From Helianthus annuus (lineage: Eukaryota > Streptophyta > Magnoliopsida > Asterales > Asteraceae), in contig NC_035449.2 of NCBI RefSeq assembly GCF_002127325.2, forward strand, positions 145,651,946 to 145,715,945: DNA of 64,000 nucleotides, in the 5' to 3' direction. A program made the translations under genes and the position numbers. The notes under the pieces are model-generated. The model did no database searches. It was not told the DNA's origin and saw only the letters and a list, made by a program, of their open reading frames with translations. Shown here piece after piece: positions 1 through 64,000 of the stretch. The number at the start of each line of letters is the position of its first letter. Position 1 is the first letter of the stretch.

Positions 1-48
1 ATAAAATGTCCAAATAAAATATTTAGACCCGAGTTTTGGGGCGTTACA
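1..48 (-). repeat. E1 LTR, terminal 48 bp (Gypsy, minus strand)
   Basis: Read on the minus strand this starts TGTAACGCCCC, a typical LTR beginning with TG, and it is directly preceded on that strand by a polypurine tract and the hairpin motif shared by the Gypsy elements of this window. The rest of the LTR lies left of the window. The sequence differs from the E8 LTR start (TGTAACATTTCG), so this is a different family. Inference from structure only; the other LTR copy is not visible. Confidence 0.7.
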
Positions 49-87
49 AGTCTACCCCCCTTAAATGAGGTTTCGTCCCCGAAACCT
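49..87 (-). promoter_or_regulatory. E1 polypurine tract and 3' hairpin
   Basis: On the minus strand the bases just before the LTR form a purine-rich run, AAGGGGGGTAGACT, the expected primer for plus-strand DNA synthesis. Slightly further upstream, at 68-87, lies a perfect 8-bp inverted repeat: AGGTTTCG, loop GGGA, CGAAACCT. The same element with other stem bases occurs before the LTRs of E3, E4, E6 and E8. Confidence 0.7.
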
Positions 88-950
88 TTCTCATTCAAAC
101 CAAACCAATTCTACTCTTACCCCTTTTAAGTTATTCATCCACAATACTTATGTTAGATTCTGCTCCAGAGCTCTTATTAGTGTCTTTTACTTTATAATAC
201 TAGCACTTAGCACATATAATCACTAGCGTTTCATTCATCGAATTTTATTCGAATTGTATACGATTATTAATCGTACAAGCCTAAGTCTGCGGCTTGTTTC
301 TAACTTCCTATACAAACATGTTACATTCATATATTTGCTAATCGAAACAAATCGATTTATTTTATACTACTCATACATCATACGCTATCTTTCATTTTGT
401 TCACTATGAGCCATCCTAAACATTCCATTACTATCATTACTTCTTATTACCTTTAAGCTCTTAAGAGGGGTTGATATATTATTATGCGCATATTATAATC
501 ATTCAAAGGCTTATTGTTACAACCAAAATCACCCCCCTTAAACTCATTTATCCATACTTAACACGAAAACTAAGCATTATTTTCATGGTTACTATTGTTA
601 TTTATGCCATGCGTATCTTTTCTACAATGTCTTGTTCAAATGAACATGGCCAACAAGCCGAGCATCAAGGTTAGTATTTCTTAAGGATACTTGTCGTCTC
701 TTACATTCTATCAGAATTTCCACAGTTACGAGCATTCAAGTTCTATACCACTCGACGATCATTACGAACATTTGAAATTCATTCTACATTTTTGCATTAC
801 GGTTTGTATATATATATTCTATTCTAATACATCCATCTCTAGTCGAGTCATAACCTCCTATTTAAGTTATAGCTCTTTTTATACATACCTGACGGAAGTA
901 AATTCCATTGATTCGTTATCTTATCTTACGATGATTATCCCTTTTTACAC
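88..950 (-). other. E1 non-coding 3' internal region
   Basis: AT-rich sequence without a credible reading frame. It lies where the 3' untranslated part of the minus-strand element E1 should be. The E1 pol gene, expected to the right, is absent; instead E2 coding sequence begins at about 950 without an LTR or target duplication. The join is therefore probably a deletion or illegitimate recombination. Short open frames here on the plus strand are low-complexity and match nothing I recognise. Confidence 0.5.
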
Positions 951-2351
951 TTATTACACCATCATCAAGTGCATTCTGGGTAACATCAACCTTCTTGCTG
1001 CCATCTGGCAAGGGAATTTTCCTTAGCATAGCATCCTTTTCTGGCTCAATATACAGACCATTATCAATCCCTTTCTTTCTCCACTCCTGAATTTTCTCCC
1101 CCTTTTTGGCATTATCTGGGGGGAGTTCATCAATAAAAAGAACTGTTGGAGGAGCAGTGCCAGTGGTTGTCAACAGATGGGCCTTTATAGCCTTGATGTC
1201 TGCTTGTGTGTTCTTGAACCTAGACTCCATTGTGTTTCTCAGCTCTTGAACATGTTTTTCATGTTATTGATCAGCCATCTGTTGTTGTTGTTGGAGAAAA
1301 GGTTGAAAAAGGTTCCAGAGCTCATTTGTAACATCTGCTGGTGGTGGAGCAGGTGCTTGAGGTGGAAGACCAGTGGATTGTACCATTTGAACTATCAACA
1401 ACTGATGCAGCATTTCTTTGATTTCTGCAACAGAGGTATCCAGTTTTTCAACTCTTGCCGTCAATTCCTGGTACTTTAAACCATCACCCAATTCAATGGG
1501 ATCATCTGATTTCCCACAAGCAGTGGTTTTATCAGAGATTGAGGTATGGAGTGTACTCCAAACATCAACAACTGATGCCCCTTGTTCTTGGTACTAGGGT
1601 CTTCTTCCGTCAACACTTGATAATCTTTTAATGGAACCAGTGGTTAAAACAAACTCACTAGCAGATAACAGAGGTGCTATAGAAGGAATTGCCTCCAAGG
1701 AAGTCTTATTAATATAACCACTGTCCAAGTGCAAACCAGTGGGTTCAACACTTGTAGTGGCTGCTTCACTTGGATTACCACCAAGAGTTACTTATAACTC
1801 AAGGGGTGTAACCTCCTCAGGTTGTGTTGGTGGGTTAGCAAAGATTGATACATCAGGCCCAGTCTGTTGTTGATGCATATTCTCATGAACAGGTGATAGA
1901 GAAGGACTGGTTTGTGCCTGGTTCAAATCAATTGCATCCAACAAAATTTTTGTATTTGGTGGAATTTTGGATGTGAGGGTAGGTGTAGAAAGAGAATGTG
2001 CCCCGGGCATTGGGCTGTGGATGATGGAGACGAGTGCCTCCAGAGCATCATGATGTGGTGACCCTTTTTGTACAACCTGTTCTTTTTGTGAAGAACCGGG
2101 AGGTGTTTCAGGTATGGTTTGAGATATTTTTACCAACTGCTGTGAGGAAGTAGCAGTAGTGGTTTCTCGTGACTTTTGTTTTGTCACAGGCAGTTGCTCT
2201 GGTATCTCATCCTCCAGAGTGCCTTTTTGGTAGGTTTGGGGGGTTTTTGAGTTTTCTTTTTCTGTGGCCTTTTGGTGATTGTAGGTGTGGGTTTCAAAGC
2301 AGTTGTTTTGCTACCTTGATCACCTAGAGCAGTGGGCTCAGCAGCAGATAC
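951..2351 (-). pseudogene. E2 extra ORF, C-terminal part (degraded)
   Basis: Three open pieces in changing frames (about 951-1230, 1264-1491, 1792-2187) continue the extra ORF that starts at 3029. The translations are rich in Q, P, S and T, with proline-glutamine runs near 1300-1380 and a charged stretch near 1000-1150. This fits the variable C-terminal half of the extra ORF of Sirevirus-like elements. No membrane segment is evident. The last piece loses similarity to such proteins near 950, where E1 sequence begins, so the C-terminus, polypurine tract and 3' LTR are missing. Confidence 0.55.
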
Positions 2352-3029
2352 CTAAGGAGCAGTGGTAGCTGTTAAATTCTGCTCAGGCACCTCTGCTTGT
2401 GTTTTGCAAGGTGTTGACATTCTGGTAAAAGTTTCAGCAGTTAAGCTGTGCATTTGAATAAATTCACCTTGGTTTATTACAGAAAGATCATCCTTATTGA
2501 ATTTCTTTTCAAAATAATAGCTTAGAAATCTTGGAAACAGTAAGAATGATTTTGTTTCAACATTTTTAACCAAATCATTGAAGATTTCCTTGGAATAGTT
2601 AAAATCTTCTTCTTGTAGAATAGCATATCCCAAGTTTTGAATCTTCAATGGAATTTCATTAAAAGATGTGGTTTTATTTGAAACACACATGAGGAGGGTA
2701 TGGAATAAAAACCTTGTTGCAGGAGGGAAGAAACCTTTTTGTAAGGTGTCCCTCTTCATCATTGTGTCTGCATACCCTCTTTCAATGAAGTCAATTTTTA
2801 ACTCGTTTTTAGGAAAAGAATCTGTACCTTTCTGATCATCGAGCTGAAAAACCTCTGATATGGATTGTGGTGTTATTTGGACTGCTTTTCCCTGTAGAGT
2901 AGAGTTAATGGCTATGACATCTTTGCCTTGTTTGTCAAGGGTACAATTTTTCCAAAACTCTCTCTGGGTTTGCAGGTAGATGGGAGCATCTGCTGTAAGA
3001 AAAGTTTTGTACTTTGACGCAGTGATCAT
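2352..3029 (-). pseudogene. E2 extra (env-like) ORF, conserved N-terminal domain
   Basis: An open frame of 225 codons downstream of the E2 pol. Its pattern (an FWKNC-like motif near residue 26, a stretch reading QITPQSISEVFQL, then FLFHTLLMCVSNKTTSFNEIPL, and a final LFPRFLSYYFE-type motif) parallels the better preserved E5 protein at 24739-25836 (FWSSA, VITENTIRARLQL, FLLHILIYCLSNKRSGYDLSP, LYPRFLQMM). Both belong to a protein family common in Asteraceae Copia elements in the position called env-like in Sireviruses. Function is unknown; nothing here looks like a membrane glycoprotein. The frame ends at 2352 and continues, broken, to the left. Confidence 0.65.
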
Positions 3030-3729
3030 ATCGAGGATGGAATCAAAGGTATCGATGGTGCCGAGTTTTGTGAGAAGACCCAGAAGATTGTGAGAAGTTT
3101 TGTGTGGAATTTATGTGGGTTTTGTCTTTTGAGAGGCCCCTTTTAAAGTTGATTTTGCGGAGGACTTCGATTTAGTCATTTTGAAGAAGACGATCGAAGA
3201 AATTTGTGAAGAAATTTGATGAAATGTGAAGAAACTGCTTTGAGAAGAGAATTTTTGAGAATTCAATTCGACAGTAAGACCATGTTTGGGGTTTTGAAGA
3301 GGGTTTTATAGAGGAAAAAGTGAATGCTGACGTGGCAGCGGTTACAAAAGGTCTGACCACTATGTACTATCCACGTACCATCCCCTGATGAAGCGAAGGA
3401 CAGTACTTTTGTGAAAACTCTTGGTGAAGGCAGTGGTTGCAACGGTAATGGAGGCAGTGGATGACTTTTACTATCAGTGGATAGCATATTAGTGGATACA
3501 ACACTGATTTTGAACATCAGTGCTTATCAAAGGAATATGAGAACAGGGGATGACTTTCAGCAGTGGACAGACTTTTGAAGTAGAGCAGACTTTTGAACTC
3601 GTCAGTGGTTATGGCAGACTTTTTAGGATTTTAATGAAAAATTCATTTTTAGCTATTTTTAAGGATGGATTTTTGATTTTCTGAAACCATTTTAATGCTT
3701 TTATTCGTAGAAAAACAAGATTTTGCCTG
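3030..3729 (-). other. E2 spacer between pol and extra ORF, CAGTGG-rich
   Basis: About 700 bp without a supported gene. Between roughly 3340 and 3620 the word CAGTGG or AGTGGAT (and its complement CCACT) recurs about nine times in non-identical surroundings. The matching position in E5 contains clusters of a different short word. The spacer may carry the leader or promoter of the extra ORF; that is inference. Confidence 0.5.
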
Positions 3730-4692
3730 TTACTCCATGTTTAGCATGCCAATCCTAGAGATCAAGCTTTCAAAGGTGGATGTGTCTAATGCTTTGGTTA
3801 GCACATCTGCCAGCTGATCCTTAGTTGGAACATGATGCAGAGAAATCAAACCTTTTTCATAGAAATCCCTCACAAAGTGATGTCTGATGTCAATGTGTTT
3901 GGTGGTTGAATGAGAAACTGGATTTTTGATGATATTTTCTGCTACCTGGCTATCCAACATGAGTGGTGTCTTCAAGGCAGTGATACCAAAATCCAGCAAC
4001 TGATTTTGAAGCCAGAGCAGTTGGGCTGTACAGCTTGCAGCAGCTATATATTCTGCCTCAGCAGTGGATGTGGAAACAGCTGCTTGCTTTTTGCTTTGCC
4101 AAGACACTAAGCAATTGCCTAGGAATTGGCACCCTCCTGAAGTGGACTTCCTTGTCTTGTCACATCCAGCAAAGTCACTATCTGAGAAGCCTGAAAGCTC
4201 AATTTTACCATCAGCTGGATACCAGATACCAAGTGTGGGAGCACCTTTTAGGTATCTGAATATCCTTTTTACAGTAATAAGGTTTGACTTTCTAGGGGCT
4301 GACTGGGATCTTGCACAGACACATGTTGAAAACATGATATCTGGTCTAGATGCAGTTAGGTACAATAACGACCCAATCATGCTTCTATATAAGGTCTGAT
4401 CAACCAAATCATCCTTTTCATCAGACATGACCAATTTATTGGTTGCAATGGGTGTACTACATGGCTTACAATCATCCATATCAAATTTCTTTAAAAGTTC
4501 TTTGGCATATTTGCCTTGATGGATGAAAGTGCCATCTTGCAGCTGCCTTACTTGGAGACCAAGAAAGCACTGGAGTTCACCCATAGCACTCATTTCAAAC
4601 TCAGTTGTCATGAGTTGCCTGAACTCTTCACACATTTTATTACATGTGCTTCCAAAAATGATGTCATCCACATAAATTTGGACAATCATCAA
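3730..4692 (-). pseudogene. E2 pol: reverse transcriptase C-terminus and RNase H
   Basis: 320 open codons. Near the N-terminus is the Copia polymerase motif YVDDIIFGS, followed by the MSAMGELQCFLGLQV block, the SRPDIMFSTCVCAR segment and an RNase H domain with SGFSDSDFAGC and the STAEAEYIAAASC motif carrying catalytic acidic residues. The C-terminus (HHVPTKDQLADVLTKAL) is complete. It is separated from the N-terminal half of the polymerase (4710-5525) by a frame change near 4700-4770. The domains are recognisable and fairly well preserved, but the protein cannot be made as one chain. Confidence 0.85.
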
Positions 4693-4709
4693 ATCCTTTC
4701 CTCTCCATT

Positions 4710-5525
4710 TTAAAAACAGTGTTTTATTAATTCTGCCTCTGGTGAAACCAATGGAAAGTAGAAAGGTGGAAAGAGTTTCATACCAGGCCCTTGGTGCTTG
4801 TTTAGGCCATACAAAGCTTTAGTCAGCTTGTAGACATGATCTGGATTAAATGGATCCTCAAAACCTGGAGGTTGACAAACATAAACCTCCTCTTGAATCT
4901 TACCATAGAGGAATGCACATTTGATATCCATTTGATACACCTTGATGTTGTGGTTGACAGCAAAGGCCAAAAATAATCTGATTGCTTCAAGTCTTGCAAC
5001 AGGGGCAAAAGTTTCATCATAGTCAATGCCCTCTTCTTGTCTGAAACCTTGAACCACAAGCCTGACTTTATTCTTGACAACAATACCCCTTTCATCAGTT
5101 TTATTTTTGAAGACCCATTTTGTGCCAATATGACTTACACCCTCCGGCAATGGATCAAGCTCCCATACTTGTTGTCTTCTAAACTGTTGGAGCTCCTCTT
5201 GCATGGCTTCTTGTGATAGAAAACCAGCAAACTGTTGGTACTTGACTGGCTGATGAAGTGATAGAAAACCAGCAAAAAGATAAATGTTTTGGGATTGACT
5301 TCTTGTGAGCACCCCTTCATTGATGTTGCCAATAATTTGATCTGGTGGATGAGATTTCAAGAAGATGAGCTCTCCTTGGTATGGAACAATGGCATTGAGT
5401 GGTGAGGGTTGCAGATGTGTATCATCTGAGCTAACCACTGCTGGTGACTTTGATGACCCAACAGTGGCTTCAAAAGGTGGTGGCATAGGGGGTAAAGGTG
5501 TGGACACATGCTGACTTTGATCCAC
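4710..5525 (-). pseudogene. E2 pol: reverse transcriptase, N-terminal half
   Basis: RVT_2-type Copia reverse transcriptase: GTKWVFKNKTDERG, ARLEAIRLFLAFA and the VYQMDIKCAFLYG block with the first catalytic aspartate, then PPGFEDPFNPDHVYKLTKAL. After ALYGL the frame slips and ends in unrelated residues, so the polymerase motif lies in another frame at 4692. An in-frame 45-bp tandem duplication (first units at 5213 and 5258) repeats the residues AGFLS just before the domain. The segment before it is a serine/proline-rich linker to the integrase. Confidence 0.8.
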
Positions 5526-5528
5526 TGT

Positions 5529-6608
5529 TTAAGGACTTTTATCAACAGTGCTTGATGATGTGGACGTAGTGGTTAATGAGCTACCTTGGTCAACAACTGT
5601 TGAGGTAGCAGTGGTTGAGCTTTGACAGCTGTTTTGGACATCTGTTGCTCTTCCCATTGTGGCAGACTTTTGTTGAGGAATGATGATCTCATACCCATAG
5701 TCTGGTGATGAATTCTCAGATGGACCTGCACTGTTAGTCTTGACAGCAGTATTTTTAAAAGTGAACTTATCAAGATCAAACAAATCTGTAGGATTTGCTG
5801 GAATTTTAAGTGATGAAAGTTCATTGAACTTTACATTCAAAGTCTCCTCCACTGCTTTGGTCCGTGTATAAAAAACTTTGTAGGCCTTAGTAGTGGTTGA
5901 GTATCCCAGGTGGTATCCCATATCAATTTTGGCTGTAAACTTTGAGATAGAATCTTTTAAGTTTAAAATGAAACATGGGCAACCAAAAACTTTGAGATAT
6001 GAGATTAATGGCTTTATTTTATACAGCAGTTCATAAGCAGTCTTTTGATGCCTGGGGTTGATTAAAACTTTGTTTTGAACATAACAAGCAATGTTTACTA
6101 CCTCTGCCCAAAAAGTTAATGGCAAACCTGAATCTGCAAGCATGGTTCTGGCAGCCTCTATCAAGGTTCTGTTCTTTCTTTCAACAACCCCATTTTGTTC
6201 TGGTGTCCTTGGAATGCTGTACTGCCTCATAATTCCTTTTGACACACAGAAATCATCCAACTCCTTATTCCTGAACTCTGTGCCATTGTCACTTCTGAAG
6301 ATTTTTACTGGAAGGTCAAACTGCTGTTCAACCTGTTTCACAAAGTCTTGCAGTATGCCTGCAGTCTCATCTTTTGAGTGTAAAAAGTAAGTCCATGTAA
6401 ACCTAGAGAAGTCATCAACAATAACCAAACAATATCTCTTTTTCTTGAGACTCATGACTTTCACTGGGCCAAACAAATCCATATGAAGCATTTGCAAACA
6501 TTTGGTTGTTTTAGACTCATCAATGGATTTGTAGGAGCTTTTATGTTGTTTTCTTTTTAAACAGGAAACACAATGCTCTGGACAGGTGAACAGTTTTTGA
6601 GGTAAACC
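5529..6608 (-). pseudogene. E2 pol: integrase
   Basis: Retroviral-type integrase core (rve). The zinc-finger C-x2-C is present (HCVSCLKRKQ), then the catalytic triad in [18 protein letters not shown] and PEQNGVVERKNRT. The GKxP-like C-terminal extension and a long S/T-rich tail follow. Upstream, the frame changes at about 6608 where WHRRLG is joined almost directly to LVRGLP: the second histidine of the HHCC zinc finger is deleted. This is in addition to the frameshift, so the protein would be inactive. Confidence 0.85.
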
Positions 6609-6609
6609 C

Positions 6610-7095
6610 CTAACCAGACCCCAATCTTCTGTGCCACAGTTCTGTCTCTTTGTTTGATGCAGCTGAGAACAGGCAGACATTAGTTCTGGGACACTCTTTT
6701 GACATATCAACAACATAAACATTGCCACTTCTTTGAGCAACAAGTTTAGTTTTGCCATTTTCTATTATTGCTTCAATCTTTTCAACCATTTCTGGTCCAA
6801 CAATCCTACAACACTCCTTTGTGAAGAATGACCCATACCCCTTGTCACTCATTTGTGAGACACTCAGGAGGTTGAATTTCAGATTGTCTATCAGATTGAC
6901 ATTTTCAAATTTTACATTTCCAGACTGAACTGTACCAGACCCCAGAACTTTCCCTTTACTATTATTTCCAAAGGATATATCACCCCCTCCATGGATTTTG
7001 AAATCTTTGAGTAGGGATTTACATCCTGTCATGTGCCTGGAGCCTCCACTATCTACATACCAAAGACTATCTAAGCATGCAGAAGCTCCCTGCAC
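6610..7095 (-). pseudogene. E2 pol: protease and GAG-pre-integrase segment
   Basis: The aspartic protease motif reads VDSGGSRHMTG; the usual alanine after DSG is glycine here. The normal Copia segment follows (GNNSKGKVLGSG, then LLSVSQMSDKG), and LWHRRLG at the end is the first part of the integrase zinc finger. The pol frame lies at -1 relative to gag and is open upstream to about 7170, so gag and pol frames overlap here. The CATGTGCAGG sequence at the start is also found at the same place in E5. Confidence 0.8.
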
Positions 7096-7814
7096 ATGAA
7101 GTAAACGTATTAGTTCATTAAGGTCTCCAAAGCCAATAAGGCTTTCGATGGGGTCTCATCAGTGTCTGGGATGGTGACAGATGCATGGACAGTGGTTAGC
7201 TCAGGGGTTTGAACATTTTTGGGAATGTTTTTCTCTAACCACTGTTGGGGGTCTTGGCCAATCACCTATTGATAACCAAAAGGATGCCTGTTCACTCTTG
7301 GTTTAGAGGGCTTTTTGTGAGCCTCATAAACATGTGGGATCCTTTGGTATGATGGTTGTCCTTTGCCTCCCCTGAATTGATTAGCAGGGGGTGCATCAGT
7401 CACGTGAACATCCCTTTGAACAGATGTTTGGTTCAGCTGTTTTGTGACAGCTGTTTGGACTGGCATAAATAGTGGTTGCTTCTTTGTGAATTTGACAGAT
7501 GATGTTGATGAACTTAAGGATGTTTTTGCTGTGTACTCCTTGTTTTTCTCATCAAAGTTTTTGAGATACACACATTCCTTAGTTTTGTGATTATTTTTAC
7601 CACAGATGGTGCAGCTCTCAGCAGGTACAATGACACTTGTTTTGTTTAGATCATGTGCTTTTAGATGAAAACAGTCTTTTGTTAGATGATTTCTTTTTTC
7701 ACAAAAATCACAAAACAGGTTTTTAATCTTTTCTCTCTTGTTCCTTTTCTCAGATTCCTTTGCAACAGAGTTTTGAACCACTTTTGGGATATCTTTGATT
7801 GGAATGATCTTTGC
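7096..7814 (-). pseudogene. E2 gag, C-terminal part with two zinc-knuckle-like motifs
   Basis: Two C-x2-C-x4-H-x4-C type motifs are seen, CDFCEKRNHLTKDC and CTICGKNNHKTKEC, typical of nucleic-acid-binding gag. A single TAG at 7266-7268 interrupts an otherwise open frame that continues about 100 bp further and ends in TAA near the pol start. The right edge at 7814 is the insertion point of E3; its target duplication TTTGC is 7810-7814. The gag continues at 46732-46683 and then at 57646-55945. Confidence 0.8.
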
Positions 7815-8570
7815 TGTGACACCCCAGGGAAACCAGTAAACTATACAACTTAACTAGCTTCCTCAGTAACCGCACGCTAAATTTCGGGACGAAATTTCTT
7901 TCAAGTTGGGGATAATGTGACAACCCGTAACTTCAAGTTAGTGCCTTAACCTAGCGTAGTTAATTTTGTCATGCAATCATTTAGCATTGTTGGAATTATG
8001 TGTTACTTTACGAATGATTTGACAAATACATGAACTTGATGATGAAACTGTAAATTGTATGTGTTGTGCGTGTATTATGTAATAGATAATACTTAGGGGT
8101 GTTTAGTGTTAATAATGAAGATAAAAAAAACCTCCCAACCCTAATCATTCTCACCAATTCCAATCATACGGCAGTGAAAGTTCTCTAATCATTTAGGGTT
8201 TCACCAATCTCTAAACTCTTGATCTTTGATCTTTCAATCGTTCTAGAGCAAACCCCACGTCAAATCTAAGGTAATGTTTACATCATACGTTGTTATTCTT
8301 ATCCAATTGATCTCATGCAAACCCTAGTTCTCCAAACAATGATTCTGTGATTAGTTGATCTTTTAGATTGTTTGTAAGATGATTTGTAATTGTCTGATGA
8401 TTTTCCTGTGATTAGGATCAATCCACATGCTAGAATAGTTAAACTTTTGGTTGATTCGTATGAAAGAATAGGGTTTTGATCGTACTGAATTATTGTAACT
8501 GTTAAATCAGAAACCATAATTTGGCTTGTTGATTAGTAGTGTTGTTGTTTGGGGTTAACAGTCCGGGCAT

Positions 8571-9045
8571 TGTGAAGTCACAAGTCTGAGTTTCGTAAAT
8601 ATGAATGGTTTGAGTTTTATAAATGATAAATGGTCTGAGTTTTGTGATAGGCTTGGTCCGAGTTTGATGAGGAGGATTTTGGTCCGAATTTTGTAACATG
8701 AACATGGTCCGATTTTTATAAGGGTAATGCATGGTCCGACTTTTGTAGGAGAAAACATGGTCCGAATTTGTATAAAGCTCCTTGGGTCCGAGTTTTATGA
8801 ATATGAATGGTCCGAGTTTTATGATGAAGACTTGATCCGAGTTTTGTATGATGATATTGGTCCGAGTTTTGTATGATGTTATTGGTCCGAGTTTTGTATG
8901 ATGGTTTGGTCCGAGTTTTAAGAGGTGGTGCTTGGTCCGAACTTTGTTATTGATGTATGGTCCGAATTTTTATAAGCAATGTGTGGTCTGAGTTTTATTA
9001 ATGCTTATATAGCCCGAGTTCGTTAAAGTTTGAAAGGTCCAAGTT
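8571..9045 (+). repeat. GTCCGAGTTT degenerate array in the E3 LTR
   Basis: The word GGTCCGAGTTTT or a close variant (GGTCTGAG, GGTCCGAATTTT) recurs about eighteen times, spaced about 22-32 bp, with poorly conserved bases between. The 3' LTR copy is at roughly 45057-45535. The sibling E6 has a similar but independent array at 47480-48020. The spacing near two to three helical turns would suit protein binding, but no factor is identified. Confidence 0.75.
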
Positions 9046-9445
9046 TAATAATATTTAGAACTTGAATCAGGTTAAATGTTGGATGAAAAACACTTATCCT
9101 ACCACTGTATATTACTGTATGTTACTATGTTACTGTATGTACTGTATGTTACTGTATGAATGTGCAATCTATGTCATGTCAATCTGTAAACAATTATCAC
9201 ACGGAACACTGTTGTTTGGACACCAAGGAATTGTAAACCTTATTTGAACGCAAACACTTACATTGAGTTTATGTGCAATATACCTTAGGTCGCGTGTAAC
9301 GGACCTAACCATTAATTAACACTAGAAGCATACTTAACATACCGAGCAAACCTTACCAAGGCATGGGATTCCCGGTGGGTAGGGAATGGGATTGAAGGAA
9401 AAGGATTGATGAATTATTTGGATTACACTGTTACTAGACTATCTA

Positions 9446-9716
9446 CCATCGTCCTCGGTTGCGAAGGACCCTTACGTAAAACCTACATAATGCTTGTGCT
9501 TACTACTGTCCTCAGGGTTCGAGGGACACTTACGTAAAACCTATGTAAACTCCTACATACCACTGTCCTAGGGTTATGAAGGACACTTACGTAAAACCTA
9601 CGTAAACCCCCGCGTACCACTGTCCTCGGGTTAAGAAGGACACTTACGTAAAACCTACGTAAACCTCGTACGTACTACTGTTCTCGGGTTAAGAAGAACA
9701 CTTATGGTTACCCCTA
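9446..9716 (+). repeat. Tandem units with paired ACGT cores in the E3 LTR
   Basis: About five units of 55-60 bp, each with a TCCTCGGGTT-AAGGAC part (an imperfect inverted repeat) and then TTACGTAAAACCTACGTAA or a close form. Each of the better units thus has two ACGT cores, the core bound by plant bZIP factors, in inverted arrangement. The 3' LTR carries the same array at about 45952-46205. It lies inside the putative leader intron. Confidence 0.65.
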
Positions 9717-10177
9717 GTCTAGTACATATCACATGGGAAGCCCCCACTAACTGAACATACTCTCATGGGAAGCCCCCACTAAATGAATATACAATTGACT
9801 TAGTTATTAACGCATGGTGATGCAACGAACTTACTTTCTGTGAACTCGCTCAACTAGTTGTTGACTTTCTATTACATGCCTTGCAGGACCATAGGTACTT
9901 TTGGAGCTTGCATGGGAGGAGCAGTCGTTGTGGGCACGGATTGTGGATGTTATGATGAAAACATTAAGACTCTTTAAACTTAACACTTGTGTTGGATTTT
10001 CATACTGTGCTTCCGCTACTTAAACTATGTTTTGAAATGAACACCAATTGTATTGTGATGGATTACATTTACTTTTACTTATTATTTACATGTTTAATAT
10101 GATTGGTGGCTTGATCCTGGTAAGTCACGCTCCCAAGCGGTGATACTCCGCGGGTGGATTTTGGGGGTGTGACAGAT

Positions 10178-10190
10178 TGGTATCAGAGCC
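10178..10190 (+). promoter_or_regulatory. E3 primer binding site (initiator tRNA-Met)
   Basis: TGGTATCAGAGCC lies three bases after the LTR end and is complementary to the 3' end of plant initiator methionine tRNA. The same site is present in E4, E5, E6 and E7. Confidence 0.9.
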
Positions 10191-10494
10191 ATTGGTTATA
10201 GAGAACTCGGTTTTAATAAGGGAAAAACGTTTTTATTAAAACCAGACTATAACCAGTACAGTGCTCAACGATCCACAACGACGCCTTGCTCCACGTGCAA
10301 GACTCAACATTCTAGGTAATATGGTTTATGTTTATTGCCTACATACTAGAATTGCATAGAACTTTGCTCGTGGTATGCTTAGATTACATTGCCTACTATT
10401 CGTTATTGCCTGAGAACACTTGTGTGCTTACTCTCTTCTGTCATCGCACTATTCGCGAACCTCCCTCACTTATGTTACATTTGCTATGAAGATC

Positions 10495-11765
10495 ATGGCC
10501 GAACGTATTAACTTGACTCAAGCCCAGTTGATGGCTCTCATCAACGAACAAGTTGCTGCGGCACTTGCAGCTGCACAAGCAGGTAGTATACCCTGCAGTT
10601 GTGACTCACACTAGGATCTTTAGATCCTACATTCCTAAACCAATTCTTGTGTTTAACCTTGTCCTATTCTTAAACACTAGGTCAACACGCTCAGCAACCT
10701 GTTTGCACTTTCAAGAACTTTATGGACTGTCGTCCTAGCACGTTCAGTGGCACTGAAGGAGCAGTGGGACTCCTCCATTGGTTCGAAAAGCACGAGTCGG
10801 TATTTGAGATGTGTGAATGCCCTGAGGCTCGCAGGGTGAAATACGCCACTGGTACTCTAGAAGGAATTACGCTGACTTGGTGGAACGCGCAAGTTCAGAT
10901 TTTAGGGTTGGCAGCTGCTAACGCCACCCCTTGGAATGATTTCAAAGAGCTGATTAAACGGGAATACTGCACACGTGATGACATCCACAAGTTGGAAGTG
11001 GCGCTCTACCATCTGAAAATGACAGGTTTGGAAATTGAAGCTTATACGAAGCGGTCAAACGAGCTGGCCATCTTGTGTCCAACTATGGTGGACCCTCCAG
11101 TCAAGCGCATTGAGTTGTACCTCAAGGGGTTAGCACCAGAAATTCAGAACCATGTGACATCAGCTAACCTCAATAATATCCAGGATATTCAGCGTCTTAC
11201 TCATCGCCTCACGGATCAGGCAGTGGAACAGAACAGGCTACCTAAGCGCGTCAGCGCTACTGCTACCGCTACCACTCCTGCTACTCCTGCTACTCCCAGT
11301 GACATCAAGCGGAAATGGGAGGGGGATTCCAGCAAGGGTTCAGCTTCAGTTCAGTCTCAGGTTCAGCAGCAAAAGACTGACCACTACCAGAGTCCCAGTC
11401 AGCAATCTTCTGGTAGTCGCGGGCAGAGAGTTTATCGCGGAAATCACCCCAGGTGCAACAACTGTAACAGACACCACAGCGGCCAGTGCAACAAGGGTCG
11501 TTGTCAGAGGTGTCTCAAGATGGATCATGAGGCCAAGGATTTTAGGAGCCCGTGACCTGTAACTCAGAATCAGCAGCAACAGCAAGCACAGCAGAATCAA
11601 CAACAGGGCAACAAGGGATGTTTTCATTGTGGCGCTGAAGGTCACTTCAAAAGACACTGCCCTCAGTTAAACCGAAACCAGAACAACAACAACAACAATA
11701 ACCAAGGCAACGGAAACAACAACGGTGGGAACAACAACGGCAACGAAGCTAGGGGACGTGCATTT
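10495..11765 (+). pseudogene. E3 gag
   Basis: The start ATG at 10495 is chosen because the following residues (MAERINLTQAQ) match the start of the E6 gag at 49710. Domains in order: an alanine-rich N-terminus; the capsid-like retrotransposon gag domain (FSGTEGAVGLLHWFEK to YLKGLAPEIQ); a threonine/serine linker; a histidine-cysteine cluster (CNNCNRHHSGQC, then CQRCLKMDHEAKDF, where the last cysteine has become phenylalanine); and a second zinc knuckle, [15 protein letters not shown] 98-bp intron-like insertion interrupts codons near 10583, and TGA at 11553-11555 interrupts the frame before the second knuckle. Gag and pol share one frame. Confidence 0.85.
10583..10680 (+). other. 98-bp GT-AG intron-like insertion in the E3 gag
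   Basis: The sibling gag in E6 lacks these 98 bases exactly. The insertion begins GTAGTATACC, ends AACACTAG, is about 60% AT, has a pyrimidine-rich part and TTTAAC before the end, and carries in-frame stops. It is flanked by a duplicated AGGT (10581-10584 and 10679-10682). Removal restores the gag frame. It contains the near-palindrome TAGGATCTTTAGATCCTA. It is either a real intron or a small insertion that happens to be spliceable. Confidence 0.7.
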
Positions 11766-12914
11766 GTGCTGGGGCAGGGTGATGCCAGGAATGATCCCAA
11801 CGTAGTTATGGGTAAGTTTCTTCTTGACAACTTTTATGTTACTGTATTGTTTGATTCGGGTGCGGATGCCAGTTATATGTCCTTGAAAGTTAGTCAAATG
11901 TTAAAACGTGCACCAACTCCCTTAAAGACCAAGCATGTTGTAGAACTAGCTAATGGTAAGAGTCTAGAGGCCACGCACATAGTTCAAGGTTGTAATCTTA
12001 TCCTCACTGGTCAAACTTTCTCTATCGATCTTATCCCTATAGTTCTGGGTAGTTTCGACATCGTTATTGGTATGGATTGGTTATCCCAACAGCAAGCAGA
12101 GATTTTATGCAAGGAAAAAATAGTTCGTATTCCCTGTTCTGGTAAAGAACCCCTCGAAGTTCAAGACGACAAGAGTGGTGCTGTGGTTGGCATCATCTCC
12201 TTCCTGAAGGCTCAGAAATGTTTACGAAAGGGTCACACTGCCATTTTGGCACTAGTTACGGACGCATCCACGAAAGAGAAAAGAATAGAGGATATCCCAG
12301 TTCTACGCAATTTTCCTCAAGTGTTTCCTGAAGATTTACCTGGGCTACCGCCTCATCGCCAGGTCGAATTCCAGATTGAACTAGCTCCTGGAGCAGCACC
12401 TATAGCTCGTGCACCATATCGATTAGCTCCAACTGAACTGGAAGAACTGTCTATGCAATTGCAAGAGCTCTTGGATAAGGGCTTTATTCGTCCTAGCTCT
12501 TCGCCCTGGGGAGATCCAGTGTTATTCGTGAAAAAGAAGGACGGTACTTTCAGGATGTGCATAGATTACCATGAACTGAATAAGGTGACAGTGAAGAACC
12601 GCTATCCTCTTCCACGTATTGATGACTTATTCTACCAGTTGCAAGGGTCGAGCTACTACTCCAAGATAGATTTGAGGTCAGGTTACCATCAGCTGAGAGT
12701 CCGGGATGAGGGCGTCTCTAAAACAGCTTTCGGAACTCGCTACGGCCACTACGAGTTTCTAGTCATGCCGTTCGGGCTAACGAACGCACCTGCAGTTTTC
12801 ATGGGTCTTATGAACAGGGTGTGCAAGCCTTATTTAGACAAGTTTGTGATTGTTTTCATCGACGACATCCTGATCTACTCCAAGAGTCAGGAGGAACACG
12901 AGCAGCATTTGTGA
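11766..12914 (+). pseudogene. E3 pol: protease and reverse transcriptase
   Basis: The protease motif [10 protein letters not shown] (near 11848) is intact, and the IGMDWL flap-side motif is near 12065. The reverse transcriptase follows, with [29 protein letters not shown], the [12 protein letters not shown] block and the polymerase motif [10 protein letters not shown] near 12860. The frame ends at a TGA (12912-12914) just after the palm; the homologous frame of E4 reads through at this point with an arginine codon, so CGA to TGA is likely. It is preceded by the glutamine/asparagine-rich end of gag in the same frame. Confidence 0.9.
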
Positions 12915-13766
12915 CTTATCTTGGAACTTCTTCGAAAGGAGCAACTGTACGCCAAGTTTTCAAAATGCGACTTCTGGCTCCGTGAAGTCCACTTTCTAGG
13001 CCATGTGGTAAACAAGGATGGGATTCATGTTGATCCATCCAAGGTAGATTCGATCAGGAACTGGCCTGCACCGCGTACACCAACGGAAATACGCCAATTC
13101 TTGGGTTTAGTGGGTTATTACAGACGGTTCATCAAAGACTTCTCAAAGATCGCACAGCCGCTTACATTGCTAACACAGAAAGGTGTTACCTATCGTTGGG
13201 GTAATACACAAGAAACGGCTTTTCAACACCTAAAGGATAGGCTCTGCTGCGCACCTATTCTCTCATTGCCAGAGGGCACGGACGATTTTGTGGTCTACTG
13301 CGACGCGTCGATTCAGGGTCTTGGTTGTGTATTGATGCAAAGAGATAAAGTCATTGCCTACGCCTCGCGCCAACTTAAAGTTCACGAGCGGAACTACACT
13401 ACGCACGATTTAGAGCTGGGAGCTGTTGTTTTCGCGCTCAAGATATGGCGACACTACCTGTACGGTACCAAGTGCACTATCTACACCGATCACAGGAGTC
13501 TCGAGCATATCTTCAAGCAGAAGGAATTGAACATGCGGCAACGTCGATGGGTCGAGCTACTTAATGATTATGAATGCGCTATCAAGTACCATCCAGGCAA
13601 AGCCAATGTTGTGGCTGACGCTCTCAGTCGAAAGGATACTGTACCTAGACGCGTGCGAGCATTACAGCTTACTATTCAGTCTAGTCTTCCTGCACAGATA
13701 CGAGATGCTCAGGTGGAAGCATTGAAACCAGAAAACGTAAGGGCTGAAGCCTTACGTGGCTCAAGG
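12915..13766 (+). pseudogene. E3 pol: reverse transcriptase thumb and RNase H
   Basis: Begins with [18 protein letters not shown] and FLGHVV, the connection to the thumb, then [16 protein letters not shown]. RNase H follows: [18 protein letters not shown] with the first catalytic aspartate, the [18 protein letters not shown] helix with the glutamate, [10 protein letters not shown], and the [16 protein letters not shown] end. It stops at the E4 insertion (target duplication CAAGG at 13762-13766). The pol continues at 42892. Confidence 0.9.
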
Positions 13767-14644
13767 TGTGACAACCCTCACAAAACCAGGTATCCGTACG
13801 ATTCAACTAATAATTAATTGCTGCTTAATTACTGTGCTTACTTGAAATTACTGATGAACTGCTACTTGATTCCTGATACTTGTACATATCTGCATCATAC
13901 TTTGATTTCCGTCACTACATTATTTACATACTAAACTCTAGTGACAAACATGATGCACAAAAGCACCGTAGCACTATGAACGGATAACCTATTGAACATG
14001 CTGATAAAGCCAGCATCAGGCAGATACTGCCTCTAAGGCCTGTATGAGCCAGAAATATTTTACTACACCCATAGTGAGTGTAGGGATACAAGGGTTGTAG
14101 AACTGCGTCTCTAGGAATAAGATACAGTGATCGGATGTGCCTAAAACATACACTGAGCACAAAACACAGCACTTTAATTAACATTCAGCTTCTAGCTGGC
14201 TAATAAAGTGCCAAAACATGAGGAAAATATTCCTGACACTTTGGGGAATAAGTTGTGTCACAAAAAAAAAATGGTATTAACGACACTTTAAAGCTTTGTT
14301 AAGCGCTTTAACGGATCACTATCCAACCGAACAACCGGACTATACCCGGAACATGAAAATATTGACATTAACAATATTGATCTTTTTCTGAGCCAGTTAG
14401 GGTCCCTGAACACCCTAACACCCGCGTTAAAGCACAACACATGACTAACCAAGTTAGTCCCTAAATCTAACCTAGTTAACTCAACTAATCACCAACTAAA
14501 TAGTTGAAAAGGAACTAGTACCCCCCCCCCATTGTAATCGGCCCAAACTAGGGGGGACACACTTGTACAAGTTTGATTATTTTAATTAGAGATGTCTAGT
14601 ATCTAGACAACATATGGACCAATGGATCAAGAACTTGTGATTGT

Positions 14645-14650
14645 CTATAA
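14645..14650 (+). promoter_or_regulatory. Possible TATA box of the E4 LTR
   Basis: TATAAG in the context TGTCTATAAGTAATGG. About 30 bp later a CT-rich leader-like sequence begins (ACTCACACTCCACACATC, then TCTCTCCTCTC), as is usual after plant transcription starts. A start near 14675 is inferred. Confidence 0.4.
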
Positions 14651-16370
14651 GTAATGGCCTAAACACATAAGAACTCACACTCCACACATCACAACCAACT
14701 CTCTCCTCTCTTGCCTCCATACTCTCGGCCGAAACACCCCTCCCCTCTACACCCATTTTCGGCTCTTGATCTCCACATTCCAAGGTTATACAAGTGTTAC
14801 GGGTCACGCATTAGGAGTCTTGGAGCAAGCGGAAGACGAAGGACCTCTCTATCTCGCTTTTATCCACCTCTTTTTCGCATAGATTCTTCCCTAGCCTCGA
14901 GCTAGAGGTATAATGCTTAAAACTCGTACTCGAACTAATCTAAGGTGGTTAATAAGATATATGATGACTAAAACTCGGAATCTTGCATTTTGAAGCATTA
15001 AAGTCTACTAAAATTACAAGTATTGTTGGTTAAAAGCATATAAGTTGTGTAAAAGTTGTAGTAATTGAAATTTGTGGTTACCTAGACCCGATCTACGTTG
15101 TGGTAGCTCGGATCACCATTTAACCCGGTTTGGTTAAGATCATGGATCTTGACATAAGCTTGTTTTAAATGAGACAAGGGTTAAAAGGTGAAACTCTACC
15201 ACACGAGAAACATGAACTTGTGTAAAAGTATTTTTACTTGTAAAATAGTGTTTGAAACTGGCGGATCCACGTATGTACAAATGGTATTTTCAAAGAACCA
15301 CATATCAAAGAAACCATGTTTTCTAAAAGACGGATCTTACACTAACAAGTATGATTTTTATAAACCACAAGTGTGTAGACACTTGTGAAATGAAAGGTTC
15401 GACAAAATAACAAACTTTGTAAAAGATGACGAGAAGTTGTAAAGATGGATTTACTTTAAAAACGAGGTTTTTACGAGATCGATCTACTTTATATAAAGAT
15501 CCACGAAATATAATGGGATTTACACTATAGTTTTCGGAAAAACTACAAGTTCATGCAATTATGCGATCTACATACTTGTCGACTAGTTTGATGTGTCGGA
15601 AATGGTTTGATTGAATAAAGAAGTTGTTGAAATTGATTTTGTAAAAGAAAATGATACGCTTGAAAGCGTGGCCACCTCCAGTTACCGAGGAAACTCTGGC
15701 GAAATTTTTCTAAAAACCTAACACTTAGAAATATTTACACTACAAGCGTTAGAATTATTTTTGACATGTTTTCAAAATATATTTCGCCACGACTTTATTT
15801 ACAAATATTCGGAGGTGGGATTTTCACAAAACTAAACGTGATAAATATATGTTTAGTAAATATATTTTCACCACACTGTTTATGATTATTTTGTGAAAAT
15901 ACATAAATATTATTTTTAGAGTAAAAATAATATTTACGAACGTTAACAGATCCAAAATAATACGAACGCCTCTACGATAATTATATAAGTTACACCGGTA
16001 ATTACTATTACCACACGAATGATAAAACGTAACTTACGCATTATACAGAAATATTCATGAACGCGTATTTTATCGACGTATTATTTTTGGGGAAAATTAT
16101 GTGAGATGGAAATATAATATTTTTGAGAAAAATATTTATATTTTTGGAATTGGAAATAAAAATATATTAAGTGAGACTTAATGATATAATTCGAACGCAC
16201 ATGTATTAAATCCCCCATCCTTGGGAAGGAGATTAACTACCAAGTATATGCGAAAAGTAAACACGAAATAGTTGTCTAACTATTTCCCAAAAACTTAAAC
16301 TATAAAGCTAAGGCACGGCCGTCCGTCTAATAGAATTAGCACATGTAGGTCGTTGCACAGCTGCCCGATT

Positions 16371-16419
16371 TGGAGTACTTGGTAGAGACGCACCGACTGT
16401 GAGTTCATGTCCCCCTTTT
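16371..16419 (+). other. Weak tRNA-like segment in the E4 5' LTR
   Basis: A box A-like TGGAGTACTTGG (16371-16382), a box B-like GTTCATGTCC (16403-16412) and a TTTT run (16416-16419) follow each other. The boxes deviate from consensus and their spacing is short, so this is at best a decayed RNA polymerase III unit. It falls in the part deleted from the 3' LTR. Confidence 0.25.
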
Positions 16420-16620
16420 CTCTTAACTGTTTTCAGTTTTCTAAACTGCGGGGGTGAAATACATGTTACTATGATTACGAATATTTCTTACATGGTATGG
16501 TCAGCTAAGGAAGGAACTGTTAGGTTATGTGATTTGGGTAGGTGAAACCTTAAGAACATTAGTCCTCGTAGTACGATCGAGGGATACAAGTGATAGGCCT
16601 ATTTGAGCATAACAAACCCC

Positions 16621-16797
16621 ACCCATGCGCCCTAAGGTTGGACCATGTGGTGACCTTGTCTTAACACCACCCATGCGCCCGCAGGTTGGACCATGTGGTG
16701 ACCTTGTCGTAACACCACCCATGCGCCCGCAGGTTGGACCATGTGGTGACCTTGTCCTATCCCCTCCCATGCGCCCGCAGGTTGGACCATGTGGTTA
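16621..16797 (+). repeat. 48-bp tandem repeat in the E4 LTR (about 3.7 units)
   Basis: Units start with ATGCGCCC at 16625, 16673, 16721 and 16769, a period of exactly 48 bp, and share GGTTGGACCATGTGGT. The 3' LTR has the same array at 42231-42407. Because 48 is a multiple of three and the unit has few stops, several frames on both strands stay open and give artificial 16-residue repeats. Confidence 0.9.
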
Positions 16798-17284
16798 CAC
16801 ATTAACTGATATGTTTCCTTATTTGCTTTCATACCAGAGTTTACAAAATATTCACACTTACAATGGTTATAAAGGTTTATTCGCGCGCACATACTAAACA
16901 CATGAACTCGCTCAACATTATTGTTGATTTTTCAACTTACATGTATTTCAGGGAATTAAAGGATCTGGCACGGTATGGCACGTTTTCCCGCTGCACTAGT
17001 TTCCGAGGTCATCCGGGGTTTAGGGAATGTGACTCTTTCCTGGACAAGTCACAATCCTTAAACCATGCTTATGTTATGTTTGAGTTTGTAATGTTTGTTG
17101 AACAAGGTTATGGTTGTTAGGGTGTTTTCCCGTCAAAACAATGTTATGGTATTTTGGTTCTAAACTTAGTCAAATGGATGATCTTGCATGTTTTTAATTC
17201 ATATAGCTTTGTTATGATTAAGCTATGGTATTAAGAAGTCACACCAAATTAACCACGCTTCCGCAAAGCCAGGGTGTGACAGCT

Positions 17285-17296
17285 TGGTATCAGAGC
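17285..17296 (+). promoter_or_regulatory. E4 primer binding site (initiator tRNA-Met)
   Basis: TGGTATCAGAGC begins three bases after the LTR end. The next base is T, where the sites of E3 and E6 have C, so the match is slightly shorter. Confidence 0.85.
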
Positions 17297-17448
17297 TCTG
17301 ATCATAGCGAACTAGGATTCCTTCTCGAGTCTAGACTATGATCACTAGGGCTCTCACGAAAACATTTTTACTGCATACCACTTAAGTCCAGATCCAAAAC
17401 GTTTTTTCAAACAAATGTTGAGCACATTTTATTTAGTTATTATTTAGA

Positions 17449-17775
17449 CTCAGTCTTGGAGGCTGAGGCTCGGTCTTGGAGGCCGAGGCTCGATCTTAGA
17501 GATTGAGGTAGATGGCTAGCTAGGCTAGGAAGAATAGGCTCAGTCATGGAGGCTGAGGCTCGGTCTTAGAGGCCGAGGCTCGATCTTAGAGATCGAGGTA
17601 GATGGCTAGTGAGACTAGGAAGAGTAGGCTCAGTCATGGAGGCTGAGGCTCGGTCATGGAGGCCGAGGCTCGATCTAGGAGGTCGAGGTAGATGATAGAG
17701 CAGCCTTGGAGGCTGGGAGGAACTTGGCTAGTGGGACTAGGAATATCAGTCTGGGAGGCTGGGAGGCTAGTGGGA
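17449..17775 (+). repeat. 90-bp tandem repeat in the E4 leader
   Basis: CTCAGTC plus TGGAGGCTGAGG recurs at 17449, 17539 and 17629, a period of 90 bp, then decays to about 17775. Each unit holds shorter sub-repeats of about 21 bp (GGCTCGGTCTTGGAGGCCGA and GGCTCGATCTTAGAGATCGA), each an imperfect inverted repeat. The array sits between the primer site and the first ORF and would form strong RNA structure. Confidence 0.85.
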
Positions 17776-17894
17776 CTAGGATAATTATTTGATTGCTTAT
17801 TACTGACTAACATGTTTATATGTTGATGTGATTGATTGTTATACGTATATGTGTTTTTGTTACAAACGTCATGCTTTCATCATGTACAAGAAAG

Positions 17895-18630
17895 ATGGAC
17901 ACTACGAATCCCATGGCCATAGTATCAGACGACATAGTTTCATCGGAGCACGAGGTGTACATTTCCGATACTACCGGCACAGACGATGACGACTTTCAGC
18001 CCCATTGCGCTGCCTGATGTCGTAGCAGAGCCTACTGATGGCCATCTTGTTGGGAATTTGCCACTCACGGTGATCCCTGCTCCTGTGCCCCTTGCCGCTT
18101 ATCCCATTGTTGATATGCCCCTGACATGGCCTCTGTCAACGATAACGATCTACTAGAGGAGGACCCATTCGAGGGCGAGGCCCTATTGCTGCTGGTATTA
18201 GCCTACTGCTTGCGGACGCTCCTGCGGGGGAAACTCATGCCCATTCCCCTGTCCCAGACTCATTGAGTTTCCGACATCCGCATTTTCGCATATACAGGGA
18301 GTGCAGCACCATTCACACGACGCTGACCCTGATACGGCATCATCAGTTGCACCGGTTCCCGCACACAGCTTTGAGTTTGATCACAGTATTGAGGGTGATC
18401 TTGTTTTTCCACCTGGTTTTGGTCCAGACCATGACACGGAGTCCATATACTCAGACCAGCCCTTGGAGGATGCTGTGGTCCATATCGACCCTATGTTTGA
18501 TGATCCAGCTGATTTTGAGATGGAGTTTGTTGATCCGGAGCCGGCTGTGGCCCCTGAGCCAGGAGTTGCTCCCGACCCCGCATTGGAGCATGACCCTGTT
18601 CATGCCGATGCACCTGCTGTTGCTCCTTGA
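17895..18630 (+). pseudogene. E4 pre-gag acidic, proline-rich ORF (broken)
   Basis: ATG at 17895 opens 40 codons (MDTTNPMAIVSDDIVSSEH onwards) ending at TGA near 18015. A related composition continues in other frames, with the best piece at 18301-18630: PPGFGPDHDTESIYSDQPLE followed by runs of Pro, Glu, Asp and Ala. Acidic, proline-rich N-terminal regions of this kind precede gag in some Asteraceae Gypsy elements. At least two frame changes break it. Function unknown. Confidence 0.5.
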
Positions 18631-19017
18631 TTGATCATCTGCTTGGACGAGAGAAAATTTGGGGTAACTGTGCAAGACAATTTATTATTATGGGGGCCCA
18701 CGTAATAACGACTTGTAGTGCACAGAAATCCTGGTGGACTCTGCGGGTCAAGCTAATAAAAACCCATGTGGCAGGAAATAACTCGAACACGAATGACCAA
18801 GGCAATGAAGCCTCGAGTTCATTCTATTTCAAGCAACAAGCCAAATTGGCAAGCCTATGTGAAGGCTCAGTAATTTATTTCCCCACCCATACATTGAGTA
18901 TATTTACGTGTAAAATTAGGTGAGTACATGATGGCTTATAGTGTTATGTATCTCATAGACAATTGGAAAGTTGTCTAACCCACTTCATGCCATTTCGACA
19001 GAAGAGAATGCCACCCA
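18631..19017 (+). other. E4 non-coding stretch before the first gag copy
   Basis: Nearly 400 bp without a recognisable domain in any frame. Near the end it passes into CAGAAGAG, directly before the ATG of the degraded gag copy. Nothing further seen. Confidence 0.5.
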
Positions 19018-19519
19018 GGCGTGACACAAACACCAGTATGTTGCCAAGGATAGAAGCCGAGCTGCAAAAACGCATCTCACAGGCAAATGCATGACATAAA
19101 GCACTCCGCACTAAGCACAACGATGGCACTACTAGAAATAACCCCCCAAACTGACCGCACCTATAAGAAGTTCCTGAACTGCAAGCCTTTGAACTTCGAC
19201 GAAACAGTAAGCGCCATTGCATTTGTTCGTTGGTCCGAAAAGATTGACTCCATTCTAAAAATGACTAACTGTTCACCCCAACAGAGTGTTACCTTTACCT
19301 CGGGGTCATTTCTAGATGGCACACTCTCATGATAGGATCTTCAGATTCAGACCCTTGGTACAGATGCTGCTTATGCACTGAGCTGGGACGAGCTCAAGGA
19401 AATGATTAAGGAGAAATATGGTTCTAAGAGTGGAATAACAGGAGCTTGAGATGGACGAACCAGAGATTCCTGAACATGTCCAGCGATCGCACGACTTGCC
19501 TAGGGTCATCACCTACTGA
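19018..19519 (+). pseudogene. E4 gag, degraded first copy of the 5' part
   Basis: ATG at 19018 is followed by MPPRRD, the same start as the gag at 19739. Frames broken by stops still show YKKFLNCKPLNFDE, IAFVRWSEKIDS, VTFTSGSFLDGTLS and AAYALSWDELKEMIKEKYGS, each with a clear counterpart in the second copy. The copy ends near 19519, at LPRVITY, about two thirds into the capsid-like domain. Identity to the second copy is only moderate, so this is an old duplication or a join of two related elements rather than a recent tandem copy. Confidence 0.7.
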
Positions 19520-19738
19520 GTCATTGATGTTGTATGATACAGTTGGGTACCTGTAAACCTTACATTCTGGTCTCGATTTGTGGCAATGCAATCGCAGTGA
19601 TCTATTGTTTATGTTCTATGACATGAGATGTTATGTGATTGATTTATTTATAACATGAGATGTTATGTGTTGATATTGTTGTATACTTACGTACACTTTA
19701 CTTACTATGACCTGACCCATACGATCATCATTTAGAAG
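19520..19738 (+). other. E4 spacer between the two gag copies
   Basis: About 220 bp, AT-rich, with a direct repeat of ATAACATGAGATGTTATGT-like words near 19617-19670. No frame. It probably represents leader sequence duplicated or brought in together with the second gag copy. Confidence 0.5.
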
Positions 19739-20832
19739 ATGCCTCCAAGACGGGATGTACGCATACCCACCAACGAGGTGGAACTTCAGGGAATCATTGC
19801 TGCAGTCATCGCACAATACGAGGCCCATCACTCCGAGCGCAACGGAGGTACCTCAGGAAATAACCCACCCAACGGCTGCACCTACAAGCAGTTCTTAGGC
19901 TGCCAGCCCCTACATTTTGATGGCACTGGGGGTGCCGTAGCCTTCGTACGCTGGATTGAGAAGACGGACACTGTTTTGCGTGCGAGCAAATGCGCCCCAA
20001 GAGATCAGGTCACGTACATTTCCGGGCTGTTCCGAGATGGGGCTCTGTCATGGTGAAACTTCAGGTTCAGACAATGGGCGAGGCTGCTGCGTATGCTCTA
20101 TCATGGGACGAGCTGAAAGAGCTAATGCATAAAACGTACTGTTCGAGAACAGAAAGCCAGAAGGTGGAAACTGAGTTCTGGAACTTGAAGATGGAAGGTC
20201 CAAAAATAGCTGAGTATGTGGAGAAGTTCCAAGTTCTATCGCGTATCGTTCCTTACATGATAGATCCGGAGTTTAAAAGGATTGAGCGTTTCATTTGGGG
20301 ATTGGCACCCCAAATCATGAGCATGGTAACAGCATCAAAGCCTGCAACAATCTCTGAGGCCATCAATCTAAGTGTAGCCCTGACGGAAGAGGCAATCAGG
20401 ATGAACAAATTTTCAGCCTCTGAGGAGAAGAAGGAGACTCATGTAGAGTCATCTGGGGACAACAAGAGGAAGTTGGCGAATTTCAAACAGGGTACCCAGT
20501 CGAGTAGCGACGACAAGGCCAAAAAGAGAAAAGAGTACACGGGTATCCTACCAAAGTGCGACAACTGTCGACGTCACCATAACGGGCGGTGTAGATATGG
20601 AAAATGTGGTAACTGTGGCAAGGTGGGACATGTCAAGGAAACATGTCGGCAATCTACTGAACATGGAAATAGAGGTCAAGATGGTAACGGAAATCGTGGA
20701 GGAAATAACGACGACGACAACTATCAAGGCAGGGATGGTGACGATCAAGGCTGTGGCCAAGCATGTTTTAATTGCGGTGATGTGGGGCATTTCAGGAAGT
20801 ATTGCCCTAAGAACACTCAGGCACGTGGATGA
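19739..20832 (+). pseudogene. E4 gag, second and better copy
   Basis: ATG at 19739 (MPPRRDVRIPTNEVELQG). The capsid-like domain runs from YKQFLGCQPLHFDGTG to RFIWGLAPQI, but a frame change at about 20050, after DGALSW, splits it; the rest is open to 20832. A lysine-rich linker follows, then a histidine-cysteine cluster (CDNCRRHHNGRC, CGNCGKVGHVKETC) and a classical zinc knuckle (CFNCGDVGHFRKYC). It differs enough from the E3 and E6 gag proteins to be a separate family. Confidence 0.85.
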
Positions 20833-21226
20833 AAGCTCAACAGCGGGGATAGAATCCAAGCGTGGATATCGGTACGTCTCATAATAGTCAATGTTACGCT
20901 CTATTTGACAGTATTGTCAAATTTTAGCTTCAGAAAATATAGTTGTTTTAGTAGTAAGTAACCTAGATACCCAGTTCTCGATAGAACAAGCCTAAAAGAA
21001 GCTTCGATGTGATAATTGGGATGGACTGGTTGTCGAACAACCCAGCGGAGATTGTCATCCGCACCCCGACGACGAACGGAGAAATGATTGTGATTCATGG
21101 AGCAAGATCCGCTCCTACGGATTATCAGGCAAGGAAGACACAAAAATTTTCGCACAAAGGATGTGTTGCATTCTTGGCTCATGTCGTGGAAAAGAAGCCG
21201 AAGAACCAAAACCCGAGGATATCCTT
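20833..21226 (+). pseudogene. E4 protease remnant
   Basis: At about 20900 a frame reads YALFDSI, where a working protease would have DSGA, and then runs into stops. The later part is clearer: VIIGMDWLSNNPAEIV near 21005 and the KGCVAFLAHV region near 21155. Between them roughly half of the protease is missing or unreadable. The protease is therefore inactive. Confidence 0.7.
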
Positions 21227-21607
21227 GTGATTGGAGAATACCCCGAAGTCTTCCTCGAAGACTTGCCGGAATCGTCTCCTCAACGATTAGTCGAATCCCG
21301 CGTCAACTTAATTCCAGGCACTGCACCCGTAGTCAATGCATCGTAGCGACTTACATTTTCGGAGATGCAAGGATTGACAGAGAAGTTTTAGCAATGGATA
21401 GAGAAGGAAGATAACAGACCAAAATTCCCTTTTGGGGTAACCCCATTACTACTCGTCAAAAAGAAGGATGATGATTTTCAAATAAACATCATCTACCGGG
21501 AGCTGAACAAGCTGACGATCAAGAATAGATACCATCTGCCAAGAATTGATGATCTATTTGATCAACTGCAAGGTTCAAGCTTCTATTCGAAGATCGATTT
21601 GCGATCT
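21227..21607 (+). pseudogene. E4 reverse transcriptase, N-terminal part
   Basis: Begins with the EYPEVFLEDLPES linker, then a stop near 21344 and a frame change, then [38 protein letters not shown] and FYSKIDLRS with the first catalytic aspartate. The frame is cut at 21607 by E5; the target duplication GATCT is 21603-21607. Coding continues at 37527/37532 with GYHQLR. Confidence 0.85.
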
Positions 21608-22274
21608 TGTAGGTCCCTCGGAGGTTGAGGTTAAACCTTATCCTTGTTATGTTTAACACTCTAGCAAGTGCGGAATCCAAGCTAGAATGCAAACCGATAG
21701 TTTAGATGAAAGCACAAGTTACAAAGAGAAAGAGTAGACACGCAATATATCAAAGTTTTCTCTTGTATTTCAGTGGACACGGTTATAGCCCTTGACCAAA
21801 CTGAAATGCTCTCTACAAGACCTTGGTTCATTCACATGCACTATCAACAACACTTGAAAGACTTACTGTGAAGTGAAACCAACATGGGATATATATACCC
21901 ATAACAGATAACATGTCTCGAAGGATCAGAAAGACTGTCGAAGGATCATCTATCGACCACAAATACTCCGAAGGATCCATACATACCTCGAAGGATGATA
22001 TATCCTTCGAGGTCCATATGTTTCCTTCGAAGGTTATCCTTCGAGGTCATCGAAGGATACAAACCATCCTTCGATGACATCCTTCGAACACAAGTAAACT
22101 TACACACTAAATGTTGACTGTTTGGCCAAGTCAAACCAGGAGGATGGTTGACTTGGTCAAACATACAATCAAACACATATACAAATCAAACACAAGACGT
22201 AAACAAGACTAACAAAAGACATCGTTTATAACATTACAAAATACAGACAAAGTACAGACACAAGTGCACCAACA
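21608..22274 (-). repeat. E5 3' LTR (667 bp)
   Basis: On the minus strand it starts TGTTGGTGCACTTG and ends CCTACA. It contains a TATATATA box at about 21890-21897 and, at 21913-22093, about ten copies of TCGAAGGAT in both orientations, several of which pair into hairpins (for example CCTCGAAGGAT facing ATCCTTCGAGG at 21998-22024). Confidence 0.95.
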
Positions 22275-22287
22275 AACTCCCCCTTGG
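22275..22287 (-). promoter_or_regulatory. E5 polypurine tract
   Basis: On the minus strand the bases just before the 3' LTR read CCAAGGGGGAGTT, a typical polypurine tract. Confidence 0.85.
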
Positions 22288-22315
22288 CTGTAGCTTTGTC
22301 TCGGTCTTCGTGTCT

Positions 22316-25300
22316 TTAAGTCTCGGACATCCTTTCCACTGTCAAATGATGCGATGACCATGCACTACCTGCGTTGACCAGGAGATTGAAGCAGTACAAG
22401 GCCATCTTTTGAAACTTCATTGCCTGTTCCCGATCCCGAACCAAGTAGTTTATCTCATGATCCTTCAGAACAATAATATCCGATCTGGACATGTTAGTAA
22501 TCCACATCGGATCTATTATTCTAAAGTTCTCTTGACTATCTCTGAATAGGATCACGGCTTCTCCAGTATCCGCATCGTAGACCCAGCAACGAAAGTTTCC
22601 TAGAAAGTCAGTCTTCATTTTCAGCAAAGGTATCTTCTTCATCACTTTTGGAGGATCATAAACCAAACGATAGCGAGCAGTGTTTGTTTCTGGATCAAGT
22701 GTAAACCTGATCTGCTTGTATCTAGGAAATTGAGGCTTGTATAACGGATCCTTCCAACCCCTTCTTCTTTCCAATCTGATCTTCTTTGCAAACAGATCCA
22801 CCATCTTTTCTTTGTCTCGATTGATAACATCTAGTTGAGCTAACACTGCAACATCATAGTACGGAAGTGAGAGAATACTGAGAAGAGTTCTGAAATACTG
22901 AAGACCATTTTCTCGTTTCACGACCATGCAGTGAAGTTCCTTAACAAACATCCAACTAATAATGCGACCCCGAGCTTTATTCTTCTCCAGACTCATGTAA
23001 TTAACATGATCTAACGGAGCGAGCGGAGGAGGATTCCTAGCTAGGAAATCCGCTCGCCATTCATTCACTGTTTTCTCACGGTTTTCTTGAGCTGTCGGAG
23101 AGTCGGAAGAAAGATTGGCAAATTCTGCTGCCTTTTCTGCCACATGCTCATCATCAAGAGCGTTAACCTCTGTATTATCTTGCCCAACATAGACAGGACG
23201 TTCAGGATCCGAACCGATGAAGATTTCATCAATTGTAGAGAAATCGGTTTGGTCCTGAACCAGCGGAGTAGCATCAATCATGCTCACAGCAACATCATCC
23301 AATTCCGTCAGAGCCAATATCTGTTCATCAGACATTTCAGTAACATGTTCTCCCTCTTCTAACAGTTCACCCGTAACTGGATGATACTGAAGAGCACCTG
23401 AGGATTCAGGGAGATCTGCAAACATTTCTACTTCCAGACTAACATGCTCAAGCCCTGTAGAAGTTCCCAGAGTTTCTGTCTGCTCAGATGGGCCAGTAGT
23501 AGCTGTGGAAGGAGCAGTAGGAGCATCTTGAGATGTACCAGACCCACCTGCAGCCCCGGATGCAGTTGCACCAGAACCTGAGGCAGCTGGTTGATCCGGA
23601 TTTGCTGCATCATCATCCTTGTCATCCTCACGCCTTGAGGGTACAATGCCTAATGCATTGCATCTTTCATTCCACAGCGTACCTACTTTATATTCCAACT
23701 TCTTGAAGTTTGCTTGAACAGGCTTGAAGCCTTCTATTAATCGATCATCGCGATTTTTATAGCGCTCTGACAGCTCTTCATGCTTCTGCCTTAGTGCTTT
23801 TGCCTCATTCTCCAACACAGTACTATGCCTTTTCATTATTTCAACCTCCCTGTCTCGAGCCCTGTTCGCTTCCTTTAACCTTTCAATTTCCTCGGCCTGT
23901 TCCTTAATCTTGATATTCTGAGCGTTAACAATTGAACACAGCGTGTTGTGTGCCACCACATCCTGTTTTCGCTGCACACGATACTCTTCAATTGTTCTTG
24001 TATGCCGACCGACTATGGAACCCAATTCACTGATTTGTTCAATCAGGAATTGAATCTTTTCAGATTCAGATAAACCAGACAAAATCTCTGCCAGAGTCGG
24101 TCGCGAAGGCTCAGGTCCTGAGGAGCCAGACTGACCAGCCTGACCAGAAGCACCTGTAGGTCCAGTAATAACAAGAGTAGGTCGGACATGTGTACCTGAG
24201 GCGGGAGTTGCAGGCGGCTGTTGATCAACAGTCACCGTGCGTGTCCCAGAAGACCTCTGAGGAGAAGACATCAGCTCCAGCGTCTCTGATGCAGTCAGTT
24301 GATCACTAACAGGAGGAAGCTGTTGCTTAGGAGCAGATGAAGGCTGAATAGAAACTGGAATAGAGGAATCACCAGCAGTTTTCTTTGATGAACGAACACC
24401 CTGTCTTTTTGCTTTCCTCTTTCTAACAAAACCCGGAGAAGTAAGGATATAATCCTCATCCTTGCCAGATTCTCCAGTTCTAACCGTCTTCTCTATTCGC
24501 TCAAAACGAGGATTCCCGCGACTATCATAGACCTTTTTCATCCCTGGAGGAGGAGGATTATCATCCTCAGAAGACGAACCATCGTCACCAGAACCTCCTT
24601 CCTCTTTAGAAGACGAACTACTATCATCCGCTTGTCTCCTCGGCTCATCTACCTTTCCTTTGCCTTTGTCAGTCGCAACAGTACCTGACTGACTAGCAGC
24701 ACCACCAGCTCCACCTGCACTACCACCTGTTTCAACAACTACAGCACCACCATCACCACCTGCACCAATACGAGTATCAGGATCGACAAACTCTCCCTGA
24801 ACTTCTTCAGCAGCAACATTAACATCAACACAACACGTGCTGCAGCACTAGAACTGCCAGCAGACTTCCTTGTTGCTTTGATTCCATGTTTAGCCCCGAG
24901 CTGCGTGTCAGCCAAAGCGATTAACTTTGTCTCTTCATTATCAGAATCACTCGCGTCTCGACGCCATTTATTGTTCTGCGGTGCCTCGTAGTTAGGAACA
25001 TCGAGATGACCAATCAGCTTTCTAATTGGATCTGATTCCTTATAGGCTGACATGGACTTGAATATCAGCAGTGTACGCTCATTCATTGGATTGACAGGTA
25101 GAACATCTGCTTCAGCCTTAGGAAGATCAGGAATCTGATCATCAATCATCATCTGCAGAAATCTGGGATATAGCCAGAATTTGGTAGATGTTCGCTGTGT
25201 TGCTGATGGGAGTGGCCTTCGAGCATTTTCCTTCAGGTTGTCGAAGATATAGCGAGATATGTTGAACGGCTTGTTCAGAATCAAAGCCGTAAACAATCCA

Positions 25301-25836
25301 GTTAAATCAATCGGCGACAGATCATATCCAGAACGCTTGTTGCTCAGGCAATAAATAAGGATATGCAACAAGAACTTGTATCGAAGCGGCATATACTTCT
25401 TGTTGATCTGATTTGCAAGAACATTTTCGCTGTACCGTAGCCTCATCAGTAATCCCCGTTGACATTGTAAATCAATAGAAGTGGGATCTTCTGGTTGATC
25501 TCCAAGCTGTAGACGTGCTCTGATAGTGTTTTCTGTAATAACCACGGGTCTCCCAGCAACTGATCCATTTATCACTTCCTTATTCTCCACTGTTTCAACC
25601 ACAGCCGAACTCCAGAACTCCTTGATGTGCGACTGATAGGCAATGTGCTGTGTTGTGATAGCATAATTGATACGAGCGCGATGAAGATACTCCATAATTC
25701 CCGTGAATTCTAGACTGATCTTGCCTTCCGGTTGTAAGTAAGCAGCCATGTTATGTCTAGATTCAGACATAGATTCAACCTCAGATTTCTCCTTCTTTGT
25801 TGGCTTTGCCCGTTCCTTTCTCACTTTCGGTGCCAT
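22316..25836 (-). pseudogene. E5 extra (env-like) ORF, one frame change
   Basis: Two long open frames, 25836-24739 and 24541-22316, join into a protein of about 1170 residues if a frame change near 24845 is allowed for; the frame that reaches the second ORF is open across the gap. The N-terminal domain (about residues 20-260: HNMAAYLQPEGKISLEF, FWSSAVVETV, VITENTIRARLQLGD, FLLHILIYCLSNKRSGYD, LYPRFLQMMIDDQIPDL) is the family seen again in E2. A low-complexity G/S/P/T region follows, then a strong predicted coiled coil (roughly 23700-24000) and a C-terminal folded-looking part with tryptophans. No signal peptide or membrane segment is obvious, so the name env-like refers to position only. Confidence 0.8.
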
Positions 25837-28571
25837 TTCTGTTCATGAAACATAGACAAGTAATAAGAAAAAGTCAAATAGTCAACAGGATTTCACACTT
25901 TGAAAAATTTCAATTTCTTGAAAAATTTCTAAGTGTTGAACCCTCGAAGGATCCCATTTATCCATCGAAGGATTGAAGTATGACTCGAAGGATTGCAGAC
26001 TGTTCGAAAGATGTCACTTTCCTCGAAGGATGACAACCTTATCGAATGATCATCTTTCGGAAGATCAAGAATTTTGAAAGATATCTTGATCATTCGAAGG
26101 TTTGATCAATCGAAGGATGATCCTTCGAGAAATCTAACATCTTTCGAGTCTCAGTTCGAAAGATGTTGTGCATCACATCTATCGAGGTGAGAGTCAACAT
26201 CCTTCGTGTTGACCTCCGGCAACACTGATCGTCGGAATATTTTCCGATGGGTTTGTTAAGTTATTTCCGGTGATATTTTAAGTGAAGTTCAAGTTTGTTT
26301 TATATCAAATACAAACAACATCAAACCCATTTAAACTATCAACATTTTAGACCCACTCGGACACAAAACATACATATTCCATTGATTTAAACCAACACTG
26401 GTTCTATTTATCCCAACCCAAACCCTTGATACCAAGATTCTATCAAACTCTGTTACATTCTAACAAACTTGATAATCATCAGAAACCTAACACTAAGCAT
26501 TTTGCCACACATTCACATGCATCATCTTGTTTTATCCTTTTGACAGAAATGAAAAGCAAACAAAATAAGAAACACATGATCAATGAATATTACAAGTTGT
26601 TGTTTGTAAAAAGCATTAAGGTTATCCTACCAAGTATGTAGTTATACGAATCCTGATCTTAACAAGTTTTGAAAAATTTTGGCAGAGGTTCGGAATGATG
26701 AGAGGGTTTTGTGTGATTGAATTTTGAAACTGTTATGAACAAATGAAGAAGATGACCTTTATATACCCTGACCTCGAAAGTCCAACCGTCTCGAAAGATT
26801 CATGACCATTCGAAAGATAGAAAGGTGTCTCGAAAGATCACCTTTGGGTCGAAGGATCCATATTTGGCCCGAAAGATCTAGATATTTGAAAGATCTGGAT
26901 CGAAAGATACCAGATATTTTTGAAATCCTTGAAGGATATCTTTCGACCATATCCATCTTTCAACAAGGTCTGACCAGCTCGAAAGATCAATTTGGTCAAA
27001 TCCTTCGTTGACCAAATCATCTTTCGACTGAGATGATTGACTTTCATTGACTTTCTTGACCATCTGATCTTTCGAGGGCCATTGCTTCCTCGAAGGATCA
27101 GATTTCCACCAACACTTTGGATTTTTGGTATTTTTCAATTCAAACCCTTCAAATTTTGGAAGTTTTTCAGAAATGACCATTTTGAAAAGTTGTCCGTTAT
27201 GAAGTTCTGCAAAGGTTAGTTTTATGAAGTATATCGGCTTGTCAGGTATCAGATCGAGCACCAACATCAGTTAATCAAAAATAATATAAAATTGAAAATC
27301 TTTTTGGATTTTGAGGTTTGATAAAATGAAAGGCAACAATTTTAATATCCTTTGAATGTTATCAAACAACATCACCGCTAATGTCGTGCTGATATGCACC
27401 AAACGACAAAATTGTTTAAAAATAAAGCAGTAAATAAATATGTACAAACACAACAATATTTTTGCGAGTTTCTGGCTAAGAGAATCATATCAGCTTGCGG
27501 TCTTTTGTCAAAACACATTTCCTTTTAAAATTCTTTTACAGAAGTGGATGAGTATTCTACCACAATTACCGATATTGTTATCCACTTAAACTCAACAATC
27601 AAGTGTAATCATAATACAATGAGATACATTAAAGGTATGATTTATACTTACCGACCGGTGTTCATCCACTCACGACACATTCCCGTATCAAGGTATGCAC
27701 GAGAGTTCATCTTACTGGGGAGTATACCATTTATCATCCGTTTTTAACGTATATATACAATGTGAACAAGTCACTTATTTGAGTTGAAAAGTTGAAAACA
27801 AGCCCTATGTGATAGAATCACTTATTGATGAGGAACTTGATTTTCGATGCATGAGGGCACAGGAGCAAGTCCGTGAACAGGTCAGTACTTCCGTACAGCA
27901 GAGAGACGAACTTGACTCCCGGATAATTGTGATATTTTATCACTTATTTTGTATGGACATGTGATTGTTTATCACTTATTGAGGTCGAATGCAGTATGAA
28001 TTATGTACACGTATGTATGGTATCATGGAAGAACTTAGACTTTGTCTTTTATAGAAGCAACCATGATACCCAGATGATAAACAGCATAAACCCCGAATAT
28101 CTCAGAACCTCGGCAATCTATCAAACGAAATTTCGGTACCAAGACCATATGCCAATGAGCGGTTCCCACGCGGTTTTCAGTTCGTTATGTTTATATCTCC
28201 TGCATACTTTAAAATGATCGTGAGTCTACCGGTACATCATCAGTAGAGCTACTTATCATTTTCTTTTCTTTTGATTTCTAGAAACATGTTTCAACCGACC
28301 TCTGATGTAATATCATTTTCTCTTATATTACCAAGAAACTCATTTTTGTTTTTCTATTGTTTTTGTGTTTTTCTGAATTTTCTCCTCCTTAAATGCAGAA
28401 AGTAAATAAATTAAAGACATATTTTTGTATTTTTGTTGTTTTTCAATGTTTTTGTATTTTTCTTGAAACTTTCTCCCCCTAAAATTCAAAAATAAAGTAA
28501 AGAAAAAATATTTTTGGATTTTTGGTTTTTAGAAAAATATTTACAAAAAAAAAACGATTTCCTGATGTCGG
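25837..28571 (-). other. E5 spacer between pol and extra ORF, with two motif clusters
   Basis: About 2.7 kb with no gene that I can support. Two clusters of TCGAAAGAT/TCGAAGGAT words in both orientations, about fourteen each, lie at 25935-26215 and 26770-27110; the same word fills the LTR and leader of this element. The last 200 bp next to pol are T-rich and contain polypurine-like sequences on the minus strand: AGGGGGAGAAAG at 28469-28480 and AAGGAGGAGAA at 28380-28390. These resemble extra internal polypurine tracts. The rest is AT-rich. Confidence 0.6.
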
Positions 28572-28877
28572 TTACTCTTGCTTCACCTTTATGCCGTTTA
28601 CCAAAAGTAAATAATCAAATCTTGATTTATCAAATGCTTTGGTAAAAAGGTCGGCACGTTGGTGATCGGTATGAATGTGAACTACATCGATAAGTCTCTT
28701 TTCAAAGCAATCACGTATGAAGTGATATTTAATATCGATGTGCTTCGTTTTTGAGTGCTGTACAGGATTTCTAGTGATCTGTAAAGCAGCTTCATTATCA
28801 ACATAAATAGGAGTAGTTAGGAATTCAAAACCGTAGTCCCGCATCTGTTGTTGGATCCATAGAACCTGGGAGCACAA
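28572..28877 (-). pseudogene. E5 RNase H C-terminal end, shifted frame
   Basis: 101 codons continuing the Copia RNase H after a one-base deletion near 28877: [15 protein letters not shown], the IYVDNEAALQITRNP strand, HIDIKYHFIRDC and HIHTDHQRADLFTKAF. This is the normal end of Copia pol, but it is out of frame with the main pol ORF, which instead ends at 28817 with unrelated residues. The loss removes the last catalytic part of RNase H. Confidence 0.85.
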
Positions 28878-31800
28878 CTAGACGCAGCAATGTATTCCGC
28901 TTCACATGTAGATGTAGCCACACATGTCTGCTTCTTGCATTGCCAAGTGACTAGGCGATTGCCTAAGAACTGACATCCTGCTGTAGTTGATTTGCCATCT
29001 TTCTTGCAGCCGCCGAAATCAGAATCACTGTAAGCCTTGAGATCGAAGTTATCATCCTTAGGGTACCATAACCCGGTGTCAGGGCAACCCTTCAGATAAC
29101 GAAAAATCCTTTTGACAGCAGCATAGTGAGAGACCTTCGGATTCGCTTGGTACCTAGCGAGAAGACAAGTTGGATACATAATGTCGGGTCTTGATGCGGT
29201 GAGATACATTAAGGATCCAGTCATAGCACGATAAAGTGAAAAATCCACAGCATCCCCTTTTTCATCCAGAGTAATCCCGTGATTCTGCGGAAGAGGAGTA
29301 GAAATTGGCTTCGAATCGGACATCTGGAACCGGCTCAAGATGTCTCCGACGTACTTGGTTTGATGGATAAAAATTCCAGATTCGGACTGATTAACTTGCA
29401 AACCCAAGAAGAACGTCATTTCACCCATCGCACTCATCTCGAATCGATCTTGCATCACCTTTTCAAATTCCTTGCATAGTTTATCATCGGTAGAACCAAA
29501 GATAATGTCATCGACATACACCTGTACCAACAGAAGATCTTCACCTTTTTCTTTGATGAAGAGGGTACAATCGATCAAACCCCGTCTAAACCCATTGCTC
29601 AGCAGGTAGGTAGACAGTGTCTCATACCAGGCCCGAGGTGCTTGATGAAGACCATATAACGCCTTGTTAAGTAGTAAAACCCTGTCAGGATGTAATGGAT
29701 CTTCAAACCCCGGTGGTTGCTCAACATATACTTCCTCTTCGACTACTCCGTGTAGAAAAGCACTTTTAACATCCATCTGGTACACCTTGAATTTCTTAAA
29801 GGATGCGTAGGCGAGAAAGATTCTAATAGCCTCCAGACGAGCAACAGGAGCATACACTTCATTGTAGTCAATACCTTCGATCTGACTGAAGCCTTGAACA
29901 ACTAACCTTGCTTTGTTTCGGACAACAATCCCACGGTCGTCCTTTTTGCACTTAAACACCCAGCGAGTTCCGATCTTCTTGTAGTTGTCGGGCCTATCAA
30001 CCAATTTCCATACGCCCAACTTCTCGAACTGCTGAAGTTCTTCTTGCATGGCTTCCACCCAGGAATCATCTTTCAATGCCTCCTTCCAAGATCTAGGCTC
30101 TTCTTGGCTAACATAGCAGGCGAAAGACCAATCATTTTGTTGTCCCGATTCTCGTATCTCAGCATACAAGCCAGCATTTTCGTTATTTCTGATTTGATTC
30201 CTTGTCCTTACACCACTGAGAACATCACCTATAATATTCTGCTGAGGATGAATGTTATGAATTCGGGTTTCAGAAACTGGAGGAATTTCAACATTTGACC
30301 TCAAGTTATTGATATTTAAATTCCCGATATCATTCTGAAGCTGTTGAGTTGTAGAAGATGATGCATTTTCTTCTTGGATAATTGGCGCAGACACTGGATC
30401 CGTTGCTTCTGAAGTACCTTGAACCGGACACAGTGCTTCACCATCATTTGCATCAACATACTCCTCATCTTCCGATGACAAATTGTAATCGATAGCATCA
30501 TTAAACACCTCATTTGAAGCGAGATTGTTGACAGAAGAAGATGCTTGTGAGTCAACAATGATTGGACGAGCCAACTGAGAGCCAGTCGCATTCTCGCTTT
30601 CAGACAACATTTGAGCAATTGCATTGTCATCATCAAATGTCGGCAGATTAAATGAGTCGAAAAGACCATCATAATCAAACATCCATGGATCTCCAGAAGG
30701 CTTCGGAGGATTAGAATATCTTTGAACTCTTACTTCACCCCATTCTTCAATCCTTTTGGTAGTCAGGTTCCATACTCGCAGATTAGGAGTAGCATACCCA
30801 AGGAAGTAACCTTCGATAGCTTTGGCACCAAACTTCCCGTCAGGCTCAATCATTGTACATGGTGCACCAAAAGGTTCTAGATATTCCAAGTCAGGAGTCT
30901 TCTTGTGTAGGAGTTCGAAGCACGTTTTGCCATGTCTTTTCACTGTGAGAATCCTGTTTAACGTGTAGCAAGCCGAGGCAACAGCTTCAGTCCAGAATCG
31001 AACTGGAAGCTGAGACTCAACCAACATGGTTCTTGCAGTCTCAATTAAGGTTCTGTTCTTTCTTTCAGCGACTCCATTTTGTTGTGGTGTGTACCGAGAG
31101 CTGTATTCATGAAGGATTCCTTTTGCAGTGCAAAATTCATCCATAACCCTGTTTTTGAACTTGGTTCCGTTGTCGCTTCGAATTCGCCTCACCTTTAGAT
31201 TATAAAGATTTTCCAACAAGGTGATCAAATTCTTTAGAATTTCTGGAGTCTCACTCTTGTGAACCATGAAGTCAACCCATGAAAATCTTGAATAATCATC
31301 AGTAACTACCAAGCAGAAAACTTCCCCATGCACACTCTTGTGTTTGACTGGGCCGAAAAGGTCCATATGTAGACGTTCAAGTGGCATGTTGACAGTGTTA
31401 ACCTTCTTCAATGGATGTGATTTCTTGATCTGCTTTCCTTTCTGACACGGCACACAGACATCTTGAAGTTGAAAGTTCTTCACATTGACACCTCTCACCA
31501 AATTGTTTTTGACAAGGTGATTCATTTTTTTGAGGTGAATATGACCCATCCGTCTGTGCCAAGAGATCGTCTCCTTTTCAGTGGCTTTTGAAATAAAGCA
31601 AGTAACTTGTTTGGACTGAGTTATTGCTTGACTCATATCAAGGACATACAAATCATTAACTCTTGGTGCTGATAAGAGAATCCATTCAGCGGGAATCTTG
31701 AATCCTGGCTTCAGCACATAACAACCGGCATCATCAAAATGCACGGTGAACTTCTTGTCGCAGATTTGAGAAACACTCAGGAGATTGTGATCCAACTGTT

Positions 31801-32017
31801 GCACATAATTGATTTTGTCAAAACTCACAATTCCATTTGAGATCATTCCCTCGCCGGTGATATACCCTCCTTTGTCTCCAGCAAACGCAACATATCCTCC
31901 TCTTATACTTCGCACATCGAAAAGAAGACGATAGTCGCCCGTCATGTGCCTGGAAGCCCCACTATCAACAATCCAAAGACTATTAATAGTTCCTCCTGGA
32001 GCCGCCTGCACATGCAA
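28817..32017 (-). CDS. E5 pol: protease, integrase, reverse transcriptase, RNase H
   Basis: 1066 codons. Protease motif [11 protein letters not shown] with Asp18; GAG-pre-integrase segment to about residue 200 with an intact HHCC finger (H154, H159, C188, C191); integrase triad D219, D282, E318; reverse transcriptase from about residue 670, with YVDD near 832; RNase H from about residue 990 with [15 protein letters not shown] and the [11 protein letters not shown] motif. There is no ATG at the start: the frame opens just after a TAG at 32018-32020, so 32017 is the limit of the open frame, not a proven start. Gag ends upstream at 32026, in a different frame. The last residues are wrong because of the frame change near 28877. 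Confidence 0.9.
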
Positions 32018-32025
32018 CTAAATTA

Positions 32026-35000
32026 TCAGTTTGAGAGGGGGACCCAAGCCTTTGTGGACTTGGGTCGTCCTTGATCATCAAGGAAAGTGATCTCAATCAC
32101 TTGATGATTAGGAAAAAGAACTTGTGGTGCTCCCCCTGACTGAATTACCTGTTTTTGTTTCCAAGCTGTTTGTCCTTTACCAGTATTTGTATTAATTGCT
32201 TTTGCATTTACTGGTTTTACCGTTGTGAATTTTGCTTGTACAGGTTTTTCTTCTTTGACCTCTGATTTTAAGGCCTTCTCAATTACCTTTTGATTCTTTT
32301 GTTTTAACTTCTTTTCCCTTTCTTTCAAGACACGTGGGTCTTGTTTCGGGGAAACAGGTCGTTTTTGGTAATTGGTTTCTTGGGGAGCACTCGTTTTTGC
32401 CTTCAACTTTTGCAGGTATGGGCAGTATCTTACAATATGCCCAACTGTGCCACACTCAAAACACGTTCTCCGCTCTACAAACCTCGGAGAAACATGTTGA
32501 TGACCAGACGGAGAACCAGACAATGAACTTTGTGATCTAGATGTACTTGGACCTAAATCACATCCGTTTGTGTGTTGGGTGTAATTATTCTGATCATTTC
32601 GTTTTAAAATTCTAACTTGTTTTATAAAATCAATGTTAGATTTATCCTGAAATGTTTCAAGTTTATCTGTACCCTTGGATCCAACAAAGTTCACTTTCGG
32701 TTCTCTTTTCTTAACAGGAGCTCTTTTGTTTTGCACCTTTTGCTGTTGAACCTTAGGTTGCTCAACCTTAGATTGTTGAATTTTAGGTTGTGCAGCCTTA
32801 GGTTGAGTAGCCTTAGACTGCTCAACTTTAGGTTGTTGAACCTTTGGTTGTTCAGTCTTAGGCTGCTGAACTTTTGGTGCATGAACATTCTTGTTCTGAG
32901 CTTTCTTTCCCTGTACCTGACCCTTACCCTTTCCTGAATTGACTTGTTGTTTTCGCTCAACTGGTAGTTTTTGGTTTCCGTATTGTTTTCTAATTTGTTC
33001 ACACGGAATTGGATCACATTGAGTGACTGTCACTTTGTTACTTTTGTTTCCCAAAAACTTATCGGTACATCCTTCAAAAATTTTCTCAATTAAATCTTGA
33101 TTTACATTTTTAATTGGAAAATCTTTGTCAGAGTAGATTTTGCTATCTCCTTTGAGCGTATACAACAAGTTATTCCCTTCAGAGCTAACTACAAGGGATT
33201 CCACTGCTTTTGACATTCCAGTCTTACTCGGTTTCACTGGTGGATCACACAGAATGTGATTCTCGATAGGAATATCTGTTGTAACCGAGTTAGACTGTTG
33301 TTTCACAATTTCTTCAGATTCATCGTCCGAAGAATCAGCATCCTCAATAATGGGAGGACTCTGTTCCTTAACACACGATGTATCTGTCACGTTCTCAGAT
33401 TCTGATTGACCCGAGGATGATGTACCAGTTGTGAACCCGAGGCCTGCTGCAAAGTCATCTAGACCGAGTGGCACAGTAGGTTCAAAACGAGGCATATCCT
33501 CGTCATCAGGCAACTTGGAGTAATTGTGATTCATTGGGGGAGGACATGATTTATAACCAATACATTTTGCATCCCCCTTTTTCTTTTGGATATCAATAAT
33601 GTGATCCAAAACATAGCGGGAATTGGAATAGCTTTCCAATTTCTGCTTGATTGTTTCACATTCGCATCGAGCTGTCGCTAACTCTACCATTTGTTTTTCA
33701 ATTGTGTCAATTAGATTATTGTTAGCATGTTGTTTTCTCAAAACAGCCTTTTGTAGTTCAGAAACATCATGTTTTAATGACGCAATTGTTGCTTTAAACT
33801 CCTTTTCATTTCTGGTTAAAAACAAGTTAGCTTCAGTTGCTTTAGAAAGATCTACAATCAATTCTTGATTGTGTTTGTGTGTGATTTCAAACTGAATTTC
33901 CTTTTCTGCATATTCTAAACACTTTGCACATTCAGTAGAAGCAGAATTAGAGTCAGAGCTAGTATCACATACCTGAGAGGTTTGACCTTCTACATGAGCC
34001 ATAAAGGCTGTATGAAAAGAAAAAGATCCGTCTTTAGAGAAAAATTGGGAAAGCTTCTCGGAAGTTCCAGCAGATTTCTGGCAAAGAATAGATCTCCTCT
34101 TGCATAATGCTTCAGCGTCAGCCAAGAGCTCATCAACCTCCAAATCTAAAGCATCACTTGATAAATCACCAGCATCAAGTGATTCCCCATCCATGCTCCC
34201 ACTGTAACCCGAACTATCTTCATCTTCTGAAGATTCACCAGCAGACACGGGTTCTACAACTTTCTCAACCACTTTAGCATAACATGCTGTTCCACCATTT
34301 CCTCCTTCACCAAGCTGAAGATTCCAGTTGCAAATCTCATCAGCTTGAACCACTAACCCTCTGTGGGGATTAGTGTTTGTGGATCCAGATGTATTTCCTC
34401 CCATGGGAACTATTTGTCTGTCAGAATTGTTGTTCTGTTGTTGTTGAGGCTGTCTTTGATTCCTGAAAGGATTCTGTTTGCCTTGCTTAGATGGCTTCTG
34501 ACATTCCCGCTTGAAATGACCCTTTTCACCACAGTTGAAGCAGGTGACAACATTTTTATCAAAACCATACTTGGTGTTGTTGTTGCTTTCCAAGTTGGTT
34601 CTCCCCGTCCTTTCCATGAACTCTTTTGCTCTTCGAATAGCACTAGCAAGAGCCCATTTGATATCCATCATCTCAAACTCTTCTTTATCCACTTGCTGAT
34701 AATCTTCATTGGTTAGATTGATATTCCCAATCTGACCTGCAACTAATCCACAATAAGCGCTAACCAAGGTATTCAACATCTCCATATGCTCCTTGGCTAT
34801 TTCAACAGTGACTTTGGAAAAGTTGGAAGTGTCTAATCTGACTGTGTTCGGATTAGAAGTGGCTTGAAAGTTTGAAGAGTTTCCATAAAACCCTTGCTGT
34901 TGCGGTTGTTGCTGCTGAGCTCTGCTTGGGTCTAAGAAAGGCGGTGGTGTGAATTGCTGAGCTGTCTGTTGTTGTTGAGAAGAAGAATCTGGTCTTGAAT

Positions 35001-36021
35001 ACATCATCGTGTATGCTGAAGGATCAAACTGATTTGTTGTGGAAGGTCCTGTGTTTGAGATGAAAGCTGTTTGAAGCTTAGCATGCTGAGAGGCTGGCTT
35101 TTCTCCACTAATACCACCTGCAATCCCAAAATACATCTCTGGATTCTGAAGAGTTATTGTTCTTTTTGCCTTTAGCTTTTCTTCTACATCTTTGTTCTCC
35201 AATTTCTGAATTAGCTCATAAACGGTGATTGTGTCCAGAACACCGTTTTCTTTGAGAATCTCAAGATAACCGCTCCATTTTGCTGGTAAGCCATCAGCAA
35301 ATCTCTTCACCATTTCTTGTGGAGTGGCAGTGACTCTGAAGGCAAACATTTCACTCAACAGATGATGGAATCTTGTAGATAATTCTGTCAAACCCTCGTT
35401 CTCCATACACGTGAAACCTTCAAACTCTTTCTTCAGCAGCTCTTGCTTGATCTTCCTCGATTGAGCGTTTCCTTCACACCGTAACGTGAGCATATCCCAC
35501 AAGCTTTTAGTAGTTGTACAGTAAACGAACTGGTGATATATGTCTCTGTGAAGAGCTTGTGTGAGAATCATGAATGCTTTCTTTTCTAACTCAAATTTCT
35601 TCTTATCATCATCAGACATAGTGCTGTAAGTTTCTGGATTCGATCCTGCAACTTCCAACTCGTTTTCAAATGGAGTGAAGAAACACATCCATAGATCTTG
35701 ACCTTGCCCCTGAACATAAGTTCTCAGCCTTTCTTTCCACCATCCCCAATCATTGATGTGATTTAGTTTTGGCGGTTTTGTGCTTGTACCAGTTTCACTG
35801 TCGTTCTGCATCATTGCTTGAATGCTGCTGCTTTGATTTGTGACCAATGCCCATTGATTTGCAGTTATCATTGCAGCTTGAGGTGGGGCAATAGCCTGCA
35901 TCCATGCAGTTTTGTTGAACTCTGACGCAGATTGTGTGGCTGATGATTGCGTAGCTGATGATTGTGGAGTCAGAGTTGTTGTAGTCCACGCGGATGGATC
36001 CCACTGACTGTTTGTTCCCAT
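32026..36021 (-). CDS. E5 gag, 1331 codons
   Basis: An intact frame from ATG at 36021. The capsid-like Copia gag domain (UBN2 type) covers about residues 90-300 (WGWWKERLRTYVQGQGQDLW, ALHRDIYHQFVYCTT, LTELSTRFHHLLSEMFAF). A glutamine-rich part follows, then a zinc knuckle, CFNCGEKGHFKREC, near residue 493. Unusually, about 690 more residues come before a second knuckle, CFECGTVGHIVRYC, near residue 1187: an acidic serine-rich segment, a likely coiled coil (about 715-800) and an array of short Q-P-K-x-x repeats (about 1045-1100). It ends in TGA followed at once by TAA. Length is about two to three times that of ordinary Copia gag. Confidence 0.9.
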   Translation of the reverse strand: MGTNSQWDPSAWTTTTLTPQSSATQSSATQSASEFNKTAWMQAIAPPQAAMITANQWALVTNQSSSIQAMMQNDSETGTSTKPPKLNHINDWGWWKERLRTYVQGQGQDLWMCFFTPFENELEVAGSNPETYSTMSDDDKKKFELEKKAFMILTQALHRDIYHQFVYCTTTKSLWDMLTLRCEGNAQSRKIKQELLKKEFEGFTCMENEGLTELSTRFHHLLSEMFAFRVTATPQEMVKRFADGLPAKWSGYLEILKENGVLDTITVYELIQKLENKDVEEKLKAKRTITLQNPEMYFGIAGGISGEKPASQHAKLQTAFISNTGPSTTNQFDPSAYTMMYSRPDSSSQQQQTAQQFTPPPFLDPSRAQQQQPQQQGFYGNSSNFQATSNPNTVRLDTSNFSKVTVEIAKEHMEMLNTLVSAYCGLVAGQIGNINLTNEDYQQVDKEEFEMMDIKWALASAIRRAKEFMERTGRTNLESNNNTKYGFDKNVVTCFNCGEKGHFKRECQKPSKQGKQNPFRNQRQPQQQQNNNSDRQIVPMGGNTSGSTNTNPHRGLVVQADEICNWNLQLGEGGNGGTACYAKVVEKVVEPVSAGESSEDEDSSGYSGSMDGESLDAGDLSSDALDLEVDELLADAEALCKRRSILCQKSAGTSEKLSQFFSKDGSFSFHTAFMAHVEGQTSQVCDTSSDSNSASTECAKCLEYAEKEIQFEITHKHNQELIVDLSKATEANLFLTRNEKEFKATIASLKHDVSELQKAVLRKQHANNNLIDTIEKQMVELATARCECETIKQKLESYSNSRYVLDHIIDIQKKKGDAKCIGYKSCPPPMNHNYSKLPDDEDMPRFEPTVPLGLDDFAAGLGFTTGTSSSGQSESENVTDTSCVKEQSPPIIEDADSSDDESEEIVKQQSNSVTTDIPIENHILCDPPVKPSKTGMSKAVESLVVSSEGNNLLYTLKGDSKIYSDKDFPIKNVNQDLIEKIFEGCTDKFLGNKSNKVTVTQCDPIPCEQIRKQYGNQKLPVERKQQVNSGKGKGQVQGKKAQNKNVHAPKVQQPKTEQPKVQQPKVEQSKATQPKAAQPKIQQSKVEQPKVQQQKVQNKRAPVKKREPKVNFVGSKGTDKLETFQDKSNIDFIKQVRILKRNDQNNYTQHTNGCDLGPSTSRSQSSLSGSPSGHQHVSPRFVERRTCFECGTVGHIVRYCPYLQKLKAKTSAPQETNYQKRPVSPKQDPRVLKEREKKLKQKNQKVIEKALKSEVKEEKPVQAKFTTVKPVNAKAINTNTGKGQTAWKQKQVIQSGGAPQVLFPNHQVIEITFLDDQGRPKSTKAWVPLSN
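32728..32889 (-). repeat. 15-bp tandem repeat coding for a Q-P-K pentapeptide array in E5 gag
   Basis: About ten units of 15 bp (plus-strand form TTAGGTTGCTCAACC and variants) encode VQQPK, EQPKV, TQPKA and similar lysine-glutamine-proline units. The segment is strongly basic and disordered-looking and may bind nucleic acid. Unit-to-unit divergence is moderate. Confidence 0.8.
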
Positions 36022-36839
36022 TTTATAAAAATTAATATATTAAGTGAAAATTGATTTAAAAATTTGAAAAACAAGTTTTTCCTTTTGAAAATTCAATGTT
36101 CACAAACTATGTTAATATGTGGAAATGAACAAACAGCCGAAGGATACTGGATCGAAAGACCTGAAAATCACACACTGTTAATCTTAAACAAATAAGGAAC
36201 GAAGGATAACACTTGTTCGAAAGATCAATAGTGTTCGAAAGATTACTATTGAGTTTCGAACAATGACTTCGAAAGATTCTCCTACACGAAGGATCCTTAT
36301 CTTTCGAAATGTAACAGTAGCTCGAACAATGTATCCTTCGAAAAGATTCCTTGGCTCGAAAGATTACTCACTGACTTCGAAAGATGTTCGAAGGATGGGT
36401 ATCTGTCGAACCTCCTTGATCGAAAGATGATCTTTCGACTTCGAAGGATATCTTTCGATGATATCTGACACACTGACACAAAGTTGACATGTTGGTGAGA
36501 AAGGTGATGGGTTGGTGCACAACTTTCGGCAGAAGGTATGTTCAGACCCAACTTTTCACCAACTCAGATTTGACCTTTTGAAATATTGCCCAAAAAGGAA
36601 GGCTTCTTATCCAGAAACCAGTACCGGAGTTAGCCGGAATCTTGGCCGGAAATAACCAAACCTTTTAGAACAAGATTTTTTAGTTACCTAAACCTTCCCT
36701 TAACACACCCGGTTAGTTTAGAACACGTTTTTAAGGCTAAAAATGCAAGAAACACACTAAAAACGGGTGCTAAACCAAGTGAGTTTTGTCCAAACACTTC
36801 CAAAGTCTTGTACAAACCCGGTTTTTAACAAGGAAAAGA
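36022..36839 (-). other. E5 leader with TCGAAAGAT cluster
   Basis: About 820 bp between the primer site and the gag ATG. At 36139-36470 the words TCGAAAGAT, TCGAAGGAT and their reverse complements occur about fifteen times, many as facing pairs (for example at 36418-36440). No reading frame is supported. The cluster probably makes a highly structured RNA leader, or binds proteins as DNA. Confidence 0.7.
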
Positions 36840-36857
36840 GCCACGGCTCTGATACCA
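36840..36857 (-). promoter_or_regulatory. E5 primer binding site (initiator tRNA-Met)
   Basis: On the minus strand, two bases after the LTR end, the sequence reads TGGTATCAGAGCCGTGGC. It matches the complement of the 3' end of initiator methionine tRNA over at least 13 bases. Confidence 0.9.
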
Positions 36858-36859
36858 CT

Positions 36860-37526
36860 TGTATGTCCCTCGGAGGTTGAGGTTAAACCTTATCCTTGTT
36901 ATGTTTAACACTCTAGCAAGTGCGGAATCCAAGCTAGAATGCAAACCGATAGTTTAGATGAAAGCACAAGTTACAAAGAGAAAGAGTAGACACGCAATAT
37001 ATCAAAGTTTTCTCTTGTATTTCAGTGGACACGGTTACAGCCCTTGACCAAACTGAAATGCTCTCTACAAGACCTTGGTTCATTCACATGCACTATCAAC
37101 AACACTTGAAAGACTTACTGTGAAGTGAAACCAACATGGGATATATATACCCATAACAGATAACATGTCTCGAAGGATCAGAAAGACTGTCGAAGGATCA
37201 TCTATCGACCACAAATACTCCGAAGGATCCATACATACCTCGAAGGATGATATATCCTTCGAGGTCCATATGTTTCCTTCGAAGGTTATCCTTCGAGGTC
37301 ATCGAAGGATACAAACCATCCTTCGATGACATCCTTCGAACACAAGTAAACTTACACACTAAATGTTGACTGTTTGGCCAAGTCAAACCAGGAGGATGGT
37401 TGACTTGGTCAAACATACAATCAAACACATATATAAATCAAACACAAGACGTAAACAAGACTAACAAAAGACATCGTTTATAACATTACAAAATACAGAC
37501 AAAGTACAGACACAAGTGCACCAACA
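36860..37526 (-). repeat. E5 5' LTR (667 bp)
   Basis: Identical in length to 21608-22274, with three differences seen by eye (near the ends at 36864 and about 37433, and near 37038). A TATATATA box is at 37142-37149 and the TCGAAGGAT cluster lies upstream of it in transcription direction. It is followed in window order by the target duplication GATCT (37527-37531). Confidence 0.95.
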
Positions 37527-37531
37527 GATCT

Positions 37532-39994
37532 GGTTACCACCAGTTAAGGATACAGGAGGAGAGTATCCCAAAGACAGCCTTCAGAACTCGTTATGGGCAC
37601 TACGAGTTTTTGGTTATGCCGTGTGGTTTGACAAACGCACCTGCAGTGTTCATAGATTTGATGAATCGAGTTTGAAAGCCGTACTTGGATAAGTTCGTGA
37701 TCGTGTTCATCGATGATATCTTGATCTATTCAAAGACGAAGGCCGAGCACGAACAACATTTAAGAGCCATTCTGGAGCTGCTAAAGAAGGAACAGTTGTA
37801 TGCCGAGTTCTCTAAATGCGAGTTTTGGCTAAGAGAAGTGCAATTCCTTGGGCACGTGGTAAATGGAGATGGAACCCACGTGGATCCAACCAAGATCAAG
37901 GCGATCAAGGATTGGGAAACGCCAAAGACGCCAACCGAGATTCGGCAATTCTTGGGTTTGGCTGGCTATTACCGAAGATTCATCGAGAACTTTTCAAAGA
38001 TCGCTCAACCATTGACGCTCCTCACTCAGAAGGACAAGAAGTTTGATTGGGGAATCAAACAGGAAGAAGCGTTTCAGGTATTGAAAGATAAGCTTTGCAA
38101 CGCGCCAATCTTAGCCCTATTAGAGGGTACAGATGATTTTGTGGTATACTGCGACGCTTCGCGTCAAGGATTGGGTTGTGTGTTGATGCAACGCCAAAAG
38201 GTTATTGCCTACGCGTCACGCCAGCTGAAGGTACATGAAAAGAACTATACCACACACGATTTAGAGCTTGGCGCAGTGATTTTTGCATTAAAGATCTGGA
38301 GACACTACCTTTATGGTACGAAGTGCACAATCTTTACAGATCACAAGAGCCTCCAGCATATATTCAACCAGAAGGAGTTGAATATGAGGCAAAGACGATG
38401 GGTTGAACTGTTGAATGATTACGACTGCGAGATAAAGTATCATCTAGGGAAGTCGAATGTGGTCGCCGATGCCCTAAGTCGAAAAGAGAGAATCAAGCCC
38501 ATAAGGGTTAGGGCTTTGGAGATGATTATTCAGACCGATCTTTCCTTACGCATTCGTACAGTGCAACAAGAAGCTCTCAAGGAAAGAAACCTTGAAGAAG
38601 AGTATCTCCGTGGGATGGAGAAGTTATTGGTACCAAACAAGGAAGGAACGTTGTGTTTTGAGAAAAGGATTTGGGTTCCTTTGTTTGGAGGTTTAAGGAA
38701 GGTTATTTTCGATGAAGCTCGCAAGTCGCGGTACTCTATCCACCTTGGAGCGGATAAGATGTACCAGGATCTTAAAGATTATTATTGGTGGCCTAGGATG
38801 AAAGGCGATGTTGCTGTGTATGTGAGCAAATGTTTAACTTGCGCCAAGGTTAAGGCGGAATACCAGAAGCCTTCAGGACTTCTGCAACAACCGGCAATTC
38901 CCAAGTGGAAGTGGGAACAAATCTCCATGGATTTTATTACAAAGTTGCCAAGAACGCCAAGAGGCCATGACACTATCTGGGTGATAATGGATCGATTAAC
39001 GAAGTCAGCACACTTCCTACCTATCCGAGAAAAGGATAATACGAGTAAATTGGCTGAAATTTACATGAGAGAGATTGTTACACGCCATGGAGTACCTCTC
39101 TCAATCATCTCTGATAGAGATGGGAGATTCGTATCAAGGATATGGCAATCCTTCCAAGAAGCTTTTGGCTCGAAGTTGAATATGAGCACCGCGTTTCACC
39201 CGCAGACCGACGGTCAAAGCGAGCGGACGATTCAGACGTTGGAAGACATGCTGAGAGCGTGTGTTATGGACTTGGGCGGTAGCTGGGATAAGCATTTACC
39301 TTTGGTTGAGTTTTCATACAACAACAGCTACCATACCAGTATTGGTGCCGCGCCATTCGAAGCTTTATATGGGCGCAAATGCAGATCACCGCTCTGTTGG
39401 TCTAACGCCGGTGAAAGACAGTTGGTTGGTCCTGAAGTAGTCCAGGAAACCACAGACAAGATTGCACAGATCCGAGATCGCATCAGTGCGGCTCGTGACC
39501 GGCAGAAAACCTACGCGGATCGAAGCAGGAAACCTCTAGAGTTTGAGGTTGGAGACTTGGTTTTGTTGAAAGTATCACCCTGGAAGGGGGTGGCACGCTT
39601 TGGGAAGCGTGGGAAGTGGAATCCGCGCTACATTGGTCCTTTCAGGATTTTGGAAAGAATTGGGACCGTAGCATACAAGTTGGACCTACCCGCCGAACTG
39701 AATGGTGTTCACGATACATTTCATGTGTCCAATCTGAAGAGGAGTCCAACTCAAGATACCGTTGCCATTCCTACCGACGAAATTCATGTTGACGACATGC
39801 TCCACTTCGTGGAAGAACCTGTTAAGGTCACGGATTGGAAAGTGAACAAGACCCGCCGGAGCAGTGTCAAGCTCGTCAAAGTTCGTTGGAATGCTAGACA
39901 TGGTCCTGAATTCACCTGGGAGCGTGAGGACCAAATGAAAGAGAAATACCCCCATCTATTTCCCAAAAACCCTGCTTCTACAAGCAAAACTTAA
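37532..39994 (+). CDS. E4 pol C-terminal half: RT palm, RNase H, integrase, chromodomain-like end
   Basis: After the second target duplication (37527-37531) the frame resumes within the reverse transcriptase. A TGA near 37675 is the only break; from 37685 there are 769 open codons. Rough positions in that ORF: polymerase motif FIDD at residues 8-11; RNase H about 125-255; integrase zinc finger about 345-400; integrase core about 410-530, with catalytic residues in [15 protein letters not shown] and DGQSERT; the [13 protein letters not shown] block near 560; and the chromodomain-like [19 protein letters not shown] at the end. The contrast with the damaged first half is striking. Confidence 0.9.
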
Positions 39995-40029
39995 AATTTC
40001 GGGACGAAATTTTTCTAACGGGGGGAGAA
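39993..40029 (+). promoter_or_regulatory. E4 3' hairpin and polypurine tract
   Basis: AAAATTTCG-GGA-CGAAATTTT (39993-40013) is a perfect 9-bp stem with a 3-base loop; it overlaps the pol stop codon TAA. Six bases later GGGGGGAGAA (40020-40029) is the polypurine tract and abuts the LTR start TGTGACAACCC at 40030. Confidence 0.85.
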
Positions 40030-42891
40030 TGTGACAACCCATACAAAACTAGGTATCCGTACGATTCAACTAATAATTAATTGCTGCTTAATTACTGTGC
40101 TTACTTGAAATTACTGATGAACTGCTACTTGATTCCTGATACTTGTACATATCTGCATCATACTTTGATTTCCGTCACTACATTATTTACATACTGAACT
40201 CTAGTGACAAACATGATGCACAAAAGCACCGTAACACTATGAACGGATAACCTATTGAACATGCTGATAAAGCCAGCATCAGGCAGATACTGCCTCTAAG
40301 GCCTGTATGAGCCAGAAATATTTTACTACACCCATAGTGAGTGTAGGGATACAAGGGTTGTAGAACTGCGTCTCTAGGAATAAGATACAGTGATCGGATG
40401 TGCCTAAAACATACACTGAGCACAAAACACAGCACTTTAATTAACATTCAGCTTCTAGCTCGCTAATAAAGTGCCAAAACATGAGGAAAATATTCCTGAC
40501 ACTTTGGGGAATAAGTTGTGTCACAAAAAAAATGGTATTAACGACACTTTAAAGCTTTGTTAAGCGCTTTAACGGATCACTATCCAACCGAACAACCGGA
40601 CTATACCCGGAACATGAAAATATTGACATTAACAATATTGATCTTTTTCTGAGCCAGTTAGGGTCCCTAAACACCCTAACACCCGCGTTAAAGCACAACA
40701 CATGACTAACCAAGTTAGTCCCTAAATCTAACCTAGTTAACTCAACTAATCACCAACTAAATAGTTGAAAAGGAACTAGTACCCCCCCCCCATTGTAATC
40801 GGCCCAAACTAGGGGGGACACACTTGTACAAGTTTGATTATTTTAATTAGAGATGTCTAGTATCTAGACAACATATGGACCAATGGATCAAGAACTTGTG
40901 ATTGTCTATAAGTAATGGCCTAAACACATAAGAACTCACACTCCACACATCACAACCAACTCTCTCCTCTCTTGCCTCCATACTCTCGGCCGAAACACCC
41001 CTCCCCTCTACACCCATTTTCGGCTCTTGATCTCCACATTCCAAGGTTATACAAGTGTTACGGGTCACTCATTAGGAGTCTTGGAGCAAGCGGAAGACGA
41101 AGGACCTCTCTATCTCGCTTTTATCCACCTCTTTTTGCATAGATTCTTCCCTAGCCTCGAGCTAGAGGTGTAATGCTTAAAACTCGTACTCGAACTAATC
41201 TAAGGTGGTTAATAAGATATATGATGACTAAAACTCGGAATCTTGCATTTTGAAGCATTAAAGTCTACTAAAATTACAAGTATTGTTGGTTAAAAGCATA
41301 TAAGTTGTGTAAAAGTTGTAGTAACTGAAATTTGTGGTTACCTAGACCCGATCTACGTTGTGGTAGCTCGGATCACCATTTAACCCGGTTTGGTTAAGAT
41401 CATGGATCTTGACATAAGCTTGTTTTAAATGAGACAAGGGTTAAAAGGTGAAACTCTACCACACGAGAAACATGAACTTGTGTAAAAGTATTTTTACTTG
41501 TAAAATAGTGTTTGAAACTGGCGGATCTACGTATGTACAAATGGTATTTTCAAAGAACCACATATCAAAGAAACCATGTTTTCTAAAAGACGGATCTTAC
41601 ACTAACAAGTATGATTTTTATAAACCACAAGTGTGTAGACACTTGTGAAATGAAAGGTTCGACAAAATAACAAACTTTGTAAAAGATGACGAGAAGTTGT
41701 AAAGATGGATTTACTTTAAAAACGAGGTTTTTACGAGATCGATCTACTTTATATAAAGATCCACAAAATATAATGGGATTTACACTATAGTTTTCGGAAA
41801 AACTACAAGTTCATGCGATTATGCGATCTACATACTTGTCGACTAGTTTGATGTGTCGGAAATGGTTTGATTGAATAAAGAAGTTGTTGAAATTGATTTT
41901 GTAAAAGAAAATGATACGCTTGAAAGCGTGGCCACCTCCAGTTACCGAGGAAACTCTGGCGAAATTTTTCTAAAAACCTAACACTTAGAAATATTTACAC
42001 TACAAGCGTTAGAATTATTTTTGACATGTTTTCAAAATATATTTCGCCACGACTTTATTTACAAATATTCGGAGGTGGGATTTTCACAAAACTAAACGTG
42101 ATAAATATATGTTTAGTAAATATATTTTCACCACACTGTTTATGATTATTTTGTGAAAATACATAAATATTATTTTTAGAGTACGATCGAGGGATACAAG
42201 TGATAGGCCTGTTTGAGCATAACAAACCCCACCCATGCGCCCTAAGGTTGGACCATGTGGTGACCTTGTCTTAACACCACCCATGCGCCCGCAGGTTGGA
42301 CCATGTGGTGACCTTGTCGTAACACCACCCATGCGCCCGCAGGTTGGACCATGTGGTGACCTTGTCCTATCCCCTCCCATGCGCCCGCAGGTTGGACCAT
42401 GTGGTTACACATTAACTGATATGTTTCCTTATTTGCTTTCATACCAGAGTTTACAAAATATTCACACTTACAATGGTTATAAAGGTTTATTCGCGCGCAC
42501 ATACTAAACACATGAACTCGCTCAACATTATTGTTGATTTTTCAACTTACATGTATTTCAGGGAATTAAAGGATCTGGCACGGTATGGCACGTTTTCCCG
42601 CTGCACTAGTTTCCGAGGTCATCCGGGGTTTAGGGAATGTGACTCTTTCCTGGACAAGTCACAGTCCTTAAACCATGCTTATGTTATGTTTGAGTTTGTA
42701 ATGTTTGTTGAACAAGGTTATGGTTGTTAGGGTGTTTTCCCGTTAAAACAATGTTATGGTATTTTGGTTCTAAACTTAATCAAATGGATGATCTTGCATG
42801 TTTTTAATTCATATAGCTTTGTTATGATTAAGCTATGGTATTAAGAAGTCACACCAAATTAACCACGCTTCCGCAAAGCCAGGGTGTGACA
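40030..42891 (+). repeat. E4 3' LTR (2862 bp, internal deletion)
   Basis: Same ends as 13767-17281. At 42180/42181 it jumps from the sequence before 15921 to that at 16571, losing 650 bp; GTA occurs at both deletion ends (15921-15923 and 16571-16573), indicating microhomology. Otherwise about eighteen substitutions were seen by eye. The target duplication CAAGG follows at 42892-42896. Confidence 0.9.
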
Positions 42892-44306
42892 CAAGGCAAC
42901 GATTAGAACAAAGGGAAGACGGTGCCTACTATGTAACGGGGCGTATTTGGGTCCCACTATATGGCGGTTTACGAGAACTTGTGATGGATGAAGCACATAA
43001 GTCTCGCTACTCGGTACATCCAGGTTCGGATAAAATGTACCACGACATCAGAACTACGTATTGGTGGCCTAGTATGAAGGCCCACATTGCAACTTACGTC
43101 GGCAAATGTTTGACTTGTGCGAGAGTCAAGGCGGAATATCAGAAACCATCAGGCCTACTTCAACAACCCAAGATACCGCAGTAGAAATGGGAGGGAATTT
43201 CCATGGATTTCATTACTGGCCTACCTAGATCCCAGCATGGAAACGATACCATTTGGGTGATCGTGGATCGACTCACAAAGTCTGCACACTTCCTGGCTAT
43301 TAAGGAAGCGGATAAGTTCTCTACCTTAGCAGACGTCTACTTGAAAGAAGTTGTTTCGAGGCACGGAGTGCCAACCTCCATTATTTCGGATCGTGATGCA
43401 CGATTCACTTCAGAACTATGGCAAGCAATGCACAAATCTTTTGGCTCACGGCTAGACATGAGCACAGCTTATCACCCTCAGACGGGCGGGCAGTCTGAGC
43501 GCACTATTCAGACTCTAGAAGACATGCTTCGGGCGTGTGTTATCGATTTCGGCAACAGCTAGGAAAAACATCTCCCGTTAGTGGAGTTTTCGTACAACAA
43601 CAGTTACCACACCAGCATTCAAGCCGCTCCATTCGAGGCATTGTACGGACGTAAATGCCAGTCACCTCTCTGTTGGGCAGAGGTGGGGGATAGTCAGATC
43701 ACAGGTCCAGAAATGGTAGTTGATGCTACTGAACGGATTGCACAGATACGACAACGCACGGTGGCAACTCGTGACCGTCAGAAAAGCTACGCTGATAAGC
43801 GCAGGAAACCGCTCGAGTTCCAAGTTGGGGATCGAGTGCTACTCAAAGTCTCACCCTGGAAGGGTGTGGTTCGTTTTGGTAAACAAGGCAAGCTCAATCC
43901 GCGGTATGTTGGACCGTTCGAAATCATTGAAAGAATAGGCAAAGTAGCCTACAGACTAAACCTACCAGCTGAACTCGGTGCAGTTCACAACGTTTTCCAC
44001 GTGTCGAATCTGAAGAAGTGTCAGTCAGATGAGACCCTCATAGTTCCTTTGAAGGAGCTCAGTATCGACGAGCAGTTGTGATTCGTCGAGGAACCAGTAG
44101 AAATCATGGACCGGGATGTTAAGGTCCTCAAGAACACTAGAATACCTCTTGTACGAGTTCGTTGGAACTCCCGTCGTGGCCCAGAGTTCACCTGGGAACG
44201 AGAAGACCAAATGAAAGAAAAATATCCCCAGTTATTCGGAAACCGTGCAACTACTACTGAGGCTGAAGCTACTACAGAATTTCGGGACGAAATGGGGATG
44301 ATGTGA
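42892..44306 (+). pseudogene. E3 pol: integrase and chromodomain-like C-terminus
   Basis: Starts with the second target duplication CAAGG (42892-42896). The zinc finger ([18 protein letters not shown], then [14 protein letters not shown]) is followed by TAG in place of TGG at about 43183, the integrase core with MDFITGLPR and [10 protein letters not shown] in place of TGG at about 43560, the [18 protein letters not shown] block, and a third stop near 44079. The last part, [20 protein letters not shown], is the chromodomain-like segment of Tekay-type chromoviruses. The final stop codon TGA (44304-44306) lies inside the 3' LTR, because the LTR boundary has moved upstream. Confidence 0.85.
44279..44301 (+). 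promoter_or_regulatory. E3 proximal hairpin and the polypurine tract actually used
   Basis: The stem ATTTCG-GGA-CGAAAT (44279-44293) is directly followed by GGGGATGA and then the LTR start at 44302. The E3 target duplication shows that this upstream tract set the 5' end of the LTR. A second hairpin (44366-44384) and tract (AGTTGGGGATAA, 44391-44402) lie 101 bp downstream, at the family's usual boundary. Confidence 0.7.
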
Positions 44307-46677
44307 CACCCCAGGGAAACCAGTAAACGATACAACTTAACTAGCTTCCTCAGTAACCGCATGCTAAATTTCGGGACGAAATTTCTTTCAAGTTGGGGAT
44401 AATGTGACAACCCGTAACTTCAGGTTATTGCCTTAACCTAGCGTAGTTAATTTTGTCATGCAATCAGTTAGCATTGTTGGAATTATGTGTTACTTTACGA
44501 ATGATTTGACAAATACATGAACTTGATGATGAAACTGTAAATTGTATGTGTTGTGCGTGTATTATGTAATAGATAATACTTAGGGGTGTTTAGTGTTAAT
44601 AATGAAGATAAAAAAAAACTCCCAACCCTAATCATTCTCACCAATTCCAATCATACGGCAGTGAAAGTTCTCTAATCATTTAGGGTTTCACCAATCTCTA
44701 AACTCTTGATCTTTGATCTTTCAATCATTCCAGAGCAAACCCCGCGTCAAATCTAAGGTAATGTTTACATCATACGTTGTTATTCTTATCCAATTGATCT
44801 CATGCAAACCCTAGTTCTCCAAACAATGATTCCGTGATTAGTTGATCTTTTAGATTGTTTGTAAGATGATTTGTAATTGTCTGATGATTTGCCTGTGATT
44901 AGGATCAATCCACATGCTAGAATAGTTAAACTTTTGGTTGATTCGTATGAAAGAATAGGGTTTTGATGGTACTGAATTATTGTAACTGTTGCATCAGAAC
45001 CATAATTTGGCTTGTTGATTCGTAGTGTTGTTGTTTGGGGTTAACAGTCAGGGCATTGTGAAGTTACAAGTCTGAGTTTTGTAAATATGAATGGTCTGAG
45101 TTTTATAAATGATAAATGGTCCGAGTTTTGTGATAGGCTTGGTTCAAGTTTTGTGAGGAGGATTTTGGTCCGAATTTTGTAACATGAACATGGTCTGATT
45201 TTTATAAGGGTAATGCATGGTCCGACTTTTGTAGGAGAAAACATGGTCCGAATTTGTATAAAGCTCCTTGGGTCTGAGTTTTATGAATATGAATGGTCCG
45301 AGTTTTATGATGAAGACTTGATCCGAGTTTTGTATGATGATATTGGTCCGAGTTTTGTATGATGTTATTGGTCCGAGTTTTGTATAATGGTTTGGTCCGA
45401 GTTTTAAGAGGTGGTGCTTGGTCCGAACTTTGTTATTGATGTATGGTCCGAATTTTTATAAGCAATGTGTGGTCTGAGTTTTATTAATGCTTATATAGCC
45501 CGAGTTTGTTAATGTTTGAAAGGTCCAAGTTTAATAATATTCAGAACTTGAATCAGGTTAAATGTTGGATGAAAAACACTTATCCTGCCACTGTATATTA
45601 TTGTATGTTACTATGTTACTGTATGTACTGTATGTTACTGTATGAATGTGCAATCTATGTCATGTCAATCTGTACACAATTATCACACGGAACACTGTTG
45701 TTTGGACACCAAGGAATTGTAAACCTTATTTGAACGCAAACACTTAAATTGAGTTTATGTGCAATATACCTTAGGTCGCGTGTAACGGACCTAACCATTA
45801 ATTAACACTAGAAGCATACTTAACATACCGAGCAAACCAAGGTGAGTTTACACTCTTACCAAGGCATGGGATTCCCGGTGGGTAGGGAATGGGCTTGAAG
45901 GAAAAGGATTGATGAATTATTTGGATTACACTGTTACTAGACTATCTACCATCGTCCTCGGTTGCGAAGGACCCTTATGTAAAACCTACGTAATACTTGT
46001 GCTTACTACTGTTCTCAGGGTTCGAGGGACACTTACGTAAAACCTACGTAAACTCATACATACCACTATCCTAGGGTTATGAAGGACACTTACGTAAAAC
46101 CTACGTAAACCCCCGCGTACCACTGTCCTCGGGTTAAGAAGGACAGTTACGTAAACCCTACGTAAACCTCGTACGTACTACTATTCTCGGGTTAAGAAGA
46201 ACACTTATGGTTACCCCTAGTCTAGTACATATCACATGGGAAGCCCCCACTAACTGAACATACTCTCATGGGAAGCCCCCACTAAATGAACATACAATTG
46301 ACTTATTTATTAATGCATGGTGATGCAACGAACTTACTTTCTGTGAACTCGCTCAAGTAGTTGTTGACTTTCTGTTACATGCCTTGCAGGACCATAGGTA
46401 CTTTTGGAGCTTGCACGGGAGGAGCAGTCGTTGTGGGCACGGATTGTGGATGTTATGATGAAAACATTAAGACTCTTTAAACTTAACACTTGTGTTGGAT
46501 TTTCATACTATGCTTCCGCTACTTAAACTATGTTTTGAAATGAACACCAATTGTATTGTGATGGATTACATTTACTTTTACTTATTATTTACATGTTCAA
46601 TATAATTGGTGGCTTGATCCTGGTCAGTCACGCTCCCAAGCGGTGATACTCCGCGGGTGGATTTTGGGGTTGTGACA
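44302..46677 (+). repeat. E3 3' LTR (2376 bp)
   Basis: Same start (TGTGACACCCC) and end (TTGTGACA) as 7815-10174, with scattered substitutions (roughly 2% by eye) and a 17-bp segment near 45840 missing from the 5' copy. It is followed by the target duplication TTTGC at 46678-46682. The arrays of GTCCGAGTTT words and ACGT units are repeated here. Confidence 0.9.
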
Positions 46678-46732
46678 TTTGCTTTTGGAGCTTTTACACC
46701 ATCAGTGGTTGTGAAATCCATTGGTTTGAAGT
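46678..46732 (-). pseudogene. E2 gag, 50-bp island between E3 and E6
   Basis: The only piece of E2 left between two insertions. It begins with the E3 target duplication TTTGC (46678-46682) and ends with the E6 target duplication GAAGT (46728-46732). On the minus strand it is open in the E2 gag frame and links the two outer gag parts without a gap. This small piece is the key to the order of events: both E3 and E6 entered the same gag gene. Confidence 0.9.
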
Positions 46733-47479
46733 TGTGACAACTCAAATTTCCAAGATTTCTATTTCGCATTTATTGCACGTTCTTGTATTGTTTAGCTGTT
46801 TATTTGCACAATTAATTGCTATGAAATTGTATACGTTTTGATGCGATGAATCGTATTGTGTGATTGTGCATGGTTGTTTGTTTATTGTGAAAGACTTGGT
46901 AAATATATGAACTTGGTGGCGAAATTGTGGAATTGTTATGAGATGGTGTAATTGTGTAAAATAAAGTAATTCAGGGTGTATTGAGCAATTAGTGAAAAGT
47001 TAATTATACTTAACCCTAATCCTTCACTAAATCACACACACAAAAATCCAAGCACGTAGTTCACAATTCTCTGGCAATCATCACCACCATCATTGGCACA
47101 AGGCATTCATCACTTTCGATTTCTCTATTTCTCTAGAATCATTCAAGGTAATTGCTTATCGATTATTGTAATACTTGTAAACCTAATTGATTGCTTGATT
47201 ATTATCCATTCTTGATTCTTGATTGTGTGTTCATGAAAACCCTAGTTCTTCATTTAACGTTTTGCGATTCTGGATTTGATTATGATGATAATGATATTGA
47301 GTAGTCGTTTAATCGTTGCCTGGTAATAAGAGAATGCATGATTAGTTGAGTAATTAGATTGATGCTAGACTGATGCAATGAAAGTAGGGTTTTCACGATT
47401 TCTTGAACAATAGAAAACGTAACTGATGTGATGCAAAGAACGAATGATTGAATTGTTTCTCTGAGTTATGTGAAGCCAT

Positions 47480-48020
47480 GTAATTTTCTGAGTTTCATAT
47501 AAATTATAGTCCGAGAATTATAAATGTGTTATCATGACCGAGGTTATAAAATGGAAGGGGGTCTGAGTTTCTTGACCCTCCCCATGACCGAGTTTCTTAA
47601 ATGAAAACATGTGACCGAGTTTACGAAATATCACTTAGTCCGACTTACATAAACATCACCCTTGGTCCGAGTTTAATAACCACCAGGTTGTCCGAGTTTG
47701 GTCTTGATAAGTGGTCCGAGTATATATGATAAGTGAGAAGGTCCGATTTTGTTTAAAAGGGTTTTATGGCCGAGTTTAATGGATGGGTGAGATGTCCGAG
47801 TTTGTTTGAAATCATCACAAGGTCCGATCTTATGCACTCAATATGGTCCGAGTTTGAAAGGGGCAGCCCCCTCTCTTGTCCGACCTTGTGAGGGTCATCT
47901 ACCCGAGTTTCTTGGCCCAAACCCGTCCGAGTTTATTATATGGAATTGGGGTCAGAGTTTTTGAAAAAAAACACTTAAGGTCCGAATTTTTGTGGCTTTG
48001 TGATGTTGGTCCGAATTTCA
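47480..48020 (+). repeat. GTCCGAGTTT degenerate array in the E6 LTR
   Basis: About twenty occurrences of GTCCGAGTTT, GACCGAGTTT or GTCCGAATTT, irregularly spaced by about 20-35 bp. The surroundings do not align unit by unit with the E3 array, which suggests the word is kept while the sequence between turns over. The 3' LTR copy is at about 54033-54573. Confidence 0.7.
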
Positions 48021-48660
48021 TATTCTTGATTGATTTTCTTTGATGAACTTTGTTTAAATGTGTTAACTTACAATAGGAGCCTGACTTTCTTGAAATGCAT
48101 GCACTAAGCTGAATTATCTCTACAATGATACTTAGTATGACTTTTGTGGATGTTGTAATAGTCTGAGATACTCATGGTGTCAACAATACTGAATTCAAAA
48201 CCCTATGTGGCCCGATATAGCATTGTATGTCACTGTATGCTTACTGTATGATTCTGCGTACATATACGACTGTATGCTATTGAATGGTACTGCATGATCC
48301 TATAGTTATGAACAACCCTTATTATATCATTCTGTACACAACCTTCACACAGATCACAACTATTTAGACATCACTGACTGTAAACCCTACTTGAATGTAA
48401 CGCTTACATCGAATTATGTGCAATGTATCCTAGGGCGTGTGTAACGGACTTAGACAGTTAATTAATCCTAGAAGCAATAACATACCGAGCAAACCAAGGT
48501 GAGTTCACACCCTTACTAAGGCATGGGATTCCCGGGGCTTGGGAATGGGTTTTAAAGGAATAAGGTTGATTAGATTCGTGCTGACACTATTACTAGACTA
48601 CCATTCCATCGTCCTCGGTTGTGCAGGACACATACGTGCAATCTACGTACACATATACTT

Positions 48661-48870
48661 ACTACTATCCTCGGTTGTGAAGGATACTTATACATACTAC
48701 TATCCTCGGTTGTGAAGGATACTTATACATACTACTATCCTCGGTTGTGAAGGATACTTATGCATACTACTATCCTCGGTTGTGAAGGATACTTATACAT
48801 ATTACTATCCTCGGTTGTGAAGGATACTTATACTTAATTACTATCCTCGGATGTGAAGGATACTCACGTA
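48661..48870 (+). repeat. 35-bp tandem repeat in the E6 LTR
   Basis: Units beginning ACTACTATCCTCGGTTGTGA start at 48661, 48696, 48731 and so on, a period of 35 bp, about six in all. Each contains TATCCTCGG and GAAGGATA, an imperfect inverted repeat. The 3' LTR copy is at 55214-55423. Outer units have CACGTA or TACGTG cores. Confidence 0.85.
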
Positions 48871-49389
48871 AGACCTACGTGAACTTATACTTACTACTGT
48901 TCTCGGATTGTGAAGAACACATATGGTTACGAATAGTCTAGTGGTTATACAACATGGGATGCCCCCACAAATAGAACGTACTAACGGCCCAGTAGAGCCA
49001 CCTGTTACAAACGAACTTACTATTACGCATTTACTTTCTGTGAACTCGCTCAACTAGTTGTTGATCCTCTGTTACATGCCTTGCAGGTCGTTAGGTATAA
49101 GGAGCTTGCACATGAAGGAGCAGGTCGTTGTGGGCTTGGATCGTGATTATCCTGTCAAACACTTTTGATTATTTGATACTTATTTACGATGGGTTTTTAT
49201 TAATACGCTTCCGCTACGCAATGATATTTTACTTATGTTTTGGAAACACCCTTCATATGGAATTGGTTTGGTTTATGTTGCAATCACCTTTACTTTATAC
49301 AATGTTCTATATGATTGGTGGCTTGATCCTGGTCAGTCACGCTCCCAAGCGGTGATACTCCGCAGGTGGATTTTGGGGGTGTGACAGAT

Positions 49390-49402
49390 TGGTATCAGAG
49401 CC
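49390..49402 (+). promoter_or_regulatory. E6 primer binding site (initiator tRNA-Met)
   Basis: TGGTATCAGAGCC three bases after the LTR end, as in E3. Confidence 0.9.
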
Positions 49403-49709
49403 ATTGGTTATAGAGAACTTGGTTTTAATATGGGAAAACGTTTTTATTAAAACAAGACTATAACCAGAACAGTGCTCTCAACGATCCACAACGACGCTTC
49501 GCTCCACGTGCAAGACTCGACATCCTAGATAATAAGGTTTATGTTTATTACCTGCTTGCTAGAACTGCATAGAACTTTGCTCGTAGTATGCTTACCTTAC
49601 TCTTGCTCACTACTTGTTATTGCTTAAGAACACCTATGTGCTTACACTCTTCTGTCATCGCACTATTCGCGAACCTTTCTCACCTATGTTGCCTTTGATG
49701 TGAAGATCA

Positions 49710-50932
49710 ATGGCCGGACGTATCAACATGACACAAGCCCAGCTAGAGGCTCTCGTTCAAGCTCAAGTTGTTGCGGCACTTGCAGCTGCTCAAGCAGGTC
49801 AACACGCGCAGCAGCCTGTCTGCACTTTCAAGAATTTCATGGATTGTCGCCCTAGCACGTTCAGTGGCACTGAAGGAGCGGTTGGACTCCTCCACTGGTT
49901 TGGGAAGCTAGAGTCAGTATTCGAAATGTGTGAATGCCCTGAGGCTCGCAGGGTCAAGTACGCTACTGTTACGTTGGAAGGAATCGCGCTAACCTGGTGG
50001 AACGCGCAAGTTCAGATATTAGGGCTGGCAGCTGCTCACGCCACCCCTGGAACGAATCCAAAGAACGCATTAAAAGGGAATACTGCACGCGTGATGACAT
50101 CCACAAGTTGGAAGTGGAGCTTTACCATTTGAAAATGACGGGGTCAGAAATTGAAGCTTATACGAAACGGTCGAACGAACTGGCCATCTTGTGTTCAACC
50201 ATGGTGGACCCTCCAAGCAAGCGTATCGAATTGTACCTCAAGGGTCTAGCCTCAGAGATTCAGAGCCATGCTGCATCGGCTAACCTCGACAATATCCAAG
50301 ACATTCAGCGTCTTGCTCATCGCCTCACGAATCAGGCAGTGGAACAGAACAGGCTGCCTAGTTGTATCAGCGCTATTACTACCGCTACCACTTCTGCTAC
50401 TCCCGCTACTCCTAGTAACAACAAGCGGAAATGGGATGGGTATTCCAGCAAGGGATCGGTTTCTATTCAGTCTCAGCAACGCAAGACAAATGACTACCAG
50501 AATTCGAGTCAGCAATCATCTGGCAGTCAGGAGCAGGGTGGATATCGGGGAATTCACCCACTGTGTAATAAGTGCAACAGACACCACAGCGGAAGATGTC
50601 GCAGGGAACGTTGTCAAAGATGGCTCAAGATGGGTCATGAGGCTAAGGATTGTAGAAGCTCGCGGCCAGCAAATCAGAACCAGCAACTCCCACCGCCAGC
50701 TCCACAAAACCAGCAGCAGCAACCACAGCGTGGAAACCGGGGATGTTTCCAGTGTGGGGCAGAAGGTCATTACAAACGCGATTGTCCTCAGTTGAATCAG
50801 AATCAGAACCACGACAATAACCAGGGCAACGGGAACAACAACAACAACGGGGGAAACAACAACAACAATGGCAACGAGGCAAGAGGTCCAGTTTTCGTGT
50901 TAGGACGAGGAGACGCAATGAACGACATTTGA
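49710..50932 (+). pseudogene. E6 gag
   Basis: ATG at 49710 (MAGRINMTQAQLEAL). The N-terminal part is continuous here, without the 98-bp insertion of E3. A one-base loss near 50048 shifts the frame; the remainder is open at 49997-50932. The capsid-like domain, the histidine-cysteine cluster (CNKCNRHHSGRC, then CQRWLKMGHEAKDC with one cysteine replaced by tryptophan) and the second knuckle CFQCGAEGHYKRDC are all visible. It ends with an asparagine/glycine-rich tail and the VLGRGDAMND motif just before the deletion junction. Confidence 0.9.
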
Positions 50933-51090
50933 ACTTATAACTTATTTTGGGTTTTCATTATTATGTTTCCGCTACTCAAACAAAGTTTGGTTTGAACATC
51001 AATTGTATTGGGTTTTATGAATTATTTTAACTACTATACTTTATGTTTGATATGATGGATGGTTTGATATTATTGAGCGCACCTGCCGTA
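50933..51090 (+). other. LTR-like patch replacing protease and reverse transcriptase in E6
   Basis: About 160 bp that match neither gag nor pol. They resemble the last part of the LTRs of this family (compare TATGTTTCCGCTACTCAAAC here with TGTGCTTCCGCTACTTAAAC near 10004, and the following TTTGAACATCAATTGTATTG with the E3 LTR near 10035). At about 51091 the sequence returns to pol, at the GYYRR motif after the thumb. About 1.4 kb of pol is therefore missing. Confidence 0.7.
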
Positions 51091-53209
51091 TAATACTTGA
51101 GTTTGGCGGGTTACTACAGACGGCTTATCAAAGATTTCTCAAAGATTGCTCAGCCACTTACACTGCTGACACAGAAAGGTGTTACCTACCGTTAGGGAGA
51201 TTCCCAGGAAACCGCTTTTCAGTACTTAAAGGATAGGCTTTGCAGCGCACCTATTCTCTCATTACCAGAGGGCACGGATGATTTTGTAGTCTATTGTGAC
51301 GCATCGATACAGGGTCTTGGTTGTGTATTGATGCAGCGTGATAAAGTTATTGCCTACGCTTCGCGGCAACTCAAGATTCATGAACGGAACTACACGACGC
51401 ACGATTTAGAGCTGGGAGCTGTTGTTTTCGCGCTTAAGATATGGCGACACTACCTGTACGGTACCAGGTGCACGATTTACACCGATCACAGGAGTCTCGA
51501 GCATATTCTTAAGCAGAAGGGTTTGAACATGCGTCAACGGAGATGGGTTGAACTACTGAACGACTACGAATGCGCCAGCAAGTATCATCCAGGCAAGGCC
51601 AATGTTGTGGCCGACGCCCTCAGTCGAAAGGACACCCTACCTAAGCGCATGCGAGCGCTACAGCTTACTATTCAGTCCAGTCTTCCTGCACAGATACAAG
51701 CTGCTCAGATAGAAGCATTGAAACCCGAAAACGTCAAGGCTGAAGCCTTACGCGGCTCAAGGAAACGAATGGAACAAAAGGAAGACGGCGCCTACTATGT
51801 AACGGGGCGTATTTGGGTCCCACTTTATGGCGGTTTACGAGAACTTGTGATGGACGAAGCGCACAAGTCTCGCTACTCGATACACCCAGGGTCGGATAAA
51901 ATGTACCACGATATCAAAACAACATACTGGTGGCCAAGTATGAAGGCCCACATCGCCACCTATGTTGGCAAGTGCTTGACCTGTGCGAGAGTCAAGGTTG
52001 AATATCAGAAACCCGCAGGTCTACTGCAACAACCTAAGATACCTCAATGGAAATGGGAAGAAATTTCCATGGATTTCGTTACAGGCCTACCTAGATCTCA
52101 GTGTGGGAACGATACAATATGGGTAATCGTGGATCGACTCACCAAGTCTGCACACTTCCTAGCTATAAAGGAAACGGATAAGTTCTCCACTCTCGCAGAC
52201 ATCTATCTTAAAGAAGTTGTTGCGAGGCACGGGGTGCCCATTTCCATCATTTCGGATCGGGATGCACGATTCACGTCAGAGCTATGGCAAGCGATGCACA
52301 AATCTTTCGGCTCACGATTTGGGCATGAGCACAGCATATCATCCTCAGACGGATGGGCAGTCTGAGCGAACGATCCAGACTCTTGAAGACATGCTTCGGG
52401 CATGTGTTATCGATTTCGGCAACGGCTGGGAAAAACACCTCCCTTTGGTGGAGTTTTCGTACAATAACAGTTACCACACCAGCATTCAAGCCGCTCCATT
52501 CGAGGCATTGTACGGACGTAAATGCCGGTCACCTCTCTGTTGGGTAGAGGTGGAGGATAGTCAGATTACAGGTCCAGAGATTGTAGTGGACGCCACAGAA
52601 AAGATTGCACAGATACGACAACGCATGGCGGCAGCACGCGACCGTCAGAAAGCCTACGCGGATAAGCGTAAGAGGCCATTGGAATTTCAGGTCGGGGACC
52701 GGGTTTTACTTAAAGTCTCACCCTGGAAGGGTGTGGTTCGATTTGGTAAACGAGGCAAACTCAATCCACGGTATGTTGGACCGTTCGAAATCACTGAAAG
52801 AATAGGCCCAGTAGCCTACAGACTGAACCTACCAGCTGAACTCGGTGCAGTTCACAATGTATTTCACGTGTCGAATCTGAAGAAGTGCCTGTCAGATGAG
52901 ACCCTCATAGTTCCTTTTAAGGAACTCACTATCGATGAGCGGTTGCAGTTCGTCGAGGAACCAGTTGAAATCACGGACCGGGATGTTAAGGTCCTCAAAC
53001 ACAAGAGAATCCCTCTTGTTCGAGTTCGTTGGAACTCCCGACGTCGCCCAGAGTACACCTGGGAACGCGAAGACCAAATGAAAGAAAAGTACCCCCAGTT
53101 ATTCGAAACCAATGCATCCACTACTGAGGCTGAAGCTACTACTACTGAATTTCGGGACGAAATTCCAAATCAACGGGGGGATGATGTGACACCCCAGGAA
53201 AACCAGTGA
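51091..53209 (+). pseudogene. E6 pol remainder: RNase H, integrase, chromodomain-like end
   Basis: Begins inside the thumb. A TAG in place of a tryptophan codon lies near 51193. RNase H is well preserved ([40 protein letters not shown]), then the integrase zinc finger ([32 protein letters not shown]) and core (MDFVTGLPR, SDRDARF). An extra base near 52317 shifts the frame between the second and third catalytic residues; the rest, with the glutamate in DGQSERT, is open at about 52325-53209. It ends with [20 protein letters not shown]. Confidence 0.9.
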
Positions 53210-53285
53210 ACAATACAGCTTACCTAGCTTCCTCAGTGAGTGCGTACCAAATTTCGGGACGAAATTTCTTTTAAGTTGGGGATAA
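53147..53285 (+). promoter_or_regulatory. E6 duplicated hairpin and polypurine module
   Basis: Two modules stand in tandem. The first has the stem GAATTTCG-GGA-CGAAATTC (53147-53165), a purine run CGGGGGGATGA (to 53184) and TGTGACACCCC at 53185. The second has AAATTTCG-GGA-CGAAATTT (53249-53267), the run AGTTGGGGATAA (53274-53285) and TGTGACAACTC at 53286. The target duplication shows that E6 used the second, whereas E3 used the first. Confidence 0.8.
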
Positions 53286-55939
53286 TGTGACAACTCAAAT
53301 TTCCAAGATTTCTATTTCGCATTTATTGCACGTTCTTGTATTGTTTAGCTGTTTATTTGCACAATTAATTGCTATGAAATTGTATACATTTTGATGCGAT
53401 GAATCGTATTGTGTGATTGTGCATGGTTGTTTGTTTATTGTGAAAGACTTGGTAAATATATGAACTTGGTGGCGAAATTGTGGAATTGTTATGAGATGGT
53501 GTAATTGTGTAAAATAAAGTAATTCAGGGTGTATTGAGCAATTAGTGAAAAGTTAATTATACTTAACCCTAATCCTTCACTAAATCACACACACAAAAAT
53601 CCAAGCACGTAGTTCACAATTCTCTGGCAATCATCACCACCATCATTGGCACAAGGCATTCATCACTTTCGATTTCTCTATTTCTCTAGAATCATTCAAG
53701 GTAATTGCTTATCGATTATTGTAATACTTGTAAACCTAATTGATTGCTTGATTATTATCCATTCTTGATTCTTGATTGTGTGTTCATGAAAACCCTAGTT
53801 CTTCATTTAACGTTTTGCGATTCTGGATTTGATTATGATGATAATGATATTGAGTAGTCGTTTAATCGTTGCCTGGTAATAAGAGAATGCATGATTAGTT
53901 GAGTAATTAGATTGATGCTAGACTGATGCAATGAAAGTAGGGTTTTCACGATTTCTTGAACAATAGAAAACGTAACTGATGTGATGCAAAGAACGAATGA
54001 TTGAATTGTTTCTCTGAGTTATGTGAAGCCATGTAATTGTCTGAGTTTCATATAAATTATAGTCCGAGAATTATAAATGTGTTATCATGACCGAGGTTAT
54101 AAAATGGAAGGGGGTCCGAGTTTCTTGACCCTCCCCATGACCGAGTTTCTTAAATGAAAACATGTGACCGAGTTTAAGAAATATCACTTAGTCCGACTTA
54201 CATAAATATCACCCTTGGTCCGAGTTTAATAACCACCAGGTTGTCCGAGTTTGGTCTTGATAAGTGGTCCGAGTATATATGATAAGTGAGAAGGTCCGAT
54301 TTTGTTTAAAAGGGTTTTATGGCCGAGTTTAATGGATGGGTGAGATGTCCGAGTTTGTTTGAAATCATCACAAGGTCCGATCTTATGCACTCAATATGGT
54401 CCGAGTTTGAAAGGGGCAGCCCCCTCTCTTGTCCGACCTTGTGAGGGTCATCTACCCGAGTTTCTTGGCCCAAACCCGTCCGAGTTTATTATATGGAATT
54501 GGGGTCAGAGTTTTTGAAAAAAAACACTTAAGGTCCGAATTTTTGTGGCTTTGTGATGTTGGTCCGAATTTCATATTCTTGATTAATTTTCTTTGATGAA
54601 CTTTGTTTAAATGTGTTAACTTACAATAGGAGCCTGACTTTCTTGAAATGCATGCACTAAGCTGAATTATCTCTACAATGATACTTAGTATGACTTTTGT
54701 GGATGTTGTAATAGTCTGAGATACTCATGGTGTCAACAATACTGAATTCAAAACCCTATGTGGCCCGATATAGCATTGTATGTCACTATATGCTTACTGT
54801 ATGATTCTGCGTACATATACGACTGTATGCTATTGAATGGTACTGCATGATCCTATAGTTATGAACAACCCTTATTATATCATTCTGTACACAACCTTCA
54901 CACAGATCACAACTATTTAGACATCACCGACTGTAAACCCTACTTGAATGTAACGCTTACATCGAATTATGTGCAATGTATCCTAGGGCGTGTGTAACGG
55001 ACTTAGACAGTTAATTAATCCTAGAAGCAATAACATACCGAGCAAACCAAGGTGAGTTCACACCCTTACTAAGGCATGGGATTCCCGGGGCTTGGGAATG
55101 GGTTTTAAAGGAATAAGGTTGATTAGATTCGTGCTGACACTATTACTAGACTACCATTCCATCGTCCTCGGTTGTGCAGGACACATACGTGCAATCTACG
55201 TACACGTATACTTACTACTATCCTCGGTTGTGAAGGATACTTATACATACTACTATCCTCGGTTGTGAAGGATACTTATACATACTACTATCCTCGGTTG
55301 TGAAGGATACTTATGCATACTACTATCCTCGGTTGTGAAGGATACTTATACATATTACTATCCTCGGTTGTGAAGGATACTTATACTTAATTACTATCCT
55401 CGGATGTGAAGGATACTCACGTAAGACCTACGTGAACTTATACTTACTACTGTTCTCGGATTGTGAAGAACACATATGGTTACGAATAGTCTAGTGGTTA
55501 TACAACATGGGATGCCCCCACAAATAGAACGTACTAACGGCCCAGTAGAGCCACCTGTTACAAACGAACTTACTATTACGCATTTACTTTCTGTGAACTC
55601 GCTCAACTAGTTGTTGATCCTCTGTTACATGCCTTGCAGGTCGTTAGGTATAAGGAGCTTGCACATGAAGGAGCAGGTCGTTGTGGGCTTGGATCGTGAT
55701 TATCCTGTTAAACACTTTTGGTTATTTGATACTTATTTACGATGGGTTTTTATTAATACGCTTCCGCTACGCAATGATATTTTACTTATGTTTTGGAAAC
55801 ACCCTTCATATGGAATTGGTTTGGTTTATGTTGCAATCACCTTTACTTTATACAATGTTCTATATGATTGGTGGCTTGATCCTGGTCAGTCACGCTCCCA
55901 AGCGGTGATACTCCGCAGGTGGATTTTGGGGGTGTGACA
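53286..55939 (+). repeat. E6 3' LTR (2654 bp)
   Basis: Nearly identical to 46733-49386, with the same arrays. It ends GGGTGTGACA and is followed by the target duplication GAAGT, then the E2 gag. Confidence 0.95.
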
Positions 55940-57646
55940 GAAGTTTTCCAGGATATCACACTCATCAGACCATGTAGGTTTAAATTGATATTTCTCAATC
56001 TCCTCAAAAGTTGAGGATCCCACAGATCTTTCCAGAGTAATTTTGTTACCAAGTTTGTCGGTTATTTTAACCTCTTGGCCATTTTTGTTGGTTGGTATTA
56101 TTTCAGTTGAACCATCTTGTTTTTCAGCAGTGTTTACAAGTTCATCATATTTTCTATGTCCTATCCCAAACTTGACATTGCTTTTAATCTGTTTTGCAAG
56201 CATAACCTCATACCCTTTACAAGACTCCACCCATCTTTCACAGGTGATTTGGGTAGAATCCAACTCGTTTTTGCAAACTTGGTATTTTTCTACCATAGTT
56301 TGGAGTTGAGTTTTAGTTATGCTCTGCTCTTCTTTTAGACTGCTGATCTCTTTATCTTTTTCAGCCAATTTGTTTCTAAGTTCTTTTAATGGCTTTTCAA
56401 ATTTGACTTCATCAGACAAGACTTTATCCCTAAGGTTTCCATTTACCTCTTTGATGTTAGCAAATGCAATAATACATTTGTCTGAACACAGTTTTTCAAG
56501 AACTTGAGAAGTTACCTTGGCGGCAGCCATCATGGCACAATTACATTGATGATCATCTTCTTCATCAGCTCTCCCTTTTCCCTCACCAGCTTTCTTCAAC
56601 TCTTCTTTCACTTTGTATACTTTAGACCAGGGGTCAGACAGTGGTTCAATCAGGGTTTCTGAATTTTCTCCCAGCAATAGTTCACCAGCAACTGCAGTAA
56701 CCACAGCTTCAGCAACTTCATCCACTGTTTCAGCACTTAGCTGTTCACCTTCAGTTTCTACCCCTTCTGTTATTGACTCTAATGCCATCAAACAAAATTC
56801 ATCATCAAAAGTATCATTAGAAGCATAGAGAGCAAAATTTTCATCACAAAGTTCATCAGGCATGCTGCTCCAATCAACAAAGCCTTGTGTGAAAAAGCTT
56901 TGCTGATCTGGTTGTGTCACTGTTGGAGCAACTTGTTGAGGTGCAGCAGGTTGCACCTGTGCCTGAGGAACAGGGGCTTGAACATACTGAATTTGTGGAA
57001 CAGTGGTTTGAACATAATGCACAGGCACAGGGGTTGCAGCATAATGAGCAGTGTTAACATGTGCTGAAGGGACATATTGGGTATAGTGCACAGTGTTTTG
57101 TTGTTGTGGTCTAGGGTTTGAGCTAGGATGAGTAATTATTGGACCAGTGGTTTGACTCCTACATTCCCTAGCAAAATGACCTAGCCTATTTCACTTGTAA
57201 CACTTGATTTTTGACTTATCCAACCCTACCCTTAAATTCCCATGAAGCCCTAGGAATTTTCTCCCTGTTCTTTTGTAGAATTTGCTTGTTCTAACACTAA
57301 GCAAAGCCAATTGACGCAAAATGTCCATCTCTTCTAAGTCAGTGGGATCAAAATGTTGCAAATCATTGAGTTCAAAGCACAAGTTATCTGACATCTGGTT
57401 TTCATTATTTGCAGTGAAAGCATAATTTGCAGAGTGAGAATCAGAGTTGTTAAAATTACCACCAGCAGTTATGTCAATAAAATGATCATAACTCTGATCC
57501 TTACTGCTGCTACCAGATTCTTCCTGACCAAATAGAGCTGTGCTGCCAAATGAATAGTCATCAGCAACTTTACCAGACTCTTGCAACTTCCTTTTCTGGT
57601 TTAACTCGCTTTCATAGGTCAGGAGTCTACCATGCAGTTGGGTCAG
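55940..57646 (-). pseudogene. E2 gag, N-terminal and middle part
   Basis: Two open pieces (57191-57646 and 55945-57091) separated by stops near 57100-57190. The first contains a glutamate/serine-rich part and a conserved LLSVRTSKFYKRTGRK motif near the end; a single CYK at its end is the remnant of the first zinc knuckle. The second has a glutamine-rich tract, an acidic part and a long charged segment that looks like a coiled coil (roughly 56230-56530). The left edge is the E6 target duplication GAAGT (55940-55944). At the right edge the frame is still open when it meets the E7 LTR at 57647, so the true start codon is outside the window. Confidence 0.8.
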
Positions 57647-58097
57647 TGTTGGTGCACAATGTCTAAAGCCTGCATCTTTGTAATGCTAGATTCATGTATA
57701 GGGTCCAGATAGGTCTTTTTGTATAAGTTCAGGGGGTTAAAATGTAAATTTATGAAGTTAATGTTGTAGGTCCGCTTTTGTGGCATGTGTCCACAAAAGC
57801 GAACCACCTTAGTTGACAGGTTCGCTCTTGTGGACATGTCACATGAGCGGACCGGCCAGTCTATAAATACCCCCTGTGCAGTCTTCATTTGTAACCTTGT
57901 CTGAGATCCCACGTCGAACTGCTGTCCGTACGGCAAGCGTTATTCAAGTGAAGAAAAGTATTTTAAGTGTGAATTCTCTGTTTCTACTCCATTCTTTTGC
58001 TATTTTCTTTGTATCATGCTAAAAATGTGTTTCCGCCACGTTTTCAGTAAGCACTAGCTCTGATTGACTCATTCGAGAGGTCAAAACTGATCCTACA
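57647..58097 (+). repeat. E7 5' LTR (451 bp)
   Basis: Starts TGTTGGTGCACAATG and ends ATCCTACA. It contains a perfect 11-bp inverted repeat, CGCTTTTGTGG (57773-57783) facing CCACAAAAGCG (57791-57801), a related GGTTCGCTCTTGTGG and GAGCGGACC further on, and a TATA box at 57862. Only one copy is visible, so the limits rest on the TG-CA ends, the primer site and similarity to E5. Confidence 0.8.
57862..57869 (+). promoter_or_regulatory. TATA box of the E7 LTR
   Basis: TATAAATA in the context AGTCTATAAATACCCCC, a very good plant TATA box. A transcription start about 30 bp downstream, near 57893, is inferred. The paired GGTCCGC/GCGGACC words lie just upstream. Confidence 0.75.
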
Positions 58098-58099
58098 AT

Positions 58100-58112
58100 T
58101 GGTATCAGAGCC
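58100..58112 (+). promoter_or_regulatory. E7 primer binding site (initiator tRNA-Met)
   Basis: TGGTATCAGAGCC, two bases after the LTR end; it fixes the element as plus strand and this LTR as the 5' one. Confidence 0.9.
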
Positions 58113-58670
58113 AGTTGCGAGTTAGTTTGCTAGATACAAAGCTTTTTACACGGATTTTTGAAGATTTGGACTGATTGAACGGTGGAAATGGACTGAAATT
58201 TGGACATAAGGTGTGATATACACTAATAACAAACCCTTGAAAGAATCAGAACAAAATTCGGCCTAAAAGTGACAAAAAAACCCTTCGTAAAGGAGATCCA
58301 CTTATTCGTCATGTTCCTGGTTCGCTTTTGAGGTCCGCTCCAAAGTGCATGTTTTGCTGGTTCGCTCCTAGTTTCTTACCTGGTCCGCTCGAAATGTCTG
58401 GTTTCCTTGGTGGTTCGCTCGTCTGGTACGCTTGAACAACAGTTTTTCAGGTCCGCTCAAAAGACAGTTGTTGGTCCGCTCCAAGTGATTCTGGTCTGCT
58501 CCAGAGTTCATTTGTGGTTCGCTCGAAAGACAATTGCCTGGTCCGCTCAAAAGGTCATTACTTGGTTCGCTCAAAACACAGCTTCTGGTCCGCTTGTAGT
58601 GCAAGTTTCTGGTCCGCTCAAAGGGTTCATTTCTGGTCCGCTCGAAGGGCTATTTTCTGGTTCGCTCAAA
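58113..58670 (+). repeat. E7 leader with GGTCCGCTC array
   Basis: From about 58318 to 58670 the word GGTCCGCTC or GGTTCGCTC, often followed by AAAAG or GAAAG, occurs about sixteen times at 20-30 bp spacing. The same word is present in the LTR. Open frames on both strands here (58368-58604 minus, 58407-58736 plus) come from the repeats and are not genes. The array ends only because E8 is inserted. Confidence 0.8.
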
Positions 58671-58895
58671 TGTCACACCCCAACCGATGGCGGAAACATC
58701 GAGATGAGACGTACAAACTGTTCAAAGACATCATAACACTAGTTGTGACAATAATTAAAGTTTATTTCATTGATAATCATAAGTTTCATACGATACATAG
58801 AAAAGTTCAAATACATAACATAGATTTGGAAATTTAAATAGTTGATGGGTTTCTAAGCCATCCTAGTCTTTTCTTGTTTTTCTTGAATCCTCAGC

Positions 58896-60358
58896 CTGCA
58901 GTATGCATTTAAAATACAATCAACAAATAATTGCTGGCGAGTATACAGGTTTGAATATAGCATAATAGAGTTAAATAGTTTATCAAATCTATTCCATGTG
59001 AACAACTGATATTAATTAACTGTTGTACTCGTAACGATGAAATCCACATGTCCAAACCATAGTTACGCAATTAACATAGCCTAACCCTCGAAAGGGTGGT
59101 AATAGAGTTAATAGATTAAACCTAACAATACCCGTATATACGGGAGGGGCGTTACAACCTACAGCGCTGCCATTGTTAGGGGAGGCTTGCAAAGTTAATG
59201 AACATATAGCCATAGATGTTAACATCAGCACAACATAGATAATCAATGATCAAGTAGTTTCACAATAGTATGGATAGATTGTGCAATGAAAGTGTTTATC
59301 ATTGTGTTTTTGATAAGGAAATGCATACTACACCCAAAAGTGTGAAAAGAAAATGGGTCAAGTATACTCACCTTAGGTTGCGTTGCGTATATTGGAAAAA
59401 GATAATAGAATCAGGGATTTTCCAAGAAGATCGTGCACAAGAGAATTACCCTATTAATTTGAGGATTTGATTAATTATTTGGGAATTTATAGAATAATTT
59501 AGATAATAAGACATAAATAATACAAAATTCCTAAAGTGTTGGAACAATAAAATAAATAGGAATTTAAATAGATAATTAATTATTTTAACAATCTAAAATA
59601 ATTACCACAACATTAGTTAATAATCTTATAAACAAATAACTTATTTATAAAGTTTCTAGTTTATAAAACAAATAAATAAATCTGAAAATAAAATAAATAA
59701 AATTTCTAGATTTTTATTAAATAAACAATAATTCTGATTTAAAGAATATAAATCCTGAAATTAATAAATATGATCAAATAATAATTAAATAGTAATTCAG
59801 AATTAATTTATAATTTAAACAACATTTAAAATAAATATTCTGAATTAATAAAAACAATATATCTGATTTTTATGATAATAATTCTGAAATACATAAATAA
59901 TTCTGATTTATAGATCCTGAAAATAAATAAATAAATAAAATCTTATTTTAGTAAATTTCAGAAATAAATTCTGAAATAAATAAATAAATAAAATCTGATT
60001 TTATTAAATTTCAGAAATAAATTCTGGAATAAATAAATAAACAAAAACTGATTTTTAATAAATCTGATTTTATAAAACTGAAATAATAAAATAATCTGTT
60101 TAATAAAAATAAAAATATTATATAAATGAATCTGATTTACTTAAAAAAAATATTCTGATTATATATAAAACAGGAATAATATTTCAGATATTATTTCTAA
60201 AAACAGGAATAATAATAAAGCTAATAATAATAATAATATTACTAATAATAATAATAATATTACCATAATAATAATATAATAATAATAATAATATAAATAT
60301 AACAGTTACATATAATCGCCGGAAAAACGAAAAGGAAAACGAATCGGGAGATGTTTAC
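58896..60358 (-). other. Putative leader intron inside the E8 LTR
   Basis: On the minus strand the GC-rich leader (rich in CCGCCGG-like words) ends CACCGTCCG followed by GTAAACATC, a donor at 60358. Near the LTR end, TTTAAATGCATACTGCAG followed by GC gives an acceptor at 58896. The intervening 1463 bp are very AT-rich, as plant introns are. Prediction only. Confidence 0.4.
60208..60300. repeat. (AAT)n microsatellite in the E8 LTR
   Basis: Interrupted runs of AAT/ATA over about 90 bp. Such runs are frequent in AT-rich LTR parts and carry no further signal. Confidence 0.85.
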
Positions 60359-60518
60359 CGGACGGTGGTGGTGCGGCAGCGACGAGGATGGCAGCGAGTT
60401 CCGGCGAAGAGAGGTTGCTCCGGCGACGAAGTTGGTTTCCGGCGAATAGCTTCGAGTCGGGTTCGGTTTTGTCTCGGAGTTCGGGTGGAAAGGAAAAACG
60501 AGATGGGTGAGGCTCGGG

Positions 60519-60525
60519 TTTTATA
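60519..60525 (-). promoter_or_regulatory. TATA box of the E8 LTR
   Basis: TATAAAA on the minus strand in the context GTCTATAAAACCCGAGCC. About 30 bp further on that strand a CT-rich leader begins (TTTCCTTTCCACCCG). It is the only strong core promoter signal in this LTR. Confidence 0.65.
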
Positions 60526-60684
60526 GACGAGTGGGTGATCGGTTACGAGGTAATGGAAGGTCACAAGCCGGAAATAAACTGAAAGGTTGTAGATGATGAA
60601 CAGACATGGCGGTTTCTTTGATTTGAATTAAATCACGCAATTAATGCGTGTTTATATAGTATTCAGGTCCAACCATTTCACAAG

Positions 60685-60787
60685 TTGTGCTGTAGATCAG
60701 TTGGTCACGCATGTGTGTTAGTGTATGAGGGAACGCGAGTTCGAGTCCTGGGTCACGCATACCTTGGGATTTAAATCCCCTTTTTTT
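60685..60787 (+). ncRNA. tRNA-like unit in the E8 LTR (antisense to the LTR)
   Basis: TAGATCAGTTGG (60693-60704) matches the RNA polymerase III box A consensus at 11 of 12 positions, and GTTCGAGTCC (60739-60748) matches box B. The boxes are 34 bp apart, as in tRNA genes, and a T7 run at 60781-60787 could terminate. The sequence does not fold into an acceptor stem, so it is not a tRNA gene. It may be the head of a SINE or a tRNA-derived segment captured by the LTR. Confidence 0.45.
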
Positions 60788-61385
60788 GATACAGTTAGTT
60801 TTAACTAACTGGGTTAGCCACTAACTGAGTTTTCTGACTCAGTTAGTGCTGCCCTTTAGTAAACTTAACCTGGTTAGTCTTATTTAACCGGTTTTCACCA
60901 ACGGGGTTAGATTCGCTAACGGAAATGCTTAAAAATCAATAAAAATTTAGAAAATAATTATTTATTTAATTTAAATTGTTATTTTATAATAATAAAATAA
61001 TAAAATAACCATTTTTAACCCAAATTTCAATATTTTTACCGAATTAGCGTATAAATTCCCAATTTTTGTACGGTTTAGGGTAATCTCTTGGCAACGATGA
61101 ATTAAAGAGTCGAAATTAAGATGGAATTCCTCTGTTTTTACGTGTTTAACATAGTTTCAGCGTGTTTAACATAGTTTCAACGTGTTTAACATAGTTTCAT
61201 AGTTTCAATGATTCATAGTATTCAAACACCAAAATATGGATAAAATCATGCAATTTCATTATGATTTCAAGTCTCGAGTACAATTTTGGAATTTGAATCA
61301 AGTACAACAAAGGTACAACTTACAAAAGTAGAAAGTACAAGTAGACTTTCCAAAAATGGAAAGTTTGAAAATACGAAATGTTACA

Positions 61386-61422
61386 GTCTCCCCTACTTTA
61401 GGAGATTTCGTCCTCGAAATCT
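61386..61422 (-). promoter_or_regulatory. E8 polypurine tract and 3' hairpin
   Basis: On the minus strand AAAGTAGGGGAGAC abuts the LTR start. Before it lies the stem AGATTTCG, loop AGGA, CGAAATCT (61403-61422), a perfect 8-bp stem whose outer pairs differ from those of E1, E3, E4 and E6. Confidence 0.75.
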
Positions 61423-64000
61423 AAGAGGAAGACTGTTGAAAAGATGGCATCCAAGGATTCCACAGAGGGAATAGATGAAACTTGATTGTGAATGGGAGTC
61501 ATCTCAAAGACATGGAATAATAGAGAATAGTGGGAGTATGGAAGTGAACGTTTGACTCTAAGTGGATGCAAGTATAAGAATGGCATAAGTATTGGATATA
61601 CAAAAGTTGCGTAGTAAGAATGGAGTTTCGTCTTGGATAATCGGACATAATGCGTTTGTAAGTTGTTTAAAGTTTGCATTAGGTCCAAAAAGGTGTGCAA
61701 AACACTGAATTTCTCATGGCACGTTTCACGAAAGTTTGGTAACGTGGTGAAAACACTATATATATAGGATGTACCAGCGGTGTATCCACCATGTTTTGAC
61801 CATGTTACGTCCGTTTCGTTATTCGTGTCATGTTACGTTCCATGTCTTACCATACACAGTAGTACACTCTATGGTTCTCATGCGCTTATTACTATAATCC
61901 CGTGTGCACCCGCGATTATACCAATCGTCGCATGATCCGCATAGCTTGTACTAATTTGCGTATGAATCAAGGTATATATAAATTTTGAAAATAAGATTGT
62001 GTGCGTATAAAAAAAATGTAACATGTAAGCATGTTCGCGTTCCAAATAGTATAAGACTAACGTAAACGAATCCTTCGGGTTTCGCCCGTGTACATGTGCG
62101 AATGTATAAATTTTGAGTAAAAAGCATGGGCATAGTATAAGTTTAAATTTGAACACGCACGTGAGCATAAACATAAAACGCATGCCAGGAGTGTGAGCAA
62201 AAATATAAGCATAACGTGTATTAAAATGAGCATAAATGTGAGCACAATTTGAGCACAAACGAATGACGTGAGTATGGACAAAATTCGTATAAATGAGAGT
62301 ACAACAAAAGTACGAGTATAACATAAATCGTATAAATGAGAGTATGAACACAAGTACGAGTGTGAATACGAGTATAAATATGAGTATAAACATAAGATGC
62401 ATGAGTATGGTTGTAAATGTGAAAATTAAGTGTAAAACATGAATGTTTAAGTACGAATGGAATGTATGAGTATATATATATATATATATATGAGTGTAAA
62501 CGTGATCGTATAAGTACAAGTACAAGTATGTTGTTGCGACTATGAGTATAAATATGAGTACAAGTGTAAGCATACGAACGTATTGTGGGGAGTACGTGTG
62601 TAAATATGAGTCAAAGTATAGACACGAAACGTGTCGTGGTAGTTATGAGTATATAAATACGAGGATCATAACAGACGTGAGAATGTGTCTGAATATAAAT
62701 ACAAGTATAAACATAGCGGTATAAGCGTATACGCAAATTGCATACGTATGAATGTGTATATGATTATAAGTAAAACGAAGGTGTATGAATATGAATTTAA
62801 GTATCACGTAAATGTATAATTGTGAGTGTGTGTATAAACGTAAAACGTATGAGTTTTGAATCGTGAGTATAACATAGATGCGTAAGTGTGAACATAAGTG
62901 GAAGCATAAAATGTATAAGTATGGACGTAGGGATTAATGATTTTGTTTATAATATAAAATTAAAATACATGAGTTTATGCGCATAAAAGGTTTAAAGTTT
63001 TGAATATGAAAGGAAAAAGAGAACGAGTGACACGCGTGAGATTGTTGTGAGATATTGACTAGAACGTGTAAAATGATATACATATATAGTTGTCTGTGCA
63101 AAACGTGAAGTTAAATTAGGTTGAGTTGTCAGGAATGTAGAATCTAGTTTGTGAATTGTAAAGAGAATATAAAGGAAAACATCTTTTGATTATGCGAAAG
63201 GGTACTTTGTAAAAGAATGGAAGTGCTATTATGGTTTTAAAAAAAAATTTTCATAGCTGAAAATTTGTCGTCCTTATAAAGTTTCCTTGCCCACGTGTTT
63301 TGAATTTAATTAACGTATCAAGCGAGGTTTTGAAAAGTTCTTCGAATTAAAAAGTTTGCATCGTTTTAAGAAGTTTTTTTTTTTTTTTTTTTGTATTACT
63401 AACTTCGAAGTTTACAGATTCTAGTGAAAAGGTTTAACCTTAGGAAAAGGAATTTTGGTATATGAACCTGGTGATCGTGAAAGGTGTCCTTAATAAAATG
63501 TTTTTGTTGATCTTGAAAAGAGTTTTGATAACTGATCGGATAATATTTGTAATATTCTGTATGAAAAGTTGGTTTGATTCTCAATTGGAAATTTAGAATT
63601 CTTTAGTATAGTGATGCGAGATGAGTGCGTTTTAGTAATTACGTGGAATACGAAATTTTGTGGGCAATAGATTTATTAAACTGATTAGGGTGACAGTAGT
63701 ATTTTGTGAAATTTTTGAAATCGAGGAATACGCGTTTTTGGTAACATTGAAAATTTTTGTGTATGCGAGCGATGTGAAAATAGATTATAGAATAGGAGAT
63801 ACGTCTAAATAAATGAAGCATTTTGAAATACATGATAAATGATTTAGGTATAAACATGATCGTGTTTACGCAATATAATCTATTAAAGAAAGTATTGGTA
63901 ACGATCACCTAGGTAAGGGAATCACCCCAAATCCGTTGGTGAGGTCGTTGTAAGATAAGAAAAGAAGCGAAGTTAATCGTCAAGGTAAGGAAATCACTCC
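61423..64000 (-). other. E8 non-coding 3' internal region with GAGTATAA-rich tract
   Basis: About 2.6 kb without pol similarity. Between roughly 62090 and 62910 words such as GAGTATAA, AAATATGAGTA and AGTACGAGT recur in a loose 6-12 bp rhythm, a degenerate simple-sequence tract. A 231-codon open frame on the minus strand (61878-62573) is the translation of this tract (Tyr, His, Ile, Leu, Phe rich) and is not a gene. A T run lies at 63370-63391. Towards 63900-64000 the words AAGGTAAGGAAATCACTCC and a similar one near 63910 repeat. Nothing else seen. Confidence 0.5.

What the first reader, a model, noticed from the sequence alone, without database searches (positions are those of the whole stretch)
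68..61422. Hairpin with covarying stem before the polypurine tract of every Gypsy element here
Seen directly in eight independent or duplicated places: E1 68-87 (stem AGGTTTCG), E8 61403-61422 (AGATTTCG), E4 39993-40013 (AAAATTTCG), E6 53147-53165 (GAATTTCG) and 53249-53267 (AAATTTCG), E3 7879-7897 and 44366-44384 (AAATTTCG), and 44279-44293 (ATTTCG, partly decayed). The inner TTTCG/CGAAA and the loop GGA or NGGA are constant, while the outer stem bases change on both sides together. Paired changes at three stem positions argue for selection on structure in RNA or single-stranded DNA. Position, just after the pol stop and before the polypurine tract, suggests a role in plus-strand priming, packaging or 3' RNA processing; that part is inference. 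The sequence motif is widespread in plant chromoviruses; I do not know of a structural description.
Basis: partly seen in the sequence, partly recalled or inferred. Interest (0 to 1): 0.8.

Follow-up and report, generated by a model that had tools for sequence, protein, structure and literature searches.

The report
Conserved hairpin beside retrotransposon priming site
Plant Gypsy retrotransposons carry a small hairpin at a nearly fixed distance before the place where their second DNA strand starts; its letters drift but its base pairing is kept, so it is probably a working part of how these abundant elements copy themselves.

Summary
All eight hairpins are there (0.3 expected by chance), at polypurine tracts (PPTs) of Gypsy elements; two are duplicates inside one element's LTRs. 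In DNA chosen by pol homology, not by hairpin, 10 of 10 distinct plant-like pol ends have it (one partly decayed); 2 of 2 non-plant-like ends do not. The "constant" core also changes on both sides together in other families; the closing G-C and (N)GGA loop are what stays. Pol tails can be read as translating it in three frames, so nucleic acid rather than peptide is conserved. Loop to LTR start is 25-27 nt in 16 of 17 distinct modules. E8, a recent insertion without recognisable gag or pol, keeps primer site, hairpin, PPT and LTRs. Related elements with target-site duplications use two different hairpin-PPT modules, 101 nt apart, as LTR edge. Best explanation: a cis-acting hairpin that helps set the plus-strand primer and hence the LTR edge, perhaps by stalling reverse transcriptase so RNase H cuts at the PPT end. 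The mechanism is inference; packaging is the main rival. My ten literature searches showed related features but no description of this hairpin.

The parts
68..87 (-). E1 hairpin, stem 8 bp, loop GGGA; minus strand
55..62 (-). E1 polypurine tract AAGGGGGG; LTR reads down from about 48
61403..61422 (-). E8 hairpin, stem 8 bp, loop AGGA; element without recognisable gag or pol
61387..61394 (-). E8 polypurine tract AGGGGAGA
58671..61385 (-). E8 3' LTR; the 5' LTR lies beyond the window (L030 1215-3931), 99.67% identical; TSD TTTGA; PBS motif present
39993..40013 (+). E4 hairpin, stem 9 bp, loop GGA; pol stop codon 39992-39994 overlaps its 5' arm
40020..40029 (+). E4 polypurine tract GGGGGGAGAA
40030..42891 (+). 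E4 3' LTR (5' LTR 13767-17281, with an extra stretch inside); TSD CAAGG
53147..53165 (+). E6 hairpin 1, stem 8 bp, loop GGA, inside the pol reading frame
53175..53181 (+). E6 polypurine tract 1, followed by TGTGACACCCC as at the start of the E3 LTR
53249..53267 (+). E6 hairpin 2, stem 8 bp, loop GGA, just before the actual E6 3' LTR
53278..53282 (+). E6 polypurine tract 2
53286..55939 (+). E6 3' LTR (5' LTR 46733-49386), starting at module 2; TSD GAAGT
44279..44293 (+). E3 hairpin 1, outer stem and spacer lost, before the actual E3 3' LTR
44302..46677 (+). E3 3' LTR (5' LTR 7815-10174), starting at module 1; TSD TTTGC
7879..7897 (+). Hairpin 2 inside the E3 5' LTR, followed by a PPT and TGTGACA
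44366..44384 (+). Hairpin 2 inside the E3 3' LTR (duplicate of 7879-7897)

Best explanation
A conserved cis-acting hairpin near the 3' end of the genomic RNA of plant Gypsy retrotransposons, forming one module with the PPT and the LTR start. Shown by sequence: pairing is kept while the stem letters change; the closing G-C and (N)GGA loop are kept; the distance to the LTR is nearly fixed; a recently mobile element without recognisable gag or pol keeps it; the module marks the LTR edge. Inferred: it acts in reverse transcription. Minus-strand synthesis pauses at the 3' base of the hairpin, which puts the RNase H site (about 13 bp behind the polymerase site in Ty3 RT, PMC5371799) near the PPT/U3 junction and favours the cut that makes the plus-strand primer and so sets the LTR edge. 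The loop may also bind a protein such as Gag.
For: 10 of 10 distinct plant-like pol ends, selected without regard to the hairpin, carry it, 2 of 2 non-plant-like ones do not. Double changes at 6 of 8 pairs in the set chosen by pol or junction, 0 of 500 shuffles as high. 17 of 17 GGA-loop hairpins (stem 7 or more) in 264 kb have a PPT-like stretch downstream, and no other loop type does. Loop to LTR 25-27 nt in 16 of 17 distinct modules. E8 keeps PBS, hairpin, PPT and LTRs with no gag or pol match. LTR edge at module 1 in E3 and at module 2 in E6 and L041, each with a TSD. Ty3 RT active sites about 13 bp apart (passage).
Against: No experiment. The stem is weak: not in the minimum-energy fold in 3 of 9 short pieces, only 1 of 9 z-scores below -2, and improbable in context for L020 and L025. 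Constant spacing may partly reflect shared ancestry. The LTR copy in L022 has a hairpin with no clear PPT after it. One measure of covariation was not raised (further pair types, 472 of 500 shuffles). U3 of E3 and E6 has diverged, so two LTR edges may be an old switch, not a choice in each cycle. One junction-selected copy has lost its 5' arm (L039).
Confidence: 0.5

Rival explanations
1. Packaging or dimerisation signal: Gag nucleocapsid binds the exposed GGA of the loop and selects the genomic RNA; closeness to the PPT is incidental or serves both ends of the RNA.
For: The loop is the most constant part while the stem is free, which fits a protein reading the loop; E8, which must use proteins of other elements, keeps it. 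That retroviral nucleocapsid binds G-rich loops is recalled.
Against: Nearly fixed distance to the LTR start and use of either of two hairpin-PPT modules as LTR edge are not explained by it.
Confidence: 0.25
2. No selection: the palindrome is kept symmetrical by templated correction during reverse transcription or repair, or by CpG decay on both arms.
For: The C-G to T-A change in L022 could be CpG loss on each arm; the decayed L038 minus-strand copy shows such changes.
Against: Does not explain the constant loop, the fixed place before the PPT or the near absence of other loop types there. The T-A to C-G changes in L025 and L043 and A-T to G-C in L047 are not CpG decay.
Confidence: 0.08
3. 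A palindromic binding site for a protein on double-stranded DNA.
For: The core TTTCG/CGAAA is common to the window copies.
Against: Even the core changes between families as long as the arms pair.
Confidence: 0.05
4. The C-terminal peptide of pol is what is conserved.
For: In E6 and in Helianthus proteins the hairpin is translated as ..EFRDEIP...
Against: E8 has no recognisable pol; in E4, L020, L022 and L043 the stop codon overlaps the hairpin start; other tails fit it in other frames.
Confidence: 0.02

Closest known systems
Inverted repeat around the PPT/3' LTR junction and multiple PPTs of Sireviruses, Ty1/copia (PMC2829016; passages read)
   Same: A structure at the plus-strand start of plant LTR retrotransposons, proposed to help RNase H form the right primer; repeated PPTs before the 3' LTR.
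   Different: There one arm is upstream of the PPT and the other inside the 3' LTR; here both arms are upstream of the PPT. Copia, not Gypsy. No loop or stem covariation appears in the passages that I saw.
U-box or T-box upstream of the PPT in retroviruses and Ty1 (mentioned in PMC10085805; passages read)
   Same: A cis-acting stretch just upstream of the PPT needed for plus-strand priming.
   Different: Defined as a T-rich sequence, not a hairpin, and lies directly against the PPT.
Extra PPT (PPTa) in Bongo3, a Tekay-clade chromovirus of beet (PMC3605345; passages read)
   Same: A second PPT after the chromodomain in a plant chromovirus, as in E3, E6, L038 and L041.
   Different: PPTa overlaps the pol stop; the words hairpin, palindrom and inverted repeat do not occur in that main text; no second LTR edge is reported in the passages seen.
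Ty3 PPT priming (PMC5371799; passages read)
   Same: Same superfamily; PPT-primed plus strand; RT active sites about 13 bp apart.
   Different: PPT of different sequence; the word hairpin does not occur in that main text.

Membership tests
Sirevirus-type PPT inverted repeat | One arm upstream of the PPT, the other inside the 3' LTR | tested here: not met
U-box / T-box | T-rich stretch directly upstream of the PPT | tested here: inconclusive
   Spacers, by eye: some are T-rich (E6 module 2, E4), others not (E6 module 1, L022)
U-box / T-box | Mutation alters plus-strand priming | not testable with these tools
   Needs a replication or in vitro RT assay
Duplicated PPT as in Bongo3 | Additional PPT between chromodomain and 3' LTR | tested here: met
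   E6, L038 and L041 have two PPTs before the 3' LTR; in E3 the second is inside the LTR
Duplicated PPT as in Bongo3 | Additional PPT overlaps the pol stop codon | tested here: not met
   In E6 the reading frame runs past PPT1 to 53209
Tekay-like plant chromovirus (host elements E3, E4, E6) | RT-RNase H-integrase order | tested here: met
   Pfam on the E4 frame: RVT_1, RNase H, H2C2, rve, SH3_Tf2-1 in this order; rve is below its curated cut-off
Tekay-like plant chromovirus (host elements E3, E4, E6) | Chromodomain at the C-terminus | tested here: inconclusive
   Pfam chromodomain was not reported for E4 or E6; the resemblance is by eye and the clade name is recalled; no tree was built
Rfam RNA family | Match at or above the curated score | tested here: not met
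   0 matches in the window

The most novel reading that the evidence does not exclude
The hairpin is a reverse-transcriptase stall site placed about one polymerase-to-RNase-H length from the PPT/U3 junction, a physical ruler that sets the LTR edge. Elements with two hairpin-PPT modules carry one RNA 3' end but can integrate with either of two LTR lengths, depending on which module primed. It would be an old, general feature of plant Gypsy elements.
Probability: 0.28. Interest if true: 0.8.

Novelty: new variant of a known kind. Interest (0 to 1): 0.62.

Why it matters
Gypsy elements make up much of many plant genomes (general knowledge). A structure marking the plus-strand start and the LTR edge would help to find 3' ends and LTR borders, to recognise mobile derivatives that have lost their genes, and to test how an LTR-retrotransposon RT chooses its second primer. 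The two-module elements are a natural experiment on that choice.

Tried and rejected
Peptide conservation: rejected, because reading frames differ and E8 has no recognisable pol. Double-stranded palindrome site: disfavoured, because the arms change together. Viral contigs as a source of relatives: 19 exact-motif matches, none followed by a PPT-LTR junction in the 60 bases printed, and no pol relatives. Two records named as Bacillus plasmids hold Gypsy-like elements that do not look plant-like; no such hairpin there. Literal motif strings in papers: 0 papers and 11 papers that by title and abstract are not about retrotransposons; none was opened. Pair counts on 13 distinct stems partly select for pairing, since some stems came from a hairpin scan; I rely on the set chosen by pol or junction, which includes decayed and deleted copies. 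Two hairpins with quite different stems (L029 near 1884 minus, L046 2658) were found only by the scan, have no recognised LTR start within 40 nt and are left out of the spacing count.
Full report
What is there. The inner pattern occurs 8 times in the window against 0.30 expected, and 0 of 100 shuffles reached 8. The window lies in a 3.01 Gb genome. Among the 120 listed relatives of the E6 pol end the best named plant match is Helianthus at 91% identity, so I take the genome to be sunflower, by inference.

Anatomy. LTR pairs and target-site duplications give the borders. E3: LTRs 7815-10174 and 44302-46677, TSD TTTGC. E4: 13767-17281 and 40030-42891, TSD CAAGG. E6: 46733-49386 and 53286-55939, TSD GAAGT. 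E8, minus strand: 3' LTR 58671-61385, 5' LTR beyond the window, 99.67% identical over 2,720 columns, TSD TTTGA, PBS motif TGGTATCAGAGCCA. The 3,829-base internal region of E8 matches none of six gag/pol query proteins, while the pol of E4 was found as control (there was no control for gag); its longest reading frame has no Pfam match. E1 is cut by the window edge; 3.6 kb beside its hairpin gave no match in the same test.

Is it general? I searched window, relatives and the 220 kb of the same genome with integrase C-termini, not with hairpins. Fifteen ends came back: 13 plant-like, of which 10 are distinct, and 2 that do not look plant-like. All 10 distinct plant-like ends have an (N)GGA hairpin downstream. 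In E3 the first copy is partly decayed and the script's best hairpin was the second one. For L022 the script's best score went to another register, but the 7-bp hairpin GATTTTG-GGGA-CAAAATC is there. The two others (L023, L024) have none. The relatives outside this genome come from contigs of bacterial assemblies that look like plant contamination: L020, L021 and L026 are one family, L022 and L027 a second, L025 a third. The best of the 120 listed matches of the L020 protein is 63% identical; named ones include Cucumis, Rhodiola, Fagus, Vitis and Asteraceae. Those of L025 include Arctium (73%) and Centaurea (72%).

A scan without knowledge of pol. In 264 kb, counting both strands, 66 hairpins have a perfect stem of 7 or more, G-C closure and a loop of 3-4; as a place is normally counted on each strand, this is about 33 places. 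17 have a GGA loop, 17 have a PPT-like stretch downstream, and these are the same 17. With stem 6 or more: 124 counts, 20 GGA, 21 with a PPT, 19 both. The counts include duplicated and related copies. A search for GGGG-N(0,5)-TGT[AG]A[CG] in the 200 kb gave 35 rows, some twice; nine distinct ones I read as PPT-LTR junctions. Seven of the nine have a stem scoring 7.5 or more, one (L038 minus) is decayed at CpG positions, and one (L039 minus) has lost its 5' arm. The other rows are LTR 3' ends, one 5' LTR start, and repeats that I did not read as junctions.

Paired changes. In the set chosen by pol, LTR border or junction (11 distinct rows, decayed copies included), 85.2% of cells pair and 6 of 8 pairs show a change on both sides; 0 of 500 shuffles reached either value. 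The covariation score is 0.293 (1 of 500 shuffles as high). Further pair types are not raised (472 of 500). All six slid controls are lower in cells paired, in pairs with double changes and in covariation score. At the outermost pair 6 of 11 rows do not pair. A larger set of 13 stems gives 7 of 8 pairs, but part of it came from a hairpin scan. The first could be CpG decay on both arms; the others not. The shuffles ignore relatedness, and no tree-based test was made.

Frames. 80 non-redundant protein tails after the chromodomain, from the three protein searches, were asked whether any synonymous reading allows a perfect (N)GGA hairpin of 7 or more pairs: 26 do, against 12 of 960 shuffled tails. 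Many of the other 54 are short tails. Seven of the 26 share the ..RDEIP tail (six named Helianthus, one unnamed). The rest include KSRDEIS (Tanacetum), KLSRTKV (Cucumis melo), EIPRTES (Cichorium), NFEDEI, NFEDKI, TFEDES, DFEDEV and QFRGRNS, together covering three frames. Named sources are Asteraceae and Cucurbitaceae. This shows what the proteins allow, not the actual nucleotides. A few Helianthus tails (such as P0032) have changes that break it.

Spacing. Of 17 distinct modules with a recognised LTR start, 16 have 25-27 nt from loop end to LTR and 16-20 nt from stem base to LTR; the exception is the decayed E3 hairpin 1 (14 and 8). Three further hairpins of that scan have no recognised LTR start within 40 nt. 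On the U5 side 2 nt lie between LTR and PBS; if the U3 side is alike, the primer ends 14-18 nt from the stem base. In Ty3 RT the two active sites are about 13 bp apart (passage of PMC5371799). The fit is suggestive only.

Two modules, two LTR edges. E3, E6, L038 and L041 share hairpin 1, PPT1, a 101-nt step, hairpin 2 and PPT2. The E3 LTR begins at module 1 and so contains module 2 (TSD TTTGC). E6 (TSD GAAGT) and L041 (GGGCC on both outer flanks; LTRs 98.6% identical) begin at module 2, as does the L038 plus-strand element by its 5' edge. An LTR on the L038 minus strand begins at the module 1 edge, with only that edge seen; its first 106 nt after module 2 are 75% identical to those of E6. Either form gives the same RNA 3' end, so the simplest reading is that each module can prime. 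Against a choice in every cycle: the U3 of E3 after module 2 is homologous to that of E6 but much diverged, so an old switch between subfamilies is possible.

Structure strength. In 237-320 nt of context the innermost pair has probability 0.47 or more in 12 of 14 modules and 0.04 or less in L020 and L025. In pieces of 36-51 nt the module hairpin is missing from the minimum-energy fold in 3 of 9 (E6 hairpin 2, E3 hairpin 1, L022), and one z-score of nine is below -2. In 480 nt around E4 the hairpin is in both minimum-energy and centroid folds, but the region as a whole is not unusually stable.

What is known. Ten literature searches listed no paper whose title or abstract start describes this hairpin. 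I read passages only, of PMC3601003, PMC11963269, PMC2829016, PMC6317226, PMC5371799, PMC3605345, PMC1142308 and PMC10085805. PMC3601003 says that a systematic search for PPT-containing hairpins in LTR retroelements is warranted. Most subscription papers are not held, so absence in print is not shown. I recall that such palindromic motifs are common at 3' ends of plant Gypsy elements.

Verdict. A real, structural and widespread feature: about 0.93. Acting at the plus-strand start: about 0.5. The stall-and-cut ruler: about 0.28.

Noticed in passing
58671-61422 and on to about 67931, minus strand: E8 is a complete LTR element with a 3,829-base internal region without recognisable gag or pol and LTRs 99.67% identical: a recently mobilised non-autonomous element.
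   Followed up: partly
7810-46682: E3 is one element opened by E4 (13767-42891), which in turn seems to hold a minus-strand Copia element whose LTRs appear to be the 669-base direct repeats 21606-22274 and 36858-37526 (99.55% identical).
   Followed up: partly
L022 1588-1606: The LTR of the L022 element holds a second hairpin (stem of T/A type, GGA loop) without a clear PPT after it; like E3, a hairpin inside an LTR.
   Followed up: no
L029 near 1884 minus; L046 2658 plus: Hairpins with entirely different stems (ATACATTG/CAATGTAT and CCAACG/CGTTGG), NGGA loops and purine-rich stretches downstream: possibly the same structure in other Gypsy lineages.
   Followed up: partly
L020-L022, L025 (bacterial assemblies): Bacterial genome assemblies of Geminicoccus, Solirubrobacter and Labilibacter contain contigs with plant-like Gypsy elements, presumably contamination.
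   Followed up: partly
L023, L024: Two records deposited as Bacillus licheniformis plasmids consist largely of Gypsy-like retroelements and look like eukaryotic contamination.
   Followed up: no
39992-39994; L020 5550-5552; L022 1432-1434; L043 near 9011-9013 minus: In four families the pol stop codon overlaps the first bases of the 5' arm of the hairpin.
   Followed up: partly
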